Assembly (NCBI GenBank): GCA_947179485.1
Contig: OX359245.1
Span: forward strand, 71,845,067-71,909,066
Length of the DNA stretch: 64,000 bases
Direction: 5' to 3'
Origin: Allacma fusca
Lineage: Eukaryota > Arthropoda > Collembola > Symphypleona > Sminthuridae
Both the position numbers and the translations under genes were made by a program. The notes below the pieces were generated by a model. It saw nothing but the letters and a program-made list of their open reading frames with translations, was not told the DNA's origin and searched no databases. This document shows, piece by piece, positions 1 to 64,000 of the stretch (position 1 is its first letter; every line of letters begins with the position of its first letter).

Positions 1-275
1 CACGTTTGTGCTCCGACCAGAGCTACTACACAAAATTTTCATGTACATATTTTGAGACCATAAAATATTTAGTACTAGCACTGCACAGCCAGCTATTGCT
101 GGCTTCGAAAGGCTTCATAGCTTGTTGCAGTCGATCATCACATGATTCAGAAATACACCCCCAGTTGTAAATACACTCGTATTACATACTACAAATAAGC
201 CGGGTAGTTAACCTTTAAGGTAATTGGTAATCGCAGGAATTAATAATAGGAGATGTTATCCGATAGCGGATTTCG

Positions 276-969
276 TAGTGCATCGCATGGGTTCAGGTCG
301 CACCCGGGTATTTGGGTTCAGGTTCAGTTTGGGTTCATGTATTTTGGACCCAATAATTTTGGGTCCTTTCTGGGTACAATATTTTATACCCGTCAAATTG
401 GGTACAGGTTCAGGTTCAGGATCAGGTACAGAGAAAAACCAGTTTTGTTTTTACCTGTCAGGACCAGGTGCAACACATAAAAGACCTGAACCTGATCGCA
501 AAAGAACTGACATGTTTGGGTTCATTGATTGAAAGTTAAAGGCCGGAGAATTCAAGCTTCCAAAATGATTTCCATCGCAAAAGCAATACAATGGCAGGAA
601 GTCCCAGGAACCAGTGAACTTTTATTCTTATCCATTTTAAATATATTTTGTACTACAAATACCCAATAATTGTACTTTTAATACAAGATAAAATTTTAAA
701 AAGTTCGGATTCTTAAGTACCCAAACATATTCAGGTCCGGTCCAAAAATACCCGGGTTCAGGTCGTCTTTTGGGTACTTTTTCGGGTTGAGGTACTAATC
801 AGGTGCGGGTACTACAAAAACGCAATTGGGTCAGGTTCAGGATCGAAAAATTTGAACCTGTTAAATGGGTACATTTTCAGGTACAGGTTCACGCTTTTGA
901 GGTACCCAAAGTTTGGGTCCAGGTTCCGGTACAACAGGTTCGACTGTTTTGAACCCATGCGATGCACTA
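276..969. mobile_element. Non-autonomous DNA transposon with GGGTTCAGG subterminal arrays
   Basis: The ends are perfect 20-bp inverted repeats beginning TAGTGCATCGCATGGGTTCA. Inside both ends a degenerate word related to GGGTTCAGG / GGGTACAGG recurs in inverted orientation (about 290-430 and 700-960). The YARNG-like terminus fits hAT elements. The flanking 8-mers (GGATTTCG and GGCCACCC) do not match, so one flank was probably rearranged. There is no coding capacity; short open frames across it are products of the repeated word. Confidence 0.7.
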
Positions 970-1235
970 GGCCACCCACTACTTTCACTACTCAATTTTG
1001 GTAGTTACCTAGATGAGGCGATCTTCACCTACCAGGATGGAAAAGATATTTATCATTTGAGTAAACATTTTTGTTTAGTAGAGATGTTTGTTGCGAGTTT
1101 TTTGAATACATCTAACAGTAGTTTGTGGAGGATTTAAAAAAAAAATAAGCTTCATAGGAGTTTTGACATCAAAAAGTTAAGAAAAGGTTAATTTGATTCT
1201 TAATAGTGGGGGGGACAGCAGTATAGCCTGTCCCC
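970..1235 (+). mobile_element. 3' half of the hAT-like element found whole at 5345-6654
   Basis: This stretch is nearly identical to about 6327-6600 in the complete element, including the run of G followed by ACAGCAGYATAGCCTGTCCC. It starts abruptly near CCCACTACTTTC and ends inside the GTCCC-rich subterminal zone, where it joins an IR pseudogene. No terminal inverted repeat remains on either side. Confidence 0.75.
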
Positions 1236-1626
1236 CAATGGTTGGCTAATAGACACATTCAACTCCATAGGTACGAAACCTTTAAAAAAAGACGTGAATC
1301 CTCTGAAGTTACTGGATCTTCGGCTGGGTCGGGGGTTTCGACGTAAATACGGATCATTTATTGTGGAGAAAAAAATGATTTGGTCTATTTGATGACAATA
1401 CAAGGGTCCTTTCGACTACATTGACTATGTGAATAAATTAAGATCCAGGGTCGACGTCACTAAAATCACGAATGAAAGACGTATTTCAGAAATGCTCATG
1501 TGGAAAAAGAAACGGGCATTGATGGGAACTGAACCGAAAGTTGACGCTTATTTAAAGTACATTCCCAAGCTTTCCCGGAAGCCCAGATGTTACAAAGGAC
1601 TCGAGAAATTTAATCTTATAGTAGTA
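1236..1626 (+). pseudogene. Truncated ionotropic-receptor pseudogene (relic of the 3366 gene type)
   Basis: Positions 1236-1392 match about 3980-4135 of the intact IR gene, and 1393-1617 match about 4670-4905. Roughly 530 bp are missing between the two blocks, which removes the first two membrane segments. The remaining C-terminal piece is still open (it contains ALMGTEPKVDAYLKYIPKLS) but stops where homology ends near 1617. An hAT element sits immediately downstream, with its target duplication at 1627-1634. Confidence 0.85.
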
Positions 1627-1634
1627 GTATAGTT

Positions 1635-2546
1635 CATACTTGCAGCCGTTCAGTTCATAAAGTGGTGAACTGAACTGAACTAGCCCTTATTCTTATTGTT
1701 TTTGAATGAACTTGAACGAACTAGCTAAATGCAAACTTTTGATTGAATGAATTTGAATTGAATTCAGAAGAACTTATATTGAATGTGAACGAACGTTTAT
1801 CATACGTTCAAGTGACGCAAATTGAACTGAATTAAACTTAAGAGTCCGGGTTTGAATATAAGTTCATATAATCATGAACACAAAACGAATATTATACAAG
1901 ATATCTCTAAATTGCATGAAATTTGTTTTTGTAATCTTAAAAGATAGCACCCAGGTTTTTGATAATACATTTCAATGACATTAAATTACAAATCAATCAA
2001 ATTGCTTACATGTAAACAGATTTTTACATTCAAGAACGAGTATTCAGCACATTTTGGCCCAAGTTGCATGAATTAAAAAGCCCAATAATTGTAAGCATAG
2101 TTATATGATTTATTAATTTGGAAGCACTTGGTTTTTTTACATTAATTGTTTATCAGAAAGCTCAAATTCAATGCTGCTCTCAAAACACCGGAGTTTTGAA
2201 AGCAGTTATTTAATCAGTCATTTAGCAAAACAATCTTGCTTCAGCCAAAGCTCCAAACTATAAAAATAAAAATAAATGTCACTTAAATATATCGTAATTT
2301 ACACGCTAATGACAGATAAAGTGAACTGAACTGAACGACCGAAAAGTATATAATGAATTGAATTGAACTTTGAAAAAATACTGCAAGAATTAACTGAACT
2401 GAACGTAACGACTGGAAAATACGCAATGAATTGAACTGAACTAGGACAGGATTTTAACAAAGGGAACTGAACTTAACTGAACGGAACGAAAAATTTTGGG
2501 ATGTGAATGGAACTGAATTTGAATTTGGACCAAAACTGCAAGTATG
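1635..2546. mobile_element. hAT-like MITE with TGAACTGAAC subterminal arrays, 8-bp TSD
   Basis: The terminal inverted repeat is CATACTTGCAG (11 bp, exact). An exact 8-bp target duplication GTATAGTT lies at 1627-1634 and 2547-2554. Degenerate TGAACTGAAC words fill about 1650-1860 and, inverted, about 2320-2510. The AT-rich core has no transposase. Confidence 0.92.
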
Positions 2547-3365
2547 GTATAGTTAGTTACTTTACACAAATGCCTGACATAAATATGGAAATTCCTAGAA
2601 TTCATTACCCGGGCTTTTTTCATTAACCATGCTGCTACAATTTCTCCTTTCAGAGACACAGTAAAGAGCATGACATTGTAAGAAAATCATTTTCATATTC
2701 TTGTGGTTTCACTTAATAATTTTCGGCATTTGCGAACACCTTCCGGTTAGAGGGTTACGGGTATGAGCCTCCCCGGAAACTGATTTTGTGTAAACTGGCT
2801 TAGTTTAAATAAGATAAGAAATATCCACCTTGAAAAACTGTCGTTGCTCAAGTCAGAATTATTTGTAAAAAAAGTAAATCCTTTTATTTATTTTCCGTAC
2901 AAATTTGAAACTTGTACCTTATATTAATTTCATTTAATTAAAACTAAAAACGACCCACTTTTGAAACCATTATTAGTCATTTAAATTCCATGCGTGTAAT
3001 ATTATCTTAAAGTAATATGTATATGGGTTTTATTTATGCCAAAATTAATTTGTTTAAAAACAATAACGTCTACGATCTCCGAATGCGTGTACTGGCTCAT
3101 GTTATCAGTAAAACTCCAAAAATTAACTTCACACGAAAACCCAAGCGATCGACATGCGTCACATTTGCTCCCGTGTGCGTGCTAATCCAAGTAAAGTATA
3201 TCTACATCAAGAGCCAATTACTTTCTTATGATTAAAAAACACTGGAGAATGTTCCCACAATTTTGAAGGACTACGTACTGGTGACTGGTCTCATCAGTAT
3301 TATTTACACCCGTTCCGTTAACAGGGCAAATCTCTTCCTTAAGTCAAAACGTACATAAAATTTGA

Positions 3366-5312
3366 ATGAGTGTCAGAGCAGCATTCCTTTTCCTTTTTCA
3401 TTCCTATTTAATTTCCTTTTCTTCCACTAATTCCTCCCGTTCCAAATCTTTGCTGACTTTTCTCAGTGAGTTAGAAAATATCGAAATTATCTATCACGAA
3501 AGGGACCCCCGAATGTTTTCAAAATCCCTGTGCAACGTACTATTTATGGCGAACAGGCCCACAATATTAAAACCCTTGGTGAGTACTACTTTCTTTGGTG
3601 AGAATCTACCCAGCAGTCACAAACTGACTGGCCGAATTCACATAACTTGGCTTTCACAAAATGCAAATGGCTTATTGATTTATCCCCCATTTTACTTAAC
3701 AAGAACATTTCGTTTCAACCAAGAGAAGGACAGTGTAATGTTACTCCAACTGTCAGAATCCCCATTTAAAAGGAAACAGCTTCGCTTCGACGCGGACAAT
3801 ATCATGCCTAATTTCCAATATCTTCCGGACATTAATATCATCTTTGAGGTGACAAAATTGGGACATGATTACAAAGTGATGGAATTGTATTCCTTGGGAA
3901 AACTTTGTCAGAACCGAGTCACGTTTTGCCTCCATAGGAAGCCAAATTATCACCAACTTTTTGATCGACAGTATTCCTTCAATGGCTGGCCAATCGACAC
4001 ATTCAATTCCATGGGTACGAAACCTTTAGAAACAGATGTGGAACCTCTGACGTTACTGGATCTTCGACTGGGTCGGGGGTTCCGGTGTAAATACATATTG
4101 TATGTTGTGGAGAAAAAAATGATTTTGGAAATGACCAGGTCTCTAAATGTATCATCAGTTGTTCAGTATAATAAAGCAAATAACTTTAGTCTTCCCTCGT
4201 TTAATCCTTATAAGTACATGATAGGTGCATTTGTATACAGTCTTGTGAGCACCTTCCGAGTAAATGACTACCCACATTTGTTTTTGTACTGTTCCAATTC
4301 CACGACGACAGTTCATACGAATTTACTTGCAATTTTCTACCCTTTTGAGGTGCTGGTGTGGACATTCATGGTTTTGTCGATGTTGGGTTTATCAATGCTA
4401 ATGTGGAAAATTCACGGAAGATCCTTTGTAACCTGTGTCTTATTTGTCACAAACACTCTAGTGGCTCAAGGCTGTGGGATATCCAGTCGGAAGTTGGCCT
4501 GGTATTTTCTATGGAGCTTCATGTCTGTTGTAATCACTGTCCACTACACCTCACACATTGAGAGTTTGCTGATCTCACCTGCGAAAGAAAAACATATTGA
4601 GACCTTCAAGGAGCTCTCCGAAGCCAAATACAGACTTATTGTGACGCAAAGGGACACATTGTTCCCTTTGATGATAAACAAGGGTCCTTTCGACTACATT
4701 GACTATATGAATAAATTAAGATCCAGGGTCGACGTCAGTAAAATCGAGAATGACAAAACTATTTCAGAAATGCTCATATGGAAACGGAAACGGGCATTAA
4801 TGGGAACTGAACCGAAAGTTGACGCTTATTTAAAGTACATTCCCAAGCTTTCCCGGAAGACCAGATGTTACAAAGGACTCGAGAAATTTAACCTGTTTCC
4901 CATGTATTGGGCGGCCACTGCCCCAATGCAAACAGGTTTGGTAAAGTCTCTACAACAGTTCATAGAAACGGGGATGTTTAGTATATTCGACAGCATCTGG
5001 AAGGACCAGTCTCGAAATAGGTACGATGAGAAGTTAAAATCCGACTATGGGGGAAGTTCAGATAAAATTCCCAAGGAAAGAAACCAACCCCTGTTTTTGC
5101 TAACTTGGAATAATCCCCAGGGGCCTGCTTTGTTTATGTTCCTGCGGATGGGGATTACTTTGGGAATGTTTTGGTTTATTGTGGAGTGTCTACAGTCCTA
5201 TATGGATACTAGGAGAGTGTTTCATATGCATGTGTACAAAGTACATTTAAGTTTGACTAAGAATATTAGGAGGTTGCGTACGCGTACAGCTGATATGTTT
5301 GGAAGAAAATAA
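3366..5312 (+). CDS. Divergent ionotropic receptor (IR/iGluR-like), copy A
   Basis: Single-exon gene of 648 codons. The product is expected to be a ligand-gated cation channel of the chemosensory ionotropic-receptor type, in the plasma membrane of sensory neurons. An N-terminal hydrophobic stretch (residues about 5-20) looks like a signal peptide. A long extracellular ligand-binding half follows. Three membrane segments lie near residues 318-345 (IFYPFEVLVWTFMVLSMLGL), 376-400 (LAWYFLWSFMSVVITVHYTS) and 586-610, with a short pore-loop region (about 355-375) before the second. The usual SYTANLAAFLT-type motif after the pore is reduced to VHYTSHIESLL, so it is a divergent member. The ATG at 3366 is shared with the copies at 52067 and 32454. 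About 130 bp upstream are conserved in all three copies and may hold the promoter and 5' UTR. The IR family call is from architecture; the ligand is unknown. Confidence 0.85.
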   Translation: MSVRAAFLFLFHSYLISFSSTNSSRSKSLLTFLSELENIEIIYHERDPRMFSKSLCNVLFMANRPTILKPLVSTTFFGENLPSSHKLTGRIHITWLSQNANGLLIYPPFYLTRTFRFNQEKDSVMLLQLSESPFKRKQLRFDADNIMPNFQYLPDINIIFEVTKLGHDYKVMELYSLGKLCQNRVTFCLHRKPNYHQLFDRQYSFNGWPIDTFNSMGTKPLETDVEPLTLLDLRLGRGFRCKYILYVVEKKMILEMTRSLNVSSVVQYNKANNFSLPSFNPYKYMIGAFVYSLVSTFRVNDYPHLFLYCSNSTTTVHTNLLAIFYPFEVLVWTFMVLSMLGLSMLMWKIHGRSFVTCVLFVTNTLVAQGCGISSRKLAWYFLWSFMSVVITVHYTSHIESLLISPAKEKHIETFKELSEAKYRLIVTQRDTLFPLMINKGPFDYIDYMNKLRSRVDVSKIENDKTISEMLIWKRKRALMGTEPKVDAYLKYIPKLSRKTRCYKGLEKFNLFPMYWAATAPMQTGLVKSLQQFIETGMFSIFDSIWKDQSRNRYDEKLKSDYGGSSDKIPKERNQPLFLLTWNNPQGPALFMFLRMGITLGMFWFIVECLQSYMDTRRVFHMHVYKVHLSLTKNIRRLRTRTADMFGRK

Positions 5313-5344
5313 AATATTTAAAAAGTACATTGTTTGATTTTATA

Positions 5345-6654
5345 CAGGCACTCCGGAACGTTTTTTTGCTATTGGTCACATGTATGTACATATGTATAGC
5401 ATTACACAGTATTTTTCGTTAGTTTGCTCATATAAGCATGCAAAATATAGGACTTTTAATTTTTGATCCAAATTTTTGTTTAAAAGAACAAGTTTTTATA
5501 GGAGACACCAGCTAAATCTCATATATTGGAAACATTTTCTTACACACACTAAATACTACCAAAATTTTACTGCTTTCAAATAGTGGTATCAAAGAATCAT
5601 TGAACTGATTGGCGATATATTCCCGGGAATGGTTCAATCTGTTCTTTCATTTTTGGTCTGACATGGTCCAAGTGTAGAACCATTCCTCTAGATCCGTTCC
5701 ACAATTTTCGTCCAAGGAACATTCTCCAGTAGATTTACTGGTTTAGAAGTTCATGGCCTTTTCCATCCGTTGGAACAGACCAAATTTTGTGTCGGTGAAT
5801 TTTTTGATTTAAATGTTTCACCAAACAACAATATTTCATGTTAATTATTAATATCCTGAAATAAACTCCTTGGGCGACGTTGTAATACTCAGTTGCCATC
5901 TTTTCAATAATATTGGCGCGCTAAAACCTATTGAGTTAATAAATTCCTCCTAGCAAATTTTCCGTTAAACTCGTATACAGGAATGGTATTATCTGTCTGG
6001 TCCGACATTTTGGAACACAATTATTGGTCTGGCATGAATTTGGAACGAAATTCAAAGCAAAGTTTCAAATTGTTCAAACTTTTGATCCAGGTCAAGATTT
6101 TGGCCTGGATCAATCTGGCAAGGGGAGGTCAACATGTTCGGCATACGTAGCGGGGAATTATATTCCAAATTTAGTAATAGTAAAGAATGTTGGATAGAAA
6201 AATATCTTTTAATTTTTTAATGGGCTGCGTTGCGTTGATTACCTAAGTTACTATTTGAATAATCACATTATCAAGGATGAAAACGGTAGCCTTAAAAAAT
6301 CTAATTCGGACTGCAGTATGACCCACTACTTTCATTACTCAATTTTGGTAGTTACCTAGATGAGCCGATCTTCACATGCATGCATACACCAGGATGGAAA
6401 AGATATTTATCATTTGAGTAAACATTTTTGTCTAGAAGAGATAGTTTGTTGCGAGTTTTTTAAAAACAACTATCTGCAGTTTGTGGAGGATTTTTTAAAA
6501 AATTGAATCTTCATAGGAGTTTTGACATCAAAAAGTTAAGAAAAGGTTAATTTGATTCTTAAAAGTGGGGGGGACAGCAGCATAGCCTGTCCCTCCCTGA
6601 CCTTTTTTGGGAGGGACAATGTCCCTCCTGTCCCCCCTTATTCCGGAGTGCCTG
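5345..6654. mobile_element. hAT-like element, TIR CAGGCACTCCGGAA, TSD ATTTTATA
   Basis: The terminal inverted repeats of 14 bp are exact. The exact 8-bp target duplication ATTTTATA lies at 5337-5344 and 6655-6662. It inserted just downstream of IR copy A; arm B has no element there. No transposase frame is visible. Its two halves also occur separately at 8751-9761 (5' core) and 970-1235 (3' part). Confidence 0.93.
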
Positions 6655-6763
6655 ATTTTATATAAACCTTGATGATTGTTCTTGCCCTTCTTCATTGTTC
6701 AACTTCGCCAGGGTAGGGTAGTATTTGATTCTTGAGTGGGAGCCACGCCTAGATTTTTGAGTA

Positions 6764-7564
6764 CAGTCGACTTTCTTTATAACGACATCAATAAATCTCC
6801 CCAAAAGTGACGTTATAAGGGAACGACGTTATAGAGGCATATAAAATAAATAACGGTTTAATTGTAAATTTTTCGTTTTTAGTTAAATTGGACTCATGTA
6901 TCGTTTCATTGCGGACATATAGCACATACTATATGTCTATGCAGAATGGGAATAAAAATAGTTAATATTAACTAATAAATAATCATATTTTTCAAAGTTT
7001 GCAAAGCCACAAACACCGTAGAATAAAGCATTTTCTAAATCTCAATAAGACACTTGTCAGATCATTTACAAAGTTTTCAAACAGTGAAAAATGTAATTCC
7101 GTTAAAACTATGAATATCAGTTCTTTACTGGATGAGAAAATGAATCTAAAAGCTTGGAAATTTGGAGTTCCTGGATGGGACTCAATGTCGTTAACCACGC
7201 TTACACATATTTACAAAAATACGTTCCTTCCAGTCTTTTACAACGTCGCTTTATAATAAGCCAATGCAATTTTAGTGAAATTAAAGCGTAAAAAACTTAA
7301 ATGCGTAAAATGCGTAAAGCGTAAAATGACTGCACCAGTATGTTATTTAGCTAGGTTTGACGCTTCGTAACTTCAACATGACGTTATAAGGGTACGTTTT
7401 TCACCTTACGGATATAAAAAAGCGACTTTATAAAGGAACTGACGTTACAACGAGTGACGCTATAAAGGTAGAAATTATCATATAATGTAGCTTGGGAGGA
7501 ACCCAGGATGACTTTATAGGGAGAGTGACTTTATAGGGAGAGACACTATAAGGAGAGTCGACTG
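6764..7564. mobile_element. pogo/Tc1-mariner-like MITE, TA target duplication
   Basis: Inverted ends CAGTCGACTTTC... and ...GGAGAGTCGACTG are flanked by TA on both sides (6762-6763 and 7565-7566). Subterminal copies of a TTATAACG / TTATAGGG word recur inside both ends. Arm B has a single TA with continuous flanking sequence at the equivalent place, an empty site. An open frame at 6999-7256 matches nothing I recognise and is probably chance. Confidence 0.9.
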
Positions 7565-8009
7565 TACTGTTTTATATCCCATCAATTATTATGTGCCAGT
7601 ATCGACTATTGACCTCCACTTCTTAACCGATCGTCATGTACGTGACGTTAGGGGTACTGTGATACAAGGGTTGGTAATGGTTCGTGCTGCATAAATAATT
7701 TTGGTGTAATCTGAATTAAATTATTGCATGAGTTAGGGTTGGTTTTATTTTATTTTTTGTAATCTTCTGGTGCTAATTGTGAGTATATCTCTGAGTAATA
7801 ATTAGTTTGGTAAAAGTACTCATTTTGGACAAGTTAGTACATTCTGAATCGCAAAGCTTCTTGTATTGCTATTGTTGAAAAGGAATCGATCTTATGTGTA
7901 CAATTTTCTTGCAAAATCGAAGGGTTTAATTTGTTCCCGTTTAACATTATAATTTAAATAATTGCTGTTGCCATTTTCTTTACTCGATAACAACAATAAC
8001 TCAGTTCCG

Positions 8010-8330
8010 CCCATGAGCGTGCCCAACTTCAAGGCACATGCCCGATTCCGGAAACTGTTTTTGCCAATTCAGTCAAAGGCCTCTGCCTATATACTGCGTG
8101 CCCAACTTGAAGGCACATGATGGATTTCGAATAATACTTTTTTCCAATCTGGCCAAAGGCATCTGCCCAAATAGGTGCCCGAACTGAGATCCGTGCATAC
8201 TTTACAAAATGTTAGTCCCCATACAAGTGCCTAACTTCGAGGTACGTGCCCTTTTTGAAAACATTCATCCAGTTGTAGCTGTCTAACTCCAAATCATATG
8301 CCTACCTAAAGTAGATTTTGATTCATGCAT
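8010..8330 (+). repeat. Degenerate tandem repeat, about 80-bp unit
   Basis: Four decayed units begin GTGCCCAACTTCAAGGCACA (about 8013), GTGCCCAACTTGAAGGCACA (about 8098), a GTGCCCGAACTGAG form (about 8175) and GTGCCTAACTTCGAGGTACG (about 8226). The first two also share a CTGGCCAAAGGC / CAGTCAAAGGC block followed by CTCTGCC / ATCTGCC. The same array is present in arm B (about 49610-49800, reversed), so it predates the duplication. Confidence 0.65.
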
Positions 8331-8750
8331 ACTTTGGACATTTTTCCACCTTCTCTTGTGGAAAGAGAACTTAAATAATATGATGCTTTATAAAATTAAA
8401 ATACGGACATGTTTCAAAGCAATATTAATTATTCAAAATATCAATCACTTGGAAGCAATATTTTACTTCCCTAATGATTGGCTTCAAGCTAGGACGTTTT
8501 TGATAATTATACTTGACTGAATTTTCAGTACTTAAGATTGTTCGTGCTTTAGTGAACATTTACACAATGCATTAAAAATATTACAAACGTGTAACTTGAA
8601 ACCCTCGATAAGGACGACGGTTTCCACGCGTTATTGAAGCAGCATTTATAGGAATGGAAGTTACTAACAAAGATTGGCTAGACAACTAAATGTTTCATTT
8701 ATTATATCTCCTGATGAAACAGGAAACAATGAATGATAGACGGCAGGTCA

Positions 8751-9761
8751 TATGTACATATGTATAGGGTTACACATTATTTTTCGTTAGTTAGCTCATA
8801 TAAGCATGCAAAATATAGAACTTTTTGCTCCAAATTTTTTTAAAAGAACAAGTTTTTATAGAAGACACCAACTAAATCTCATATATTAGAAACATTTTCT
8901 TACACACACTAAATACTATCAAAATTTTACTGATTTCAAATAGTGGTATCAAAGAATCATTGAACTGATTCGCGATCTATTTTTGGGAATGGTTTAACCT
9001 GTTCTTTGATTTTTGGTCTAAAATGGTCTAAGTGTAGAACCATTCCTCTAGATCTGTTCCATAATTTTCGTCCAATTAACATTTTCCAGTAGATTTACTG
9101 GTTTAGAAGTGCATGGCCTTTTCTATCCGTTGGAACAGACCAAATTTTGTGTCGGTGAATTTGTTGATGTAAATGTTTCACCAAACAAAAATATTTGATG
9201 TTAATTATTAATATCCTGAAATAAACTCCTTGGGTGACGTTTTAATACTCAGTTTTACTATTTTCAATTAAATTGGCGCCCTAAAACCTATTGAGTTTAT
9301 AAATTTCTCCTAGCAAATTTTCCGTTAAGCTCGTAATACAGGAATGGTATTATATGTCTGGTCCGACATTTTGGAACAGATTTATTGGTCTGGCATGAAT
9401 TTAGAACGAAATTCAAAGCAAAAGTTTCTAATTGTTCAAACGTTTGATCCAGGTCAAGATTTTGACCTGGATCAATCTGGCAAAGGGAGGTAAATATGTT
9501 CGGCATACGTAGCGGAAAATAATACCCCAAATTTAGTAATAGTAAAGAATGTTGGATAGAAAAATATCCTCTAATTTGTTGATGGGCTGCGTTGCGTTGA
9601 ATACCTAAGTTACTATTTAAATAATCACGCTATCACACAATTTCAACTCTGAATGAAAGTATTGCAATACTGGCATAAAATCGTTTGAATAAGCTCAAAA
9701 TCATTATCAAGGATGAAAACTGTAGCTTTAAAAAATCTAATTCGGGCTGCAGTTTGACCCA
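8751..9761 (+). mobile_element. 5' core of the 5345-6654 hAT-like element, without ends
   Basis: This matches about 5380-6325 of the complete element with scattered substitutions and small indels. It lacks the first 35 bp including the TIR, starts exactly where duplication arm A stops, and ends at GACCCACTA, the point where the orphan 3' half at 970-1235 begins. A 99-bp imperfect inverted repeat follows directly. Confidence 0.85.
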
Positions 9762-9860
9762 CTAAGCGGATCAAGCCACCACAGGACGGAAGGTGGTGGA
9801 TAACCCCCATTTCCCAATAACACCGCAACACCGACGAAGCCTAGTGGTTTGATCCGCCAG
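9762..9860. repeat. Short imperfect inverted repeat
   Basis: CTAAGCGGATCAAGCCAC at the left pairs with GTGGTTTGATCCGCCAG at the right, with a loop of about 60 bp. It may be a tiny MITE or the breakpoint sequence that split the adjacent hAT-like fragment. I considered a tRNA-like fold and found none. Confidence 0.5.
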
Positions 9861-10140
9861 TATTAAAATTCTATTGCCGAAATAGTTTTTTTCTAATAGA
9901 ATATTGTTTAAATGACCTTTGCTTCTGAAATACAACTCCGTATGATTATAATCTAACATTACAGAACTTTTTTATGTATACAATTTGTAATTTGTACTCG
10001 CAAACCTATAAAGCGCGTTTAGGAGAGAGAGAGTGAAGTTTTAAAAATGTCCCCTCATCGTCAAATTCTAGTATTAAAAAAGCCAGTAGCCTTATTAAAG
10101 CTTGTCTAATTGCAACAATTTACAAAACTTCTTTAAAACA

Positions 10141-10300
10141 CAATTACTTTTGTATGTACCTTTACCGACCTTGATATTTTCTTTAGACTTATCCCTCGAA
10201 AAAGCAACATACAGTTGTATCTGTGAAAATTAATGCCAACTTTACAAACACTTTGTCCCCGACATTTATTAAGTTAGTCTTTGCAAAGCATACTCTAATA
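10141..10300 (-). pseudogene. Helitron helicase C-terminus relic
   Basis: On the minus strand one frame reads NKCRGQSVCKVGIN. This resembles the helicase motif before the last conserved block (typically INKSQGQ...VGI). After a frameshift it continues as QLYVAFSRDKSKENIKV, matching the terminal PIF1-type helicase motif QLYVALSR of Helitron Rep-helicases. An in-frame stop and the frame change show it is dead. It fits the Helitron ends nearby. Confidence 0.72.
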
Positions 10301-10671
10301 AGAAACTGTCTCTTCTCTCACCCTTTATGGTAATATAAATGTAGCCCGTGACATTATCACCGCCCTTGCTACTACTTGCTAAGCAATATAACCTTTAAGG
10401 TAATTTGTATCCACGAACCTATAAAGCGCGTTTAGGAGAGGGAGGGAAGTTTTGAAATTATCGCCCCATCACGCGCCACGCGCGTTTTATATTTTAGAGA
10501 TTTTGAAGTCAACAACCAGTGAGAAGAAAAAGTATTTTGTACTTAGTTTTTTAAAGGCTTGTAAGTACAACAGTATTTACTTACTGTCAGGGCTATGAAA
10601 AATGTATTTTAATTGAAGTATTGGGCTCAAAATACTCTTCACCGTCATGATTATGACTTTGAAACTGTGTA

Positions 10672-10866
10672 TCCTTATTATTAACGAGCACTACCTGTCC
10701 GCTTATTTAAAGCGCTACTTTTAATATAAGCGCGCACGATTTAGGCATACTACAAGTCTCTACGACAGGGTTTGATTCGTAAACCGTTTGGCTTTTAACT
10801 TCTACAATCAATCAAACTACCACCTCTTCAAGTAATCGTCCCTGTGAAGCACAGGGCTTTTACTAG
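10672..10866 (+). mobile_element. Short non-autonomous Helitron
   Basis: The 5' end begins TCCTTATTATTAACGAGCAC after an A. The 3' end carries the stem CCCTGTGAAGCACAGGG, then CTTTTA and a terminal CTAG. This hairpin plus CTRR end is diagnostic of Helitrons. A close relative lies at 34773-34963 and shares the internal block GCGCGCACGATxTAxGCATAC. Confidence 0.85.
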
Positions 10867-11699
10867 GAGTGTATATGATGGGTAATATCTGAGAGAATCT
10901 TGTTCCACTTTAACAATAGAATAAAATATGTTGGAATGAATTCTTTTCAGTACATTAAACTCAAGTCTGTTGATATTTAGTGTTTAAGATATACATTATG
11001 CCGAAGACAGGCTCTATTTAATTGCCAGACTCGAACTCCTTCCAATAGGAAAAAAAGCTTGCAAAATTTAGGCATACAATAATTCTACACGACAGGGTTT
11101 GATTTGTAAGTCGTTTAGCTTTTTAGAAAGTCAAACTTTATTATAACTAAGTATGTACATCCATTTGATCCGTCCGCTCGTCACCCAAAAGTTTGTGAGT
11201 TCGAGATCTCCTACAATATGTAACGTATAAACTTTGTAGTACTCCTAAAAAGTAGGAAATTAACTATAGTTGTGCCTTTTCGTATTTTTAGCACAATTAA
11301 ATTTGTTGCAATACCGAAATTAATTAAAATTTTAATAATAATTGCTTTGTACTGCATGCAATCGGTATGTACACTATACTCCAGCACTTAAATGACTAAA
11401 TGTAATAATGCAAGAACTACGAAAATTAACATTAACATTAGTGATGACGCTTGCATTTCTACAACGACTCAATTGTGTTGTCGATATCGGCTATATCGAA
11501 TATCCAGCTCGGATATTTATGCACAAGAGATATCTGTCAGAAGATAACTACATAAATGTATTATATTCATTGTCAATTATTCTTTGTGGACTCCATAAAT
11601 AAAATGTAATACGATTTTCATACGAGACCCTTTAACAACCCACATTTCCTCGCAACAATTCATTACAAACTCGGCCAGTTTCAAAAGTTTCACTTTCCT

Positions 11700-11814
11700 G
11701 CACCAGGAAAGGCAGTTTGCTTAAATTCGTGCAGCGCAAAGATTTACATTTCTACACTCAAACTACCACCTCTCCTCCTAGTAATTCCCCCTGGGAGCAC
11801 AGGTCTTTTACTAG
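11700..11814 (+). mobile_element. Helitron 3' end, decayed hairpin
   Basis: The block CAAACTACCACCTCTCC, a decayed CCCCTGGGAGCACAGG stem and TCTTTTACTAG match the 3' ends at 10866 and 34963. CTAG at 11811-11814 is followed by T, as expected for A^T insertion. The left limit is uncertain. Confidence 0.7.
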
Positions 11815-12456
11815 TTGTATTTAAAGCAGGGAATATTATGAGCTCCTACTAGTAAGTCTTGTCTTGAGTCTTGAATCAATAACAAAACTCCTGAAGTTAG
11901 CTCACCCGTTGGAATTTATGTACATAAATTTGAATTGTCTAAATTGCAAAATTATGCAGCAAATTTGTAATACATAAATACACATGAAAAAGATGTGTTT
12001 CTTTCTTCTCGCTCTCCTGACGTTCTTGAATATTGGTACGATATAGCTGTCACTTGTCACTTTATATTTAATATTGGTCATATATATACTTTTTTTACAT
12101 AATTCCAGCCAAAATCTGGATTTTACACGTACTCAAAAAAATCACAAATTTCTGATAGTGCACCGTTCTTACCATCAAACAAAATTGTAGCTATGACGGG
12201 GCAATTCTTTCTTAAAGTACACCATGACATTTCGCAAATAAACAGTTATAAAGTGTGGGAGTAGCTAAAAAAAGATACTGTGGTCAGTATTGAGTTTCAG
12301 TCCAAACGCTACCAATTTTAGGGGTTAAAGTGTATAGAAGACTTAATGAAGTAATCCTTTATTTTATTTTTTAAATGCGAGTCGTAATTACGGTGGCTGC
12401 AGGCAATCATCACTGGTAATATATACATATACATGTAGCCCAGGAACCAAGTAAAA

Positions 12457-14617
12457 TCAGGTCAGAATCGGATTACCGGACCAACATGCTTCCAGAAGTA
12501 TCTTTGCCTCTACTTGAAGTACCTCCAGAAGAAAAACTAGGACGCAAATCGAATTACTCCAAAGGAATGCATACAGAGCTAACACAATAGAGTCGTCCAT
12601 TGAAAAAGCTTTGATTGTCTCCTCATCTCTGTTTGTATACCTCCCTTTACCCCCTTCCATACATTTGGTAAATCGGATTTTATCCCACTTTTCCCACAAC
12701 CCAAACAATCCACTGCTCAGCATTGACTGCGCACGTTTAAGAGCAAAATTGTATTTTTCCGGTATGTCAGTCTCAACATACAGGGAAATTGGCTGAGACA
12801 AAAAAAGATCATTCTTAACTTTTCGATTGTGAGCAAATCTGATCTTTTCCTTAGCTCTAAAAGTTACCCTCCTGATCACATTCCAATAGTACTCCAGTTC
12901 GTAAGAAAATATCACAAGGGCAGTTTTTGGCTCCCTCAAAGCCACCTCTATTCGCGTCTTATTACGAAAATAGATGCAATCATGCTTGGGGTTCTGAAGC
13001 AATCCAGAGGTGATCTCTTTATCAGTATAACCGATTTCTATTTTATCGTCATTATTCAAGTATTTAAAGACAGGTGTATAGAGTGGAATCTTGCAATAAG
13101 CCTGACATTTTTTTGTTGCCATCACATTGGTTTCCCCGTAGGGAAAGTACCACTTAAAACTCTTAATCTCCACCAAATACTTCCATTTTGTAACCCACTC
13201 CTCGTCCCTGAGAAATGAACTCTTAAGGAATCCTCTGTAGCCATTGGTCAAAATCAGGCCTACTAGAAGCCAGACAATAATCAAGATTCCCTTGGATTTC
13301 GAAACTATTTTTTCAGAGGCGTCCTTGGGAATGCTCAGCCCTTGCTCCACTAAATATCCACAAACTGACAACGAGCCAACGGTTATTCTCTCCAGTAAAC
13401 TAAATCGTCGACCGTTGACTGTGTCCAGCGCAAGGACCATTGTAATTGCCAGGGCTGAGATTGCCAGGGAAATCCAAATACTCAAATCAAAAGGATTTGT
13501 GTACAGGGCGAATTCATGGTTGACAGCCGAGACGCTGTCAGAAGTGATAAAATTCACGACGGGGGTGTGGGAAATTCGAAATTCCTGCTTCAAAACAAAA
13601 AGGGAAAGTTTATGGTATTTAGAATAACCAATTTCCACGCTAGCCCGTGCCTTAGTTGCAGGATAAATTTGTCCGTTTAGTTTTTGGATGAAAAGGGAAA
13701 CATTCAGATCCAAGTCAGAAACCAGGTAGCTATAGATTGTTTCGTAGAGTCCCCAGGGATGGGATTCTTGAAGTGGGTTCCATGGTTTTGTGCCCGGCAT
13801 CGAGAAAATCACCTGGGGATATTCTGAAATCAGATGTCCTTGCTCTGACCAGTAGCGTTTGTACTTTTGAGGATTCCACAATTCCCAAGCGGTTTTTCTC
13901 CCGGAGTCTGTGATCTATATAGATACAAAATTACAACTGTATAAATATGATTATAGGAGGCTTAAAAATCTATTTGGATACCTGATTAAAGACATTATCA
14001 AGTGTTGTCAAACAATCCTCCGTGGAACAGTCCAAGGGTATCTTGCAAAGCCAAAAGAACCAACATGCGAAATAGCCAGATAAATATTTGTGGGCGCCAT
14101 CTGTTCTCCGCGCCAATAGAACGAATATCGGGGTGAATGTTTTTCGTGCTTGAATCTGTGCAACAAATTTGTTTAGGAGTAGGGGTTCTGTAGGTGTTTG
14201 ACTCAACAGCAGAACCATTCTTAACGGAAGGCTGTTTTTCCAGCTGCCTTCAAATTGTTCCTTGAAATGTTCCTCGTATTTCCGGAAAATACGGTTTTCA
14301 TTTTTGTGCAGAATCAGGAGAATGTTGCATCGCAAATTCCTTTCCTTGAAAACGTGGTCATTTCTCACTAGCTTGAAAAAATGGTACATTACAAATTTGT
14401 CCTCATGATAGCGTTGATACGGGACGTTTTGAAGAATAAATGGAGTTGTAGTCCCACTGTAGTCAAACGGCTCCATGAGTGGCATCAAACGTATGATACA
14501 ATTGTCCAGTTTCCCCATTAAAGGTTGCAAATCTATTTGCTCGAAATCCTGAGAGCATTGACAAAGTAAAAGGCCGTAGGTGATTATAAGTAATTGCAAG
14601 CCAGGAAGGAAATTCAT
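12457..14617 (-). CDS. Divergent ionotropic receptor, two-exon subfamily, intact copy
   Basis: Two exons: 14617-13982 and 13914-12457, with a 67-bp phase-0 intron (donor CAG|GTATCC, acceptor TATAG|ATC). The product is 697 residues. Residues about 1-20 form a signal peptide ending in a CQC-type segment. Membrane segments lie near 350-372 (LSIWISLAISALAITMVLAL), 420-440 (GILIIVWLLVGLILTNGY) and 652-678 (SIVLALYAFLWSNSICVLVF), the iGluR/IR order with the ligand-binding lobes split around the first two. LVEQG before the second segment resembles the IR pore exit. LTNGYRGFLKSSF replaces the usual SYTANLAAFLT. A tandem paralogue lies directly upstream at 15561-20621. The splice sites are supported because the paralogue shows the same junctions. 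A chemosensory or other ligand-gated role is inferred from family architecture. Confidence 0.85.
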
Positions 14618-15560
14618 TGATAAATTAGTGTCCGTGTATATGGGGAAATTAAAAACGATTCCTGTTTACTAAATTTTTTTAAATACGAATATGAGCTAAT
14701 CAAATGTGGACCAATATGGAACCAAATTTAGCAGAAAATACTATGAAATTGTGAATGTAGTACAATTTTTAATATCTGCTCAAGAACCAGATTGTTTTAA
14801 GGTTGAAATTGCTATGATGAGGAAGGTATATTTTATTCCAATCATTTCAAAACCTTTTTTTATTATCCTTTTTAAATTACTAAATACGTATCGTACATTT
14901 GAAGAGTAAATACCTGAAGTGCGAAACTAAAATTAATTCACACCTTAAGATTTGCGCCAGTGAGTTACATAACGTATTTGGATACATTTGTGCTCAAATT
15001 TAATTTTCCAAAGTATGAAAACACTCCCATCCCGGATAATTTCCAACATTTCTCTTAAACAGCTTAATATCTATTTGTAAATAAATATCGTTCCGGTTCA
15101 CTTTGTATTCCAAAATAGAAATCCCTGTGGTTTTAATCCCGAGTAGGTGTGTCAAATGTACATCAAACTTGACTCTTCGTTTAAATTTCTACATAAATAA
15201 TTTTACGGATGTACGAAATATTCTGAAAATATGTATTTCATTAGCGCTGCATACAATTACTTCATTCTACGCATTGAATATCTTTAAAAACTATAGAATA
15301 CAGAAGAAATTCAAAATTATAATTTTTGAAAACAAGTTTAAAATCCCTTGCATCCTCATCCTGACAATTAGAATAAACAGCCAATGTTTGATACCTTACA
15401 CTTTCCGATACTTCGCCACACTGAGACACCAATAATCCGGATATGCTCAAAATGTGCAAGTAAAGCATTCTATAATCCCTAACTCGTGAGATCACTCACA
15501 CACGTATTTTAATTTCTCGTAATTACCAAAGAACATGGCAAAATTATAGAACCAATCGGA
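14618..15560. other. Spacer between the two tandem IR genes
   Basis: No intact gene is visible. On the minus strand, 15495-15262 reads open, with ILSISGLLVSQCGEVSES near its start. This resembles the signal-peptide end of the neighbouring IR genes (ITYGLLLCQCSQDFEQ), so it may be a relic of a further IR exon 1, but the similarity is short. Confidence 0.4.
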
Positions 15561-16085
15561 TTACGGGGACCAAAGTTTCTTAGCCTTTGCTTGAAGAACC
15601 TCCAGAAGAAAAATGATGACGCAAATCGAATTACTCCAAAGGAATGCGTACAAAGCTAACACAATGGAATCCTCCATGGACAGAGCTTTAATAATTGTCT
15701 CCTCACCTTTATTTGTGTACTTTCCACGATTGTTCTCTTCCAAATTCTTGGGAAATCGAATTTTGTCCCACTTTTCCCATTGCCAAAACAGCCCACTGCT
15801 TAGCATTGAGTGAGCTCGTTTGAAAACAAAATTGTATTTTTCCTGGATGTCAGTCTCAACATACAAGGACACAGGCTGGGACAGAAAGAGATCATTCTCG
15901 ATTTTTCGATTGTGAGCAACTCTGATTTTTTTCTTCGCGGAGGCGGCTACCCCCTTAACCACATCCCAATAGTACTCAAATTCGTATGAGAACACAACAA
16001 GGGCAGTTTGTGGCTTCCTCAGAGCGACCTCTATTTTGGTCTGATTCTCCAGAGAGATGCACCCCTGTTTGGGGTTCTGAAGAAG

Positions 16086-17055
16086 TAGAGCTTCCAATGT
16101 GTTCAACATTTCTGTTCCGTAGGAAATTCCGTTCCGTTCCGAAACCTACAAATAATATTGGTCCCGGTTCCGTTCCGGCTGTCGGGACATCGGAACATTT
16201 GAACTGACACCGTTCGGAACACAGAAGTAAAGTATTTTTTCCGTTACAGGTTGTGTTCCGTTCCGTAATATGCTAGTTTTTCCGTTCCGTTCCGAAATAT
16301 CCCGGAATTGTTCACAACATATGCGTGTAATGCGTGTACAAATTACTGGCAACTTAATACATATACATGATATACTTTTAATAGATTGGATACTAGGGGA
16401 TGCTATTATTTAATTATATAAAATAATATTTAATAATAATTAGGCCATATAAAAAGAACTACTGTGCAGTATTATATAATTATTATTAATTATTTTTTAG
16501 TAATAAATATTTGTAGCGTGTATATTTCTATGGCCTAACAGTGTTAATTTCCTGCAAGCTTGCTTCATTACTCCTAATAATTTCGATTTCAGAATTTTCA
16601 TTTCGAGAAAAATCGCGCATGCCCATGTTTATGAAACAAAATTAGTTAATCTGTTGATTTTCATGGAAATCGATACTCGCATTACATATAAGCATTTGCG
16701 CAAATTAAATCTGTGTTCATCCAATTTCGTTATTTTGGCAAAAAACTGCTTACAAGCCAGTGCGATAAGAAATGTGTTTCCATTCTAGTTGAACGATGGC
16801 GCGACGCTTCAGAAATTGTACCGGGATCGGTTCGGAACGGAACAGAACAATTCCGCTTTCCGATGACATAAATTATATGGGACATTTTTCGTACCGATGC
16901 TCTGAACCGTCCCGGTCCCAATATTATCGGTACAAGTGCTCATGTTCCGGTTTTGTCCCGATTCAATGACGGAACCAAAGAGAATGTTCCGAAAGTGTTC
17001 CGTTCCGTTTCCGAACACGGAACTTCGGGATTTCGGAAACCCGAAGGAAGCTCTA
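16086..17055. mobile_element. hAT-like MITE with TTCCGTTCCG arrays, TSD TGAAGAAG
   Basis: The TIR TAGAGCTTCC is exact. The 8-bp target duplication TGAAGAAG lies at 16078-16085 and 17056-17063. Words of the TTCCGTTCCG / GGAACGGAAC type crowd both ends (16115-16300 and 16825-17045). It interrupts exon 2 of the IR paralogue in its C-terminal ligand-binding lobe. Confidence 0.94.
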
Positions 17056-18195
17056 TGAAGAAGCTCAGAGAATTTCTCGTGGGGATAATTTAATTTGATT
17101 TGATCGTCATTATTTCGGTAGGTAAATGCAGGTTCATAGGTGGGTATCTGGCAATAAGCTTCGCATACATTTGTTGTACCATTCCTTGTCACAAATGCTT
17201 TTTCATTTGGAAAATATAATTTAAAATTTTGAATCTCCTCCAAATACTTCCACTTTGTCACCCATTCATTTCCCCTGAGAAATGAACTCTTGAGGAATCC
17301 TTTGTAGCCATTGCTCAATATCAGGCCTATTAGGAGCCAAGCAGTTATCAGGATTCCCTTGGATTTCGAAACGATTTTTTCAGAGGAGTCCTTCGGAGTC
17401 TCCATTCCTTGCTCCACCAAATATCCTGTAACTGACAGCGAGCTCAGAGTTATTCTCTCAATTAAACTGAATCTTCTAGAGTTAATCGGATCAAAGGCCA
17501 GAATTAGTGCGATGGCAAGGGTTGAAATTCCCAGGGAAATCCAAATACCCAAGTCGAAAGGATTTGTGTACAGAGCGAATTCATGGTTGACAGCCGAGAC
17601 GCTGTCAGAAGTGATGAAATTTACGATGGGGGTGTGGGAAATTCGAAATTCCTGCTTTAGACCATTTAGACCAGATTCCATGACATATTTAGTGTATTTA
17701 GAATAACCAACTTCCACGCTGATCAGTGGCTCTTTTGCAGGGTTGTCCCGTCCATATATTTTCTGGACGAATAAAGAAACATTCAGATCCAAGTCAGCCA
17801 CGAGGTAGCTGTAAGTTGTTTCGTAGAGTCCCAAGGGATGGGATTCCTGCAGTGGGTTCCTTGGTTTTGTCCCTGGAATCGCAAAAACCTCGGGGGGATA
17901 TTTTGACATGATATGAGATCCTTGCTCGGACCAGTAGGTTATCCGCGTCAGAGTATTCCACAATTGCCATGCGCTTTTTCTCCCTGAGTCGGTGACCTAG
18001 ATTTGAAAAATGCGAAATGTGAAAATCAAATGTAAAGATAATTTAAAGCCAGTTGAAGAACTCCCAAAATATTTTGGGATTTTAGCTAAATTATTCAAAA
18101 CAAAAAAGACTGCTTCATTCCATCAAATATCTTAAACACTTGTGTGCATATGAAAACCTACAGCACGCTTTCAATACAAAATTGTACCTCCGGTT

Positions 18196-19086
18196 TAGGG
18201 ATGGCAAATACGATATTGGCGAGACGATAATATCGCAAATATCGCCAAATTTACTTGCGATAATGATGGCGATAATTATCGTAAACATCATCGATAATAT
18301 CGGCATATCGGTATCTCGTTTATATCCGAATGGAGCTAATGGCAACAACTTGCAGGTACTTTTGTAAACTCAGGAGGAAAGGGATGTTTCAAGGAGCGGT
18401 CCCTGCTTAGACATTTTATAATTAACTAGTGCCATTTTATTACATATCGTAGTCTGCGCACATTCTCTATGATTTCATCCAGCTTTTTGCATTGTAATTC
18501 ATGAGCTACGTTCTGTCTCCAGCCATATCTTTACAGTCTATAAGTGCATAAGGAATTTCTAATCGTAAAAATTGGAAGTGACATTTATTATTGATTTTAA
18601 TTGCGTTTGCAATTCCCTTGTGTCACATAATAATAATATATCTCATCTCACAAAATTAATTCCAACCTAATCTGGAACTTCTTTAATAATAACTGATATC
18701 TTTGGGCACGGGTTGCCGTGTAACTAATAAGTTATTAGTGTCTAGCTGGGTAATTGTAATTCAGAATTTGGATATTGGAACACGTGTTAATTAAACAAGC
18801 TTAAATTTCTGAAACTTTTGTTCTTTCAGGCAATTAGCTATAAGATATTTTTGACCGGATTTATTAATCAACCATTGTTTGCATAATTTTTGATCATAAA
18901 TTAATGTCACTGTCATCATGTCTTCAAAATAAATACCATTGGCTATTTTCACGTTCCTTGTTGTAGAATTCAAGTGCTAGCTAGAATGTTGGCGATATAT
19001 CGGCGATATACGATATATCGCCATTTGCAATTTTACCGATACCGATATTTGCGATATGAATCATGTGGCGATATTTGCCATCCCTA
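18196..19086. mobile_element. hAT-like MITE with CGATATCG-type arrays, TSD CTCCGGTT
   Basis: The TIR TAGGGATGGCAAATA (15 bp) is exact. The target duplication CTCCGGTT lies at 18188-18195 and 19087-19094. Both ends are packed with GATATCG / CGATAATATCGC words (18205-18320 and 18985-19075). It sits in the intron of the broken IR paralogue. Confidence 0.94.
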
Positions 19087-19375
19087 CTCCGGTTATAACA
19101 CAAATTCAATTAGAATTATTGGTAGACATAACTTGCCTCCATATTTTGTCACTCTGGGGACAGTACAATTAAAGTGATGTCTAATTTATGGGAGATGGAA
19201 TGCAACATACCTGGTTGAAGACATCATCAAGTGTTTCCAAACAATCCTCTGTAGAGCAGTCGAAGGGGGTCTTGCAATCCAGAGTAAACCAACAAGCGAA
19301 ATAGCCAGAAAGGAACTTGTGGGCGCCATGTTTTCTCCGCGCAAATAGAACGAAAATAGGGGTGAATGTCTTGAC

Positions 19376-20181
19376 TAGACATGTCAACTACGGTATCGTA
19401 GTACGGCAATACCGTAATTACCGTAAAAAAATTAGGTACGGTTTAGGTACGATAATTCTCGGTTTTTTGAATCGATATCGTAACTCCATACGATATTGTC
19501 AATCCAGCGGAAGGCTCATAAAATTGTGGTGTTACATACTCGAATTTTCATTAAAAAGAGTGAAACTCAAAAATGAAAGGAATTCGTTCGATAATAAAGA
19601 TTGTGTGTAGGTTCAATATGGAAAAAAATTAATCGAACTGATTACTTAGAATCTAAACCAAGTCGTGCGTCTAGTAATTCAAGTGTTTGGAGTCATTTTT
19701 TGAGTCGGTCTGACGGCATGATGGCACTTCACCTGTTATGAGAAAGAGATGGGAAGTCACTTCCTAAATTAATATAGGTACGACCGAATTCGGTAAAGAT
19801 TTAGTTTGGAAAAATTACTAGAAGATAAATCGAAGAATTCGGTATCGTTTTCTATATTTTATGATTTTCATATTTTTCATACGAATGTAAACAGGAAATT
19901 TGATTTTTTTTCAAACTAGCTTATTTTATAAGGAATTTCTGCACATTTAATACTCTCACATTAATTGACATCAAAGACGCTAAACTGACTGTTGAATAAC
20001 TGATGTTGGATTTTTTACTTCATATCTTTACACACATACCATAAAAATCGACTTATATTCGTGTTTTTACCATAATCGGATTAATTTACGATACCGTACC
20101 TTAAAAATATTACCGGAGTTTTCCCACTTTACGGTAACGGTAATTACGGTATTTTAAACAAGAACGGTATGAACATGTCTA
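19376..20181. mobile_element. hAT-like MITE with TACGGTA arrays, TSD GTCTTGAC
   Basis: The TIR begins TAGACATGT. The target duplication GTCTTGAC lies at 19368-19375 and 20182-20189. TACGGTA / TACCGTA words recur at 19390-19500 and 20085-20165. It breaks exon 1 of the IR paralogue at the codons for VKT. Confidence 0.94.
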
Positions 20182-20621
20182 GTCTTGACTGATTGCATGT
20201 GTGCAACACATTTATTTAAAAGCAGGGGACTAGATGGTGTCTGACTAAACAGCAGAACCATTCTTAACGGAAGGCTGTTTTGCCAGCTGCTTCGAAATTG
20301 TCCCTCAATATGTTCTTCGTATTTGCTCCAGATGTTGTTTTCACTTTTGTGCAAAATTATGAGGATATTGCACTGTAAGTTCCTTTCCTTGAACAGGGGT
20401 TTCTTTTTGAAATGGTTTTTGAATTGGCGTTTTTGAAGAATAAATGGAGTCATTATTCGACTGTAGTCAAACGCCTCCATGAGTGGCATCAAGCGTACGA
20501 TACAGGACTCCAGTTTTCCCATCACAGGGTACAATTCAATTTGTTCGGAAATTTCGGAGCATTCGCAAAATAAAAGGCTGAAGGTGACTGTGAGTAATGG
20601 CAGTACCGGGATGAAATTCAT

Positions 20622-21341
20622 TGCTAATTAATTGTCAGTGTAAATAAAAGGTAAATAAAGACGATTATCGTATTTAGTTTTAACAAGTAATAATAAAGAT
20701 AGCTGGAAATCCTGCGAAAATACAATAATATTTTCAAATACGACAGACCCAAGGGGAGATTTGACCCAAGAGAAGTCTGAAAATGCTATGATGAGGAATG
20801 GGAGGTGATTATTTTATTTTACACTTTTGGAACCCTAAGTATTGTAATTTATAATTGAATAGAACCTGAATTGCGAAACTAAAATTAAATCATGTTACCC
20901 ATTATCTCGATGAGTTCGTGTAGCATATAGTGACACCCAAGTTTATTTTTCAGAAGTACTAAAATGCCCATTCATAATTTCCAACAACTTGTTTCAAGAG
21001 TGGGTTTAAAAATAAGTGGGTTCGTGGGTTGCAAAGAAATAATTACAGATATTATAGTTTGATACTCGAACTCTACTCCTACGATACCCCACCCCATCCT
21101 AGGTGGGTTAAGTTTGAAAAAATTACGTTTACTTTTGTGAGAATACAATAATTCATTAATACACACTCGTCTTTTTGAGCACGTATTTTCACTCGAAATC
21201 AGTTGAGTTCTATTTAATTTATACCTTCAATTGATATTAGCTGTGAAATGCTTAAAAAGTATTACTTCCGATTATTTAAAAGTTTTACATTTCTCGATGT
21301 ATACTAACAACCTGGCAGTCAAGGATGACACATCCGAAACT
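20622..21341. other. Intergenic, upstream of the broken IR
   Basis: AT-rich sequence with no gene, RNA or ordered repeat that I can support. The first 100 bases would be the promoter side of the IR paralogue. Confidence 0.5.
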
Positions 21342-21724
21342 CAGTGGCCGGGTCGGATTTTTGTGGGAAGACGGGAAGATTTTTCCCAAAAAAATACTTT
21401 TCCGACAGGAAAAATATTCAGGCGAAAAACATAGGGAAGGAAATTTGTTTTTGTTAAACGGGGATTTTGAAATTGGTTGACCTTTCTTTAGCAGATTTTT
21501 TTAATAGATGACGTCGTTTACACGAATTTGTTCTGTAAACAGTGATCCTAAGATTAATTCACCCTTTTTAGCAGGGATTTTCAAATATGCGGACGTCTGG
21601 TTGGGAAAATCTTTTGTCAACAGAGATTTTCAAATTGTTTTAGCATGAACGTCCCACCAGGGTCATCAGATTTAGCAGCGATAATAAAAACGAACTTTCC
21701 AGATTTACACAAATCCGCCCCCTG
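21342..21724. mobile_element. Candidate hAT-like MITE related to 33374-33774
   Basis: The left end is CAGTGGCCGGGTCGGATTTT and the right end is AAATCCGCCCCCTG. The flanks CCGAAACT and TCGAAACG agree at 6 of 8 positions. Internal words such as GCAGGGATTTTCAAAT and GTCAACAGAGATTTTCAAAT recur and are shared with the element at 33374-33774. Confidence 0.65.
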
Positions 21725-23408
21725 TCGAAACGTAGCTTACCATTAAAGCTGTATAATAATAAATATTCGCCGTTTGTAAGAGGCAAAAGTATGTACCAAT
21801 ACGATTCCTATGCGGGTCACAGCATGAAGTTATACGGTATGCGTAGGACAGGCAAGGTCAGTTTTGATCAGACATGTATACTGTAATAATTGCAGAAGAT
21901 AACATTGATTTTGCCATTTCAACATTATTTAACAATAATATGGGGTTATATTCCAATATCCTGAGTTTTCTCTACCTCCTTTATTCTTTATAATGTCACA
22001 ACTTTGAAATCATACTTGAAGTGGGACCGCCCATCCATTCCATACTTATGTTCCACACGACCTGTTTGTTAACATGTTAACTTACCATCATATATAGCTT
22101 ACAACTGAAGTAGAGATGGTGTCACCGTATGTACGTTGCTCACAATATGAGCACATAAGTTTCATGACATCTACGCGGTATAACACACGACATCCCTACA
22201 GCTTTGCAAACATGTACATCACAACACAATCGCAGAATTACCCATAGACAGAGTGAAATTATGAGCTACCGGTAGAGAGAGAAGATGTGCAGGCAAAGGG
22301 AAATGACATGGACACAATCTTATCCGAATATCAGCGGTCGCAGTATATACAAATATACCGATTTATCTTGCGAATCATTATCAGTGTACGATACACACTT
22401 CTACTAATATTTTTCCAAGAATGCACCACTTCAACAAACCTCAATCGCTTATTGATATTGTACAGGGAAAGATAGTAAGGACCTGAAATTATTTTGGGGT
22501 TAGCTGGAGTCGAAGGCTGGCTCTTCTGCAACCTTACAGTCACTACACCACGCAACCCCTGGGCTCGTTTTATTATTATGTAGTTAGTATCATCATGAGG
22601 GATTTTGTGTTGCAATGTTTGTCAGCAATATTATTAATTTCGTGTAATTAAGTATACCATGACGGTAACCACCCTCAATTGGTGATTCAAATCCACACAG
22701 CAAAAGGGCAGTCCATAATTTGGAATTAGATTTGGATAAGGTTTACAGAAATCCCCAAATGAGCCTCTTTTCAAAAGTGAATCATTATATAAGAATAGGA
22801 AATCACTACGCCTGTGAAGGGTTCTGAATTTACATCATAATACTGTAGAAGCATGAGGTATTTAAGAAATCCTGAGGACCGGCATCACATACACGAGATT
22901 CGAGATATCAATAAAATAAACCGAAACCGAAAAACAATAGGTAGTAAAAATATTAGTTGCAAATTGAACTTGTTTTTTTTTTGCTATTTACCAAAAGTAC
23001 GGAAATCATAAAATGAGTTAAGAAATTAAGAAGAGCCAAATATTCGAGTGTGCTGGTCTTCTTCCTAGCTTCCTTATGGCTAAATGACATCACCATATCA
23101 AGATTATCCTTCGTTCTCCTATAGTTGTGAGTTTAAAAATATCATATATTCAATAATTCCTTTAAAATTCTCATTTTAAATTTATGCCAGCTTGTTGACT
23201 GCTCAGCAGTCAACATCTTTTATAGCCCGTCCCTGTGATATGACTATAAAGAGGTTTGACTGTATTACAGAAATGTAACGGCTATGACTATATTGTCTTA
23301 ACTTATACTGTTGACAATGTGCTCTAAAAAATCTGGACTTAAGAAATATCTTCAAGCTATACGATTGCTTAATGTAAAGATATCGTCAATTTAGCTCCTG
23401 ACTAAAAG
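21725..23408. other. Intergenic, no gene recognised
   Basis: About 1.7 kb of AT-rich sequence. Short open frames around 22287-22615 have no recognisable domain. The final part should be an intron or 5' flank of the dehydrogenase pseudogene that begins at 23409. Confidence 0.5.
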
Positions 23409-23490
23409 GTAACTGGTGGAGCTAATGGGATCGGAAGAGCCATCTGTTGTGAATTGGCGTGGAGAAAAAGATCACAAACCCTCGACCAAG

Positions 23491-24410
23491 CAGGGATGAA
23501 ATATCGGAAAAATAAAAATTCCGATTCCAATTACGATACCTGTATAAATTTAATTTCGATTTAGATTACGATTCCGATGTACCCAAATAATTAATTTTGA
23601 ATTCCGATACCAATTAATTCAAATACTTTTAAATAATTCCGATTCCAATTCCGATTCTATACATGTAACCTATAATTTATTGTTATTTTTGTAATTTTTA
23701 AGTCATTCGACCAGTTTGTGACCAAACTATTTGTTTACTCTTACAAACAACATATTTTGCAGGGATTCCTCTGGTATTCGACCTAGGTTATAGTTTTAAA
23801 TTAAACGTAATGGAGGGAAAATGTCTTCCCACAGTAACCTAAGTTACTGGAATGCTCAAGATTACAAATTTTACTTGCTGGATAATTTCCGAAAACTCTG
23901 AATCATTCAACCACATAAACAAATTAATTTATTTTTCCCTTGTGCGGTCCATCGTTCTTCCACAGAATACTTTGGAATAGGTCTTTCATTTTTTTGTATT
24001 TCTGAATTTCTATTTTAGTCGTAGTAATCACGAACAAATTCTGCCTTTCTTTACATTTTTATTACTACGATAAAGATCTATTTGCGCAAAAACCATGTAG
24101 AAGTGTAAAGGGTAGAAGGTAAAGGTTCTATGTAAAAGATCGTAAAGGTCTCTTTATGGCTGTATACTCCAATGTCAGAAATGGAATCGGTATTCATCAG
24201 AACATAATTAAATTCTAATACCAATACCGATACTTCATTTCCAATTCTGATTAGAATTCCAATACCTAATTTTACATTATTTTAAATTCCGATTCCGATT
24301 CTAATACCTAATTTTACATTATTTTAAATTCCGATTCCGATTCTAATACTTTAAATTTTCGGATTCTTTTTCGATTCCGATTCCAATTCCGATTCCAATT
24401 TTCATCCCCG
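23491..24410. mobile_element. hAT-like MITE with ATTCCGATTCC arrays
   Basis: The ends are CAGGGATGAAA and TTTCATCCCCG. The flanking 8-mers CGACCAAG and GGACCAAG differ at one base. ATTCCGATTCCAATTCCGAT-type words fill 23518-23660 and 24235-24400. It splits the first recognisable exon of the dehydrogenase. Confidence 0.85.
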
Positions 24411-24437
24411 GGACCAAGAAGCTATGAACGAAACAAA

Positions 24438-24828
24438 AGCCGGGGCCACATATACAACTTGTTTGGGGCGTCGCGGCAAGTTTTTGTCCGCTTCATTTGG
24501 AATCGTGTTCCCACTGAAAAGCAGCAAGCATCCTTTTTGCCTGTAGATGAAGCTACATAAAGGGAAGCTGCCGAGACTGCAGCTATGTCGTTCACACTAG
24601 AACGGGACAGAAACATGATGCAGGAAATTATAACCGCGCTGGATGGAAAAAAAAGCTTTGTAAAACAAAGCTTTATTGCGCGTTTGAGTGCAGTCAGGCT
24701 GCTCGTTGCTGTTGTGTATGAACACGCAGTCTTGTGGCGCTCATTAGTGCCTTTGAGACGCACTCAGTCCCAGCGCCGAAAAACAAACCTTCAAACTTCT
24801 GGTTGAAGTTCTATGTGTGGCCCCGGCT
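24438..24828. mobile_element. Short DNA transposon, TIR AGCCGGGGCCACA
   Basis: AGCCGGGGCCACATA at the left faces TATGTGTGGCCCCGGCT at the right. A-rich flanks hide the target duplication, so the superfamily is open; PIF/Harbinger-type ends can look like this. A central AAAGCTTTGTAAAACAAAGC palindrome is present at about 24651-24671. It lies in the dehydrogenase exon. Confidence 0.7.
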
Positions 24829-25643
24829 AAAAAGGCTCTGATAAAGTCTTCAGGTTTTCGAAAAGTATTGCATATAAGGTTGACGTCAGCGATCGAATGC
24901 AAGTAGCAGCAGCTGCTCAAAGGGTAAGCCAACTGGCACAAATTTTTACACACCGTAAAAATGCGTTTGAATAATTCCACAAATATCCGCTAGGAATTGA
25001 ATTCTCAAAAAATATTCACAGATTCGAAAGGAGATAGGTGACGTCTTCATTCTCTTCAACAATGCCGGGATTTCTGGTGATTCCTCTAAGGGCTGGAAGG
25101 AGGATCCGGAAATTTTTGAAAAAATTTTTGCCGTAAATATGTTGTCCAACTCATGGACAGTGCGGGAATTTTTGCCTAAAATGATGGAGAATGGAAAAGG
25201 TCACATTGGGGCAACGTGCACTACCCTTGGATTCTTGCCCTCTTCCTCCGGCTCCGCCTATGGAGCTTCAAAATTTGGTCTCCGAGGATTTATGGAATGC
25301 ATAAAAGAGGATTTGAGACATGCACCTGGGAAGCCGAGCATTTCCTTCAGTACAATTTATCCAGACATGGTTCACACAAATATGACCGCCGGCCACGATG
25401 GTAACATTAAGTAAGTAGAATTTACCCCAAAGTTCCCTGAAATGCTTAATTTTTAATCAAAAGGGGACAAGTTTAAGGATTCTCTGACTCTGCAGGAGAT
25501 ACAAGTTTTTAAACCCAGGTCTGACTCCAGACGGCGTTGCCCAGAGAGCTGTCCAGGGAGTCCTGCTTGACCAAGAACATATTTACGTGCCTTCCTGGTT
25601 TGGCCTCATTCATTTTTTACTGTTAGATATGACGACTCATTAG

Positions 25644-26709
25644 TCAAATAATTAATTGTAGGGACATAAATAATTAATTCAATATTTTATTGAGGCTAAA
25701 CTTTTTATTTGTACTGAATACAGTAGAGATACCATAATGTTCCGGAATTTATGAAAAAATGCTACGACTTTACGGGTCAGCTGGTTTTTCATCAAGATAT
25801 GAGTTCTCATTGTCAGTAGGGACTTAATATTCTTGGAATCCGAATGTTGAACAACATTTAAACTAACTTGTTATCAGTTTTTCAAAATGTGAATGTGTTA
25901 CGAATTTTAAAATATTGAAATGTCAAATGTAGTGAATATTAAAGGTGTCAATTAATGCATTTGTTGCAACATAATTATGTTACTTTGTTTTAGCCAATGA
26001 AAGGTCCCTGAACTAAAGTTATTATTGATTATTACTTTAATTTGAAATATATTTAACTTTGTTTATAATTATTAATAACCTATTGGCTGATGGTAATGGA
26101 CCTTCAATAGGTATAAAGGGCAGCTGTCAGTTAGAGGAGTCAACCTCTCTGAAGAGTTCGGGTCTCTCTGACTTCTTAAAAGTAACTGAGTTTTGGTTGG
26201 GGAATAAAGTGCTATTGAGTATCTATATGTTTAGTGTAAAGGAATAGCATTGAGCCCCGCAATTCTGTGTACAACAGCAACTTTGTAACAGTCCATGAGT
26301 TGACCATGATGATCGAAGATGTCGTGTAAGATAAGTTCCGACTTTGTAATACATTTGTGCTTTCGAATTCCACACTCAAACAATCGAATTTGTATCGACC
26401 ATTCTTGATGTTCAATATTTTTTGTAAACACGAGACAATGTATTGTTTGAAAAAAATATTTTTGTGATGTACGAAATTTAGCATAAATATCTTAAGTGGC
26501 AATATAAAAATTCTTCTTTGTTGTATTTTTTTTTATTTCTGAATCAATCAGATTTGGAGTTGTTAATATAAAGGCACTTTTTCATGTACTATAATTCCTT
26601 TGAATTAGAATTTAATATTCTTCTAACATTTTATTTCTAACAGTTTAACACTTCTAGTCAAATACACCATATTATCATATATACAAAGCTTCTGACTTGA
26701 TACTATTAC
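25644..26709. other. Intergenic between dehydrogenase relic and acyltransferase
   Basis: AT-rich, no gene or ordered repeat seen. It contains the 3' flank of the dehydrogenase and, in its last few hundred bases, presumably the promoter of the acyltransferase gene. No sharp core promoter motif is evident. Confidence 0.5.
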
Positions 26710-29700
26710 ATGATGGAAGACGAAGGCCCTCGAAAGAGAATCGATCAAAACCCAGAATCAGACACACGAGAAAGAGTAATTATTCGCGATGCTGAGGAAA
26801 ACCCTAGAACCCGTGATGGTCCCACAAGCTCTGAAAAATCTGGCGAAACTGAAACCCCTCAAAGAACTGAATATGAGCATTCAAAGCTCAATGAGCAAAT
26901 TTACCGATACACTTTTATTCCAAGGATTATTTTGGCAGGATGTTGGCCCGTATGCATGGCCATATGTTCGTACAACTTATATCTCGCCCAGGAGGGTTTG
27001 TTATATTTTGCATATAATCTAGCATTTTCTCCCCCACAAGAATTGTCATAAGTACTTAGCTTATTAGAATTGCAAACATTTCTGTCCAAGCTAAATGTTT
27101 TGTACCTAATTTATATATGTGTATAAAATTAGCGGAACCCGATTTGAAGGAACTTCACATTTTTTCTCCCGGAATGTTTACAAACTTAACTGGCCGGGGA
27201 AGAGATTTCCTGGACAATTTGTGGAACTTGCTTGCATTTGACTTCTTCCCCAAATGCTACCTCTGGTATGGTTTCTACGGGGTGTTTGCTAGACTTCTTC
27301 AGTCGTGTGCTCCAAAGGTAAATTTATAAGTAAATTTGAATGGTACGAAATAAATATAAAATGTTCCTTTTTTCTGTTACCTGTTTCAGACATTGCCAAC
27401 ATTTTCGATGTTGTTGTCCTTTGCCTTCCTCATCCAGTTAGTCAGTTTCCCCGCTCTGGTGTTTGCCCTATCACAAATGGTAGTATTTTGGATTATCCAA
27501 AGGCTCAACTCCAAAATAGCACTTTGGTTGACTGCTCTGAGTTACCTGTTCGGGACGGCTAACTCCTTCCATCAGGTTAGCAGAACTACACATCTTTGTT
27601 TTGCTATATTTACCATGTGCCAGATAGTTATGGCCCCTAGATCATAAGTGTGGATGGTAGAAAAGTTTCTTTAGCATTTCTTTCAGGCACCCTGTGCAAA
27701 TAAAGCCAAAAAACAAGCTATACGTAGAGAGCATCTATGAACATAGATTTTGTAAAATTTTCTAAATATCAGAATTTTAAATCATTAAACCGTAAAAAAT
27801 TTCAAGTCCAACCTGTAAATTGTCTTCTCATGAAATGTTGAGAATTTTTGAGTGGAAACTGGGAAATAAGACCCCAGCTCTAAAAATGATGGTTGGAACT
27901 TATTAGAATTTCCGGTAGAACTCCGGATATCAGTAAAAGCCAGGTTTGTCCTGCCATTACACAGAAAATGGGTTCACAAAAACGTGACAAAAATTTGTTT
28001 AAAGTGTTTGTCAAAGTTGTTACAAACAAAATGTCAAGGAGTTCAAAATTTATGCCAATGTAATCTTTTCACAGTACATTTTGCCTCTCAACGAAGAAGT
28101 GTACGGGTACTACTATTTGATCCCAATAACATCATGGAACTGTGGAAGATGCATTAGTTTCTATTACGATACCTGGAACCGTCCAAATAGAACATCTTTG
28201 ACTTCGCTACTGACCTGCACTCAGTTCTGTTTCTATTTCCCTCTGACTGTTTGGGGCCCTCTGGAATGTTTTGAAAGATACGAAAAGAGTGTAATTAAAT
28301 TTAAAATCTGTTTGTCAATTTCAAATTTCCTGGTAAAATTTGCAACTGTGATAATTCAATGTACCTTTAATTTTCAGATACTTCTGCCCTCAGCGTCCGC
28401 CAAACCCAAATGTCAAGTTCAAAAGGATTTTTTCTATATGATTGTGAAACTTGTACGATTTTCTTTTTGGGGGATCTTTAGTGAGCTCCTGCTGCATTAT
28501 TTATATTTTAGCATGATCTCCAAAGATCGTATCTTCCTGGAACCAGTCAACATGCTCGCAATATTTGGAATCATGTTGTGGCTCGGTAATTACTTGTTTT
28601 CTGTTAGAATTAATCGTACGACATTTCTGGAGGAAGATGTTAGAAAACATTTTACAATTTACATTTCGGATGCAATGTTTTTAAGATTTTTACCTTTTAA
28701 AGTTTACCTGAGGATTTGCAGAATTTTGAGTTACTTTTTTGTAGGGCATTTCATACAATTGAAATACATTGTACTATATGGGATTCCTGGAGCCATTGCT
28801 GAAGCTGATGGACTGCCAATGCTTGTCTCGCCCAGTTGCATAATCCACATTCATCGTTACTCCAACTTGTGGAGGGCCATTGATAGGGGAATGTATAACT
28901 GGTTTGTTCGGTAATGTTATTTTTAAACAATTCTCCATGAAAACGTTTTATTTGTAAAAAATCCACTGTTTATTGATATAAAAAATCCGGTTAGGATGTA
29001 TTTGATGTTTGAAATTAGGACCCATGTGCATGCATAAGAAATTAAATCCGATTAAATTTTAACGCCAGATATTCCCCAGGTATTGCTACGTTCCCACGCT
29101 GGAGCTGATTGCTAAATTGGATAAAGAAAATAAAATCCAGAAGGATTTTCGGAATATCCTCGCTGCATTACCTCCTTTCGTATTCATAATCCTTTGGCAT
29201 CATTACACCTCAACTATACTGGTATGGGCTCTTACCAATTTTGTCCTCCTCACTGCCGAAAAAGTGGCATCTTACATCAAACGGAGGATTGACTCGAAAT
29301 ATGTATGTTATTCACGAAAGCTTCTTATAAATGTTTTGAGAATTACTATTTCTGTATCGTATAATTATATTTATAAATTTTAATGATACTAGAACATAGC
29401 TCCAGCCATTTGGGATGTGATAGTTGAGCCAATTTTCACAACACCCCTGGGACCAATTTCTGGGATAATCAACAGCGCACTGTTTGGATCGAATTTGGTG
29501 GGAGGCCATATTTTGATTTATCGAAGTTTTACTGAAGGAAGTGAGTAAAATTCTCTGTATATTGTATGGCTTTAATTTTTCCCCCAGCTTTGTTATTAGT
29601 TTTAACCAAAACGTACTCATTTTCCAGTTTATTATTTACCATATGGATATTTTATGGGTCATCTTGGGGTGCTTGTCGCAACTTGGCCGAAGGTTTGTAA

Positions 29701-29740
29701 AATTGTCTTTCGCAAACCCAAAGGACGGATGACCCGTTGA
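26710..29740 (+). CDS. HHAT: MBOAT acyltransferase, Hedgehog acyltransferase-like
   Basis: Nine exons can be joined in frame with GT-AG introns: 26710-26995, 27133-27317, 27390-27575, 28075-28290, 28378-28585, 28745-28910, 29080-29302, 29393-29540, 29628-29740, giving 576 residues. Known HHAT/rasp enzymes palmitoylate the N-terminus of Hedgehog in the ER membrane. The protein has many membrane segments. Diagnostic blocks are SWNCGRCISFYYD, FPLTVWGPLECF, LKYIVLYGIPGAIAEADGLP, DRGMYNWFVR (Asp near 406, the equivalent of the conserved HHAT aspartate) and ILWHHYTSTILVWALTNF (catalytic His near 456). Keeping this His argues against the HHATL branch. The acidic, charged N-terminal 70 residues are longer than usual. 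The fourth intron (28291-28377) is a multiple of three and has no stop, so its retention would also be read through. A partial genomic copy lies at 62184-62466. Confidence 0.82.
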
Positions 29741-30539
29741 GGTGAGCATGGAAAGATCAAATGTTAAAATTGACCGAACCAGTTTATAATTTAGCGGCTT
29801 TTACCCTGCCGAGAATAAGTGATTGAAATGAGGGGATGTTGATTGTTTGGGAAAATCTATATAGGAATGTGAAAACGAAAATTGAGAAACAATTGAAATT
29901 TAATGTAAAAATGATTCCATTCTTCAGACAAAAATTCAATACGTTGAAGTAAATGGCATTCTTTTAGGGACAAGGGGCACTCTTAAGCTGCTACGTGTAC
30001 ATATGTATATGAAGAATACTTCAATATGTATTTATTTAAAATCAGGAAAATAAATTGCGCAACAAAGTCATCCAAAACTGTCCAGAATTATTATCATTTA
30101 TTTAACATAGGTACATACAATAGCGTGGACTTTAAAATTATTGCAATAAATTGTACTAATGAATTTAAAAATTTTAAATATTAACTTACTCGGAGCTTAA
30201 GAGATGCAACAATATTTTTACGAGCTCATTGTCAGGATACCTGGTCTGGTTTTGTCCATTTAGACGTGAATTCCTTGTATGCCGAGTTTTACCAAATAAA
30301 ATGGAAATTTACCGCTTAAAATCAAATCCCAAATCTAATTTGGGTAATAAATGCTTCACCCCGGCATTAGAAGCGGGTACCACGATGCCCGGAATGACCA
30401 AGCGTTTAATATTTGTAGCAAATCAATGCATTTATTTATTTTGAAAAACGGTTTCCATATAAATCTGTTATTATTGATGTACCAATATGGCTGTACCCGG
30501 GTTGCACGATACCCGGGCCTTGACAAAACAATAAAATAC
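29741..30539. other. 3' flank of the acyltransferase and possible hAT left flank
   Basis: The first part would carry the 3' UTR. From about 30229 there is weak enrichment of GGGTA and CCCGG words (for example TACCCGGGTTGCACGATACC at about 30494), which may be the remains of the left subterminal zone of the hAT relic that follows. No terminal inverted repeat could be fixed. Confidence 0.4.
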
Positions 30540-32192
30540 CTCGAATCAATTAAAAAATGTAATTATCACTTTACCAGACGCATCTAGCTTTAATTCTCAT
30601 GAACGATTCATACCGGGCAAGATTTTCAGCATTTTTGGCATCCAATAACATTTTGTTCTCCGGTTTGTTAAAAAAAACATTAAGTTTCTCTCGGCTGTCC
30701 AAACTTTCTTCACTAGGCTGAAATTACTTTCTGCAAAATCGTTGCTAACAGGAACTAATATCACGAACGATACAAGCTTGAGTAGTTCCAGACATTGATC
30801 TTTCTTAAAAAAAACTCAGCCCACTTTGCACGGACCGATCTCACGATCCTCGCTTAGCTGGTCCTCGTTTAATTTAATACCGAGTTACCGAATGCAACGG
30901 CAATATTTAGTAAATAAGCCATGGATACTAAGAATTCCTCTGATTTCAAATTAAGTAGTTCCATTTCAAAAAATTAGTACCACTGAAATCAAAATGTCAG
31001 CTAAAATAGGTCTGCAGTGATTTCAAAAAATCCAAAGCTTCCTGTTCAAAGCGCTTTTTGTGTTTTTTAAGTTTTCAGAATTGCATTAGCGCTACTTCCG
31101 TAAAATTTATCGTTGTATCGGCTAACACAACTTTGCAGAAGAAATTTCATTATATATAGCGTAAACTTCCGTAGAAGTACAAGCATAACACTCCAACATT
31201 AAAATGGGCGAATTCAATTATTGTAAAATACTGTGCAAAATAAATAGGTGACATTCGGGTAGGCATTCTACTTTCGCAGCATCTTGATTGCTGTTATGAC
31301 ATATAACCTTGCGAATAACAACAGGGCAGTCACTTTGTTTCTTCAAAAGAAAATATGACTTCAAAGCTGACCTATTAGAAAGGAATCTATCCAATGCTGG
31401 AAGTAAGGAAAGTCACATCCACAAATTCACATAACTGTTTTAAAGAGTCTAGTCTCTGCGCAGACGAGCTAGATTCGCTAAAAACCTTTAAAACTAAGCC
31501 TTCAACATCCATTGATAATTTATTGCATGATTTTTCACAGCGTTGTGTATAATGTGATATTTGAAATTAGCAGAAAAAATTGATGGATTTTCTTCCTGGA
31601 ATTTCTGAAACATATAATGTTGGTGACCGTAATTTTCGTTCGCATTGTTCGCGCTGTAACAGCAAATATATTGAATTTTTAATCGTCTCCAGATTATTCG
31701 GTTTGAAAAAATCTAAACTTTTTAAGTCTCAGCACCTGCTTTCTCTAGGTTTTTAGGAACTTTACATGTGAGATTTAACAGACCCAAATTCTTCATACTT
31801 CACAGAGAAAGTTGCTGTATACAGTAAAATCTTAGCAGGGGTCTGGTCATCTTGCAAATTTTTGAAATTGATAACCTCTTCCCACATAAAATTGTCAAAC
31901 CTAGACCTTTTTAATTATTACCTGATGCTTGACCGATTTTGTTACGCTTGTATTCCCATTTTTATGATTTTATTAGTTTTATGTAGATGGCACACGATGC
32001 TCTCGTTTGAATCGAGCTCCTCTAAATCGAAATATTTTATTTTTCTCTTAAAATCTCGAATAATTTTCGTAACTGTTTGAGCTCGACGTTTCCGGGACAT
32101 TTACGTGTCCCGGAATACACCCTTCCGGGACACGGGACAACGATTGTCATTCCGGGACTGTCCCGGGCATTCCGGGACGTCTGGGAACCCTA
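30540..32192 (-). pseudogene. Relic of an autonomous hAT transposase
   Basis: Minus-strand frames contain typical hAT transposase blocks. HIIHNAVKNHAINYQWM lies at about 31500-31550. PALDRFLSNRSALKSYFLLK lies at about 31330-31400. The C-terminal dimerisation block SFVILVPVSNDFAESNFSLV, followed by KKVWTAERN, lies at about 30680-30770. Frameshifts and stops separate them. The right end (32085-32192) is rich in CCGGGAC words and finishes at AACCCTA, where it joins a truncated IR pseudogene. This is the only clear hAT enzyme trace in the window apart from a BED-finger relic at 42685-42903. Confidence 0.75.
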
Positions 32193-32454
32193 ATTTATGA
32201 CTTCTGGGTAGATTCTCACCAAAGAAAGTAGTTCTCGCTAAGGATTTTAAAACTGTGGGCTTGTTAGCCAGAAATAGTAAGTTGCACAGGGATTTTGAAA
32301 ATATTCGGGGGTCCCTTTCGTGATAGATAATTTCGACATTTTCTAACTCGCTGAGAAAAGTCAGTAAGGATTCGGAACGGGAGGAATTAGTGGAAGGAAA
32401 GGAAATTAAACAGGAGGAATGTAAAAGGAAAATGAATGCTGCTGTGACATTCAT
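32193..32454 (-). pseudogene. 5' fragment of a third copy of the 3366-type IR
   Basis: Reading from ATG 32454 to 32193, 87 codons follow IR copies A and B closely (SLLTFLSELENVEIIYHERD) and then stop at the hAT end. Upstream similarity to the flanks of copies A and B continues to about 32770. So a genomic segment with at least 300 bp of 5' flank was duplicated and later cut by the transposon. Confidence 0.88.
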
Positions 32455-32841
32455 TGAAATTTGATGTAAGTTTTGACACGGAAGAGATTTGTCCTGTTAG
32501 AGGAACGGTGTAAATAATACTAATGAGACCAGCAAGCAGGTAGTCCTTGAAAATTGTTGATGTAGATGTACTTGGAATAACACTCCAACTGGAGCAAATG
32601 TGATGCATCTCCATCATTTCCATTTTTACATTAAGTTAATTCTTGGAGTGTTACTGACAGCACGAACCAGTATACAGGCGTATAGAAACTAAATTTCAAT
32701 GTATGAATAAATCATTTCCAAGGGGAATTATTATTTTTAAACAAATTAATTTTTGCATAAATTAAACCAATGGCTGAAAAATATTAAACTAGTTTTGTGT
32801 CTTTGTATTGTTTTGTTATGCATAATTACCTGAGAACCAAC

Positions 32842-33047
32842 CAGGGTTGGAAAAAAACCGGATTTTATCAATAGAGGCCAAGCCAGTGGCAAGAAATGGT
32901 AACAACCGGCTTTTATTGGACAGTGGATTTATTTGGATAGTATTAATTATGGCCATTTTATACCAGCCTATACAACAGGTCTAAGCCGGTTAGAACCGGA
33001 TTTTAACCAATAATGAACAGGCCATTTCTTGCCACTTACCAACCCTG
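32842..33047. mobile_element. Short hAT-like MITE, TIR CAGGGTTGG, TSD GAACCAAC
   Basis: The ends are CAGGGTTGG and CCAACCCTG. The exact target duplication GAACCAAC lies at 32834-32841 and 33048-33055. Internal blocks GGCAAGAAATGG and AACCGG recur in both orientations and match the pair of elements at 54601-55008. Confidence 0.92.
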
Positions 33048-33261
33048 GAACCAACCCTATACCAATTTTCTGTCTTTGTTTCATACAGTCACTATTGTGT
33101 CCTTGTGCTGATTGTGAGAGTGAGAGGTACGTACGTATGTAATTTAACTGTCGGATTCTTGCTGGGATGTCAGTATATGTGTTTATACAGTGACCGACCA
33201 CTATATACTTACACAGTGGTCTATGGTGGTTAAGTTCTGGCGTCCCTTGGAAAGCCATTAC

Positions 33262-33350
33262 ATACGGGCAGGGTTCGGATTTATGTGGGAAGACGGGTTG
33301 AATCTTCCCGGGGAATCGCATTTATACAACGTTTTAGCACAACTACAAGT
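33262..33350. repeat. Solo end of the 33374-33774 element family
   Basis: CAGGGTTCGGATTTATGTGG followed by GAAGACGGGTTGAATCTTCC repeats the left end of the adjacent element, then similarity is lost. It is a truncated copy or an earlier insertion overwritten by the later one. Confidence 0.65.
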
Positions 33351-33373
33351 CATGAACATCGATGGCTTGGGTG

Positions 33374-33774
33374 CAGGGGTCGGATTTATGTGGGAAGACG
33401 GGAAGAATCTTCCCAGGGAAAAAAATTTTTCAGCAGGGAAATTTTCAAACGGGATTGCGAACAGGGATTTTCAAATCTGTTGACCTTTTTTTCGGCAGGG
33501 ATTTTTGAAATTGTTGAGGGGTTTTATGGAAAATGTTTTTTGTCAACAGGGATTTTTGAAATTGTTGAGGTGATTTACGTAAATAATTTTCTGTCAGCAG
33601 GGATTTTCAAATTTGTTGCCCTTTTTTTCAGCAGGGATTTTTGAATTTGTTGGGGTGTATTACGAAAATTATTTTGTCAACAGGGAGTTTTGAACTTGCT
33701 TCGAACAGGGACATCATGACCAGCAGGGAAAATGAAAAAAATCTTCCAGGGAGATTTACAAAAATCCGACCCAA
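33374..33774. mobile_element. hAT-like MITE with CAGGGATTTTTGAAATTGTT arrays
   Basis: The left end is CAGGGGTCGGATTT and the right end AAATCCGACCCAA. The flanks CTTGGGTG and GTTGGGTG match at 7 of 8. The words CAGGGATTTTTGAAATTGTT and TTTTTTTCAGCAGGGA recur through the body. It lies where the N-terminal part of the neighbouring endonuclease gene would be expected. Confidence 0.75.
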
Positions 33775-33934
33775 GTTGGGTGGTGCTCTTTTCCCATATA
33801 ACTGCATTACCCCCTGGAAATTTTTACAGAGCATTAGTGGAAAAACCATTTGCATGATCATCATAAAAGCAAGAATCGATGTGAATGGTTTGTGCAGTTT
33901 ACCAGGGAAGCTCTAATTCTTACCGGCTGGAAGT

Positions 33935-34587
33935 TCCTCGTCATATTCAATTGGACCATGTCTGGAAAATGAGTTCTCGGGAGGTATTTTGAATAAATCA
34001 ATGCCTGCATTTGTTGTCAAAAATCCAGAAATGAGGAATTTTGGGCAGGATTTATTCCCAGGGTTTGATCTCACTGCTGCTTCGGGTCAAAAGGTTGTTA
34101 TTGACAAAATGTATTTCAAATATTCATTCGGGCCTGGAAATAGAACGGAAATCATTCAAAACTCAGTCGCGAGGGGTCGCAATAGCTTGTATCCAAGAGA
34201 AACTTATAGGGGAACGGGGAGGGATTTCCGTAAATCATTAGAGAAGGAATATGGAGATGTCCTTGGCCACGTAATTCCATCGACTATTGGTGGACCCACA
34301 AATGTATCATTTAATATTTCCCCCGCCAATCAGTCCGCTCTGAATAAGTGGGAGGACATTTTATTACGTATCGTAAGGAACAATCCCTTCAAAATCACTT
34401 CAGTCTGTTTGCGATTTGACTACGAGGGTGGACACAAAAACAGACCACTGTACTTTTACTATTGGCTTTACGTCATAGTTATAATGACCAGAGGTACACA
34501 TTTAAAATATGGTCGAATTATCAACGGACACCAGACCAATCTGAGACGCGAAGGACCTTACGTTCAAGTGATTCCTTCGAATATAAA
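33935..34587 (+). CDS. DNA/RNA non-specific endonuclease-like exon (partial gene)
   Basis: The open stretch reads from about 33935 to the donor ATAAAG|GTAATC at 34587. It contains GDVLGHVIPSTIGGP, then NISPANQSALNKWED, then RPLYFYYWLYV. This order (GH...GGP, N-x-SPxNxxxN-W, RP...Y) matches the bacterial-type non-specific nuclease family (Endonuclea_NS_2), where the GH histidine is catalytic; here it is kept. The start SYSIGPCLENEF parallels SVGPSLQDEF in the decayed paralogue at 35661. There it follows a betagamma-crystallin-like domain, which is missing here, apparently lost around the transposon at 33374-33774. No ATG with a signal peptide is visible, so the gene is partial or broken. Confidence 0.6.
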
Positions 34588-34666
34588 GGTAATCCGTAAA
34601 AGACATTGTGACATTAGAGCGCGTATATGCTTCTCTTCTCTTCCACAATAATAATTTCTAATGTAT

Positions 34667-34963
34667 CCTTTCCTTTATTATTAAAGAGCACTTTCTGACC
34701 GTTTATTTAAAGTTTCGCACTTTCGTAGTTCAATGGCCTAACACAACCCCCAAAAGGTGGCATGCCAAGCACTCTTTATTATTAACGAGGACTACCTGTC
34801 CGTTTATTTAAAGCGCTACTCGTAATACAAGCGCGCACGATGTAAGCATACAACAATTCTCTTGGACAGGGCTTGATACGTAAATCGCTTGGCTTTTAAT
34901 TTCTACAACCACACTACCACCACTTCAAGTAAATGTCCCTGTGAAGCACAGGGTTTTTACTAG
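34667..34963 (+). mobile_element. Helitron (non-autonomous), with a second 5' end nested before it
   Basis: The element 34773-34963 begins TCTTTATTATTAACGAGGAC and ends with stem CCCTGTGAAGCACAGGG, TTTTTA and CTAG (34960-34963) followed by T. An earlier, related 5' end, TCCTTTCCTTTATTATTAAA, starts at 34667 and runs to about 34735. It resembles 10672-10866 along its length. Confidence 0.85.
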
Positions 34964-35107
34964 TCCCATCTAACAATAAGTTATTAAATGTGCAAGGGGA
35001 TATTTTCAAAAAAAGCCGTCCAAGCGTGATAACATGTCTGAAAGACATAAAATCTCCACTATAACAAATGTGCTCATTCTTTATGCAAAATTATTTAAAT
35101 TTTACAG

Positions 35108-36380
35108 GAACTCAAACAATCAACATTAGTCATGTTCTTGAGAGCTACAGGGAAATTCCCAAAGCAGTAGATTTCTTCTCGAGCAATACTTCCTTCCAAA
35201 ACGTCCAACAAGGCAAGACATTGCAGTGGTCAATTCGCACAGCTGTAAAAGTACAAACATATTTATTAAATGACAGAGCTAAAGAAAAAGGATACACAAT
35301 TATCTCTTTTAAATGCACAAATTCAAGGTACAAAAATAGCTAGTTTCAAACATCTAGGGTGCTTCAAATTTCAGCTCCCAAGTAAGATATTCTCTTGTCA
35401 GTGTACGCCCCAATGTTAACAGCCTCAAGGCCTCAAGTTGTGTCTCAATAATTTTTTTCAAGATATTTATAATAATTGCATTTCAGGAATTATCAAAAAC
35501 CCTAAGGTTCGGTTGTTCAGTGGTAAAAATTTGACTGGTGAGTTGATGCAAAAGATCTAGAAGGTTAATTCAAAAATTCATTTTTGGTGTCTATACACAG
35601 TAACACAGTATTGATTTTGATTACATGATGTCAAATTATTTATTTCACAATTAATTGTAGGGGATTCCGAGGACTGTTACTCCGGACAGAGAAGCAATTG
35701 GCTAATAGATTACGAAGGATGTTATCATGTGTACGACCTACCGGATGTAACATCCGCAGAGTCCTTTGGCACCTGCATCAGATTGTTCGAAGGTGAATTT
35801 TGCGAAGGCTTGTGATCGACGATTTATGGGAGGAGTGGTAATTTGCATCAAATAATCGACACATGCTCCAAAAAGTTCAATCCGTAGGACCTTCTCTTCA
35901 AGACGAATTCATCAACGCAACCTTGATGGATAAAATTGGAGGACAAGTTGTTGAAGAACGAAATTCCAGCTTCTACTTCCCCAGGCGTGTTCAATTTGGT
36001 GATTTTCCATGGGGCAATCAAATAGTATTCAGGGAGACGAAGGAAACAAATATAATATACAATTTAGGGCCGCAGAGTCGGATTGAATACATTTACATTA
36101 AAATTCATCAAGTAGATCCACTAGAGAATCTAGGGTCTGTAAAATTGGAAGATCAGGAATATTACAAATCTCTTGATAAGAAAGAGGGAGACATTCCATG
36201 CTTCACTATTCCTTTATTCCATAGACCTGGAAACGAATCATTCAATATTTTCCCAATTAGTCAATCCAAGTTTCGAAGACTGGAAAAGAATATTTCCCAT
36301 GTCCGTCTCCGACGATGATTATTTTTTGACTGAAATGGAACTCAATTTTGTGTATGGAAGTTACGAAGGTACTAGACCTT
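35108..36380 (+). pseudogene. Betagamma-crystallin / endonuclease paralogue, decayed
   Basis: Exon-like blocks: 35108-35327 (of unknown domain, reads GTQTINISHVLESYREIPKA); 35487-35537 (VRLFSGKNLTG, a betagamma-crystallin strand motif); and 35661 onward (DCYSGQRSNW...GTCIRLFEGEFCEG, a second crystallin motif). The last runs into the nuclease-like part (GDIPCFTIPLFHRP...ESFNIFPISQ). The junction 35537|35661 is in frame (G|GGDS). Decay is clear: a TGA follows CEGL, a 1-base shift precedes SVGPSLQDEF, another shift follows NISHV, and a stop follows GTRP. The catalytic histidine position is replaced (CFTIP for GHVIP). The phase between the first two blocks does not fit, so an exon is missing or the first block belongs elsewhere. 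Confidence 0.7.
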
Positions 36381-36661
36381 AGTTTGTTTATTATTATGTT
36401 TATGTGGGTGTGATTGAAAAAAATTATTACGGCAGATTTAATGACTTGTAATGCATGCTTATGCGTTCACCTCATTTTATAGCCTTGGATCCCTTAAATT
36501 AAATAGAAATAAAAGAATATCAGGTGCCTCTAAATATTCATAATTTCTATATCTAAGCATGACTCAAAATTATACTAAATATATTCTATTTATTACTAGT
36601 ATTTGTAGCACAAGCACAAAAATTATTAATGTCATTCACTCATTGTCAGTGGGTTTGTAAT

Positions 36662-37927
36662 TTAAGTTAAAACAGGTAACAAAATAACCACAACGCAGGG
36701 CACACTGTGCAAGTCCTCATAATGCAGTGCCAGAAGATCATTTCTCCGATTCTGATAATTGCAGATTTTGCAAGCATAAAATTCCTTCTTGACTTCGCTC
36801 TCCTTCAATAATTCTCCAGAGATTTGCTCACGTTTGTAGTAACGATCTGCGATTTCGCTGAATTGAACGGTTTTTTTTGGTTCTGCTTCCTTGTAATGCA
36901 TCAATACATGTGCCTTAAATGGTTTGTAGTAATTGCAAGAGTAGTCACATTTGTCACAATTCAACAGCTCTCCTGCCGAATGTGATCGCAAATGGCGGAA
37001 CAGATTGTACCTATAAAAGCTTCGGAAATTGCAACTTCGCATCGGGCACTTTTCAAGAAATGCTTCTCGTTCCTCAGCACTTAAATGGGTATGTTGATGT
37101 TCCTTGAGTTGCCATCCGGATTTGAAGGCCCACTCACATTTGTCACACTTGAATGGCCTTTCTGTTGAGTGTGCTGTAATGTGACGCCTGAGATTTGACG
37201 CACGACCCGTCCGGAAATCACAGCCTTGCATCGGGCAGCATCGGAGGATGTTTCCTTCCTGGTGTAGGAGCAACTGGGCCTGGACATTCTGTTGAGAAAC
37301 GGTTCTAAATTGACAGTTTTGTTTCGGGTAGACTTTAAATGTTTTCTCGCTGCGGGTCAAATGCGTCCTCTGATGTTTTAAAAGTATGTTACGCATTTTT
37401 GCAGCGTAGTCACATTTGTCGCATTTGAAGGGCCTTTCGGTTGAGTGGGTTAGCAAGTGTCGGTTTAAGCTGGCGCTGTGAAGGGATTTGAAGTCACATT
37501 TTGGGAATGGGCAGATTTTCATTAAAATTTCTCTCTCAGCACTGCTTAAATGGATCCTCCGATGTCTTTCAAGTTTATCCCGTTCTTTCGCAGTGTAGTC
37601 ACATTTGTCACATTTCCAATTTCTTTTGGATGAGTGGATCCTCATGTGCCTCCGGAAGCCCTTCTTGTGTGTTTTATAACCACAATTAGTAATCGGGCAG
37701 GTTTTGATAAGCTTCACTTTAGGGTTTTTCAATGCTGGTTTACGGATGGACTTTGGTTCTCCAACAGGAATATTTTGTCCTCTGACATTTTTACCTGGCC
37801 GGGATTCAGAGCGCTTGGAGTTGGCAAAGTCGGGATGCTTTTTCCTAACGTGACATGTTAAATTCCAGTCACTAAAAGTTTTGAAAGCGCACCCCAAATA
37901 CGAACAAGTCTTCACATAGGGCTCCAT
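36662..37927 (-). CDS. C2H2 zinc-finger protein, eleven fingers
   Basis: 421 codons, start ATG 37927. Fingers alternate between the CX4C form (CPITNCGYKTHKKGFRRHMR) and the CX2C form (CDKCDYTAKERDKLERHRRI) in repeating pairs. There are eleven in total, from residue 8 to near the C-terminus; the sixth (YPKQNCQFRT...) has lost its first Cys and looks non-functional. The linkers after the second histidine are often STERPFKCDKC-like, as in DNA-binding arrays, so a nuclear sequence-specific DNA-binding role is likely. The last finger, CKICNYQNRRNDLLALHYED, and a hydrophobic tail (VVVILLPVLT) recur in the paralogue at 39198. TTTCCACAG ends at 37946 just upstream, suggesting an intron in the 5' UTR. 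Confidence 0.88.
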   Translation of the reverse strand: MEPYVKTCSYLGCAFKTFSDWNLTCHVRKKHPDFANSKRSESRPGKNVRGQNIPVGEPKSIRKPALKNPKVKLIKTCPITNCGYKTHKKGFRRHMRIHSSKRNWKCDKCDYTAKERDKLERHRRIHLSSAEREILMKICPFPKCDFKSLHSASLNRHLLTHSTERPFKCDKCDYAAKMRNILLKHQRTHLTRSEKTFKVYPKQNCQFRTVSQQNVQAQLLLHQEGNILRCCPMQGCDFRTGRASNLRRHITAHSTERPFKCDKCEWAFKSGWQLKEHQHTHLSAEEREAFLEKCPMRSCNFRSFYRYNLFRHLRSHSAGELLNCDKCDYSCNYYKPFKAHVLMHYKEAEPKKTVQFSEIADRYYKREQISGELLKESEVKKEFYACKICNYQNRRNDLLALHYEDLHSVPCVVVILLPVLT

Positions 37928-37946
37928 GACCCTTGGAAAAAAATCT

Positions 37947-39197
37947 GTGGAAATGGGAAAAATATTTATATAAATTTTTAGTCACATTAAATTATGCACA
38001 CAAGTTGAAGGATAATATGCCTCTAGTGGGTCACATTTCCCTAGGAGGGTGTTAATCATAGGCAACAAATTATTTAAAATTAGACTCAATTAAAATGTAA
38101 TAAAAAAGGTATGCATATAATTTTTTTTACTTGCAGTATTTTATTTGTACTTCCTTGAGCGAAATGCCACTATGAAACAGCACTGTTGAAGAAAGCGTTC
38201 GTGTGACTTTGGGAGAGCTATCGACAGTACTATATGAAAGCAGTTCATTTATTCGTAGTCTTACAACTGAGTAAGGAATAGGATTGTGACATTGTGATTG
38301 TGAGTTCTAAAGTTCTAACTTTGTAAGGCAAAAGAAAGGTTGGGTTGATTTTTTCACATATGTACTTACGTATATGTAGGTGCAAATCCATTGGTGTACA
38401 CTCGAATTTATTTCCCTTATTCTACAAATGACACAATTACACAGGAGTTTAAAAATATCATTAACAGGTTGTTTCTGTGAATGCTATACAGGAGTTTGGG
38501 GCTATAGTTTTGTAATTTAACTGTGGTTCTCACTTATACCTATAGAGAATATATTTATCTCAAGTGCATTTAATTACAAGTCCAGTTTCCTTACCACAGG
38601 TCACACGCTAGCACTAAACGATTGTCCCCCTTCTCCAGCCTATAGATATAAGGGAGTAACTTATAAGAAATATTAGATTCCCCCAGTTCGTAGGAAATTC
38701 TTTTCCAGATTTTCAAAACTTTATTTCATTGACATAGGTTAATTTGTCATGTCACAGGAGACGTAAAAGTGAGGCAAAGTCGAGATTTTTCACGGATGTT
38801 GGATACAAAATGTTTTGATAATAATTGTTTATATTTCAGTACAAAATATTTTCGAGACAAAATTGTAACGAGCATTTGTAGGAAATTACCCGGGCTTTCC
38901 AGGGTGCGATCCCCCATGTCTTCGTGTTGAGAGTTGTTGCTCGGAGCCTTAAACAAAGTGGGCAATGTTGTGAGAAATTTAGTTTCAAGAATGAAACTCA
39001 CGGAAATCTATAAAAAAGGAGTATTTTTGTAATTTTTAACCCTCCAAAACAATTCGCGTCGGCTGGGAATGGATTCTTTTGTACGATTCATTTATCCAAA
39101 CATAACTTTTACTCTCTAATCTCTTATTCTCCCTAATATCCATAGAAATTAGTATTCATAATTATGATCAAAATATTTTATTCAAGCAAATTTTGCT
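37947..39197. other. Spacer between the two zinc-finger genes
   Basis: It would contain the 5' UTR and promoter of the 36662-37927 gene and the 3' end of the next. A minus-strand open frame at 38747-39001 (84 codons, FILETKFLTTLPTLFKAPSN) has no domain I recognise and could be a non-coding stretch. No repeats are evident. Confidence 0.45.
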
Positions 39198-39902
39198 CTA
39201 TGTAATGGTTGGAGGTAACAGGGAAAGCACTACATAAGGCGAGCCATGCACGTCCTCATTATGCAACGCTACACATTCATTCTTCTCATTTTGGAAAGCA
39301 CACATTTTGCAGTTGTATAATTTTCGACTCGGCCCATTAAAGTCCTTTTTTAAGATGCCTGAGGCGTTCTTCTTCTGAGACGGAGTCTTCAATAACTTAT
39401 GATGGGACTTGAGATGACGATGGAAATTACCCCTGTGAAAGGTTTCGTAGCCACATTTTGGAAAGCTGCATTTCCTTAACTGCTTCTGACGCTGTTCATG
39501 GCTCAGCTGGTGGGTTTTAAAATGTTCCTTCCATTTCGTAGAATAGTTACAGTTTTTACATTTGTATAGTTTGTCCAGTGAATGGATCTTGAAGTGACGT
39601 CGGAGATCTTTCTCTAAATATGATTCGTATTGGCAGGAAGGGAAGGAGCATTTCCTCATCAATTTCTGTCTTTCTTTTTTAGAGCTCAAATGATACAATT
39701 GATGTTTTGACAGAGATCCTCGCGTTTTCCCAGAGTAGTCACATTTCCCGCACCTGAAGGGCCTTTCGTCAGACCAGGCACAAGAGTGTCTTAATTCATG
39801 ACGTTTCAAATTCCAGTCGTATAATGTTTGGAAATTACAGTCAGAATAAGAACATTTTTTCAATCCGAGCTTGATACTTGGTCCTTTTTTTGAGGGCGCC
39901 AT
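39198..39902 (-). CDS. C2H2 zinc-finger protein, smaller paralogue
   Basis: 234 codons with an ATG at 39902 (MAPSKKGPS). It has six or seven fingers in the same alternating spacing as the neighbour: CSYSDCNFQTLYDWNLKRHE, CGKCDYSGKTRGSLSKHQLY, CSFPSCQYESYLEKDLRRHF, CKNCNYSTKWKEHFKTHQLS, CSFPKCGYETFHRGNFHRHL, and a C-terminal CKMCAFQNEKNECVALHNED. The conserved last finger and the hydrophobic tail (VVLSLLPPTIT) show that it and 36662-37927 arose by tandem duplication with loss or gain of finger pairs. Probably a nuclear DNA-binding protein. Targets cannot be read from the sequence. Confidence 0.87.
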   Translation of the reverse strand: MAPSKKGPSIKLGLKKCSYSDCNFQTLYDWNLKRHELRHSCAWSDERPFRCGKCDYSGKTRGSLSKHQLYHLSSKKERQKLMRKCSFPSCQYESYLEKDLRRHFKIHSLDKLYKCKNCNYSTKWKEHFKTHQLSHEQRQKQLRKCSFPKCGYETFHRGNFHRHLKSHHKLLKTPSQKKNASGILKKDFNGPSRKLYNCKMCAFQNEKNECVALHNEDVHGSPYVVLSLLPPTIT

Positions 39903-41260
39903 TCTGTGCCGGTTCCAGTTGTCCTAATGTATTTTTGTAAATTTTGAGTTGATTTGAACAAACCCAATAGTCCAAGTAATTTTTTACTGTTGTTTTTTAG
40001 GAAATGTTTTAGAGGAGAAATCCCTTTTCTTTGCTCAGAACCCAAATCCCTAATACGTTTTTTCTAACGTTATTAACAAAAATGTTAATTCACAAATTAA
40101 TTCCCGTTCCAAGTAATTATTTCACACTCGTTTCTCACACACTTTTTCACAGATGTTCCGGAATTACAAGAACTTATGTACTTATGCAAAGAGCCCAGTC
40201 ATCCCAAACAGTGTATTCCGAGAATAAACTCTGGTTAAAGAGGAAAGTAATTTATCCTTGGAATCGCCATAAACAAAGCACAGACTATATTAAGGCTTAT
40301 ATCTACAGTTCATATATGTGCATAAATATAAGACCAGGCGACTTTAAGAGCTGGAGAGAGAGGTTTGAAACCTTTCTTGGAATACCTGGTGCTTATCTAC
40401 TCCAAGTTACCAAAATAGTTATTTACATGAGGCAGGTACTTGACTCCGGCAGAGTTGGAATTTTGCAGGAAATTTTCCTGAGTCACACTAAAACTGTGTA
40501 CATATGCTTGAGGGGAATCACAGTAATAGGAAATTAACAAGGAATATGCATATAAACTGTATTCAATGGATTTTACCTTGACTCAATGCACTCATTTTTC
40601 CCATTAAAGATAAATAACCAGAAAGAATATGTTCAATTCAAAGTTTCAAAGAATGTAAATGACGACAAAGGAAGGAAACCTCTCTACTGATTTGAAAGCG
40701 TGAGAGTCGTCTTCCGTCTTCGTCTCTTCGTCTCTTCGTGTTCGTCTCATAGAAGGGCCTTTTTGTCTCCCTCTGCCTCTTTGTGCGAGGGATAGAATAT
40801 GGTCTGCAAGCACCCTGACTCGTCATCAGTCAAGCGCCACGTTGCGGATTGTTCTCACCCTCACCCTCGTGAGGTGCTAATTTTAAAATTCACCCCTCTT
40901 CCTCGCCCTCGTGAGTGCCCTCGTTATTTTATATTACGCGTAAATAAACCCCCATAGAATTTTCTACAATCTATGTGCTTTCAAAATAAAAAATTCACGG
41001 ATACTTGGCAAAAATATGGCAGCTTCAAAATGTACCCTTCTCTTTCGCTTTGGAAGCAGAGTTGCTGCAACGTTGCTTAATATTAGTCTTTTTTGGTCCT
41101 GTCCACAATCCTGGAGGGTATTAAGTGGCCCTCTGAAACTCTGAAAAATCCACCCAAGCCACAACAATCGATAGCGTAATATTTTGTTAAGTGGCGAGGT
41201 TGTAAATATTTGTTAATTTAGAAATAGTGGGTAAGTTTGAATTTGCGTCTTGTTTCTGAC
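39903..41260. other. Intergenic, with simple-sequence stretches
   Basis: A (TCGTCTCT)n-like microsatellite lies at about 40706-40750. A CCCTCACCCTCGTGAGG-rich patch lies at about 40853-40925, related to another at 44960-45050. An open frame at 40031-40537 (168 codons, +) has no recognisable domain and no good start; I do not call it a gene. Confidence 0.5.
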
Positions 41261-41352
41261 CAGGGTGCCCAGATTATTCCAGTCTCAAATCAGGACTCTT
41301 AACTGAGTTTTAAAAATTCACCCGTTTGAATCCCAAAGTTTACACTACCATT

Positions 41353-42265
41353 TAGTGTTTCTGTCGGTGCAAAGATTGGGAATAACCGAACTTGCAATTG
41401 CAATTGTAATTGATAATGCAAGTACCAGTAAGGACGTAACTGGTACTTGCTAAAATACGGCAATTAAATCATTCAAATAACCGAAGTTGAACTTGCAATT
41501 AGTTCATACGTTACTTGTAGTTGGTAAGGCAATTGCAAAAACATTTGGATGTAATTGCACCGATGAGTACAATTGCAAGTGCAATTTGCAATTTGCAATT
41601 GCAAGTAAACTGATATACAGCATAAATGATCGGCGATGAGGCAAAATAATCTGTGCATTTTTGATTGGTAGCAAAATGATAGATGCACAAATGAAATAAC
41701 ATTCCTTTAAGCCTTCCAAGGCTAAAATATTGTAAAATTTCATTCTTCAATATATCTTTACAAGATGCCCTTAAAATATTTCGCCTTTTTTCTATGATTT
41801 TGTGCAAATTGGAGAATATTGATACTAATCGAAAATTCACTTAGGTCATTTTGCATCCTAACCGACGAAATCGCACAGTAAGTACAGTAATCGCACTCAT
41901 TGAGACTATACACGTGATTATTATGCACTTCAGTTATTAGAGAGGAATGACTTATTGAGGGATTTTATGGAATTTTGCGCTCAAATTCGAAATGGTTGCA
42001 AGTTGCAATTAAATTGATAAGTATTTTTAAAATTGCATCTTTTTACAGTACAGGTACTTGCAATTGCAATTGAATTTCTTGCAATTTCAATTGTGCTTAA
42101 CCGGTAATTGCGAGTATTTAATGCTTTTTTAATTGCAATTTAAGTACACAGAAATTGGACTTGCACCTGCAATTGCAATTACCTGATACAAAATAACCGC
42201 AATTGACCCGAACTTGCAAGTTCAATTAGTAATTGCGGTTAACTTGCAATTGACAAGAAACACTA
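41353..42265. mobile_element. Nested hAT-like MITE with TTGCAATTGCAA arrays, TSD CTACCATT
   Basis: The ends are TAGTGTTTCTGTC and its near complement. The exact target duplication CTACCATT lies at 41345-41352 and 42266-42273. TTGCAATTGCAA words, with AACTTGCAAT variants, form long arrays at 41385-41610 and 42000-42250. It is younger than the element it sits in. Confidence 0.94.
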
Positions 42266-42684
42266 CTACCATTATAAACACAATAAGATAATGCTCTTTA
42301 ACGTGTAGACCAGCCGACTATATTTTTTGTTAGATCTACAAGACGACATTTTCCCCTGTTTCTTCACGATCTTCATAAAAATCTAACGTTCTAAAAGCCT
42401 AAAGTTTTCACTCCAAGGGTCAAAGTATCTTAAAACAAATGGGAAACACGTCACTGTATTATAGTGCTTAAATCTGATAATGTAGAAAATTAACATTCTT
42501 GAGATATTATTTCATTTATCAAATGTTCGACTGAAAATTTAGCTAGAACATTTTGAACTAAAGCTGCAACTTTGTCCTAAAGTTAATGAAGCATTTGAAT
42601 CTTTTGAACATTTTCCCATTAAACGAAAAAGAAATTCCAAACTTCTGAAAGATTAAGGATGCTTTACTCCATAATATGACAGGA

Positions 42685-42903
42685 CTAATTCGGCAGTTGC
42701 GGGTTTGCCACCACTTTGATTTTTAAATGATTGAGACAGACAAATTCACTTAGCGTGGTCGAAGTATGCTTTTTGAAATTAGGGGTCGAACCCTTTGCAC
42801 AACTTGCATCAAATCTACAGATGTTGCACCAAAAGCATTTGTCTCCTTTGGTGGTACACCTCCTTTTCTCACTGCAACGGTAAAGGCAACTATTCTTTGG
42901 CAA
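42685..42903 (-). pseudogene. BED zinc-finger relic of a hAT transposase
   Basis: The minus-strand frame reads CFWCNICRFDASCAKGSTPN followed by FKKH, with a second histidine position disrupted. This is the CxxC...NxxxH pattern of BED fingers at the N-terminus of hAT transposases. Only about 70 codons remain. It lies inside the 41261-43561 element and suggests that element descends from an autonomous one. Confidence 0.6.
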
Positions 42904-43076
42904 TCCGAATATTTAATGAAGACAGTTTTTACCGACATTGCCAATCAAAAAAGAAAACTTCCAATTCAACGTTTAATACGGGCACACGGACCTACGATAG
43001 AAAGCATAAACTATTATTAATACCCAAGGAGAAAGAATTATTAATGCAGGCGGTAAGAAAAAATGCAAAAAGGAAT

Positions 43077-43194
43077 GCCAACAACACCCGAGGTTCCCAA
43101 GCGGTCACCCATCCAAGTACTAACCGAGCCCAACGTTGCTTAATTTCAGTGATCGGACGAGAACTGGTGCTTTCACCGTGGTATGGCCGTTGGC
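43077..43194 (-). rRNA. 5S ribosomal RNA gene
   Basis: The minus strand reads GCCAACGGCCATACCACG at the 5' end, GTCCGATCACTGAAATTAAG, the internal control region (AAGCAACGTTGGGCTCGG and TGGATGGGTGACCGCTTGGG), and CTCGGGTGTTGTTGGC at the 3' end. The 5' and 3' ends pair as the terminal helix. The length, about 118, is that of 5S rRNA. Downstream lie T runs (TTTTTGC, TTTTTTC) suited to RNA polymerase III termination. About 25 bp upstream, CATAAAG is TATA-like. It sits inside a hAT-like transposon, so it may be a captured gene or a functional dispersed copy. Confidence 0.93.
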
Positions 43195-43752
43195 ATACGG
43201 AGTTGCAAATCTTTATGCATTTGTTTTACTGCATCTAGTTCAATTAACTGTTATTGGTACTTGCAAGTGAACGCTGCAGAACTGTTCCGTACAACTGCAG
43301 TTTTGAACAGCACGAAATAAAAACGTTCAAAATTAAACAATTGTGCATGAAGAGCAGAATTTAGATTTATATGTATTGTTTATATTTGTATTATGAATCA
43401 TAATTTATGATGCCATATCGCTTTGCCCCAAAATGCAACAAAGTGATATTTTTGTAAGCTATACTGTGAAATCAGGACTAAATTCAGGCTCATCAGGTCA
43501 TCAGGTGACCATGGGTCAAATCAGGACAGTCCTGATCAAATCAGGACTTCTGGGCACCCTGTTTCTGACCCCAGTGACCTTGGATAAAATTAAACTTTAA
43601 GTACTGATAGGTCTCATAGTTTTATTTTTCATTCCTTAATTTAGCCCTATCGTTTGAATATACACGGGTAGTCCCAATTACTCTTAATACATACCCAGGT
43701 AAAAAAACCTTTTTGAGTAAATTTTGGATGCAGATACTTTTCAGGTATAGGT

Positions 43753-44533
43753 TAGAGGTGGGGCCCGGAAGCGGACTTTTTGATTCGGGCCGGCCCGAAC
43801 CCGACCCGGCCGGGTTTTTGGCCGGGTTTGGGCTTCAAATACGAACTTACGTTGGGCCACGATCGGGTTCGGGCTGCTCTAAAACAATGAAATCGGGTTA
43901 AGATCGGGCTTGGGCCTGCATTTATTTTTCAGTTCGGGTTTCGGGCGCGCCAGAAATTACAAGTGACCCGACACTTTAACTAGAATAAAATTCAGGACAT
44001 ATATGTGACATGCACATTTGACGTTGCGCAGAGTTCCAGCATTGCTTTCACGTAGTAATATTCATGCTAAATAATCGCTCGTTGTATTTAATGCGTACAC
44101 CGGCTTACAAATTTTGAAACGATCCCTTCCGCTTGATATTTTATGTTCGCAAATTTTCAGAGCCAATAAGAAGTTTTGCTCCTTAAGTGCATGCTTATTG
44201 AATGTGTTGAGTAGGGAGGGAAAGTACTTATATGTAAATATTATAGACTATGTAAACAGAGGATTCACAGCGGATTCAACTATTACTAAAAAGGGGGGTT
44301 TCCACTGGGTTTTAAAACCATTTATTGGTCGGGTTTTTAACGGGTTTGGGTCGTAAAAAATGTTGGAGACCGGGTTTTTAACGGGTTCGGGCTTCACAAA
44401 ATTTAAGGTGCTTAAAGCGGGCCGGGTTGAATATCAAATATTTAGCCCGGGGGCGGGTCGGGTCGGGCCAATAAAGTATTTTCTCGGGTTTCTTCCGGTT
44501 CGGCCCTGAAGTTAAGCCCGAATCCCACCTCTA
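43753..44533. mobile_element. hAT-like MITE with CCGGGTTTGGGC arrays, TSD GTATAGGT
   Basis: The TIR TAGAGGTGGG is exact. The exact target duplication GTATAGGT lies at 43745-43752 and 44534-44541. GC-rich words such as GGCCGGGTTTGGGC and CGGGTCGGGTCGGGCC pack both ends, in contrast to the AT-rich core. It is inserted in a stretch rich in CAGGTAC words (about 43693-44660) that may itself be another element. Confidence 0.94.
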
Positions 44534-44541
44534 GTATAGGT

Positions 44542-45877
44542 ACTCCCGATATAGTTTGGGAACAGGTAGAGGTTCAGGAAAAGTGAAACTGTGTATTCAG
44601 GTACAGATAAACATTTATTTACCCAAATTCAGGTACAACATTTTTGTACCCAAGCAGGATACTGTTTCGAATTCAGCAAAAAAATCCAACTTTGGTTCAC
44701 GCCCTTGAAACCTAAAAGCTTACACAGATCAATGAATTTTTTGGAAAATCTGCGATGTTTATTTGTTGGATTACTGTGTATGAAGCTGGCGCTGTGGGAT
44801 TGCCTTGACTCAGAAAAATGTATGTAAGATTTTCTCTCCTAATTTGATAAAGGTTCCGGTAAGGAAAAATCATGAGGGATTATATGTGCACTCTGCGCCC
44901 CCCTGTTTCGTTCACATCCTCTCCATTGGTTCTCTCCGTCATTTTCATGAGGGCTCCTGAAATCAACGTGTACTCACCCTCCCCCTCGCATTTTGTGAGG
45001 GCGAGGACGAGTGTGAGAGCGAGGCATCCCTCAATCCCTCGTGAGGATGCCCATGTATGGTTCATCTTGGTGTAGTACGGATTTCAGATTTAAATTCACG
45101 CGCGCTTTAGATGCATCGGCGACCATAGCACAGCGCAGCCAGCTATATATTGCATGCAACTATTTACTGCCTTCTCAATTTATATTTGTCTTGCTGAGCC
45201 GATGAGCATGAGCAGTGAGTTGTGAAGCAAATTTTTAGGGGTGAAGCGAAACGATTATCCCTATTGCGAAGGTTGGGCTATCTGGCTGTCTGTGTAGGTT
45301 GTCTTGTCCGAACGATATCTGCCGAACCTATGCTACTACGCATTTCAAATTTTTTACAGGGACAGATCATGCAAAAAGTAAGAACCTTATTGTTTTTGAA
45401 GGAAATCGTTTCATCCGTTTGATCTCATAAAATTAAATGAGGTTACGTATAAACACATACAAATACGCATGTATACAAACTACGCTGAAGCATCGCCCCC
45501 AGGTGACTTAGCACGTTGTGCTGATCACAGATGCTTTTTAAAGTTTTAGACTTATTGTCAGGAGAAGAGAAATGTTTCGTAAGTATTGATGCAGTTAATA
45601 GTACAAGTGAAACTGACTTGGCCAAGTTTTGATTTAGTTCGATAACGTGATTGGAATTTCTCTTGCAGAGAAAAGATTTCATTTCAGTTAGAGGCTAAAT
45701 TCAATGTGACTTTTTCTAAAATTATTGTAGAATTTGGAGTCATTTGAATTTTCTTGAAATTGCAGTTCATTTACAATTAGTTACATTTGGAATTCTGTGC
45801 ATTTTGAGCGATTTAAAAATCTGTGGGATACAATATTATTGTCAGTTTACTTGACTCGACTATTTCATGAGCTATTA
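44542..45877. other. Intergenic
   Basis: The first 120 bases are CAGGTAC-rich, probably the rest of an older element split by the previous one. At 44960-45050 CCCTC / GAGGG words occur in both orientations. No gene is supported; the short open frames lack domains and good starts. Confidence 0.45.
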
Positions 45878-46678
45878 CAGTCAACTCTCGTTATAAGGGA
45901 TGGCTTTATAAGGGAAAAGTTTCTATAAGGGACGAGTTTGTCCGTCCCCGCCAGATCTCCCATTAACGCAATGCTTAAGAAAAGTGCTTATAAGGGACAT
46001 TCCTATAAGGGAAAACTCGCTATAGTGGAACATATATTGGGTACCATGGAATGAAAAATAGTGCCTATTAGGGATTTTAATCGACTTAAATCCTGTAACC
46101 GCACTCTGTGCTCATGTTTTTCAATCATAGCTGTTAGTGATTTATTTCCAGCACCGTTCCTCGTTTCATTCAAATCAATAATACGGATTTGAATGAAACG
46201 AGGAGTGAATCCATTCACATAGATTCCGTAATTTTGAATGTTCGTAGGACGTGATATTCAATATGTAATTACTTCAACTTGTAATAATTATTTATATTTC
46301 ATAACGAGCTCAAAATCGTAGGTATTTAGATTTAGGCTTTAAGTTTGGCAAATTCAACTGTGAATAGTATTAGAAAATCCGAGGCAAAATAATTAGAAAA
46401 CCATAATGATAGATTCAAATCTGAAAACAATTAGGCTGTGGTAATCCAGCAACCGGCGCACAGTTATTTAAGTGGCATTCTATTCTACAAATTTCTCCTG
46501 AATAAAACTATGGATTGAAAAGGTCAAGTTAATGCTGCTTGATTAAAAAGAGAAAAACAAATTATTTTTTAGCATACGCTATAAGGGAATTTGTCCCTTA
46601 TATGCATATAAGGGAAAGTTTTTATAAGGGACAAAATATCCCAGTCCCCAGAGATTCCCTTATAACGAGAGTTGACTG
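45878..46678. mobile_element. pogo/Tc1-mariner-like MITE, TA target duplication
   Basis: CAGTCAACTCTCGTTATAAG at the left is the exact complement of the right end, a TIR of about 23 bp, flanked by TA (45876-45877 and 46679-46680). TATAAGGGA words recur inside both ends. Its TIR resembles that of 6764-7564 and its length happens to be the same (801 bp), but the cores look unrelated. Confidence 0.92.
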
Positions 46679-46680
46679 TA

Positions 46681-47628
46681 CCATCAAAAATAACTTTGTA
46701 AAAAGGAGAAAACTTTTGCGTTCGTAAGGATTTAAAGTTTTATTGCTAAAGTTCAGTCGTTTCACAATTCAGATTCATTTTTGAGAAGATAAAATGAAAC
46801 CCAAATGACTTCCCAAAGAATGCAGATATTCCTGAAACCTTGCTCACTATTTTTCCATTCACTCCAACAATTCGTAGCATAATGACTTGTATACCATCAT
46901 TCTGGGTTGCTCAAAAAATATATTTCCAATTAGCATCAAATTTTATTTTTATATTTCGTCCTAATAGATATGTATCCATGTGTATAAGTTTTTTGGGGTT
47001 TCACATGGGAGCTACTCTGTGAATCATCGGCCAATTAATTTAACCATTGAATTATCCAGAAATTTGATATTATCATTAATTTCATTAACTTTGCATTTCA
47101 AGGCAATCATGCTAGTTATGCAAAAATGGGGATTGTGATCAGAAACAGAACGGTAAGCATACTATTAAAGAACCTTTTGTTAATTCTGTTGGAATAAATA
47201 GTAAAATTACACTCGGATAAGATACAACGTTAGTGTTTACTTGTGTAAATACTCTAAGAATACGGTTCATGATGAACTGCCTGTACACATTTCTTCAAAG
47301 TAGTCCTCGAAAACGCAAATCGACAACTATCTGACGTGCAAGCAATAAACTGGAACGTTGATACTGAGTTCCAACTCAAATGTAAATAGCAATTTGATAG
47401 ATAATACATTTCGATGTGTAATCTGGGTATAGTTATTGCGCCATTATTTAAAACTGGACATGTTCCACGTGTACTTACAATTTTTACGTAAAACATTTGT
47501 AATCATATGCACAACATTTGGTTAAATATGCAGCTGATTTCAATTTTTCAATGAAATGCACAAGAATTCCAAACGTACTCCCAAAACCGAACAGCTAAGA
47601 AATGGCAGGCACCTGCGCCTTCCGACAC
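46681..47628. other. Intergenic
   Basis: AT-rich, no gene, RNA or ordered repeat that I can support. Confidence 0.5.
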
Positions 47629-48117
47629 TAGTGCTGCAACCGTTTCGTTCCTGAAACGAAAATTTTCGTTTCGTTTCATTTCGTTTCAGTTTGTTTCACC
47701 AAAATTGTATTTCAGTTTCAGTTTGGGACGAAACGAACGTTTCAGTTCGGCTTCTGAAACAAAACAAAACCGCCCTAATGACACGCATTTCAAGCGTTTC
47801 AATGCACACGTCATTTCATATTCTCAAAGGAAATTTCCCGTGGAATTTGTATAATACTTCACAAAGCTTAAAGGGATACAACGTACAGTATACCCGTGCT
47901 AAAACATTTACCCCATTTTATTACAATATTAGTACTTCAATAATTGGGTGCTCCTGAAACAATCGTTTTGTGTTCCGTTTCAGTTCATCGAAAAAAAATG
48001 AAACGAAATGAAACACATTTTTTCGAACTGAAACGAAACCTGAAATTCGTTCCATTCCAGTATGCAAACTGACATGAAACGAAGTTTTTGAAACAAACTG
48101 AAACACTTGCAGCACTA
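47629..48117. mobile_element. hAT-like MITE with GTTTCGTTTC arrays, TSD TCCGACAC
   Basis: The ends are TAGTGCTGCAA and TTGCAGCACTA. The exact target duplication TCCGACAC lies at 47621-47628 and 48118-48125. GTTTCGTTTC / GAAACGAAAC words fill both ends (47640-47765 and 47960-48105). Confidence 0.94.
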
Positions 48118-48214
48118 TCCGACACAGGTAAGAAATTTGGCTTGTCCTTTGTAACAATTACTTTATACTGCAACTGTTTGTTACCCAAATATACATATCT
48201 GGCATTGTATGGAT

Positions 48215-48934
48215 CAGAGGTGTCCATCCTTCGAAGGATTTCGTTCAAAGAAGGCTTCTTTGAACGAAGTAAAGCGTTAGCTTTGGCATTAATGAAGGGA
48301 ACGAAAGGAAGTCTGGAAAGGAAACGAAGGATGAACGAAGGCCTCTGCTCTTTGCAGAAATAATAAAATGTGAAGGAACATGTTAATTTTACAGTCTTCA
48401 AATGCCGTTGAAACTTATAATCCCATCTACTATATTTTAGGCAAAATCCTTCCGTAACTAAAGTTTATGTACGTAAGTACTCCGTTACTCAACTGAAAAA
48501 TATTATTCTGGCTGGTCTGCTTAATGTTATTCTAGAAACATTTATCTCACATTGGCAGAATGATACCCATAGCATATAAGCATATTATTCCCTTCACTGT
48601 ACATATGTACATACTGATAATCTGCAAGAATTGTGAATAATTACAAACTAATTAATTATTAGTTTTTCAGAGGTAAGCAGTTGGAAATTTAAAGCTCTGA
48701 CTTTGTGACTTGTGTTAAAAGATTTGGGATAAATATATGAACATGGAAGGAAGATAACGCATGAAGGGTATTTAAATACTTTTTGAAGGCGGAAAGAAGG
48801 ATATAGCAGGATTTGAATGAAGGAAGGGTAAATATTCAGAAGGCTTCATTTTACGGAACGATGAAGGAACAGACAATTGGAAACGGTCACCCTTCTGAAG
48901 GATGAACGAAGGCGATTTCAAATGGACACCACTG
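48215..48934. mobile_element. hAT-like MITE with CTTCGAAGGA arrays, TSD GTATGGAT
   Basis: The TIR is CAGAGGTGTCCAT, with one mismatch to the right end. The exact target duplication GTATGGAT lies at 48207-48214 and 48935-48942. CTTCGTTC / GAACGAAG and GAAGGA words recur at 48230-48345 and 48745-48915. It lies only 97 bp from the preceding element. Confidence 0.94.
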
Positions 48935-49180
48935 GTATGGATGATATGGGTTCGGCTTGAAAAGAACTCTAAATAAAAAACTTTTATTTTTAATTCAAAT
49001 TACTCTGTACTGAAATTGTTGGTAAATATTTTGAATTAGAGTCCACTTTCTGTTAAAATCCCATGAATGCTTATCCAGTTTCCAGATGAGGTATTCTGAA
49101 ATGATTTTTTTGCTATTAAATTTCGGGATTTCTCCTATCGAATCAAAATTCTTCATACCTCAGTTACTGAAATGAACCCT

Positions 49181-52100
49181 TGACCTGCCGCCCATCAATC
49201 ATCGTTTTCTGTTTCATCAGGTGCTAGAATAAATGAAACATTTAGTTGTCTAGCCAATCGTAGTCATTTCTATTCCTATAAATGCTGCTCCAATAATGCG
49301 TGGAAACCGTCGTCCTTATCGAGGGTTCCAAGTTACATATGTTTGTAATATTTTTAATGCCTTCTGTAAATGTTCACTAAAGCACGAACAATCTTGAATA
49401 ATGAAAATTCAGTCAAGTATAATTATCAAAAAAGTCTTAACTTGAAGCCAATCATTAGTAAAGTAATAAATGTCTTTTAAGTGATTGATTTTTTGAATAA
49501 TTAATATTGCCTTGAAACATGTCCGTATTTTAATGTGATAATAAAAGCATCTAAATTAATTTCTTTGTCTTCAAGTGGAGACGGAAATAAATGTTTTCAA
49601 AAATGGGCACGTGTAAATCGAAGTTAGGCACTTACATATATGGGGATCAACATTCTTAAAGTATAGACACGTACCTCAGGTTGGGCACCTATGTATTTGG
49701 GCAGATGCCTTTCGCCAAATTGGAAAAAAATATTACAAGTTGGACACGCAGTATATTGGTGTAGGCCTTTGACCAAATTCGCAAAAACAGTTTCCAAAAT
49801 CGACCAGATAATTACAAAAAGTCTAAATAAAACCAACCCTAACCTAACGTATGCAATAGTTTAATTCAGGAGGCCCTAAATGATTTATGCAGCATGAACC
49901 ATTACCAACCCTTGTATCACAGTACCCCTAACGTCACGTAAAGGACGATATCAATTAAGAGGTCAATACTGACACATAATAATTGATGAGATATAAAACA
50001 GTACTAAAATTTCAAGGAGCGGTTCTCACTCACCAACCAAATATGTACTTCCCAGCCCTGGCGTGGTAGAACAAGGAAGAAGGTCCATAATATTCAAAGG
50101 TTTTTATCAAATAGATAAATACATTTTATTTCCTTCAAAAAATATCCGCTGTACGCCACCTCCTAATATTCTTAGTCAAACTAGTATGTATTTTGTACAC
50201 ATGAATATGAATCACTCTCCTAGTACATATAATATGACTGGAGACACTCCACAATAAACCAAAACATTCCCAAAGTAATCCCCACCCCCAGGAACATAAA
50301 CAAAGCAGGCCCCTGGGGATTATTCCACGTTAGCAAAAACACGGGTTGGTTTCTTTCCTTGGGAATTTTATCTGAACTTCCCCCATAGTCGGATTTTAAC
50401 CTCTCATCGTACCTATTTCGAGACTGCTCCTTCCAAATGCTGTCGAATATACTAAACATCCCCGTTTCTATGAACTGTTGTAGACACTTTACCAAACCGG
50501 TCTGCATTGGGGCAGTGGCCGCCCAATACATGGGAAACAGATTAAATTTCTCGAGTCCTTTGTAACATCTTGTCTTCCGGGAAAGCTTTGGAATGTACTT
50601 TAAATAAGCGTCAACTTTCGGTTCAGTTCCCATCAATGCCCGCTTCCGTTTCCATATGAGCATTTCTGAAATAGTTTTTTCATTCTTGATTTTAGTGACG
50701 TCGACCCTGGATCTTAATTTATTCATATAGTCAACGTAGTCGAAAGGACCCTTGTTTATCATCAAAGGGAACAATGAGTCCCTTTGCGTCACAATAAGTC
50801 TGTATTTGCCTTTGGAGAGCTCCTTAAAGGTCTCAATATATTTTTCTTTCGCAGGTGAGACCAGCAAACTCTCAATGTGTGACGTGTAGTGGACAGTGAT
50901 TACAACAGACATGAAGCTCCATAGAAAATACCAGGCCAACTTCCGACTGGATATCCCACAGCCTTGAGCCACTAGAGTGTTTGTGACAAATAAGACACAG
51001 GTTACAAAGGATCTTCCGTGAATTTTCCACATTAGCATTGATAAACCCAACATCGACAAAACCATGAATGTCCACACCAGCACCTCAAAAGGGTAGAAAA
51101 TTGCAAGTAAATTCGTATGAACTGTCGTGGTGGAATTGGAACAGTACAAAAACAAATGTGGGTAGTCATTTACTCGGAAGGTGCTCACAAGACTGTATAC
51201 AAATGCACCTATCATGTACTTATAAGGATTAAACGAGGGAAGACTAAAGTTATTTGCTTTATTATACTGAACAACTGATGATACATTTAGAGACCTGGTC
51301 ATTTCCAAAATCATTTTTTTCTCCACAACATACAGTCCGTATTTACGCCGGAACCCCCGACCCAGCCGAAGATCCAGTAACGTCAGAGGTTCCACATCTG
51401 TTTTTAAAGGTTTCGTACCCATGGAATTGAATGTGTCGATTGGCCAGCCATTGAAAGAATACTGCCGATTAAAAAGTTGGCGATAATTTGGCTTCCTATG
51501 GAGGCAAAACGTGACTCGGTTCTGACAAAGTTTTCCCAAGGAATATAATTCCATCACTTTGTAATCCTGTCCCAATTTTGTCACCTCAAAGATGATATTA
51601 ATGTCCGGAAGATATTGGAAATTAGGTAAGATACTGTCCGCATCGAAGCGAAGATGTTTCCTTTTCAATGGGGTTTTAGATAGTTGGAGTAACATTACAC
51701 TGTCCTTCTCTTGGTTGAAACGAAATGTTCTTGTTAAGTAAAATGGGGGATAAATCAATAAGCTATTTGCATTTTGTGATAGCCAAGTTATGTGAATTCG
51801 GCCAGTCAGTTTGTGACTGCTGGGTAGATTCTCACCAAAGAAAGTAGTACTCACCGAGGATTTTAATATTGTGGGCCTGTTCGCCATAAATAGTACGTTG
51901 CACAGGGATTTTGAAAACATTCGGGGGTGTCTTTCGTGATAGATAATTTCGACATTTTCTAACTCATTGAGAAACGTCAGTAAAGATTTGGAATGGGAGG
52001 AATTAGTGGAAGAAAAGGAAATTAAATAGGAATGTAAAAGAAAAAGGAATGTTGCTCTGACACTCATTCCAATTTTATGTACGTTTTGACTTAAGGAAGA

Positions 52101-52885
52101 GATTTGCCCTGTTGGCGGAACGGGTGTAAATAATACTGATAAGACCAGCAGGTAGTCCTTCCAAATTGTGGGAACATTCTCCAGTGTTTTTAAATCATAA
52201 GAAAGTAATAGGATCTTGATGTAGATATACTTGGATTAGCACGCACACGGGAGCAAATGTGACGCATGTCGATCATTGGCGTTTTCGTGTGAAGTACATT
52301 TTTGGAGGTTTACTGATAACATGAGCCAGTACACGCATTCGGAGATTGTAGACGTTATGGTTTTTAAACAAATTAATTTTGGCATAAAGTTTGGCATAAT
52401 AAAACCCATATACATATTACTTTAAGATAATATTACACGCATGGAATTTAAAAGACTAATAATGGTTTCAAAAGTGGGTCGTTTTTAGTTTTAATTAAAT
52501 GAAATTAATATAAGGTACAAGTTTCAAATTTGTATGGAAAATAAATAAAAGGATTTACACTTTTTACAAAGAATTCTGACTTGAGCAACGACAGGTTTTC
52601 AAGGTGGATATTTCTTATCTTATTTAACCTAAGCCAGTTTACACAAAATCAGTTTCCGGGGAGGCTCATACCCGTAACCCTTTACCCGGAAGGTGTTCGC
52701 AAATGCCGAAAATTATTAAGGGAAACCATAAGAATATGCAAATGTTTTTCTTACAATGCCATGCTCTTTACTGTGTCACTGTAAGGAGAAATTGTAGCAG
52801 CACGGTTAATGAAAATAAGCACGGGTAATGAATTCTACTAATTCTAGGAATTTCAATATTTATGTCAGGCATTTGCGTAAAGTAA
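49181..52885 (-). repeat. Segmental duplication arm B (inverted copy of 2555-8750)
   Basis: Reversed, it runs from about 52885 (TTTATGTCAGGCATTTG) to TGACCTGCCG at 49181 and follows arm A, without the hAT-like and pogo-like insertions found there. It includes IR copy B and the degenerate 80-bp tandem repeat. Confidence 0.88.
50220..52067 (-). CDS. Divergent ionotropic receptor, copy B
   Basis: Single-exon gene of 615 codons from ATG 52067, nearly identical to copy A (3366-5312) through the signal peptide, ligand-binding lobes and all three membrane segments (IFYPFEVLVWTFMVLSMLGL; LAWYFLWSFMSVVITVHYTS; GPALFMFLGVGITLGMFWFI). After CLQSY a one-base length difference changes the frame, and it stops at YMY, so the cytoplasmic tail is about 33 residues shorter than in copy A. 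The reading frame is otherwise free of stops. Substitutions relative to A are scattered and mostly conservative, for example SKGKYRLIV for SEAKYRLIV. Both copies are probably functional channels, with the tail as the main difference. Confidence 0.85.
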   Translation of the reverse strand: MSVRATFLFLLHSYLISFSSTNSSHSKSLLTFLNELENVEIIYHERHPRMFSKSLCNVLFMANRPTILKSSVSTTFFGENLPSSHKLTGRIHITWLSQNANSLLIYPPFYLTRTFRFNQEKDSVMLLQLSKTPLKRKHLRFDADSILPNFQYLPDINIIFEVTKLGQDYKVMELYSLGKLCQNRVTFCLHRKPNYRQLFNRQYSFNGWPIDTFNSMGTKPLKTDVEPLTLLDLRLGRGFRRKYGLYVVEKKMILEMTRSLNVSSVVQYNKANNFSLPSFNPYKYMIGAFVYSLVSTFRVNDYPHLFLYCSNSTTTVHTNLLAIFYPFEVLVWTFMVLSMLGLSMLMWKIHGRSFVTCVLFVTNTLVAQGCGISSRKLAWYFLWSFMSVVITVHYTSHIESLLVSPAKEKYIETFKELSKGKYRLIVTQRDSLFPLMINKGPFDYVDYMNKLRSRVDVTKIKNEKTISEMLIWKRKRALMGTEPKVDAYLKYIPKLSRKTRCYKGLEKFNLFPMYWAATAPMQTGLVKCLQQFIETGMFSIFDSIWKEQSRNRYDERLKSDYGGSSDKIPKERNQPVFLLTWNNPQGPALFMFLGVGITLGMFWFIVECLQSYYMY

Positions 52886-52959
52886 GTACTATATGGTACG
52901 GTACTTTACGTAATATGATTAGCATGACCAGTGCCGCCCGTATAGCACTTTGTAAGTCC

Positions 52960-54570
52960 CAGGGTTGCACAAATGAAAATGCCCTCGGTTTTATGCCTGC
53001 CCTCCTGAAAATGCCCTGGAAATGCCCAAAACGCCGAAAATGCCCTGAAAATGCCTTACTCTGAAAATGCCCGGCATTTTGGGCATTTTAGGCAGGCATT
53101 TTGGGCATTTTTACAGAAACTTATACACTATGACCAGTATTGCTCCTTTAGCTAATATAAGGGAGTTTTTCACCGCATAATCAAACCCATCCAGTTTTAG
53201 AAAATGTTATACTTGATTTAAAAAAAGAATTTAATTCGTCTAATTCCCTAATGGCTATTTCAATAAGCCCCAACGGAGTTGGAAAGAACAATTTGCACAG
53301 TGCCAGCATAAATTCCGTATTTTGATTATGGCTTATAAAGTATAGAAAAGTTTACACTTTCATTAGACACATATAATGCGACGGTTATAATACAGTAAAA
53401 CTTGTTTATAGTGGTTTCTCTAGGGGAAAGAAAATTTGACCACTATTACCAGGGACCATTGTGCCGTATATAGTGGTCCTAACCACTGTATAAAGTACTT
53501 CAAATTAAATAATTCTCACGCACGATTAATGCATTAATGCTTGCTCATTTTTTCATATTTTTCCTTGCGAGAAATTCTTGAAGGAAATGTACACATTGGA
53601 GGGCCGTTACCCAAGACGTCATAATTGTAATTCCCTTTAAAATAACTTTGAAAACCAATCATGCCGAACACACTTAAGCACCACTCCAAGCCTTAACACA
53701 AGAAATGCATGTTTGGAATGTGAATGACGTTTTTGAAGTTGTCTAACTTCGCGCAATTTAAATTTACACTTATATATCGGACCACTGTATGCAGAGTTGA
53801 AAGCCTGCATTTCTATACGAATGGTCAAAATCCCAGGCCATAATTGACAGGGGACCATTATATAAAAAACTATTATAAGCGGGGTGTACGCAATGTTAAA
53901 AGATAGGACTTATGACGGGGAAACCTGACATGGGCCACAATGTGGAGGAAACCACTACATAGCCGGCCACTATATACAAGTTTTACTGTATATGTCAAAA
54001 CTTGGAGCTTCCAGTTTCCTCCTTTAATCAGCCCTAGTAAACCGGTGTACTAATTCTAGGAGTTCAAAATGTAACAATAAATACATTTAGATGCCGACGA
54101 GTTTTGAAGCTCACAAACAATGATATTGTTAATCTTTTAACAACTATTTTATCTTTTTGTATTGCAACTTTGCCCGAATATGTTTGTTCTTGAAATCTAA
54201 ATAATTACAGACCAGTGTACAAGCGAATTTTTGCAACAAAATAAGGAAAATAGAATTATTATTATTTTTGCATAAATATGTCTATATCAACTGGCTCCAG
54301 GCTTCAACCTTTTTGGAAACAGTTTGTTTCTATAATTTTAACATGTAATCCAGTTGAATATTAAAATTATTTGCAACATACTGTTTTGTGACTTATTTTG
54401 CAAAACTAGCAGGTAGTTAAAGCCATATATTTAAAAAATTGGAGTGAATATGCCGAAAATGCCTGCCCTAGGCTGAATGTGCCCAAAATGCCCAAAGTGC
54501 CATAGATGCCCAAAATGCCATGAAATGAAAATGCCGAAAATGCCATGGCATTTTCAATTGTGCAACCCTG
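52960..54570. mobile_element. hAT-like element with AAAATGCCC arrays, TSD GTAAGTCC
   Basis: The ends are CAGGGTTGCACAA and its near complement TTGTGCAACCCTG. The exact target duplication GTAAGTCC lies at 52952-52959 and 54571-54578. AAAATGCCC / GGGCATTTT words crowd 52975-53115 and 54450-54555. A pogo-like MITE is nested at 53393-53988. No transposase frame remains. Confidence 0.93.
53393..53988. mobile_element. pogo/Tc1-mariner-like MITE nested in the hAT-like element
   Basis: CAGTAAAACTTGTTTATAGT and its near complement ACTATATACAAGTTTTACTG form the ends, flanked by TA (53391-53392 and 53989-53990). ATAGTGG / CCACTATA words recur inside. Being nested, it is younger than its host. Confidence 0.9.
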
Positions 54571-54600
54571 GTAAGTCCATGCATTGGATGTTGCATTCCA

Positions 54601-55008
54601 GGGTTGGCAAGTGATAAGAAATGGCCTGGCCGTTATTGGTTAAAATCCGGTTCTTACCGGCTTGGTCTAATTGCTTGGGTTGGTATTAAATGGTCGTAAT
54701 TAATATTATCCAAATAAATCCACTGTCCAATAAAAACCGGTTTTAACCAAAACGTACCACCGGCTTGGCTAATATTACGCATGCATGAACACAGGGTTGC
54801 AAAGTGGTCAGAAATGGCCTGGTTATTATTGGTTAAAATCCGGTTCTAACCGGACCGGACCTGTTGTATAGGTTGGTATAAAATGGCCATAATTAATACT
54901 ATCCAAATAAGTCCACTGTCCAATAAAAACCGGTTTTTACCAATTCTTGCCACTGGCTTGGCCTTTATTGATAAAAGCCGGTTTTTTGCCAACCCTGTGC
55001 ATTACATG
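54601..55008. repeat. Two tandem copies of the CAGGGTTGG element family
   Basis: One copy begins CAGGGTTGGCAAGTGATAAG at about 54600, the second CAGGGTTGCAAAGTGGTCAG at about 54792. The block ends GCCAACCCTG near 55006. Both carry ATGGCCTGG, GGTTAAAATCCGGTTC and AAAAACCGGTTTT as in 32842-33047. Flanks TTGCATTC and TGCATTAC are similar but not equal, so the target duplication is unclear. Confidence 0.75.
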
Positions 55009-55479
55009 TTTTCATTGTTTTGATCTGATTTTGTGCTTACCTTTTTGTAACCCCATCCTATATTTACATTTATTGCGAAGATCCGAATATGCATTTATTC
55101 GCATGTGTTATGCGAATTACTGGGTCCAGGACTCATTGTAATTTAGTGGGTTAATTTTGATAATTATATTAGTATGCATACCCGTGTATTTAATTGAGAT
55201 TTGGAACCTTGTAGCTCACTATTTGCAATAAAGGCTACTTGTAGGAAATCACTGCAATTTACCCCGTATAAATACCAAGAAAAACACAAAGCCATTATCC
55301 AACAATCTTCTATCCCTTGCGGTGTTAATATCTACCTATTATTATCATTTGTCTATTATAGTGTCTCAAGGAGTCAATATAGGATATTGGTTTTCACTCT
55401 TGACACTGCCATTGTAATCACATACAGAAACATACAGTCAAACATACATAAAACGTTCGTAAAGGTGTAAACAGATATA

Positions 55480-58400
55480 TTAAGTATAGGAGTCATCTCT
55501 CTGTACCAGTATATGCTTAATCAACATTCTTTCAAAAATACCGTGTACACAGTCACGCATACGACAAGGAAGAGGGAATTCATTCCATGACTTTACACAA
55601 GCATAAACTATGTTGTTTTTGCATAATGGCGGCCTTGGCCATAGGCAGGTAGAGAACAATACAGTCAGAGCAGCGTAATCTACTAGAAGAAACCTATAAA
55701 AAAAGAATAAACCATTAATGTAGTTAATGTTACTACCTTAGTGTGCCAAGTTCAACATAAACTTATGCTTCTATAGTATGTGATACGATCAAGGACAGCT
55801 AAAATATTGTAATGTTCGTATAGTTGCGAGAGTGTAAGTATATTTTTATCATTACGGTTACGGGAATACATTCTCATTAAGAATTTGTCCAACTTACATT
55901 GTATGATGTCAATTCTAGACTTGCATTGCTCCAAATAAGTAAACAATAATCAATATGACTAAGTACAAAAGAATTGATTCGCTGCCTGCGAGCACTGTCA
56001 TTTATCAGGTATCGTTTGACACGGATTAGTGACCCCATATATTTAGATATTTTTTGTAGCACATACTCTACATGTTCTTGGTAGGTAAATTTATCATCCA
56101 ATATTACACCTCAGTATTTGAAAGCCCACACTCTTTCCAGTGGTTCACTATTCACGTAAATCTCACAATCAGTTGTAATAGCAGATGGCGATTTGTTAAA
56201 AAGTAAATATTTGGTTTTAGAAATACTTATTGTCAATGCATTATAGTTCATCCAGGTATGTAAGTTATCCCGACACCCTTGAATGCGTTTAAATAGACAA
56301 GAAACACAATTGTCATACATAAAGATAACCAAATCATCAGCATATGCAATATAGTCAACAGTCAAATGTTCATTCAAGTCAGAGAAAATCATACAAAAAG
56401 ATACGGACCAAGTATGGATCCCTGAGGCACTCCATTTACATCATTATATACATCAGAAACAAAATCATTACATATTATTTTAAATCTGCGGTTATATAGG
56501 TAGCCAGTAAGTACACGCAAGATGAAAATATTACAAAACTTTGACTGCAACTTGTGAAGTAGTAATATCCGGGACACAGAGTTAAATGCTTTTTTAGGTC
56601 AATGAATACCGCTAAAACTTTTACTAGAGGTGCTCTGAGATACATATAAATTTTGTGTACAAACACAAGCACGGCAGTCAAACATGATCGATTACGCCTG
56701 AAACCATTCTGGTTTTCATCCAGCAGTTTTTCACAATCAACTAAGAGGCGATTATACACAACCTTTTCAAACAACTTGTTCAAGAAGGGCAGGAAGTGAA
56801 TTGGTCTATATGAGTCTGCCTCAACTTTACTGCCTTTCCCCTTATAGATAGGAGAAACATGTGCTGTCTTAAAGTATTGAGGTAGACATCCCATAGTGAA
56901 ATTCATATTGAAAAGGAGCATTATCGGGAAAACTAGAGACGCCTTTACAAAAACCTGGCGACTGATAGTGTCATGCAAATTACTTTTAAGGCTTAATCGC
57001 GAGAACGCATACCAGATTTATTTTGGCTCGATCGGCACGTGAGCACCTTTCATTACAAGAGTTTCTTTAAATTGTAGTCAGTATAATTTTCTTCTACAGT
57101 AAATGTATTGGCGAGTGTATTACAGATTTCAATAGGCGTTTGTACATAAGAACTATTCATACATAATTTTTCAATACGTGATACAGATTTCCTCTGTACA
57201 CCTAAGACCTCATCAACAGTATTCCATGTACCACGCGATGTAGTGGCATTCTTTTCAAATTGTGCATTATAGAACATACGTTTTTAATTATAAATACTAG
57301 ACGTAACACGGGCTCTTAATTTCAAATACTCATTTCACGTGGTGTTAGAACTGCTTAGAATAGCAAGTCCTTTGCATTTATTCCGCTGTGATATTAATTT
57401 TCGTGTCTTAGCGTCAATTAAGCACTTGCTAGAAATGTTAACAAGTTTTTTCTTCAGAGGGGCATATTGTTCAAGCAGTACAGAAACTGTAGTTGAGATA
57501 ACATTGTAGGCAAAATCAATAGGGTACCTACCATTATTCAGTAAATTCCAATCTACTTTACAAAGCTCAGAGTTGAACGGAGTCCAATCAAGATCCTTAA
57601 ACTTACGATACGATACAACATTACGTGTATTTGCAGAAATGCCCTTAAAGCTATATTCAGAGGAGAGGTAGTCATGGTCTGAAAGACCAGTAAAGTCCGA
57701 GGTCCATGGAATAGTTATATTGGTAGGGACATATAGGTGGTCAATGAGGGAGCTACTTATACGCTTACCAGCAGTACGCCTAGTCTGTACATTAATAATT
57801 TGTTTGTACTCAAAGGAACTGACACAAGTCATAAGCTCAAGGGATTCATACGAGGAGTTGGATATGTCAATATTTACATCACCTAATATAAAACATTTAG
57901 ATTTCAGAGTATATATACGTTTGAATAGTTTTTCAAAGAAAAGTAGAAACTTTCTAACATTTGAGGAAGGAGGCCTATACAATGAAATGATAAAAATATA
58001 TTGGTGTTCTGAGAGACCCAACTTACATATAAGCAACTCTACCCCACTGTTGAAGAGGTCTATACCCCAATCAATAATATTAAACCGCACTCTATCATGT
58101 AGATATAACAAGATCCCACCACCTTTCTTATTAACTCTATTTGTAGTAATAAGATTATACTCTGGAATATTGTATGCGCCTAAATTAGTATTAGGGTGAA
58201 AGAAGGTCTCAACAAGAGAACAAACGTCAATAGCTTTGTCATAGAGAATGCATTTCAACTCTTCATATTTATGCCCTGTATAATTATTTATGTTTAAAAA
58301 GAAAAACTTTACCAATTTAGAGGCAGAGGTATGTGGCTTACACAGTGTTGGGTTGAGATTTGCAACAATGGAAGTACTCTGGTCAGGGAGAAGTGTCAAG

Positions 58401-58480
58401 GTATTACTTACAACAGTAGTATTTACACATTATTTTACAGTAGAATTAACAGTATTAATAATAAGCGCAAGAAGAAATAG
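55480..58480 (-). mobile_element. Non-LTR retrotransposon (Jockey/CR1-like), decayed
   Basis: On the minus strand an endonuclease domain (58399-57335) has FFLNINNYTG, a KGGGILLY block, ILGDVNIDI, SLIDHLYV and GLSDHDYL, the signature order of AP-type LINE endonucleases. After a linker at 57277-57053 the reverse transcriptase follows in several frames: PIYKGKGSKVEADSYRPI, NGFRRNRSCLTAV, GVPQGSILGPYLF and the catalytic AYADD (about 56340). The C-terminal part (55946-55480) ends with a SWNEFPLPCRMRDC-type block. At least three frameshifts mean it is inactive. No ORF1 is visible, so it is 5' truncated. The clade call is from motif style and should be taken loosely. Confidence 0.88.
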
Positions 58481-58569
58481 CACAATTATGTTAGTTGAGT
58501 ATTTCCCTGACACTATTTCTATGACAAGCAAGGTAACTCTACGTTATAAAGTTTTATCCTAACAGTAAT

Positions 58570-58730
58570 GGCCTATGCCGAGGGAAGAAAAAAGTTACCC
58601 GACACCCGACAGGAATTCAGGAAAATTATCCGAAAACGGTCGGGTAAACGTGCAAACTACTCAAAACATTTCTAGTACAAATTACCCGACACCCGACACG
58701 TGTCGGGTAAAATGCAATTCCCCAAGGGCC
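58570..58730. repeat. CCCGACACCCGACA-type degenerate array
   Basis: TTACCCGACACCCGACA occurs at 58597 and again at 58680, with GTCGGGTAAA inverted at 58638 and 58703. It looks like the subterminal zone of another hAT-like element whose ends I could not define. Confidence 0.5.
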
Positions 58731-58914
58731 AATTCTACATCAATGGCCATAGATACAGGAAGCCTTGACCTCTTTTTTCTTGTAGTTATTCGGAACTGCT
58801 TGATTTCTACCTGAACGGCCGTTTCGTAGTCGCCTTTTCAGCCAAAAATTCGGTATCCTAGCTAAACGCATAAAGAGCTAAACGTATAACAGCTAAACAC
58901 ATAGAGTTATACGC

Positions 58915-59200
58915 ATAATCCGCTAAACGTATAAGGTATCTAAACGCATAATCATCTATACGTATAAGGTATCTAAACGCATAATCATCTATACGTATAA
59001 GGTATCTAAACGCATAATCATCTATACGTACAAGGTATCTAAACGCATAATCATCTATACGTACAAGGTATCTAAACGCATAATCATCTATACGTATAAG
59101 GTATCTAAACGCATAATCATCTATACGTATAAGGTATCTAAACATATAATTGTCTAAACGTATAGTCTTTAAAAACGTATAATCGGCCAAACGTATAAGG
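58915..59200 (-). repeat. Minisatellite, 33-bp unit, left terminal repeat
   Basis: About seven units of 33 bp carry TATCTAAACGCATAATCATC and TATACGTATAAGG. Because 33 is a multiple of three the minus strand stays open and reads an 11-residue repeat (IDDYAFRYLIR). That open frame is a by-product, not a gene. Confidence 0.92.
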
Positions 59201-59211
59201 TATTTAAAAGC

Positions 59212-60155
59212 ATTTACATGTACATTTAATACATGTCCTTGCAAGACCATCGTCGCTAAAGAGACCAAATTGTCTCATGCATATTCAACCGACGTCTACT
59301 TGTAATTTCAATAAAAGGAAAATAGTCTACGTACAGGCAATGCGTACAGGTAAAACCCACGCAAATAGTTTGAATCCCACTGTTTATCAGGAGCCGTTGA
59401 TGACCCCGTAAAAATCAGTATTTACGCCAATTACTGATATTTTCCTGACTATATTTCCGGGAGTGGCTTATAATATATTTGATTTTCTTGGACCGGTCTT
59501 GTCAAGTTTTTCCAAAATTTACGTCATTGAACTGCGTCAACGTTTGGGTAATTTGAGCCACAAAAAGGGTACACGTATGGATTGTTCCAGGGGTGGATTA
59601 ATAAAATAATTTTTACCCTGACCCTAACCCCCAAAATGGATTTGTGGGCCATTGCATTTGCATGTATGTAATCTGAGGGCCTTAGTCAACATTTTTGTTA
59701 CCCTGCCCTAAATGTTTTACAGGGTGGGCCACCCCGTAAATCCACCCCTGAATTTTTCTAGAACTCAAAATTAACATGTTTGCTGGAAATCTTGTAGGAT
59801 TTCCGCTGAAATGCTGTAAAGTTTAGTTAGTAAGTAAAATTGAATCTAAAAAAAATTAAACCATGCGTTACAGTTTTTGCTCCGGTGACCTCATTGAAGC
59901 AGGATAATAAATAAATAAGATCATCATTATTAACTTAATTCTTGTAGCTTACAATCAAAATAGGTGTTTTGCAGAGCTTTATATTTGCAAAAGCAGGTGT
60001 CAAAAACGTGTTGCAAAGGGAATTCAAAATTATCTCCACATTACTGGCCGTATCCTGCTGTTATCTGTTAATTTAAAGCTTTGCGCGCTCATTTCACTAA
60101 ATAGCAAGCCGCTATGCTATGTAGTACACGTTTTCACTATATGGACATGCAAGCC
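59212..60155. other. Interior of the foldback-type element, left part
   Basis: No gene is seen. A patch at 59590-59750 has GGGTGG / CCACCC words in both orientations (GGGGTGGATTAATA ... AATCCACCCCTG), possibly a small further MITE. Confidence 0.45.
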
Positions 60156-60270
60156 GGTGGTATATGCAGCAAGCAAAAGCCGAGGAGCACAGCGAGATGA
60201 GCGAGCTTAAAAAGCTCTCCTCTGCGACAGAGTTTCAGCTCGCTGTGCTTCTCTTGCTGTGTATACCACC
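60156..60270. mobile_element. Very short palindromic MITE
   Basis: GGTGGTATATGCAGCAAG pairs with CTTGCTGTGTATACCACC, and inside them GAGGAGCACAGCGAG pairs with CTCGCTGTGCTTCTC. The whole is about 115 bp with most bases in the inverted repeat. No clear target duplication. Confidence 0.65.
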
Positions 60271-60280
60271 TGCTGTCTAT

Positions 60281-60380
60281 CTACTGGAAGCTCATTAAAG
60301 CGTACAATATTAAGCAATTTTAGATTGTCGCCATAATCTAAAATTCCTTAATATTGTACTCTCTATTGAGCGTCCAGTAG
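60281..60380. repeat. Near-perfect 46-bp inverted repeat (hairpin)
   Basis: Arms 60281-60326 and 60335-60380 match at 41 of 46 positions around an 8-base loop (GTCGCCAT). The outer end of the right arm, TCCAGTAG, is the target site duplicated by the hAT-like element that follows directly. Confidence 0.85.
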
Positions 60381-60867
60381 TAAGGCTTCTGTTCGGGACG
60401 GTGCCAGGATTGGGACAGTTTCGGGACAATATTTTTGCCCCATGTTATTTCGGGACTGAATCGGGACTTTTTTGTCCAAATAGATTTCGGGACGACACGG
60501 AACAATAGATCGGGACAGGAAAAAATACCTGTACAGTATACAATTGCTGCAAAAATGAATATGTATAGGAATCGTTCCGTTTAAAATTTGTTGTTTTATA
60601 TGTAAATACTTTTTAAAGTAAACGTTCGCTATTATTGGAGGTATTCTTATCGAAATATTTATCGAATTTGGAGCATTTCTTTTAAGACTGGGATTATAAT
60701 CGGGATGGGACATCCCGAGGTTTTGGGAACGGGACAGAGATCGGGACCAAATTGTTGTCCCCATGTTACTTCGGGACTGAATCGGAACGAACTTTTTTGT
60801 CCCAAGGATTTCGGGGCGGGACAGAATTGTCGGCGGTACAACAAAATTGTTCCCAGTAGAAGCCCTA
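60381..60867. mobile_element. hAT-like MITE with TCGGGAC arrays, TSD TCCAGTAG
   Basis: The left end is TAAGGCTTCTG, and the complement of the right end is TAGGGCTTCTAC. The exact target duplication TCCAGTAG lies at 60373-60380 and 60868-60875. TCGGGACNG words recur at 60390-60520 and 60690-60835. Confidence 0.93.
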
Positions 60868-61074
60868 TCCAGTAGAACTTCCCAAGCGCAATTTCCTCTA
60901 TTAATCCAGAACGTCGTGTCTCTCAGTCTGTGTCGATATTCAAACCTACAGCGAATGCTCTACTCATATGTGCCATGGTTATGGATTTCAATTCTATCCC
61001 AGCGAAGCGGACTATTAATATTAAGCCTTCTCGACATGCCATGATACGGGATCTTTAGCAATTTACGGTTTTGT

Positions 61075-61132
61075 GTATACTCTCACAATTTTTAAGGAAC
61101 TGCCCCTGTGCGAAGCACAGGGCTTTTACTAG
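61075..61132 (+). mobile_element. Helitron 3' end
   Basis: The perfect stem CCCTGTGC / GCACAGGG around GAA (about 61104-61122) is followed by CTTTTA and CTAG (61129-61132), then T. The left limit of the element cannot be fixed; about 60 kb away the 34963 and 10866 ends show the same pattern. Confidence 0.8.
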
Positions 61133-61989
61133 TATTTGTTATTATCCTAAAACTGTTTGAAAAAATTAATTCTGGCGCTTGGTTCTAGAAAATTTCAATG
61201 ACAGTTCGCACATATATTAGACGATCCCTGTATTAGTATTGTATTTTGAGACGCCAGCAAAAATATGAAAATAAAAAGACAAAAACTCTATCCGGAGCCA
61301 AATTAAAAGAAATTCGGTAAGGGAATTTTTTTTCCAAAATTAAGGTTGTAGTATCTGAAATGTTTGACAACGTGATAAAGTATTTGAGTTGCGGGCATTT
61401 TCGGAAAATTTGGAAATTTTTTAATATTCGACCAGTACTTTTTCCATTATTTAGAATTGCAGCCAATATGTGCTAAAACATGTTCTTTCCATAATTATTT
61501 ATCAAATTACTACTACACTGAATGTAAAAAAATTATTGCAAATGGTGAGTTCGAGAATTAATAAAATTGTCGACATTGAGTCCATGAAGACGTGTATGTT
61601 CAACACGTGGTACTCTTCTAGACTTAAATGCATACGAAATACATAATGGACTGACTGAGATTTTTGCTATACACGACTGAGTGGACTGACAGAATGTTAG
61701 AATGCTACTTACTTGGGACTATTAGAGTTAGAGGACTTGCCTGTACACATTGCCTGTACTTAGACTATTATTATTAAATATTAGTATATATTCCTTTTAT
61801 TTAAATTACATGTAGACGTGGGTTTAATATACAATAGACAATTTGATCCCTTTAACGACGATGCTGCTGCAAGGGAATGTGTAGAACGCTAAATATTGTT
61901 TTGATCTAAATTTTTGTTAAACTAAAAAAAAAAAGTTTTGAATTAAAATACTAGCCGTATTCAAACGAATGTCAATATATACATGTACA

Positions 61990-62105
61990 TTATTATACAT
62001 TATGCGTTTAGATACCCTATACGTATAGGTGATTATATGTTTAGATACTCTATACGTTTAGACGATTATATGTTTAGATACCCTATACGTTTAGACGATT
62101 ATGCG
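61990..62105 (+). repeat. Minisatellite, right terminal repeat of the foldback element
   Basis: Three to four units, TTTAGATACCCTATACGTTT and variants, are the inverse of the left array at 58915-59200. The array is shorter than the left one. Confidence 0.85.
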
Positions 62106-62183
62106 AATTGAGCTTATACGTTTAGCTGTTATATGTTTAGCTTTTATGCGTTTAGGGGTGTAATCCAAAAATTCATGGGGAAC

Positions 62184-62466
62184 GCAGAAGATGCATTAGT
62201 TTCTATTACGATACCCGGAACCGTCCAAATAGAACATCTTTGACCTCGCTACTGATCTGCACTCAGTTCTGTTTCTATTTCGCTCTGACTCTTTGGGGCC
62301 CCCTGGAATGTTTTGGAAGATACGAAAAAAGCGTAATTAAACTTAAAACTTGTTTGTCAATTACAAATTTCCTGGTAAAATTTGCAACTGCCATAATTCA
62401 ATGTACCTTTAATTTTCAGATACTTCTGCCCTCAACGTCCGCCAAACCCAAATTTCAAGTTCAAAC
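62184..62466 (+). pseudogene. Copied fragment of the HHAT-like gene (exons 4-5 with their intron)
   Basis: This is nearly identical to 28147-28428, including the 87-bp intron between exons 4 and 5. It must therefore be a genomic DNA copy and not a processed one. Only a few substitutions are present, such as FALTLWGPLECFGRYEKS for FPLTVWGPLECFERYEKS. It starts 10 bp after the foldback element's direct repeat and ends abruptly in unrelated sequence. Confidence 0.9.
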
Positions 62467-62703
62467 CCGCATGGAAATTGGCAGCACAATTGTGCTCAAT
62501 GTAGATACAAACGAAAAATGTGTGCAGAATTGTGAACGGACATCATTCGTAAATTTCCCGAAAGAAGACCGTCGTTCAATATTCAAGATAATCTTAGTTA
62601 ATAATGAGCTTTGTATGTATGTATTTTAGGGGTTCCCTCTCAACATTGAGAGAGATACTGCTCAGGCCGTCAAGTGGGCCCATTGCAGATTGCCCTGTAC
62701 ACT

Positions 62704-63063
62704 TTACTTTGGGCGTGTTCCGAAGCGACCAGTTGCAATTGAGTAGTACAACAGGTCGCCCGAGCTCGCCTGTTTGAGGAGACTTAAGTCTAGGGTACAT
62801 GCCTTAAGATAGATATTTCTAATCATGCAGAAGGCAGGGCATGTCGCTAGGAAGTGAAAGGCATCCTCATCCTCCATGCCACAATATGTGCACAGGGGGC
62901 AGGATGCCTTCCCAATTCTGTGGAGATGTTTTTGAAATCTGCCATGACCAGAGATTACCTCCGTGAGCCACTTGATGTGGACTCGTGAGAACTTGGTCAC
63001 CGATTTATTCCCAAATAGTGGAATGTTTATTAGTGATCTGGGGTAATAATGAGCTTTAGTCAA
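62704..63063 (-). mobile_element. LINE C-terminal fragment with zinc knuckle
   Basis: About 119 codons on the minus strand contain WLTEVISGHGRFQKHLHRIG and then CPLCTYCGMEDEDAFHFLAT followed by CP. The CxxC...H...C knuckle after a GHG block is typical of the region behind RNase H in I/R1/Loa-type non-LTR elements. It is a different lineage from 55480-58480. No other part of the element is found here. Confidence 0.8.
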
Positions 63064-64000
63064 CCATACACTTTAAACGCGTATGTTAAGCAAATAAAAT
63101 TTCTTCCTCATAATATTTTGAATATCCAAGGTAAGTCCAACCATTTCATTACCATACTCATTTCTTCAGACCTTGACAAATAGTAGTTTTAAAAAAATAA
63201 AAATCAATGTTCAAAACCCGTGTAAAAATCTAATGCACGTTTATTGCTCCAACCATAACTGGAACAAATTACCAAACGTAATCAACAAAATTCATGTCGT
63301 CGGCGGCAGTGCGTCGCATGGGTACGGGTAGTACCTGACTATTTGGGTACAGGTACAGTTCCAGGTCCGAAATGGGTACTGTTTAAGTACCCAAATTGAA
63401 TGGGTACTTAATGGGTAATTACTAGCTACATGTACCCAAATTTTGGGTACAAAACCAGGTGTTGGGTACAGGTACAAACTTGGAATTTTGTGGGTTATAC
63501 CTAACAGGAACAGGTACAAGCTTCCAATATACCCTGAAGAACCTGAATAAATAATACTCGAAAATGTGGGATTTTTTACAAACAGAAATCCATCTTACGA
63601 GGCATCTAGTGTAGTATGTGGCTCTCTCTCCGACCTACAGGTCTATTTTGATATTCAGCGTGGTTTTAGGAGTGCATCATAATTTTTGAAAAAGCATACG
63701 GTTATGCAATAGGGATGGTTGGCTTAGCACAACGTACCAGCAATAGGTACGTGTAATTACAAATTCCACTTGTGATTCAGTTAAACTGGCGTTAAATGAT
63801 ATTGTGGTTATGGCGGATGTCCTAGAAGTGGAAGATTTACATGGAGATGGCAATACCTCAGATGGTATGGAATTTATAGTTCCATTAAGATGTCTATTAT
63901 TGCAAAAATTATGGCGAGGAAGAATTTTTTCTATCTTGTAATTGCTGTGATGTAAATCATCGAATGTCATCATGTTGAATCGTTTATAGTAATTCTTTTT
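63064..64000. other. Window end, with the start of a GGGTACAGGTACAGG-type element
   Basis: From 63297, CAGTGCGTCGCATGGGTACG and then arrays of GGGTACAGGTAC run to about 63540. The end resembles that of 276-969 (TAGTGCATCGCATGGGTTCA), so this is one terminus of a related element whose other end is decayed or outside the window. The last 450 bases show no gene; a minus-strand open frame at 63677-63973 has no domain. Confidence 0.5.

Follow-up and report, generated by a model that had tools for sequence, protein, structure and literature searches.

Arrays of short words at the ends of hAT-like MITEs and their transposase-bearing relatives in Allacma fusca

hAT-like MITEs in a 64-kb window of chromosome 1

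The whole 64-kb stretch of DNA analysed here (the window) is part of chromosome 1 in Allacma fusca. A first-pass annotation described a crowd of hAT-like MITEs in it. The 17 elements concerned are listed below and are named by their start positions (TSD, 8-bp target duplication; no strand is assigned to any of them).

276..969, hAT-like MITE: 20-bp TIR TAGTGCATCGCATGGGTTCA; word GGTTCA; duplication not found at its ends
1635..2546, MITE: TSD GTATAGTT; TIR CATACTTGCA; word AGTTCA
5345..6654, TIR element: exact TSD ATTTTATA; TIR CAGGCACTCCGGAA; array not significant; left tip non-YARNG
16086..17055, MITE: TSD TGAAGAAG; TIR TAGAGCTTCC; word CGGAAC
18196..19086, MITE: TSD CTCCGGTT; TIR TAGGGATGGCAAAT; word ATATCG
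19376..20181, MITE: TSD GTCTTGAC; TIR TAGACATGTC; word ACGGTA; polarity inverted
21342..21724, weak element: TSD 6/8; TIR 8/10; relative of 33374
23491..24410, MITE: TSD 7/8; TIR CAGGGATGAA; word ATCGGA; polarity direct
32842..33047, MITE of 206 bp: TSD GAACCAAC; array not significant
33374..33772, CAGGGA-rich sequence: right end undefined; duplication not found at its ends
41261..43561, outer element, host of nested 41353: TSD TTTCTGAC; TIR CAGGGTGCCC
41353..42265, MITE nested in 41261: TSD CTACCATT; TIR TAGTGTTTCT; word AATTGC
43753..44533, MITE: TSD GTATAGGT; TIR TAGAGGTGGG; word AACCCG; polarity direct
47629..48117, MITE: TSD TCCGACAC; TIR TAGTGCTGCA; word GTTTCA; polarity inverted
48215..48934, MITE: TSD GTATGGAT; TIR CAGAGGTGTC; word GAAGGA
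52960..54570, MITE: TSD GTAAGTCC; TIR CAGGGTTGCA; word AAATGC
60381..60867, MITE: TSD TCCAGTAG; TIR TARGGCTTCT; word TCCCGA; polarity direct

Exact 8-bp duplications flank 13 of the 17 elements (1635, 5345, 16086, 18196, 19376, 32842, 41261, 41353, 43753, 47629, 48215, 52960 and 60381), imperfect ones flank 23491 (7/8) and 21342 (6/8), and a search at the ends of 276 and 33374 found none. The description of most elements as flanked by duplications stands, with its counts of 12 exact and 3 imperfect corrected to 13 and 2 and two elements left without. The YARNG-like termini ascribed to the set were seen at the left tip of 14/17 elements, while 1635, 5345 and 19376 deviate. A blind scan for TIRs of 10 bp with at most one mismatch, lying directly inside an exact 8-bp duplication, yielded 17 hits in the window versus 0.27 per dinucleotide shuffle (30 shuffles); 13 of these hits are noted elements and the other four are additional sites outside the list. 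The 13 exact duplications and a scan result far above the shuffles confirm the crowd of hAT-like MITEs. Both the 8-bp target duplications and the short YARNG-type TIRs are those of the hAT superfamily, and the view that the noted elements behave as hAT MITEs is supported.

Genomic copies of five window families were checked by scoring 40 copies each, the window copy included, from 180-834 candidates. Full length was retained in 40/40 scored copies of 16086 (identity 95-100%), 27/40 of 18196 and 24/40 of 43753. The 41353 family (40 scored of 834 candidates) gave four contiguous matches and the 47629 family (40 scored) three, the remaining copies of both being mostly two separate matching pieces, one per end. 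Six copies of 18196 were fetched, of which four have their own exact duplication, one has a 6/8 duplication and one with altered tips was left unscored. These five families are short, present in many copies and fixed at their ends, as is typical of MITEs. Copies lacking the array had been named in advance as a sign that the words are ordinary microsatellites; the ends were retained with their arrays in 5/5 families searched.

Arrays of short words at the element ends

The commonest 6-mer in the two 220-bp ends of an element, counted on both strands, was compared with 200 shuffles for 31 elements (17 from the window and 14 from transposase loci). In 13/17 window elements the count was matched by 0/200 shuffles. 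Weaker arrays were found in 43753 (reached by 1/200 shuffles), 21342 (2/200), 32842 (12/200) and 5345 (24/200), so that the proposed array of end words holds, at no more than 2/200 shuffles, for 15/17 elements and is not significant in 5345 and 32842. Control sequence pairs outside the elements contained a mean of 4.1 copies, with at least 10 copies in 30/2000 pairs, some of which probably lie within unlisted elements.

Words were compared among 30 families, a set without 5345, 21342 and 32842 (array unclear) and 48215 (L015 family), without the extra copies L014, L018, L041 and L009, and with L036, L038 and L040 added. The top 6-mers were distinct in 30/30 families, and 12/30 of them recur at least four times in some other family. 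The suggestion of one word per family with rapid turnover is borne out by the distinct top words, and has to be qualified by this recurrence and by relatives that share a word. The words are made up of units of 5-6 bp, arranged as short tandem repeats. Across 29 families (the 30 without 41261), words occurred at 44-108 per 1000 positions within 250 bp of the tip and at 1-9 further in, a profile in which the terminal zone is favoured because the words were chosen within the first 220-250 bp. The first-pass annotation had held that arrays without TIRs would mean ordinary microsatellites; this explanation was rejected for the 29 families, in which arrays exceed the shuffles, are restricted to the element ends and fall to background density beyond about 250 bp from the tip.

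Transposase-bearing relatives

hAT dimerisation domains were found genome-wide. Element ends were obtained from 11/20 transposase loci of a first batch, 7/8 of a second and 0/2 of a third, and from L045. As the loci were chosen by high score or long frames, the sample is tilted to young families. A total of 15 transposase-bearing families were delimited by TIR and 8-bp duplication, and arrays were present in 15/15, the end word being reached by at most 1/200 shuffles. L036 matches the Hermes transposase in the PDB (6dww_A, 2.3e-9). The proposed match of each word to an autonomous hAT with the same termini was obtained for 3/17 window elements, for which copies with a transposase that includes the hAT C-terminal dimerisation region share tips and word: 48215 is an internal-deletion relative of L015 (identity 83-86%), 47629 is an internal-deletion relative of L045 (3380 bp), and 1635..2546 shows about 79% identity at both ends to L042 (644-5095).

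Similarity of words and of transposases was compared on the coding strand in the 15 families. The Pearson correlation was 0.40-0.43 (p 0.0004 or less) and the Spearman correlation 0.13-0.14 (p 0.14-0.16). For the six closest transposase pairs, word similarity was 0.80, 0.14, 0.91, 0.45, 0.55 and 0.06; among close transposases, some pairs have retained the word and others have lost it. The word is retained across diverged transposases in L015/L016, L028/L038 and partly L040/L035, the transposases of two word-keeping pairs being 52-67% identical. In L017/L021 the transposases are 61% identical and the words unrelated.

Among 13 N-terminal or transposase fragments compared with the Pfam zf-BED model, one passed the cut-off, four scored below it (L040, L038, L017 and L028) and eight gave no hit; the one that passed, L035, scored 29.2 bits against a cut-off of 20.6. 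The Tyr/Cys/Cys/His pattern was invariant in an alignment of six other transposases. A simple recognition-helix code, in which the residues preceding the zinc histidine specify the word, was assessed by eye. L015/L016 agree and L017/L021 differ, as the words do, whereas L028/L038 share a word although these residues differ, and in L011/L027 the residues are nearly identical while the words differ. With two pairs fitting and two failing, no code is claimed.

Anchor, polarity and spacing of the words

The layout was analysed in 28 families (the 29 without 33374, whose right end is undefined), which are not fully independent because L015/L016, L028/L038 and L010/L017 are related. The position of the first word was scored in 56 ends with a motif trained on inner sites only. 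The first site starts exactly at position 11 in 14/56 ends (about 3 expected) and never at 0-6; a start at 8-14 was found in 33/56 ends (20.9 expected) and was absent in 23. A start at 8-14 places the site immediately inside the TIR, as in Hermes.

Words had been picked by a two-strand count that is blind to orientation. By motif polarity, 22 of the 28 families are direct (one strand at both ends), three inverted and three neutral; a k-mer version gave 23/30 families (Wilcoxon p 7e-5). In the direct families (22/28), the inner words, read inward from the tips, face opposite ways at the two ends, which is the polarity of inner sites in Hermes. A stricter test for the same word inverted at both ends of the 17 window elements gave 0/200 shuffles only in 16086, 18196, 41353 and 47629, with several elements at chance. 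An inverted arrangement of most words, as originally described, was rejected on these results.

Same-strand copies favour a spacing of about 41 bp across unrelated words (0/1000 and 0/2000 null draws). The lag was discovered and tested on the same families, with nulls that use the highest value at any lag. Three non-overlapping subsets concur: when lags of 20-61 are compared, 41 comes out best in the transposase-bearing families (11), in the window families (11) and in the others (6), each subset taken alone. It is also the best at each end taken separately. Opposite-strand sites have no 41-bp preference, and the 41-bp excess is absent in 8/28 families. A distance of 41 bp corresponds to about four helical turns. 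Further steps between words are a half-turn (5-6 bp) and one turn (11 bp). Two families found later provide a weak check: L035 is direct and L021 inverted, and they gave 3 pairs at 40-42 versus 1.7 and 2.5 expected.

Discussion

We consider it probable (about 0.73) that the terminal ~250 bp of these hAT families and MITEs is an array of candidate sites for the N-terminal BED finger of their own transposase. The catalytic part of the transposase would grip the element tip, and a BED finger from that oligomer would occupy the first word at its anchored position. Additional fingers might bind the later copies with a fixed geometry, 41 bp being about four turns of the helix. Since the inner words face inward at one end of an element and outward at the opposite end, the array might allow left and right ends to be distinguished. 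A shift in finger specificity would then change the word, and a MITE would be mobile only as long as the word of its master is kept. The best reading of the arrays is that the putative word sites vary in sequence while start, strand and spacing tend to follow a common plan. This layout looks like a footprint left by the transposing enzyme.

To our knowledge, structural detail on how hAT transposases read their ends comes mainly from Hermes. The available text of the Hermes study (PMC10368747) describes a crystal of the BED domain on bp 11-27 of the left end, an antisense orientation of STR2-7 at the left end and a sense orientation of STR1-5 at the right, and a requirement for about 220 bp at both ends. 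The arrays of Allacma resemble those of this housefly hAT in the first sites right behind the TIR, the palindromic first pair at one end, the inner sites that are antisense left and sense right, and a comparable extent to the ~220 bp needed per Hermes end. Unlike the sparse AAG(T/C) sites of Hermes, the Allacma arrays are denser and their words vary among families of one genome; the same-strand spacing of about 41 bp is not mentioned for Hermes in the available text (PMC10368747). In the same text, the right end has no contact with BED domains, mutation of inner left-end sites left about 70% activity, transposition was not restored when one of two left ends received right-end-like sites, and, because of the activity of the inner mutants, a host factor is suspected for the region beyond 50 bp (PMC10368747). 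These four results oppose a simple interpretation of long arrays or of polarity.

Element-specific words have been published for other hATs, as far as the accessible parts of these reports indicate (PMC3260210, PMC10368747, PMC3143072, PMC8097297), and the novelty first attributed to such subterminal words was overstated. In maize Ac/Ds, AAACGG hexamers in the terminal 200 bp bind transposase, and non-autonomous relatives share the tips and some hexamers, as here (PMC3260210); that is a single word in a single system, in contrast to 30 families with different top words. Herves of Anopheles has a CG/AATTCAT motif that is repeated at both ends and bound by transposase, with left and right ends bound differently, and is one family, unlike the Allacma set (PMC3143072). 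BED-type domains from different hATs (CGG-binding proteins) bind different motifs, which match their own subterminal regions in 4/4 hAT-encoded proteins with data; the accessible part of this work treats the protein side and neither array layout nor MITEs (PMC8097297). Titles and abstract openings of the open-licence literature contained nothing on hAT MITEs of springtails or on a 41-bp rule.

Three other explanations were weighed. The words could be transposase sites whose polarity and 41-bp steps stem from the way arrays grow, by slippage and by duplicating blocks of ~41 bp, rather than from the geometry of the protein, which we regard as unlikely. Spacer identity at lag 40-42 is 0.51-0.69 in the families of 23491 and 47629 (E23491, E47629) and in L027, as block duplication predicts, and the flanks as a whole show elevated identity (0.38 versus 0.315). 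Mere tandem duplication is a likely origin of the 41-bp step in these three families and not in the remainder, since the peak persists after their removal (128 pairs versus a null mean of 71, 0/2000). Duplication would also leave unexplained both the one-strand polarity at ends hundreds to thousands of bases apart and the pile-up at position 11. It is distinctly improbable that a host DNA-bending or chromatin factor aiding end pairing, and not the transposase, binds the words. Such a factor would accord with the cellular factor and the ~70% active inner mutants reported for Hermes (PMC10368747) and with a word-transposase rank correlation that is not significant; however, it should use one or a few words, and it fits poorly with top words that differ in 30/30 families and with words kept between the diverged transposases of L015/L016, L028/L038 and partly L040/L035. 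Functionless, microsatellite-like growth is hardly credible: it would yield short tandem repeats of units of 5-6 bp, but not words that are restricted to ~250 bp at both ends, anchored at position 11 and kept in two pairs of transposases 52-67% identical.

Beyond the reading of the arrays as BED-finger sites, a word-independent grammar of hAT ends can be proposed tentatively, although we would not wager on it. It would combine an anchored first word, a polarity that marks left and right, and a ruler of about 41 bp set by the oligomer, together with escape from MITEs by switching the word. With the word as the sole variable, a lineage might shed its MITE parasites by switching to another word with its machinery kept, and L017/L021 might, as part of the same tentative proposal, be such a switch caught in progress. 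Should this grammar hold, the genome would contain dozens of mutually private transposition systems. Dozens of families with a common layout and different words separate the features that the machine possibly fixes (anchor, polarity and spacing) from the one left free, the word. They make two questions testable: by what means a transposase discriminates its left and right ends, and in what way binding specificity and the MITEs co-evolve. Their pairs of BED finger and word are also naturally suited to training a code for BED recognition.

Additional observations on window elements

Several elements have relatives or internal features within the window. The 5345..6654 element is 91% identical across 893 bp to positions 8751-9635, and copies related to the 32842 element lie at 54599-54769 and 54792-54997. 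In the outer element 41261 the word is concentrated at the right end. Positions 24256-24349 of the 23491 element are a 42-bp tandem duplication.

hAT-like elements in the window and their genomic copies

A blind scan of the window for terminal inverted repeats (TIRs) inside exact 8-bp duplications yielded 17 candidates, compared with 0.27 in shuffled sequence. Thirteen of these are among the 17 listed hAT-like MITEs, named here by their start positions; two further listed elements carry imperfect 8-bp duplications and none was found at two of the 17. Element 41261 encloses 41353. The word of a family, i.e. the top 6-mer repeated inside both element ends, had a count reached by none of 200 shuffles in 13 of the 17 elements, by one in 43753 and by two in 21342, and was unremarkable in 32842 (12 of 200) and 5345 (24 of 200). 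The genome holding the window comprises 392.74 Mb in 91 contigs, and the window (C1:71845067-71909066) presumably lies on chromosome 1 of Allacma fusca; assembly qeAllFusc8.1 is described with six chromosomes of 81.9, 75.61, 66.08, 58.81, 55.59 and 48.07 Mb (PMC10427803). The window also contains:

2548-5320 and 50116-52893: 2.8-kb inverted duplication, 94% identity; one long frame per arm (648 and 615 aa), resembling an ionotropic-receptor-type ligand-gated ion channel (Pfam Lig_chan, below cut-off)
36662-37927 and 39198-39902, minus strand: two adjacent C2H2 zinc-finger-like frames, the former with Pfam matches above cut-off, the latter judged only by eye
56475-58399, minus strand: non-LTR retrotransposon remains, endonuclease and reverse-transcriptase frames above Pfam cut-offs
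58911-59213 and 61999-62155: two oppositely oriented minisatellite arrays of 33-bp units, separated by about 3 kb, arms 79-88% alike, with 60381 between them

Five window elements were searched against the whole-genome DNA, and the best 40 of 180-834 candidates each, window copy included, were evaluated. Among these, full-length copies numbered 40 of 40 for 16086 (95-100% identity), 27 for 18196 and 24 for 43753; 4 copies of 41353 and 3 of 47629 were contiguous, the others being present mainly as two end pieces and as end pieces, respectively. Of six fetched copies of 18196, four had their own exact 8-bp duplication and one a 6/8 match; the tips of the sixth were changed and its duplication was left unscored. 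Relatives of 47629 showed several lengths between matching ends (about 490, 910, 1910 and 3380 bp), as a set of internal deletions would give.

Transposase-bearing masters

The hAT dimerisation region (PF05699) was searched across the genome and the best 150 of 860 candidates were scored. Thirty-one transposase loci (L-numbers) were fetched, 30 from these matches and one reached via 47629, and at 19 of them an element was delimited by TIRs and an 8-bp duplication. The duplication was exact in 17 and had one mismatch in L036 and in L021, the latter being the weakest delimitation with three TIR mismatches in 12. These 19 elements represent 15 families, in all of which the end word beat at least 199 of 200 shuffles. 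The L036 protein matched the Hermes transposase structure 6dww_A of the PDB (2.3e-9). Three window MITEs matched transposase-bearing elements: 48215 matched L015, with one 481-bp alignment of 82.7% identity at one end and two shorter ones, 156 bp at 82.7% and 139 bp at 85.6%, at the opposite end; 1635 matched L042 at both ends, with 78.6% identity across 257 bp and 78.9% across 227 bp; and 47629 matched L045 (89.6 and 86.8% for its two halves).

L045, G000 C12:41320656-41324035: 3380 bp, duplication GGGCGGAA
L042 element, 641-5095: transposase locus with the L042/1635-type word
L024, 3041-5361: second transposase locus, L042/1635-type word arrays on both sides, ends not clear

Families with unrelated words tend to share one array layout

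Four layout regularities, namely confinement, first-word position, polarity and spacing, hold across families with unrelated words. Word density per 1000 positions was 44-108 within the first 250 bp and 1-9 further in (29 families). With a site motif trained on positions of at least 20 only, sites started at position 11 at 14 of 56 ends, compared with about 3 expected, and none started at positions 0-6. Read inward, the inner sites of 22 out of 28 families had opposite polarity at the left and right ends, those of 3 families had the same polarity and those of 3 had none; a stricter threshold gave 18 opposite versus 2 same, and a motif-free k-mer measure (30 families) gave 23 versus 7 at k = 6 and 25 versus 5 at k = 5. 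The first site was present at both ends in 13 families, with identical inward orientation in 9.

Favoured same-strand distances were 5-6, 11, 30-31, 36, 41-42 and 47 bp. Same-strand pairs numbered 71 at 41 bp versus 13-19 at 38-39 and 43-44 bp, and only 6 opposite-strand pairs lay at 41 bp. The mean spacing profile reached 1.89 at 40-42 bp, whereas none of 1000 block shuffles exceeded 1.57, all lags considered, and the 40-42-bp lag was top in 11 of 28 families (null mean 1.9, maximum 7). It was also best in the transposase-bearing, window and other families, and at left and right ends, each analysed separately. After removal of three block-duplication-like families, 128 pairs were counted versus 71 expected (0 of 2000 permutations). 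Pairs at 41 bp exceeded the family's own expectation in 20 of 28 families, with no excess in 8. Two later-found families provide a weak check: L035 was direct (words on one strand at both ends) and L021 inverted, with 3 pairs each at 40-42 bp versus 1.7 and 2.5 expected. One end of L015 (3216-3460) contains a 29-bp tandem repeat bearing the L015 word, a period unlike the 41-bp rule.

Privacy of the words and their link to the transposase

The first-pass annotation had proposed one word per family. The top 6-mer was indeed distinct in 30 of 30 families, with 7-33 copies in its own family versus a mean of 0.07-0.90 in others, but privacy is not absolute, as 12 of the 30 words occur at least 4 times in some other family (e.g. 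L028/L038, L015/L016, E1635/M_L018). Words were then set against transposases, compared on the coding strand.

Most similar transposase pairs: protein identity and word similarity
L015/L016: 67%, 0.80
L017/L021: 61%, 0.14
L010/L017: 55%, 0.45
L040/L035: 54%, 0.55
L010/L021: 53%, 0.06
L028/L038: 52%, 0.91

Across the 15 families, word similarity correlated with transposase similarity by Pearson's coefficient (0.40-0.43, p at most 0.0004) and not significantly by rank (0.13-0.14, p 0.14-0.16); in other analyses the Pearson values were comparable and the rank values a little higher, one of these analyses being inflated by antisense matches. Because of these pair similarities and correlations, a word can persist between close relatives, and the strongest candidate for a switched word is the pair L017/L021. 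CTCTAC, the L011 word, resembles CACTAC, the L036 word (similarity 0.35), and the two transposases had no mutual match in the protein comparison; this likeness is possibly convergence.

Subterminal transposase-binding words that differ by system are described for Ac (PMC3260210), Hermes (PMC10368747) and Herves (PMC3143072), as is motif diversity among hAT BED proteins (PMC8097297). Our literature search found no survey of such families inside one genome and no shared 41-bp rule.

Comparison with Hermes and proposed mechanism

The demonstrated part of the mechanism consists of the families, masters for three of them, the arrays and their layout. The 41-bp spacing may reflect a transposase oligomer, and word polarity could label the two ends. 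In the account of the housefly element Hermes (PMC10368747), each end requires about 220 bp, and sites 2-7 of the left end are antisense, those numbered 1-5 of the right end sense; A. fusca families often resemble this in having an anchored first word, behind which the words at one end are flipped. Polarity as an end label would agree with the antiparallel binding of two Hermes left ends and the inactivity of left-left transposons reported there, and would not fit the reported failure to rescue a left-left transposon by making one left end right-end-like. This failed rescue, together with a right end described as leaving the BED domains untouched and about 70% activity kept after mutation of inner left-end sites (PMC10368747), counters the analogy.

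The BED finger, the N-terminal zinc finger of hAT transposases, would bind the family word. Reported Hermes base contacts are Q64, S66, N67, R70 and the apical loop that precedes H71, a zinc ligand (PMC10368747). By eye, no consistent recognition code was obtained from the variable positions of 15 BED regions; an asparagine occupies the N67-equivalent place in 12 of them, the exceptions being L010, L021 and L045. The crystal structure of the Hermes BED domain has it on bp 11-27 of the left end, where two sites form a quasi-palindrome (PMC10368747), and the first word in A. fusca is sometimes a palindrome (TCCTTCGAAGGA in L015, CCCTCATGAGGG in L020).
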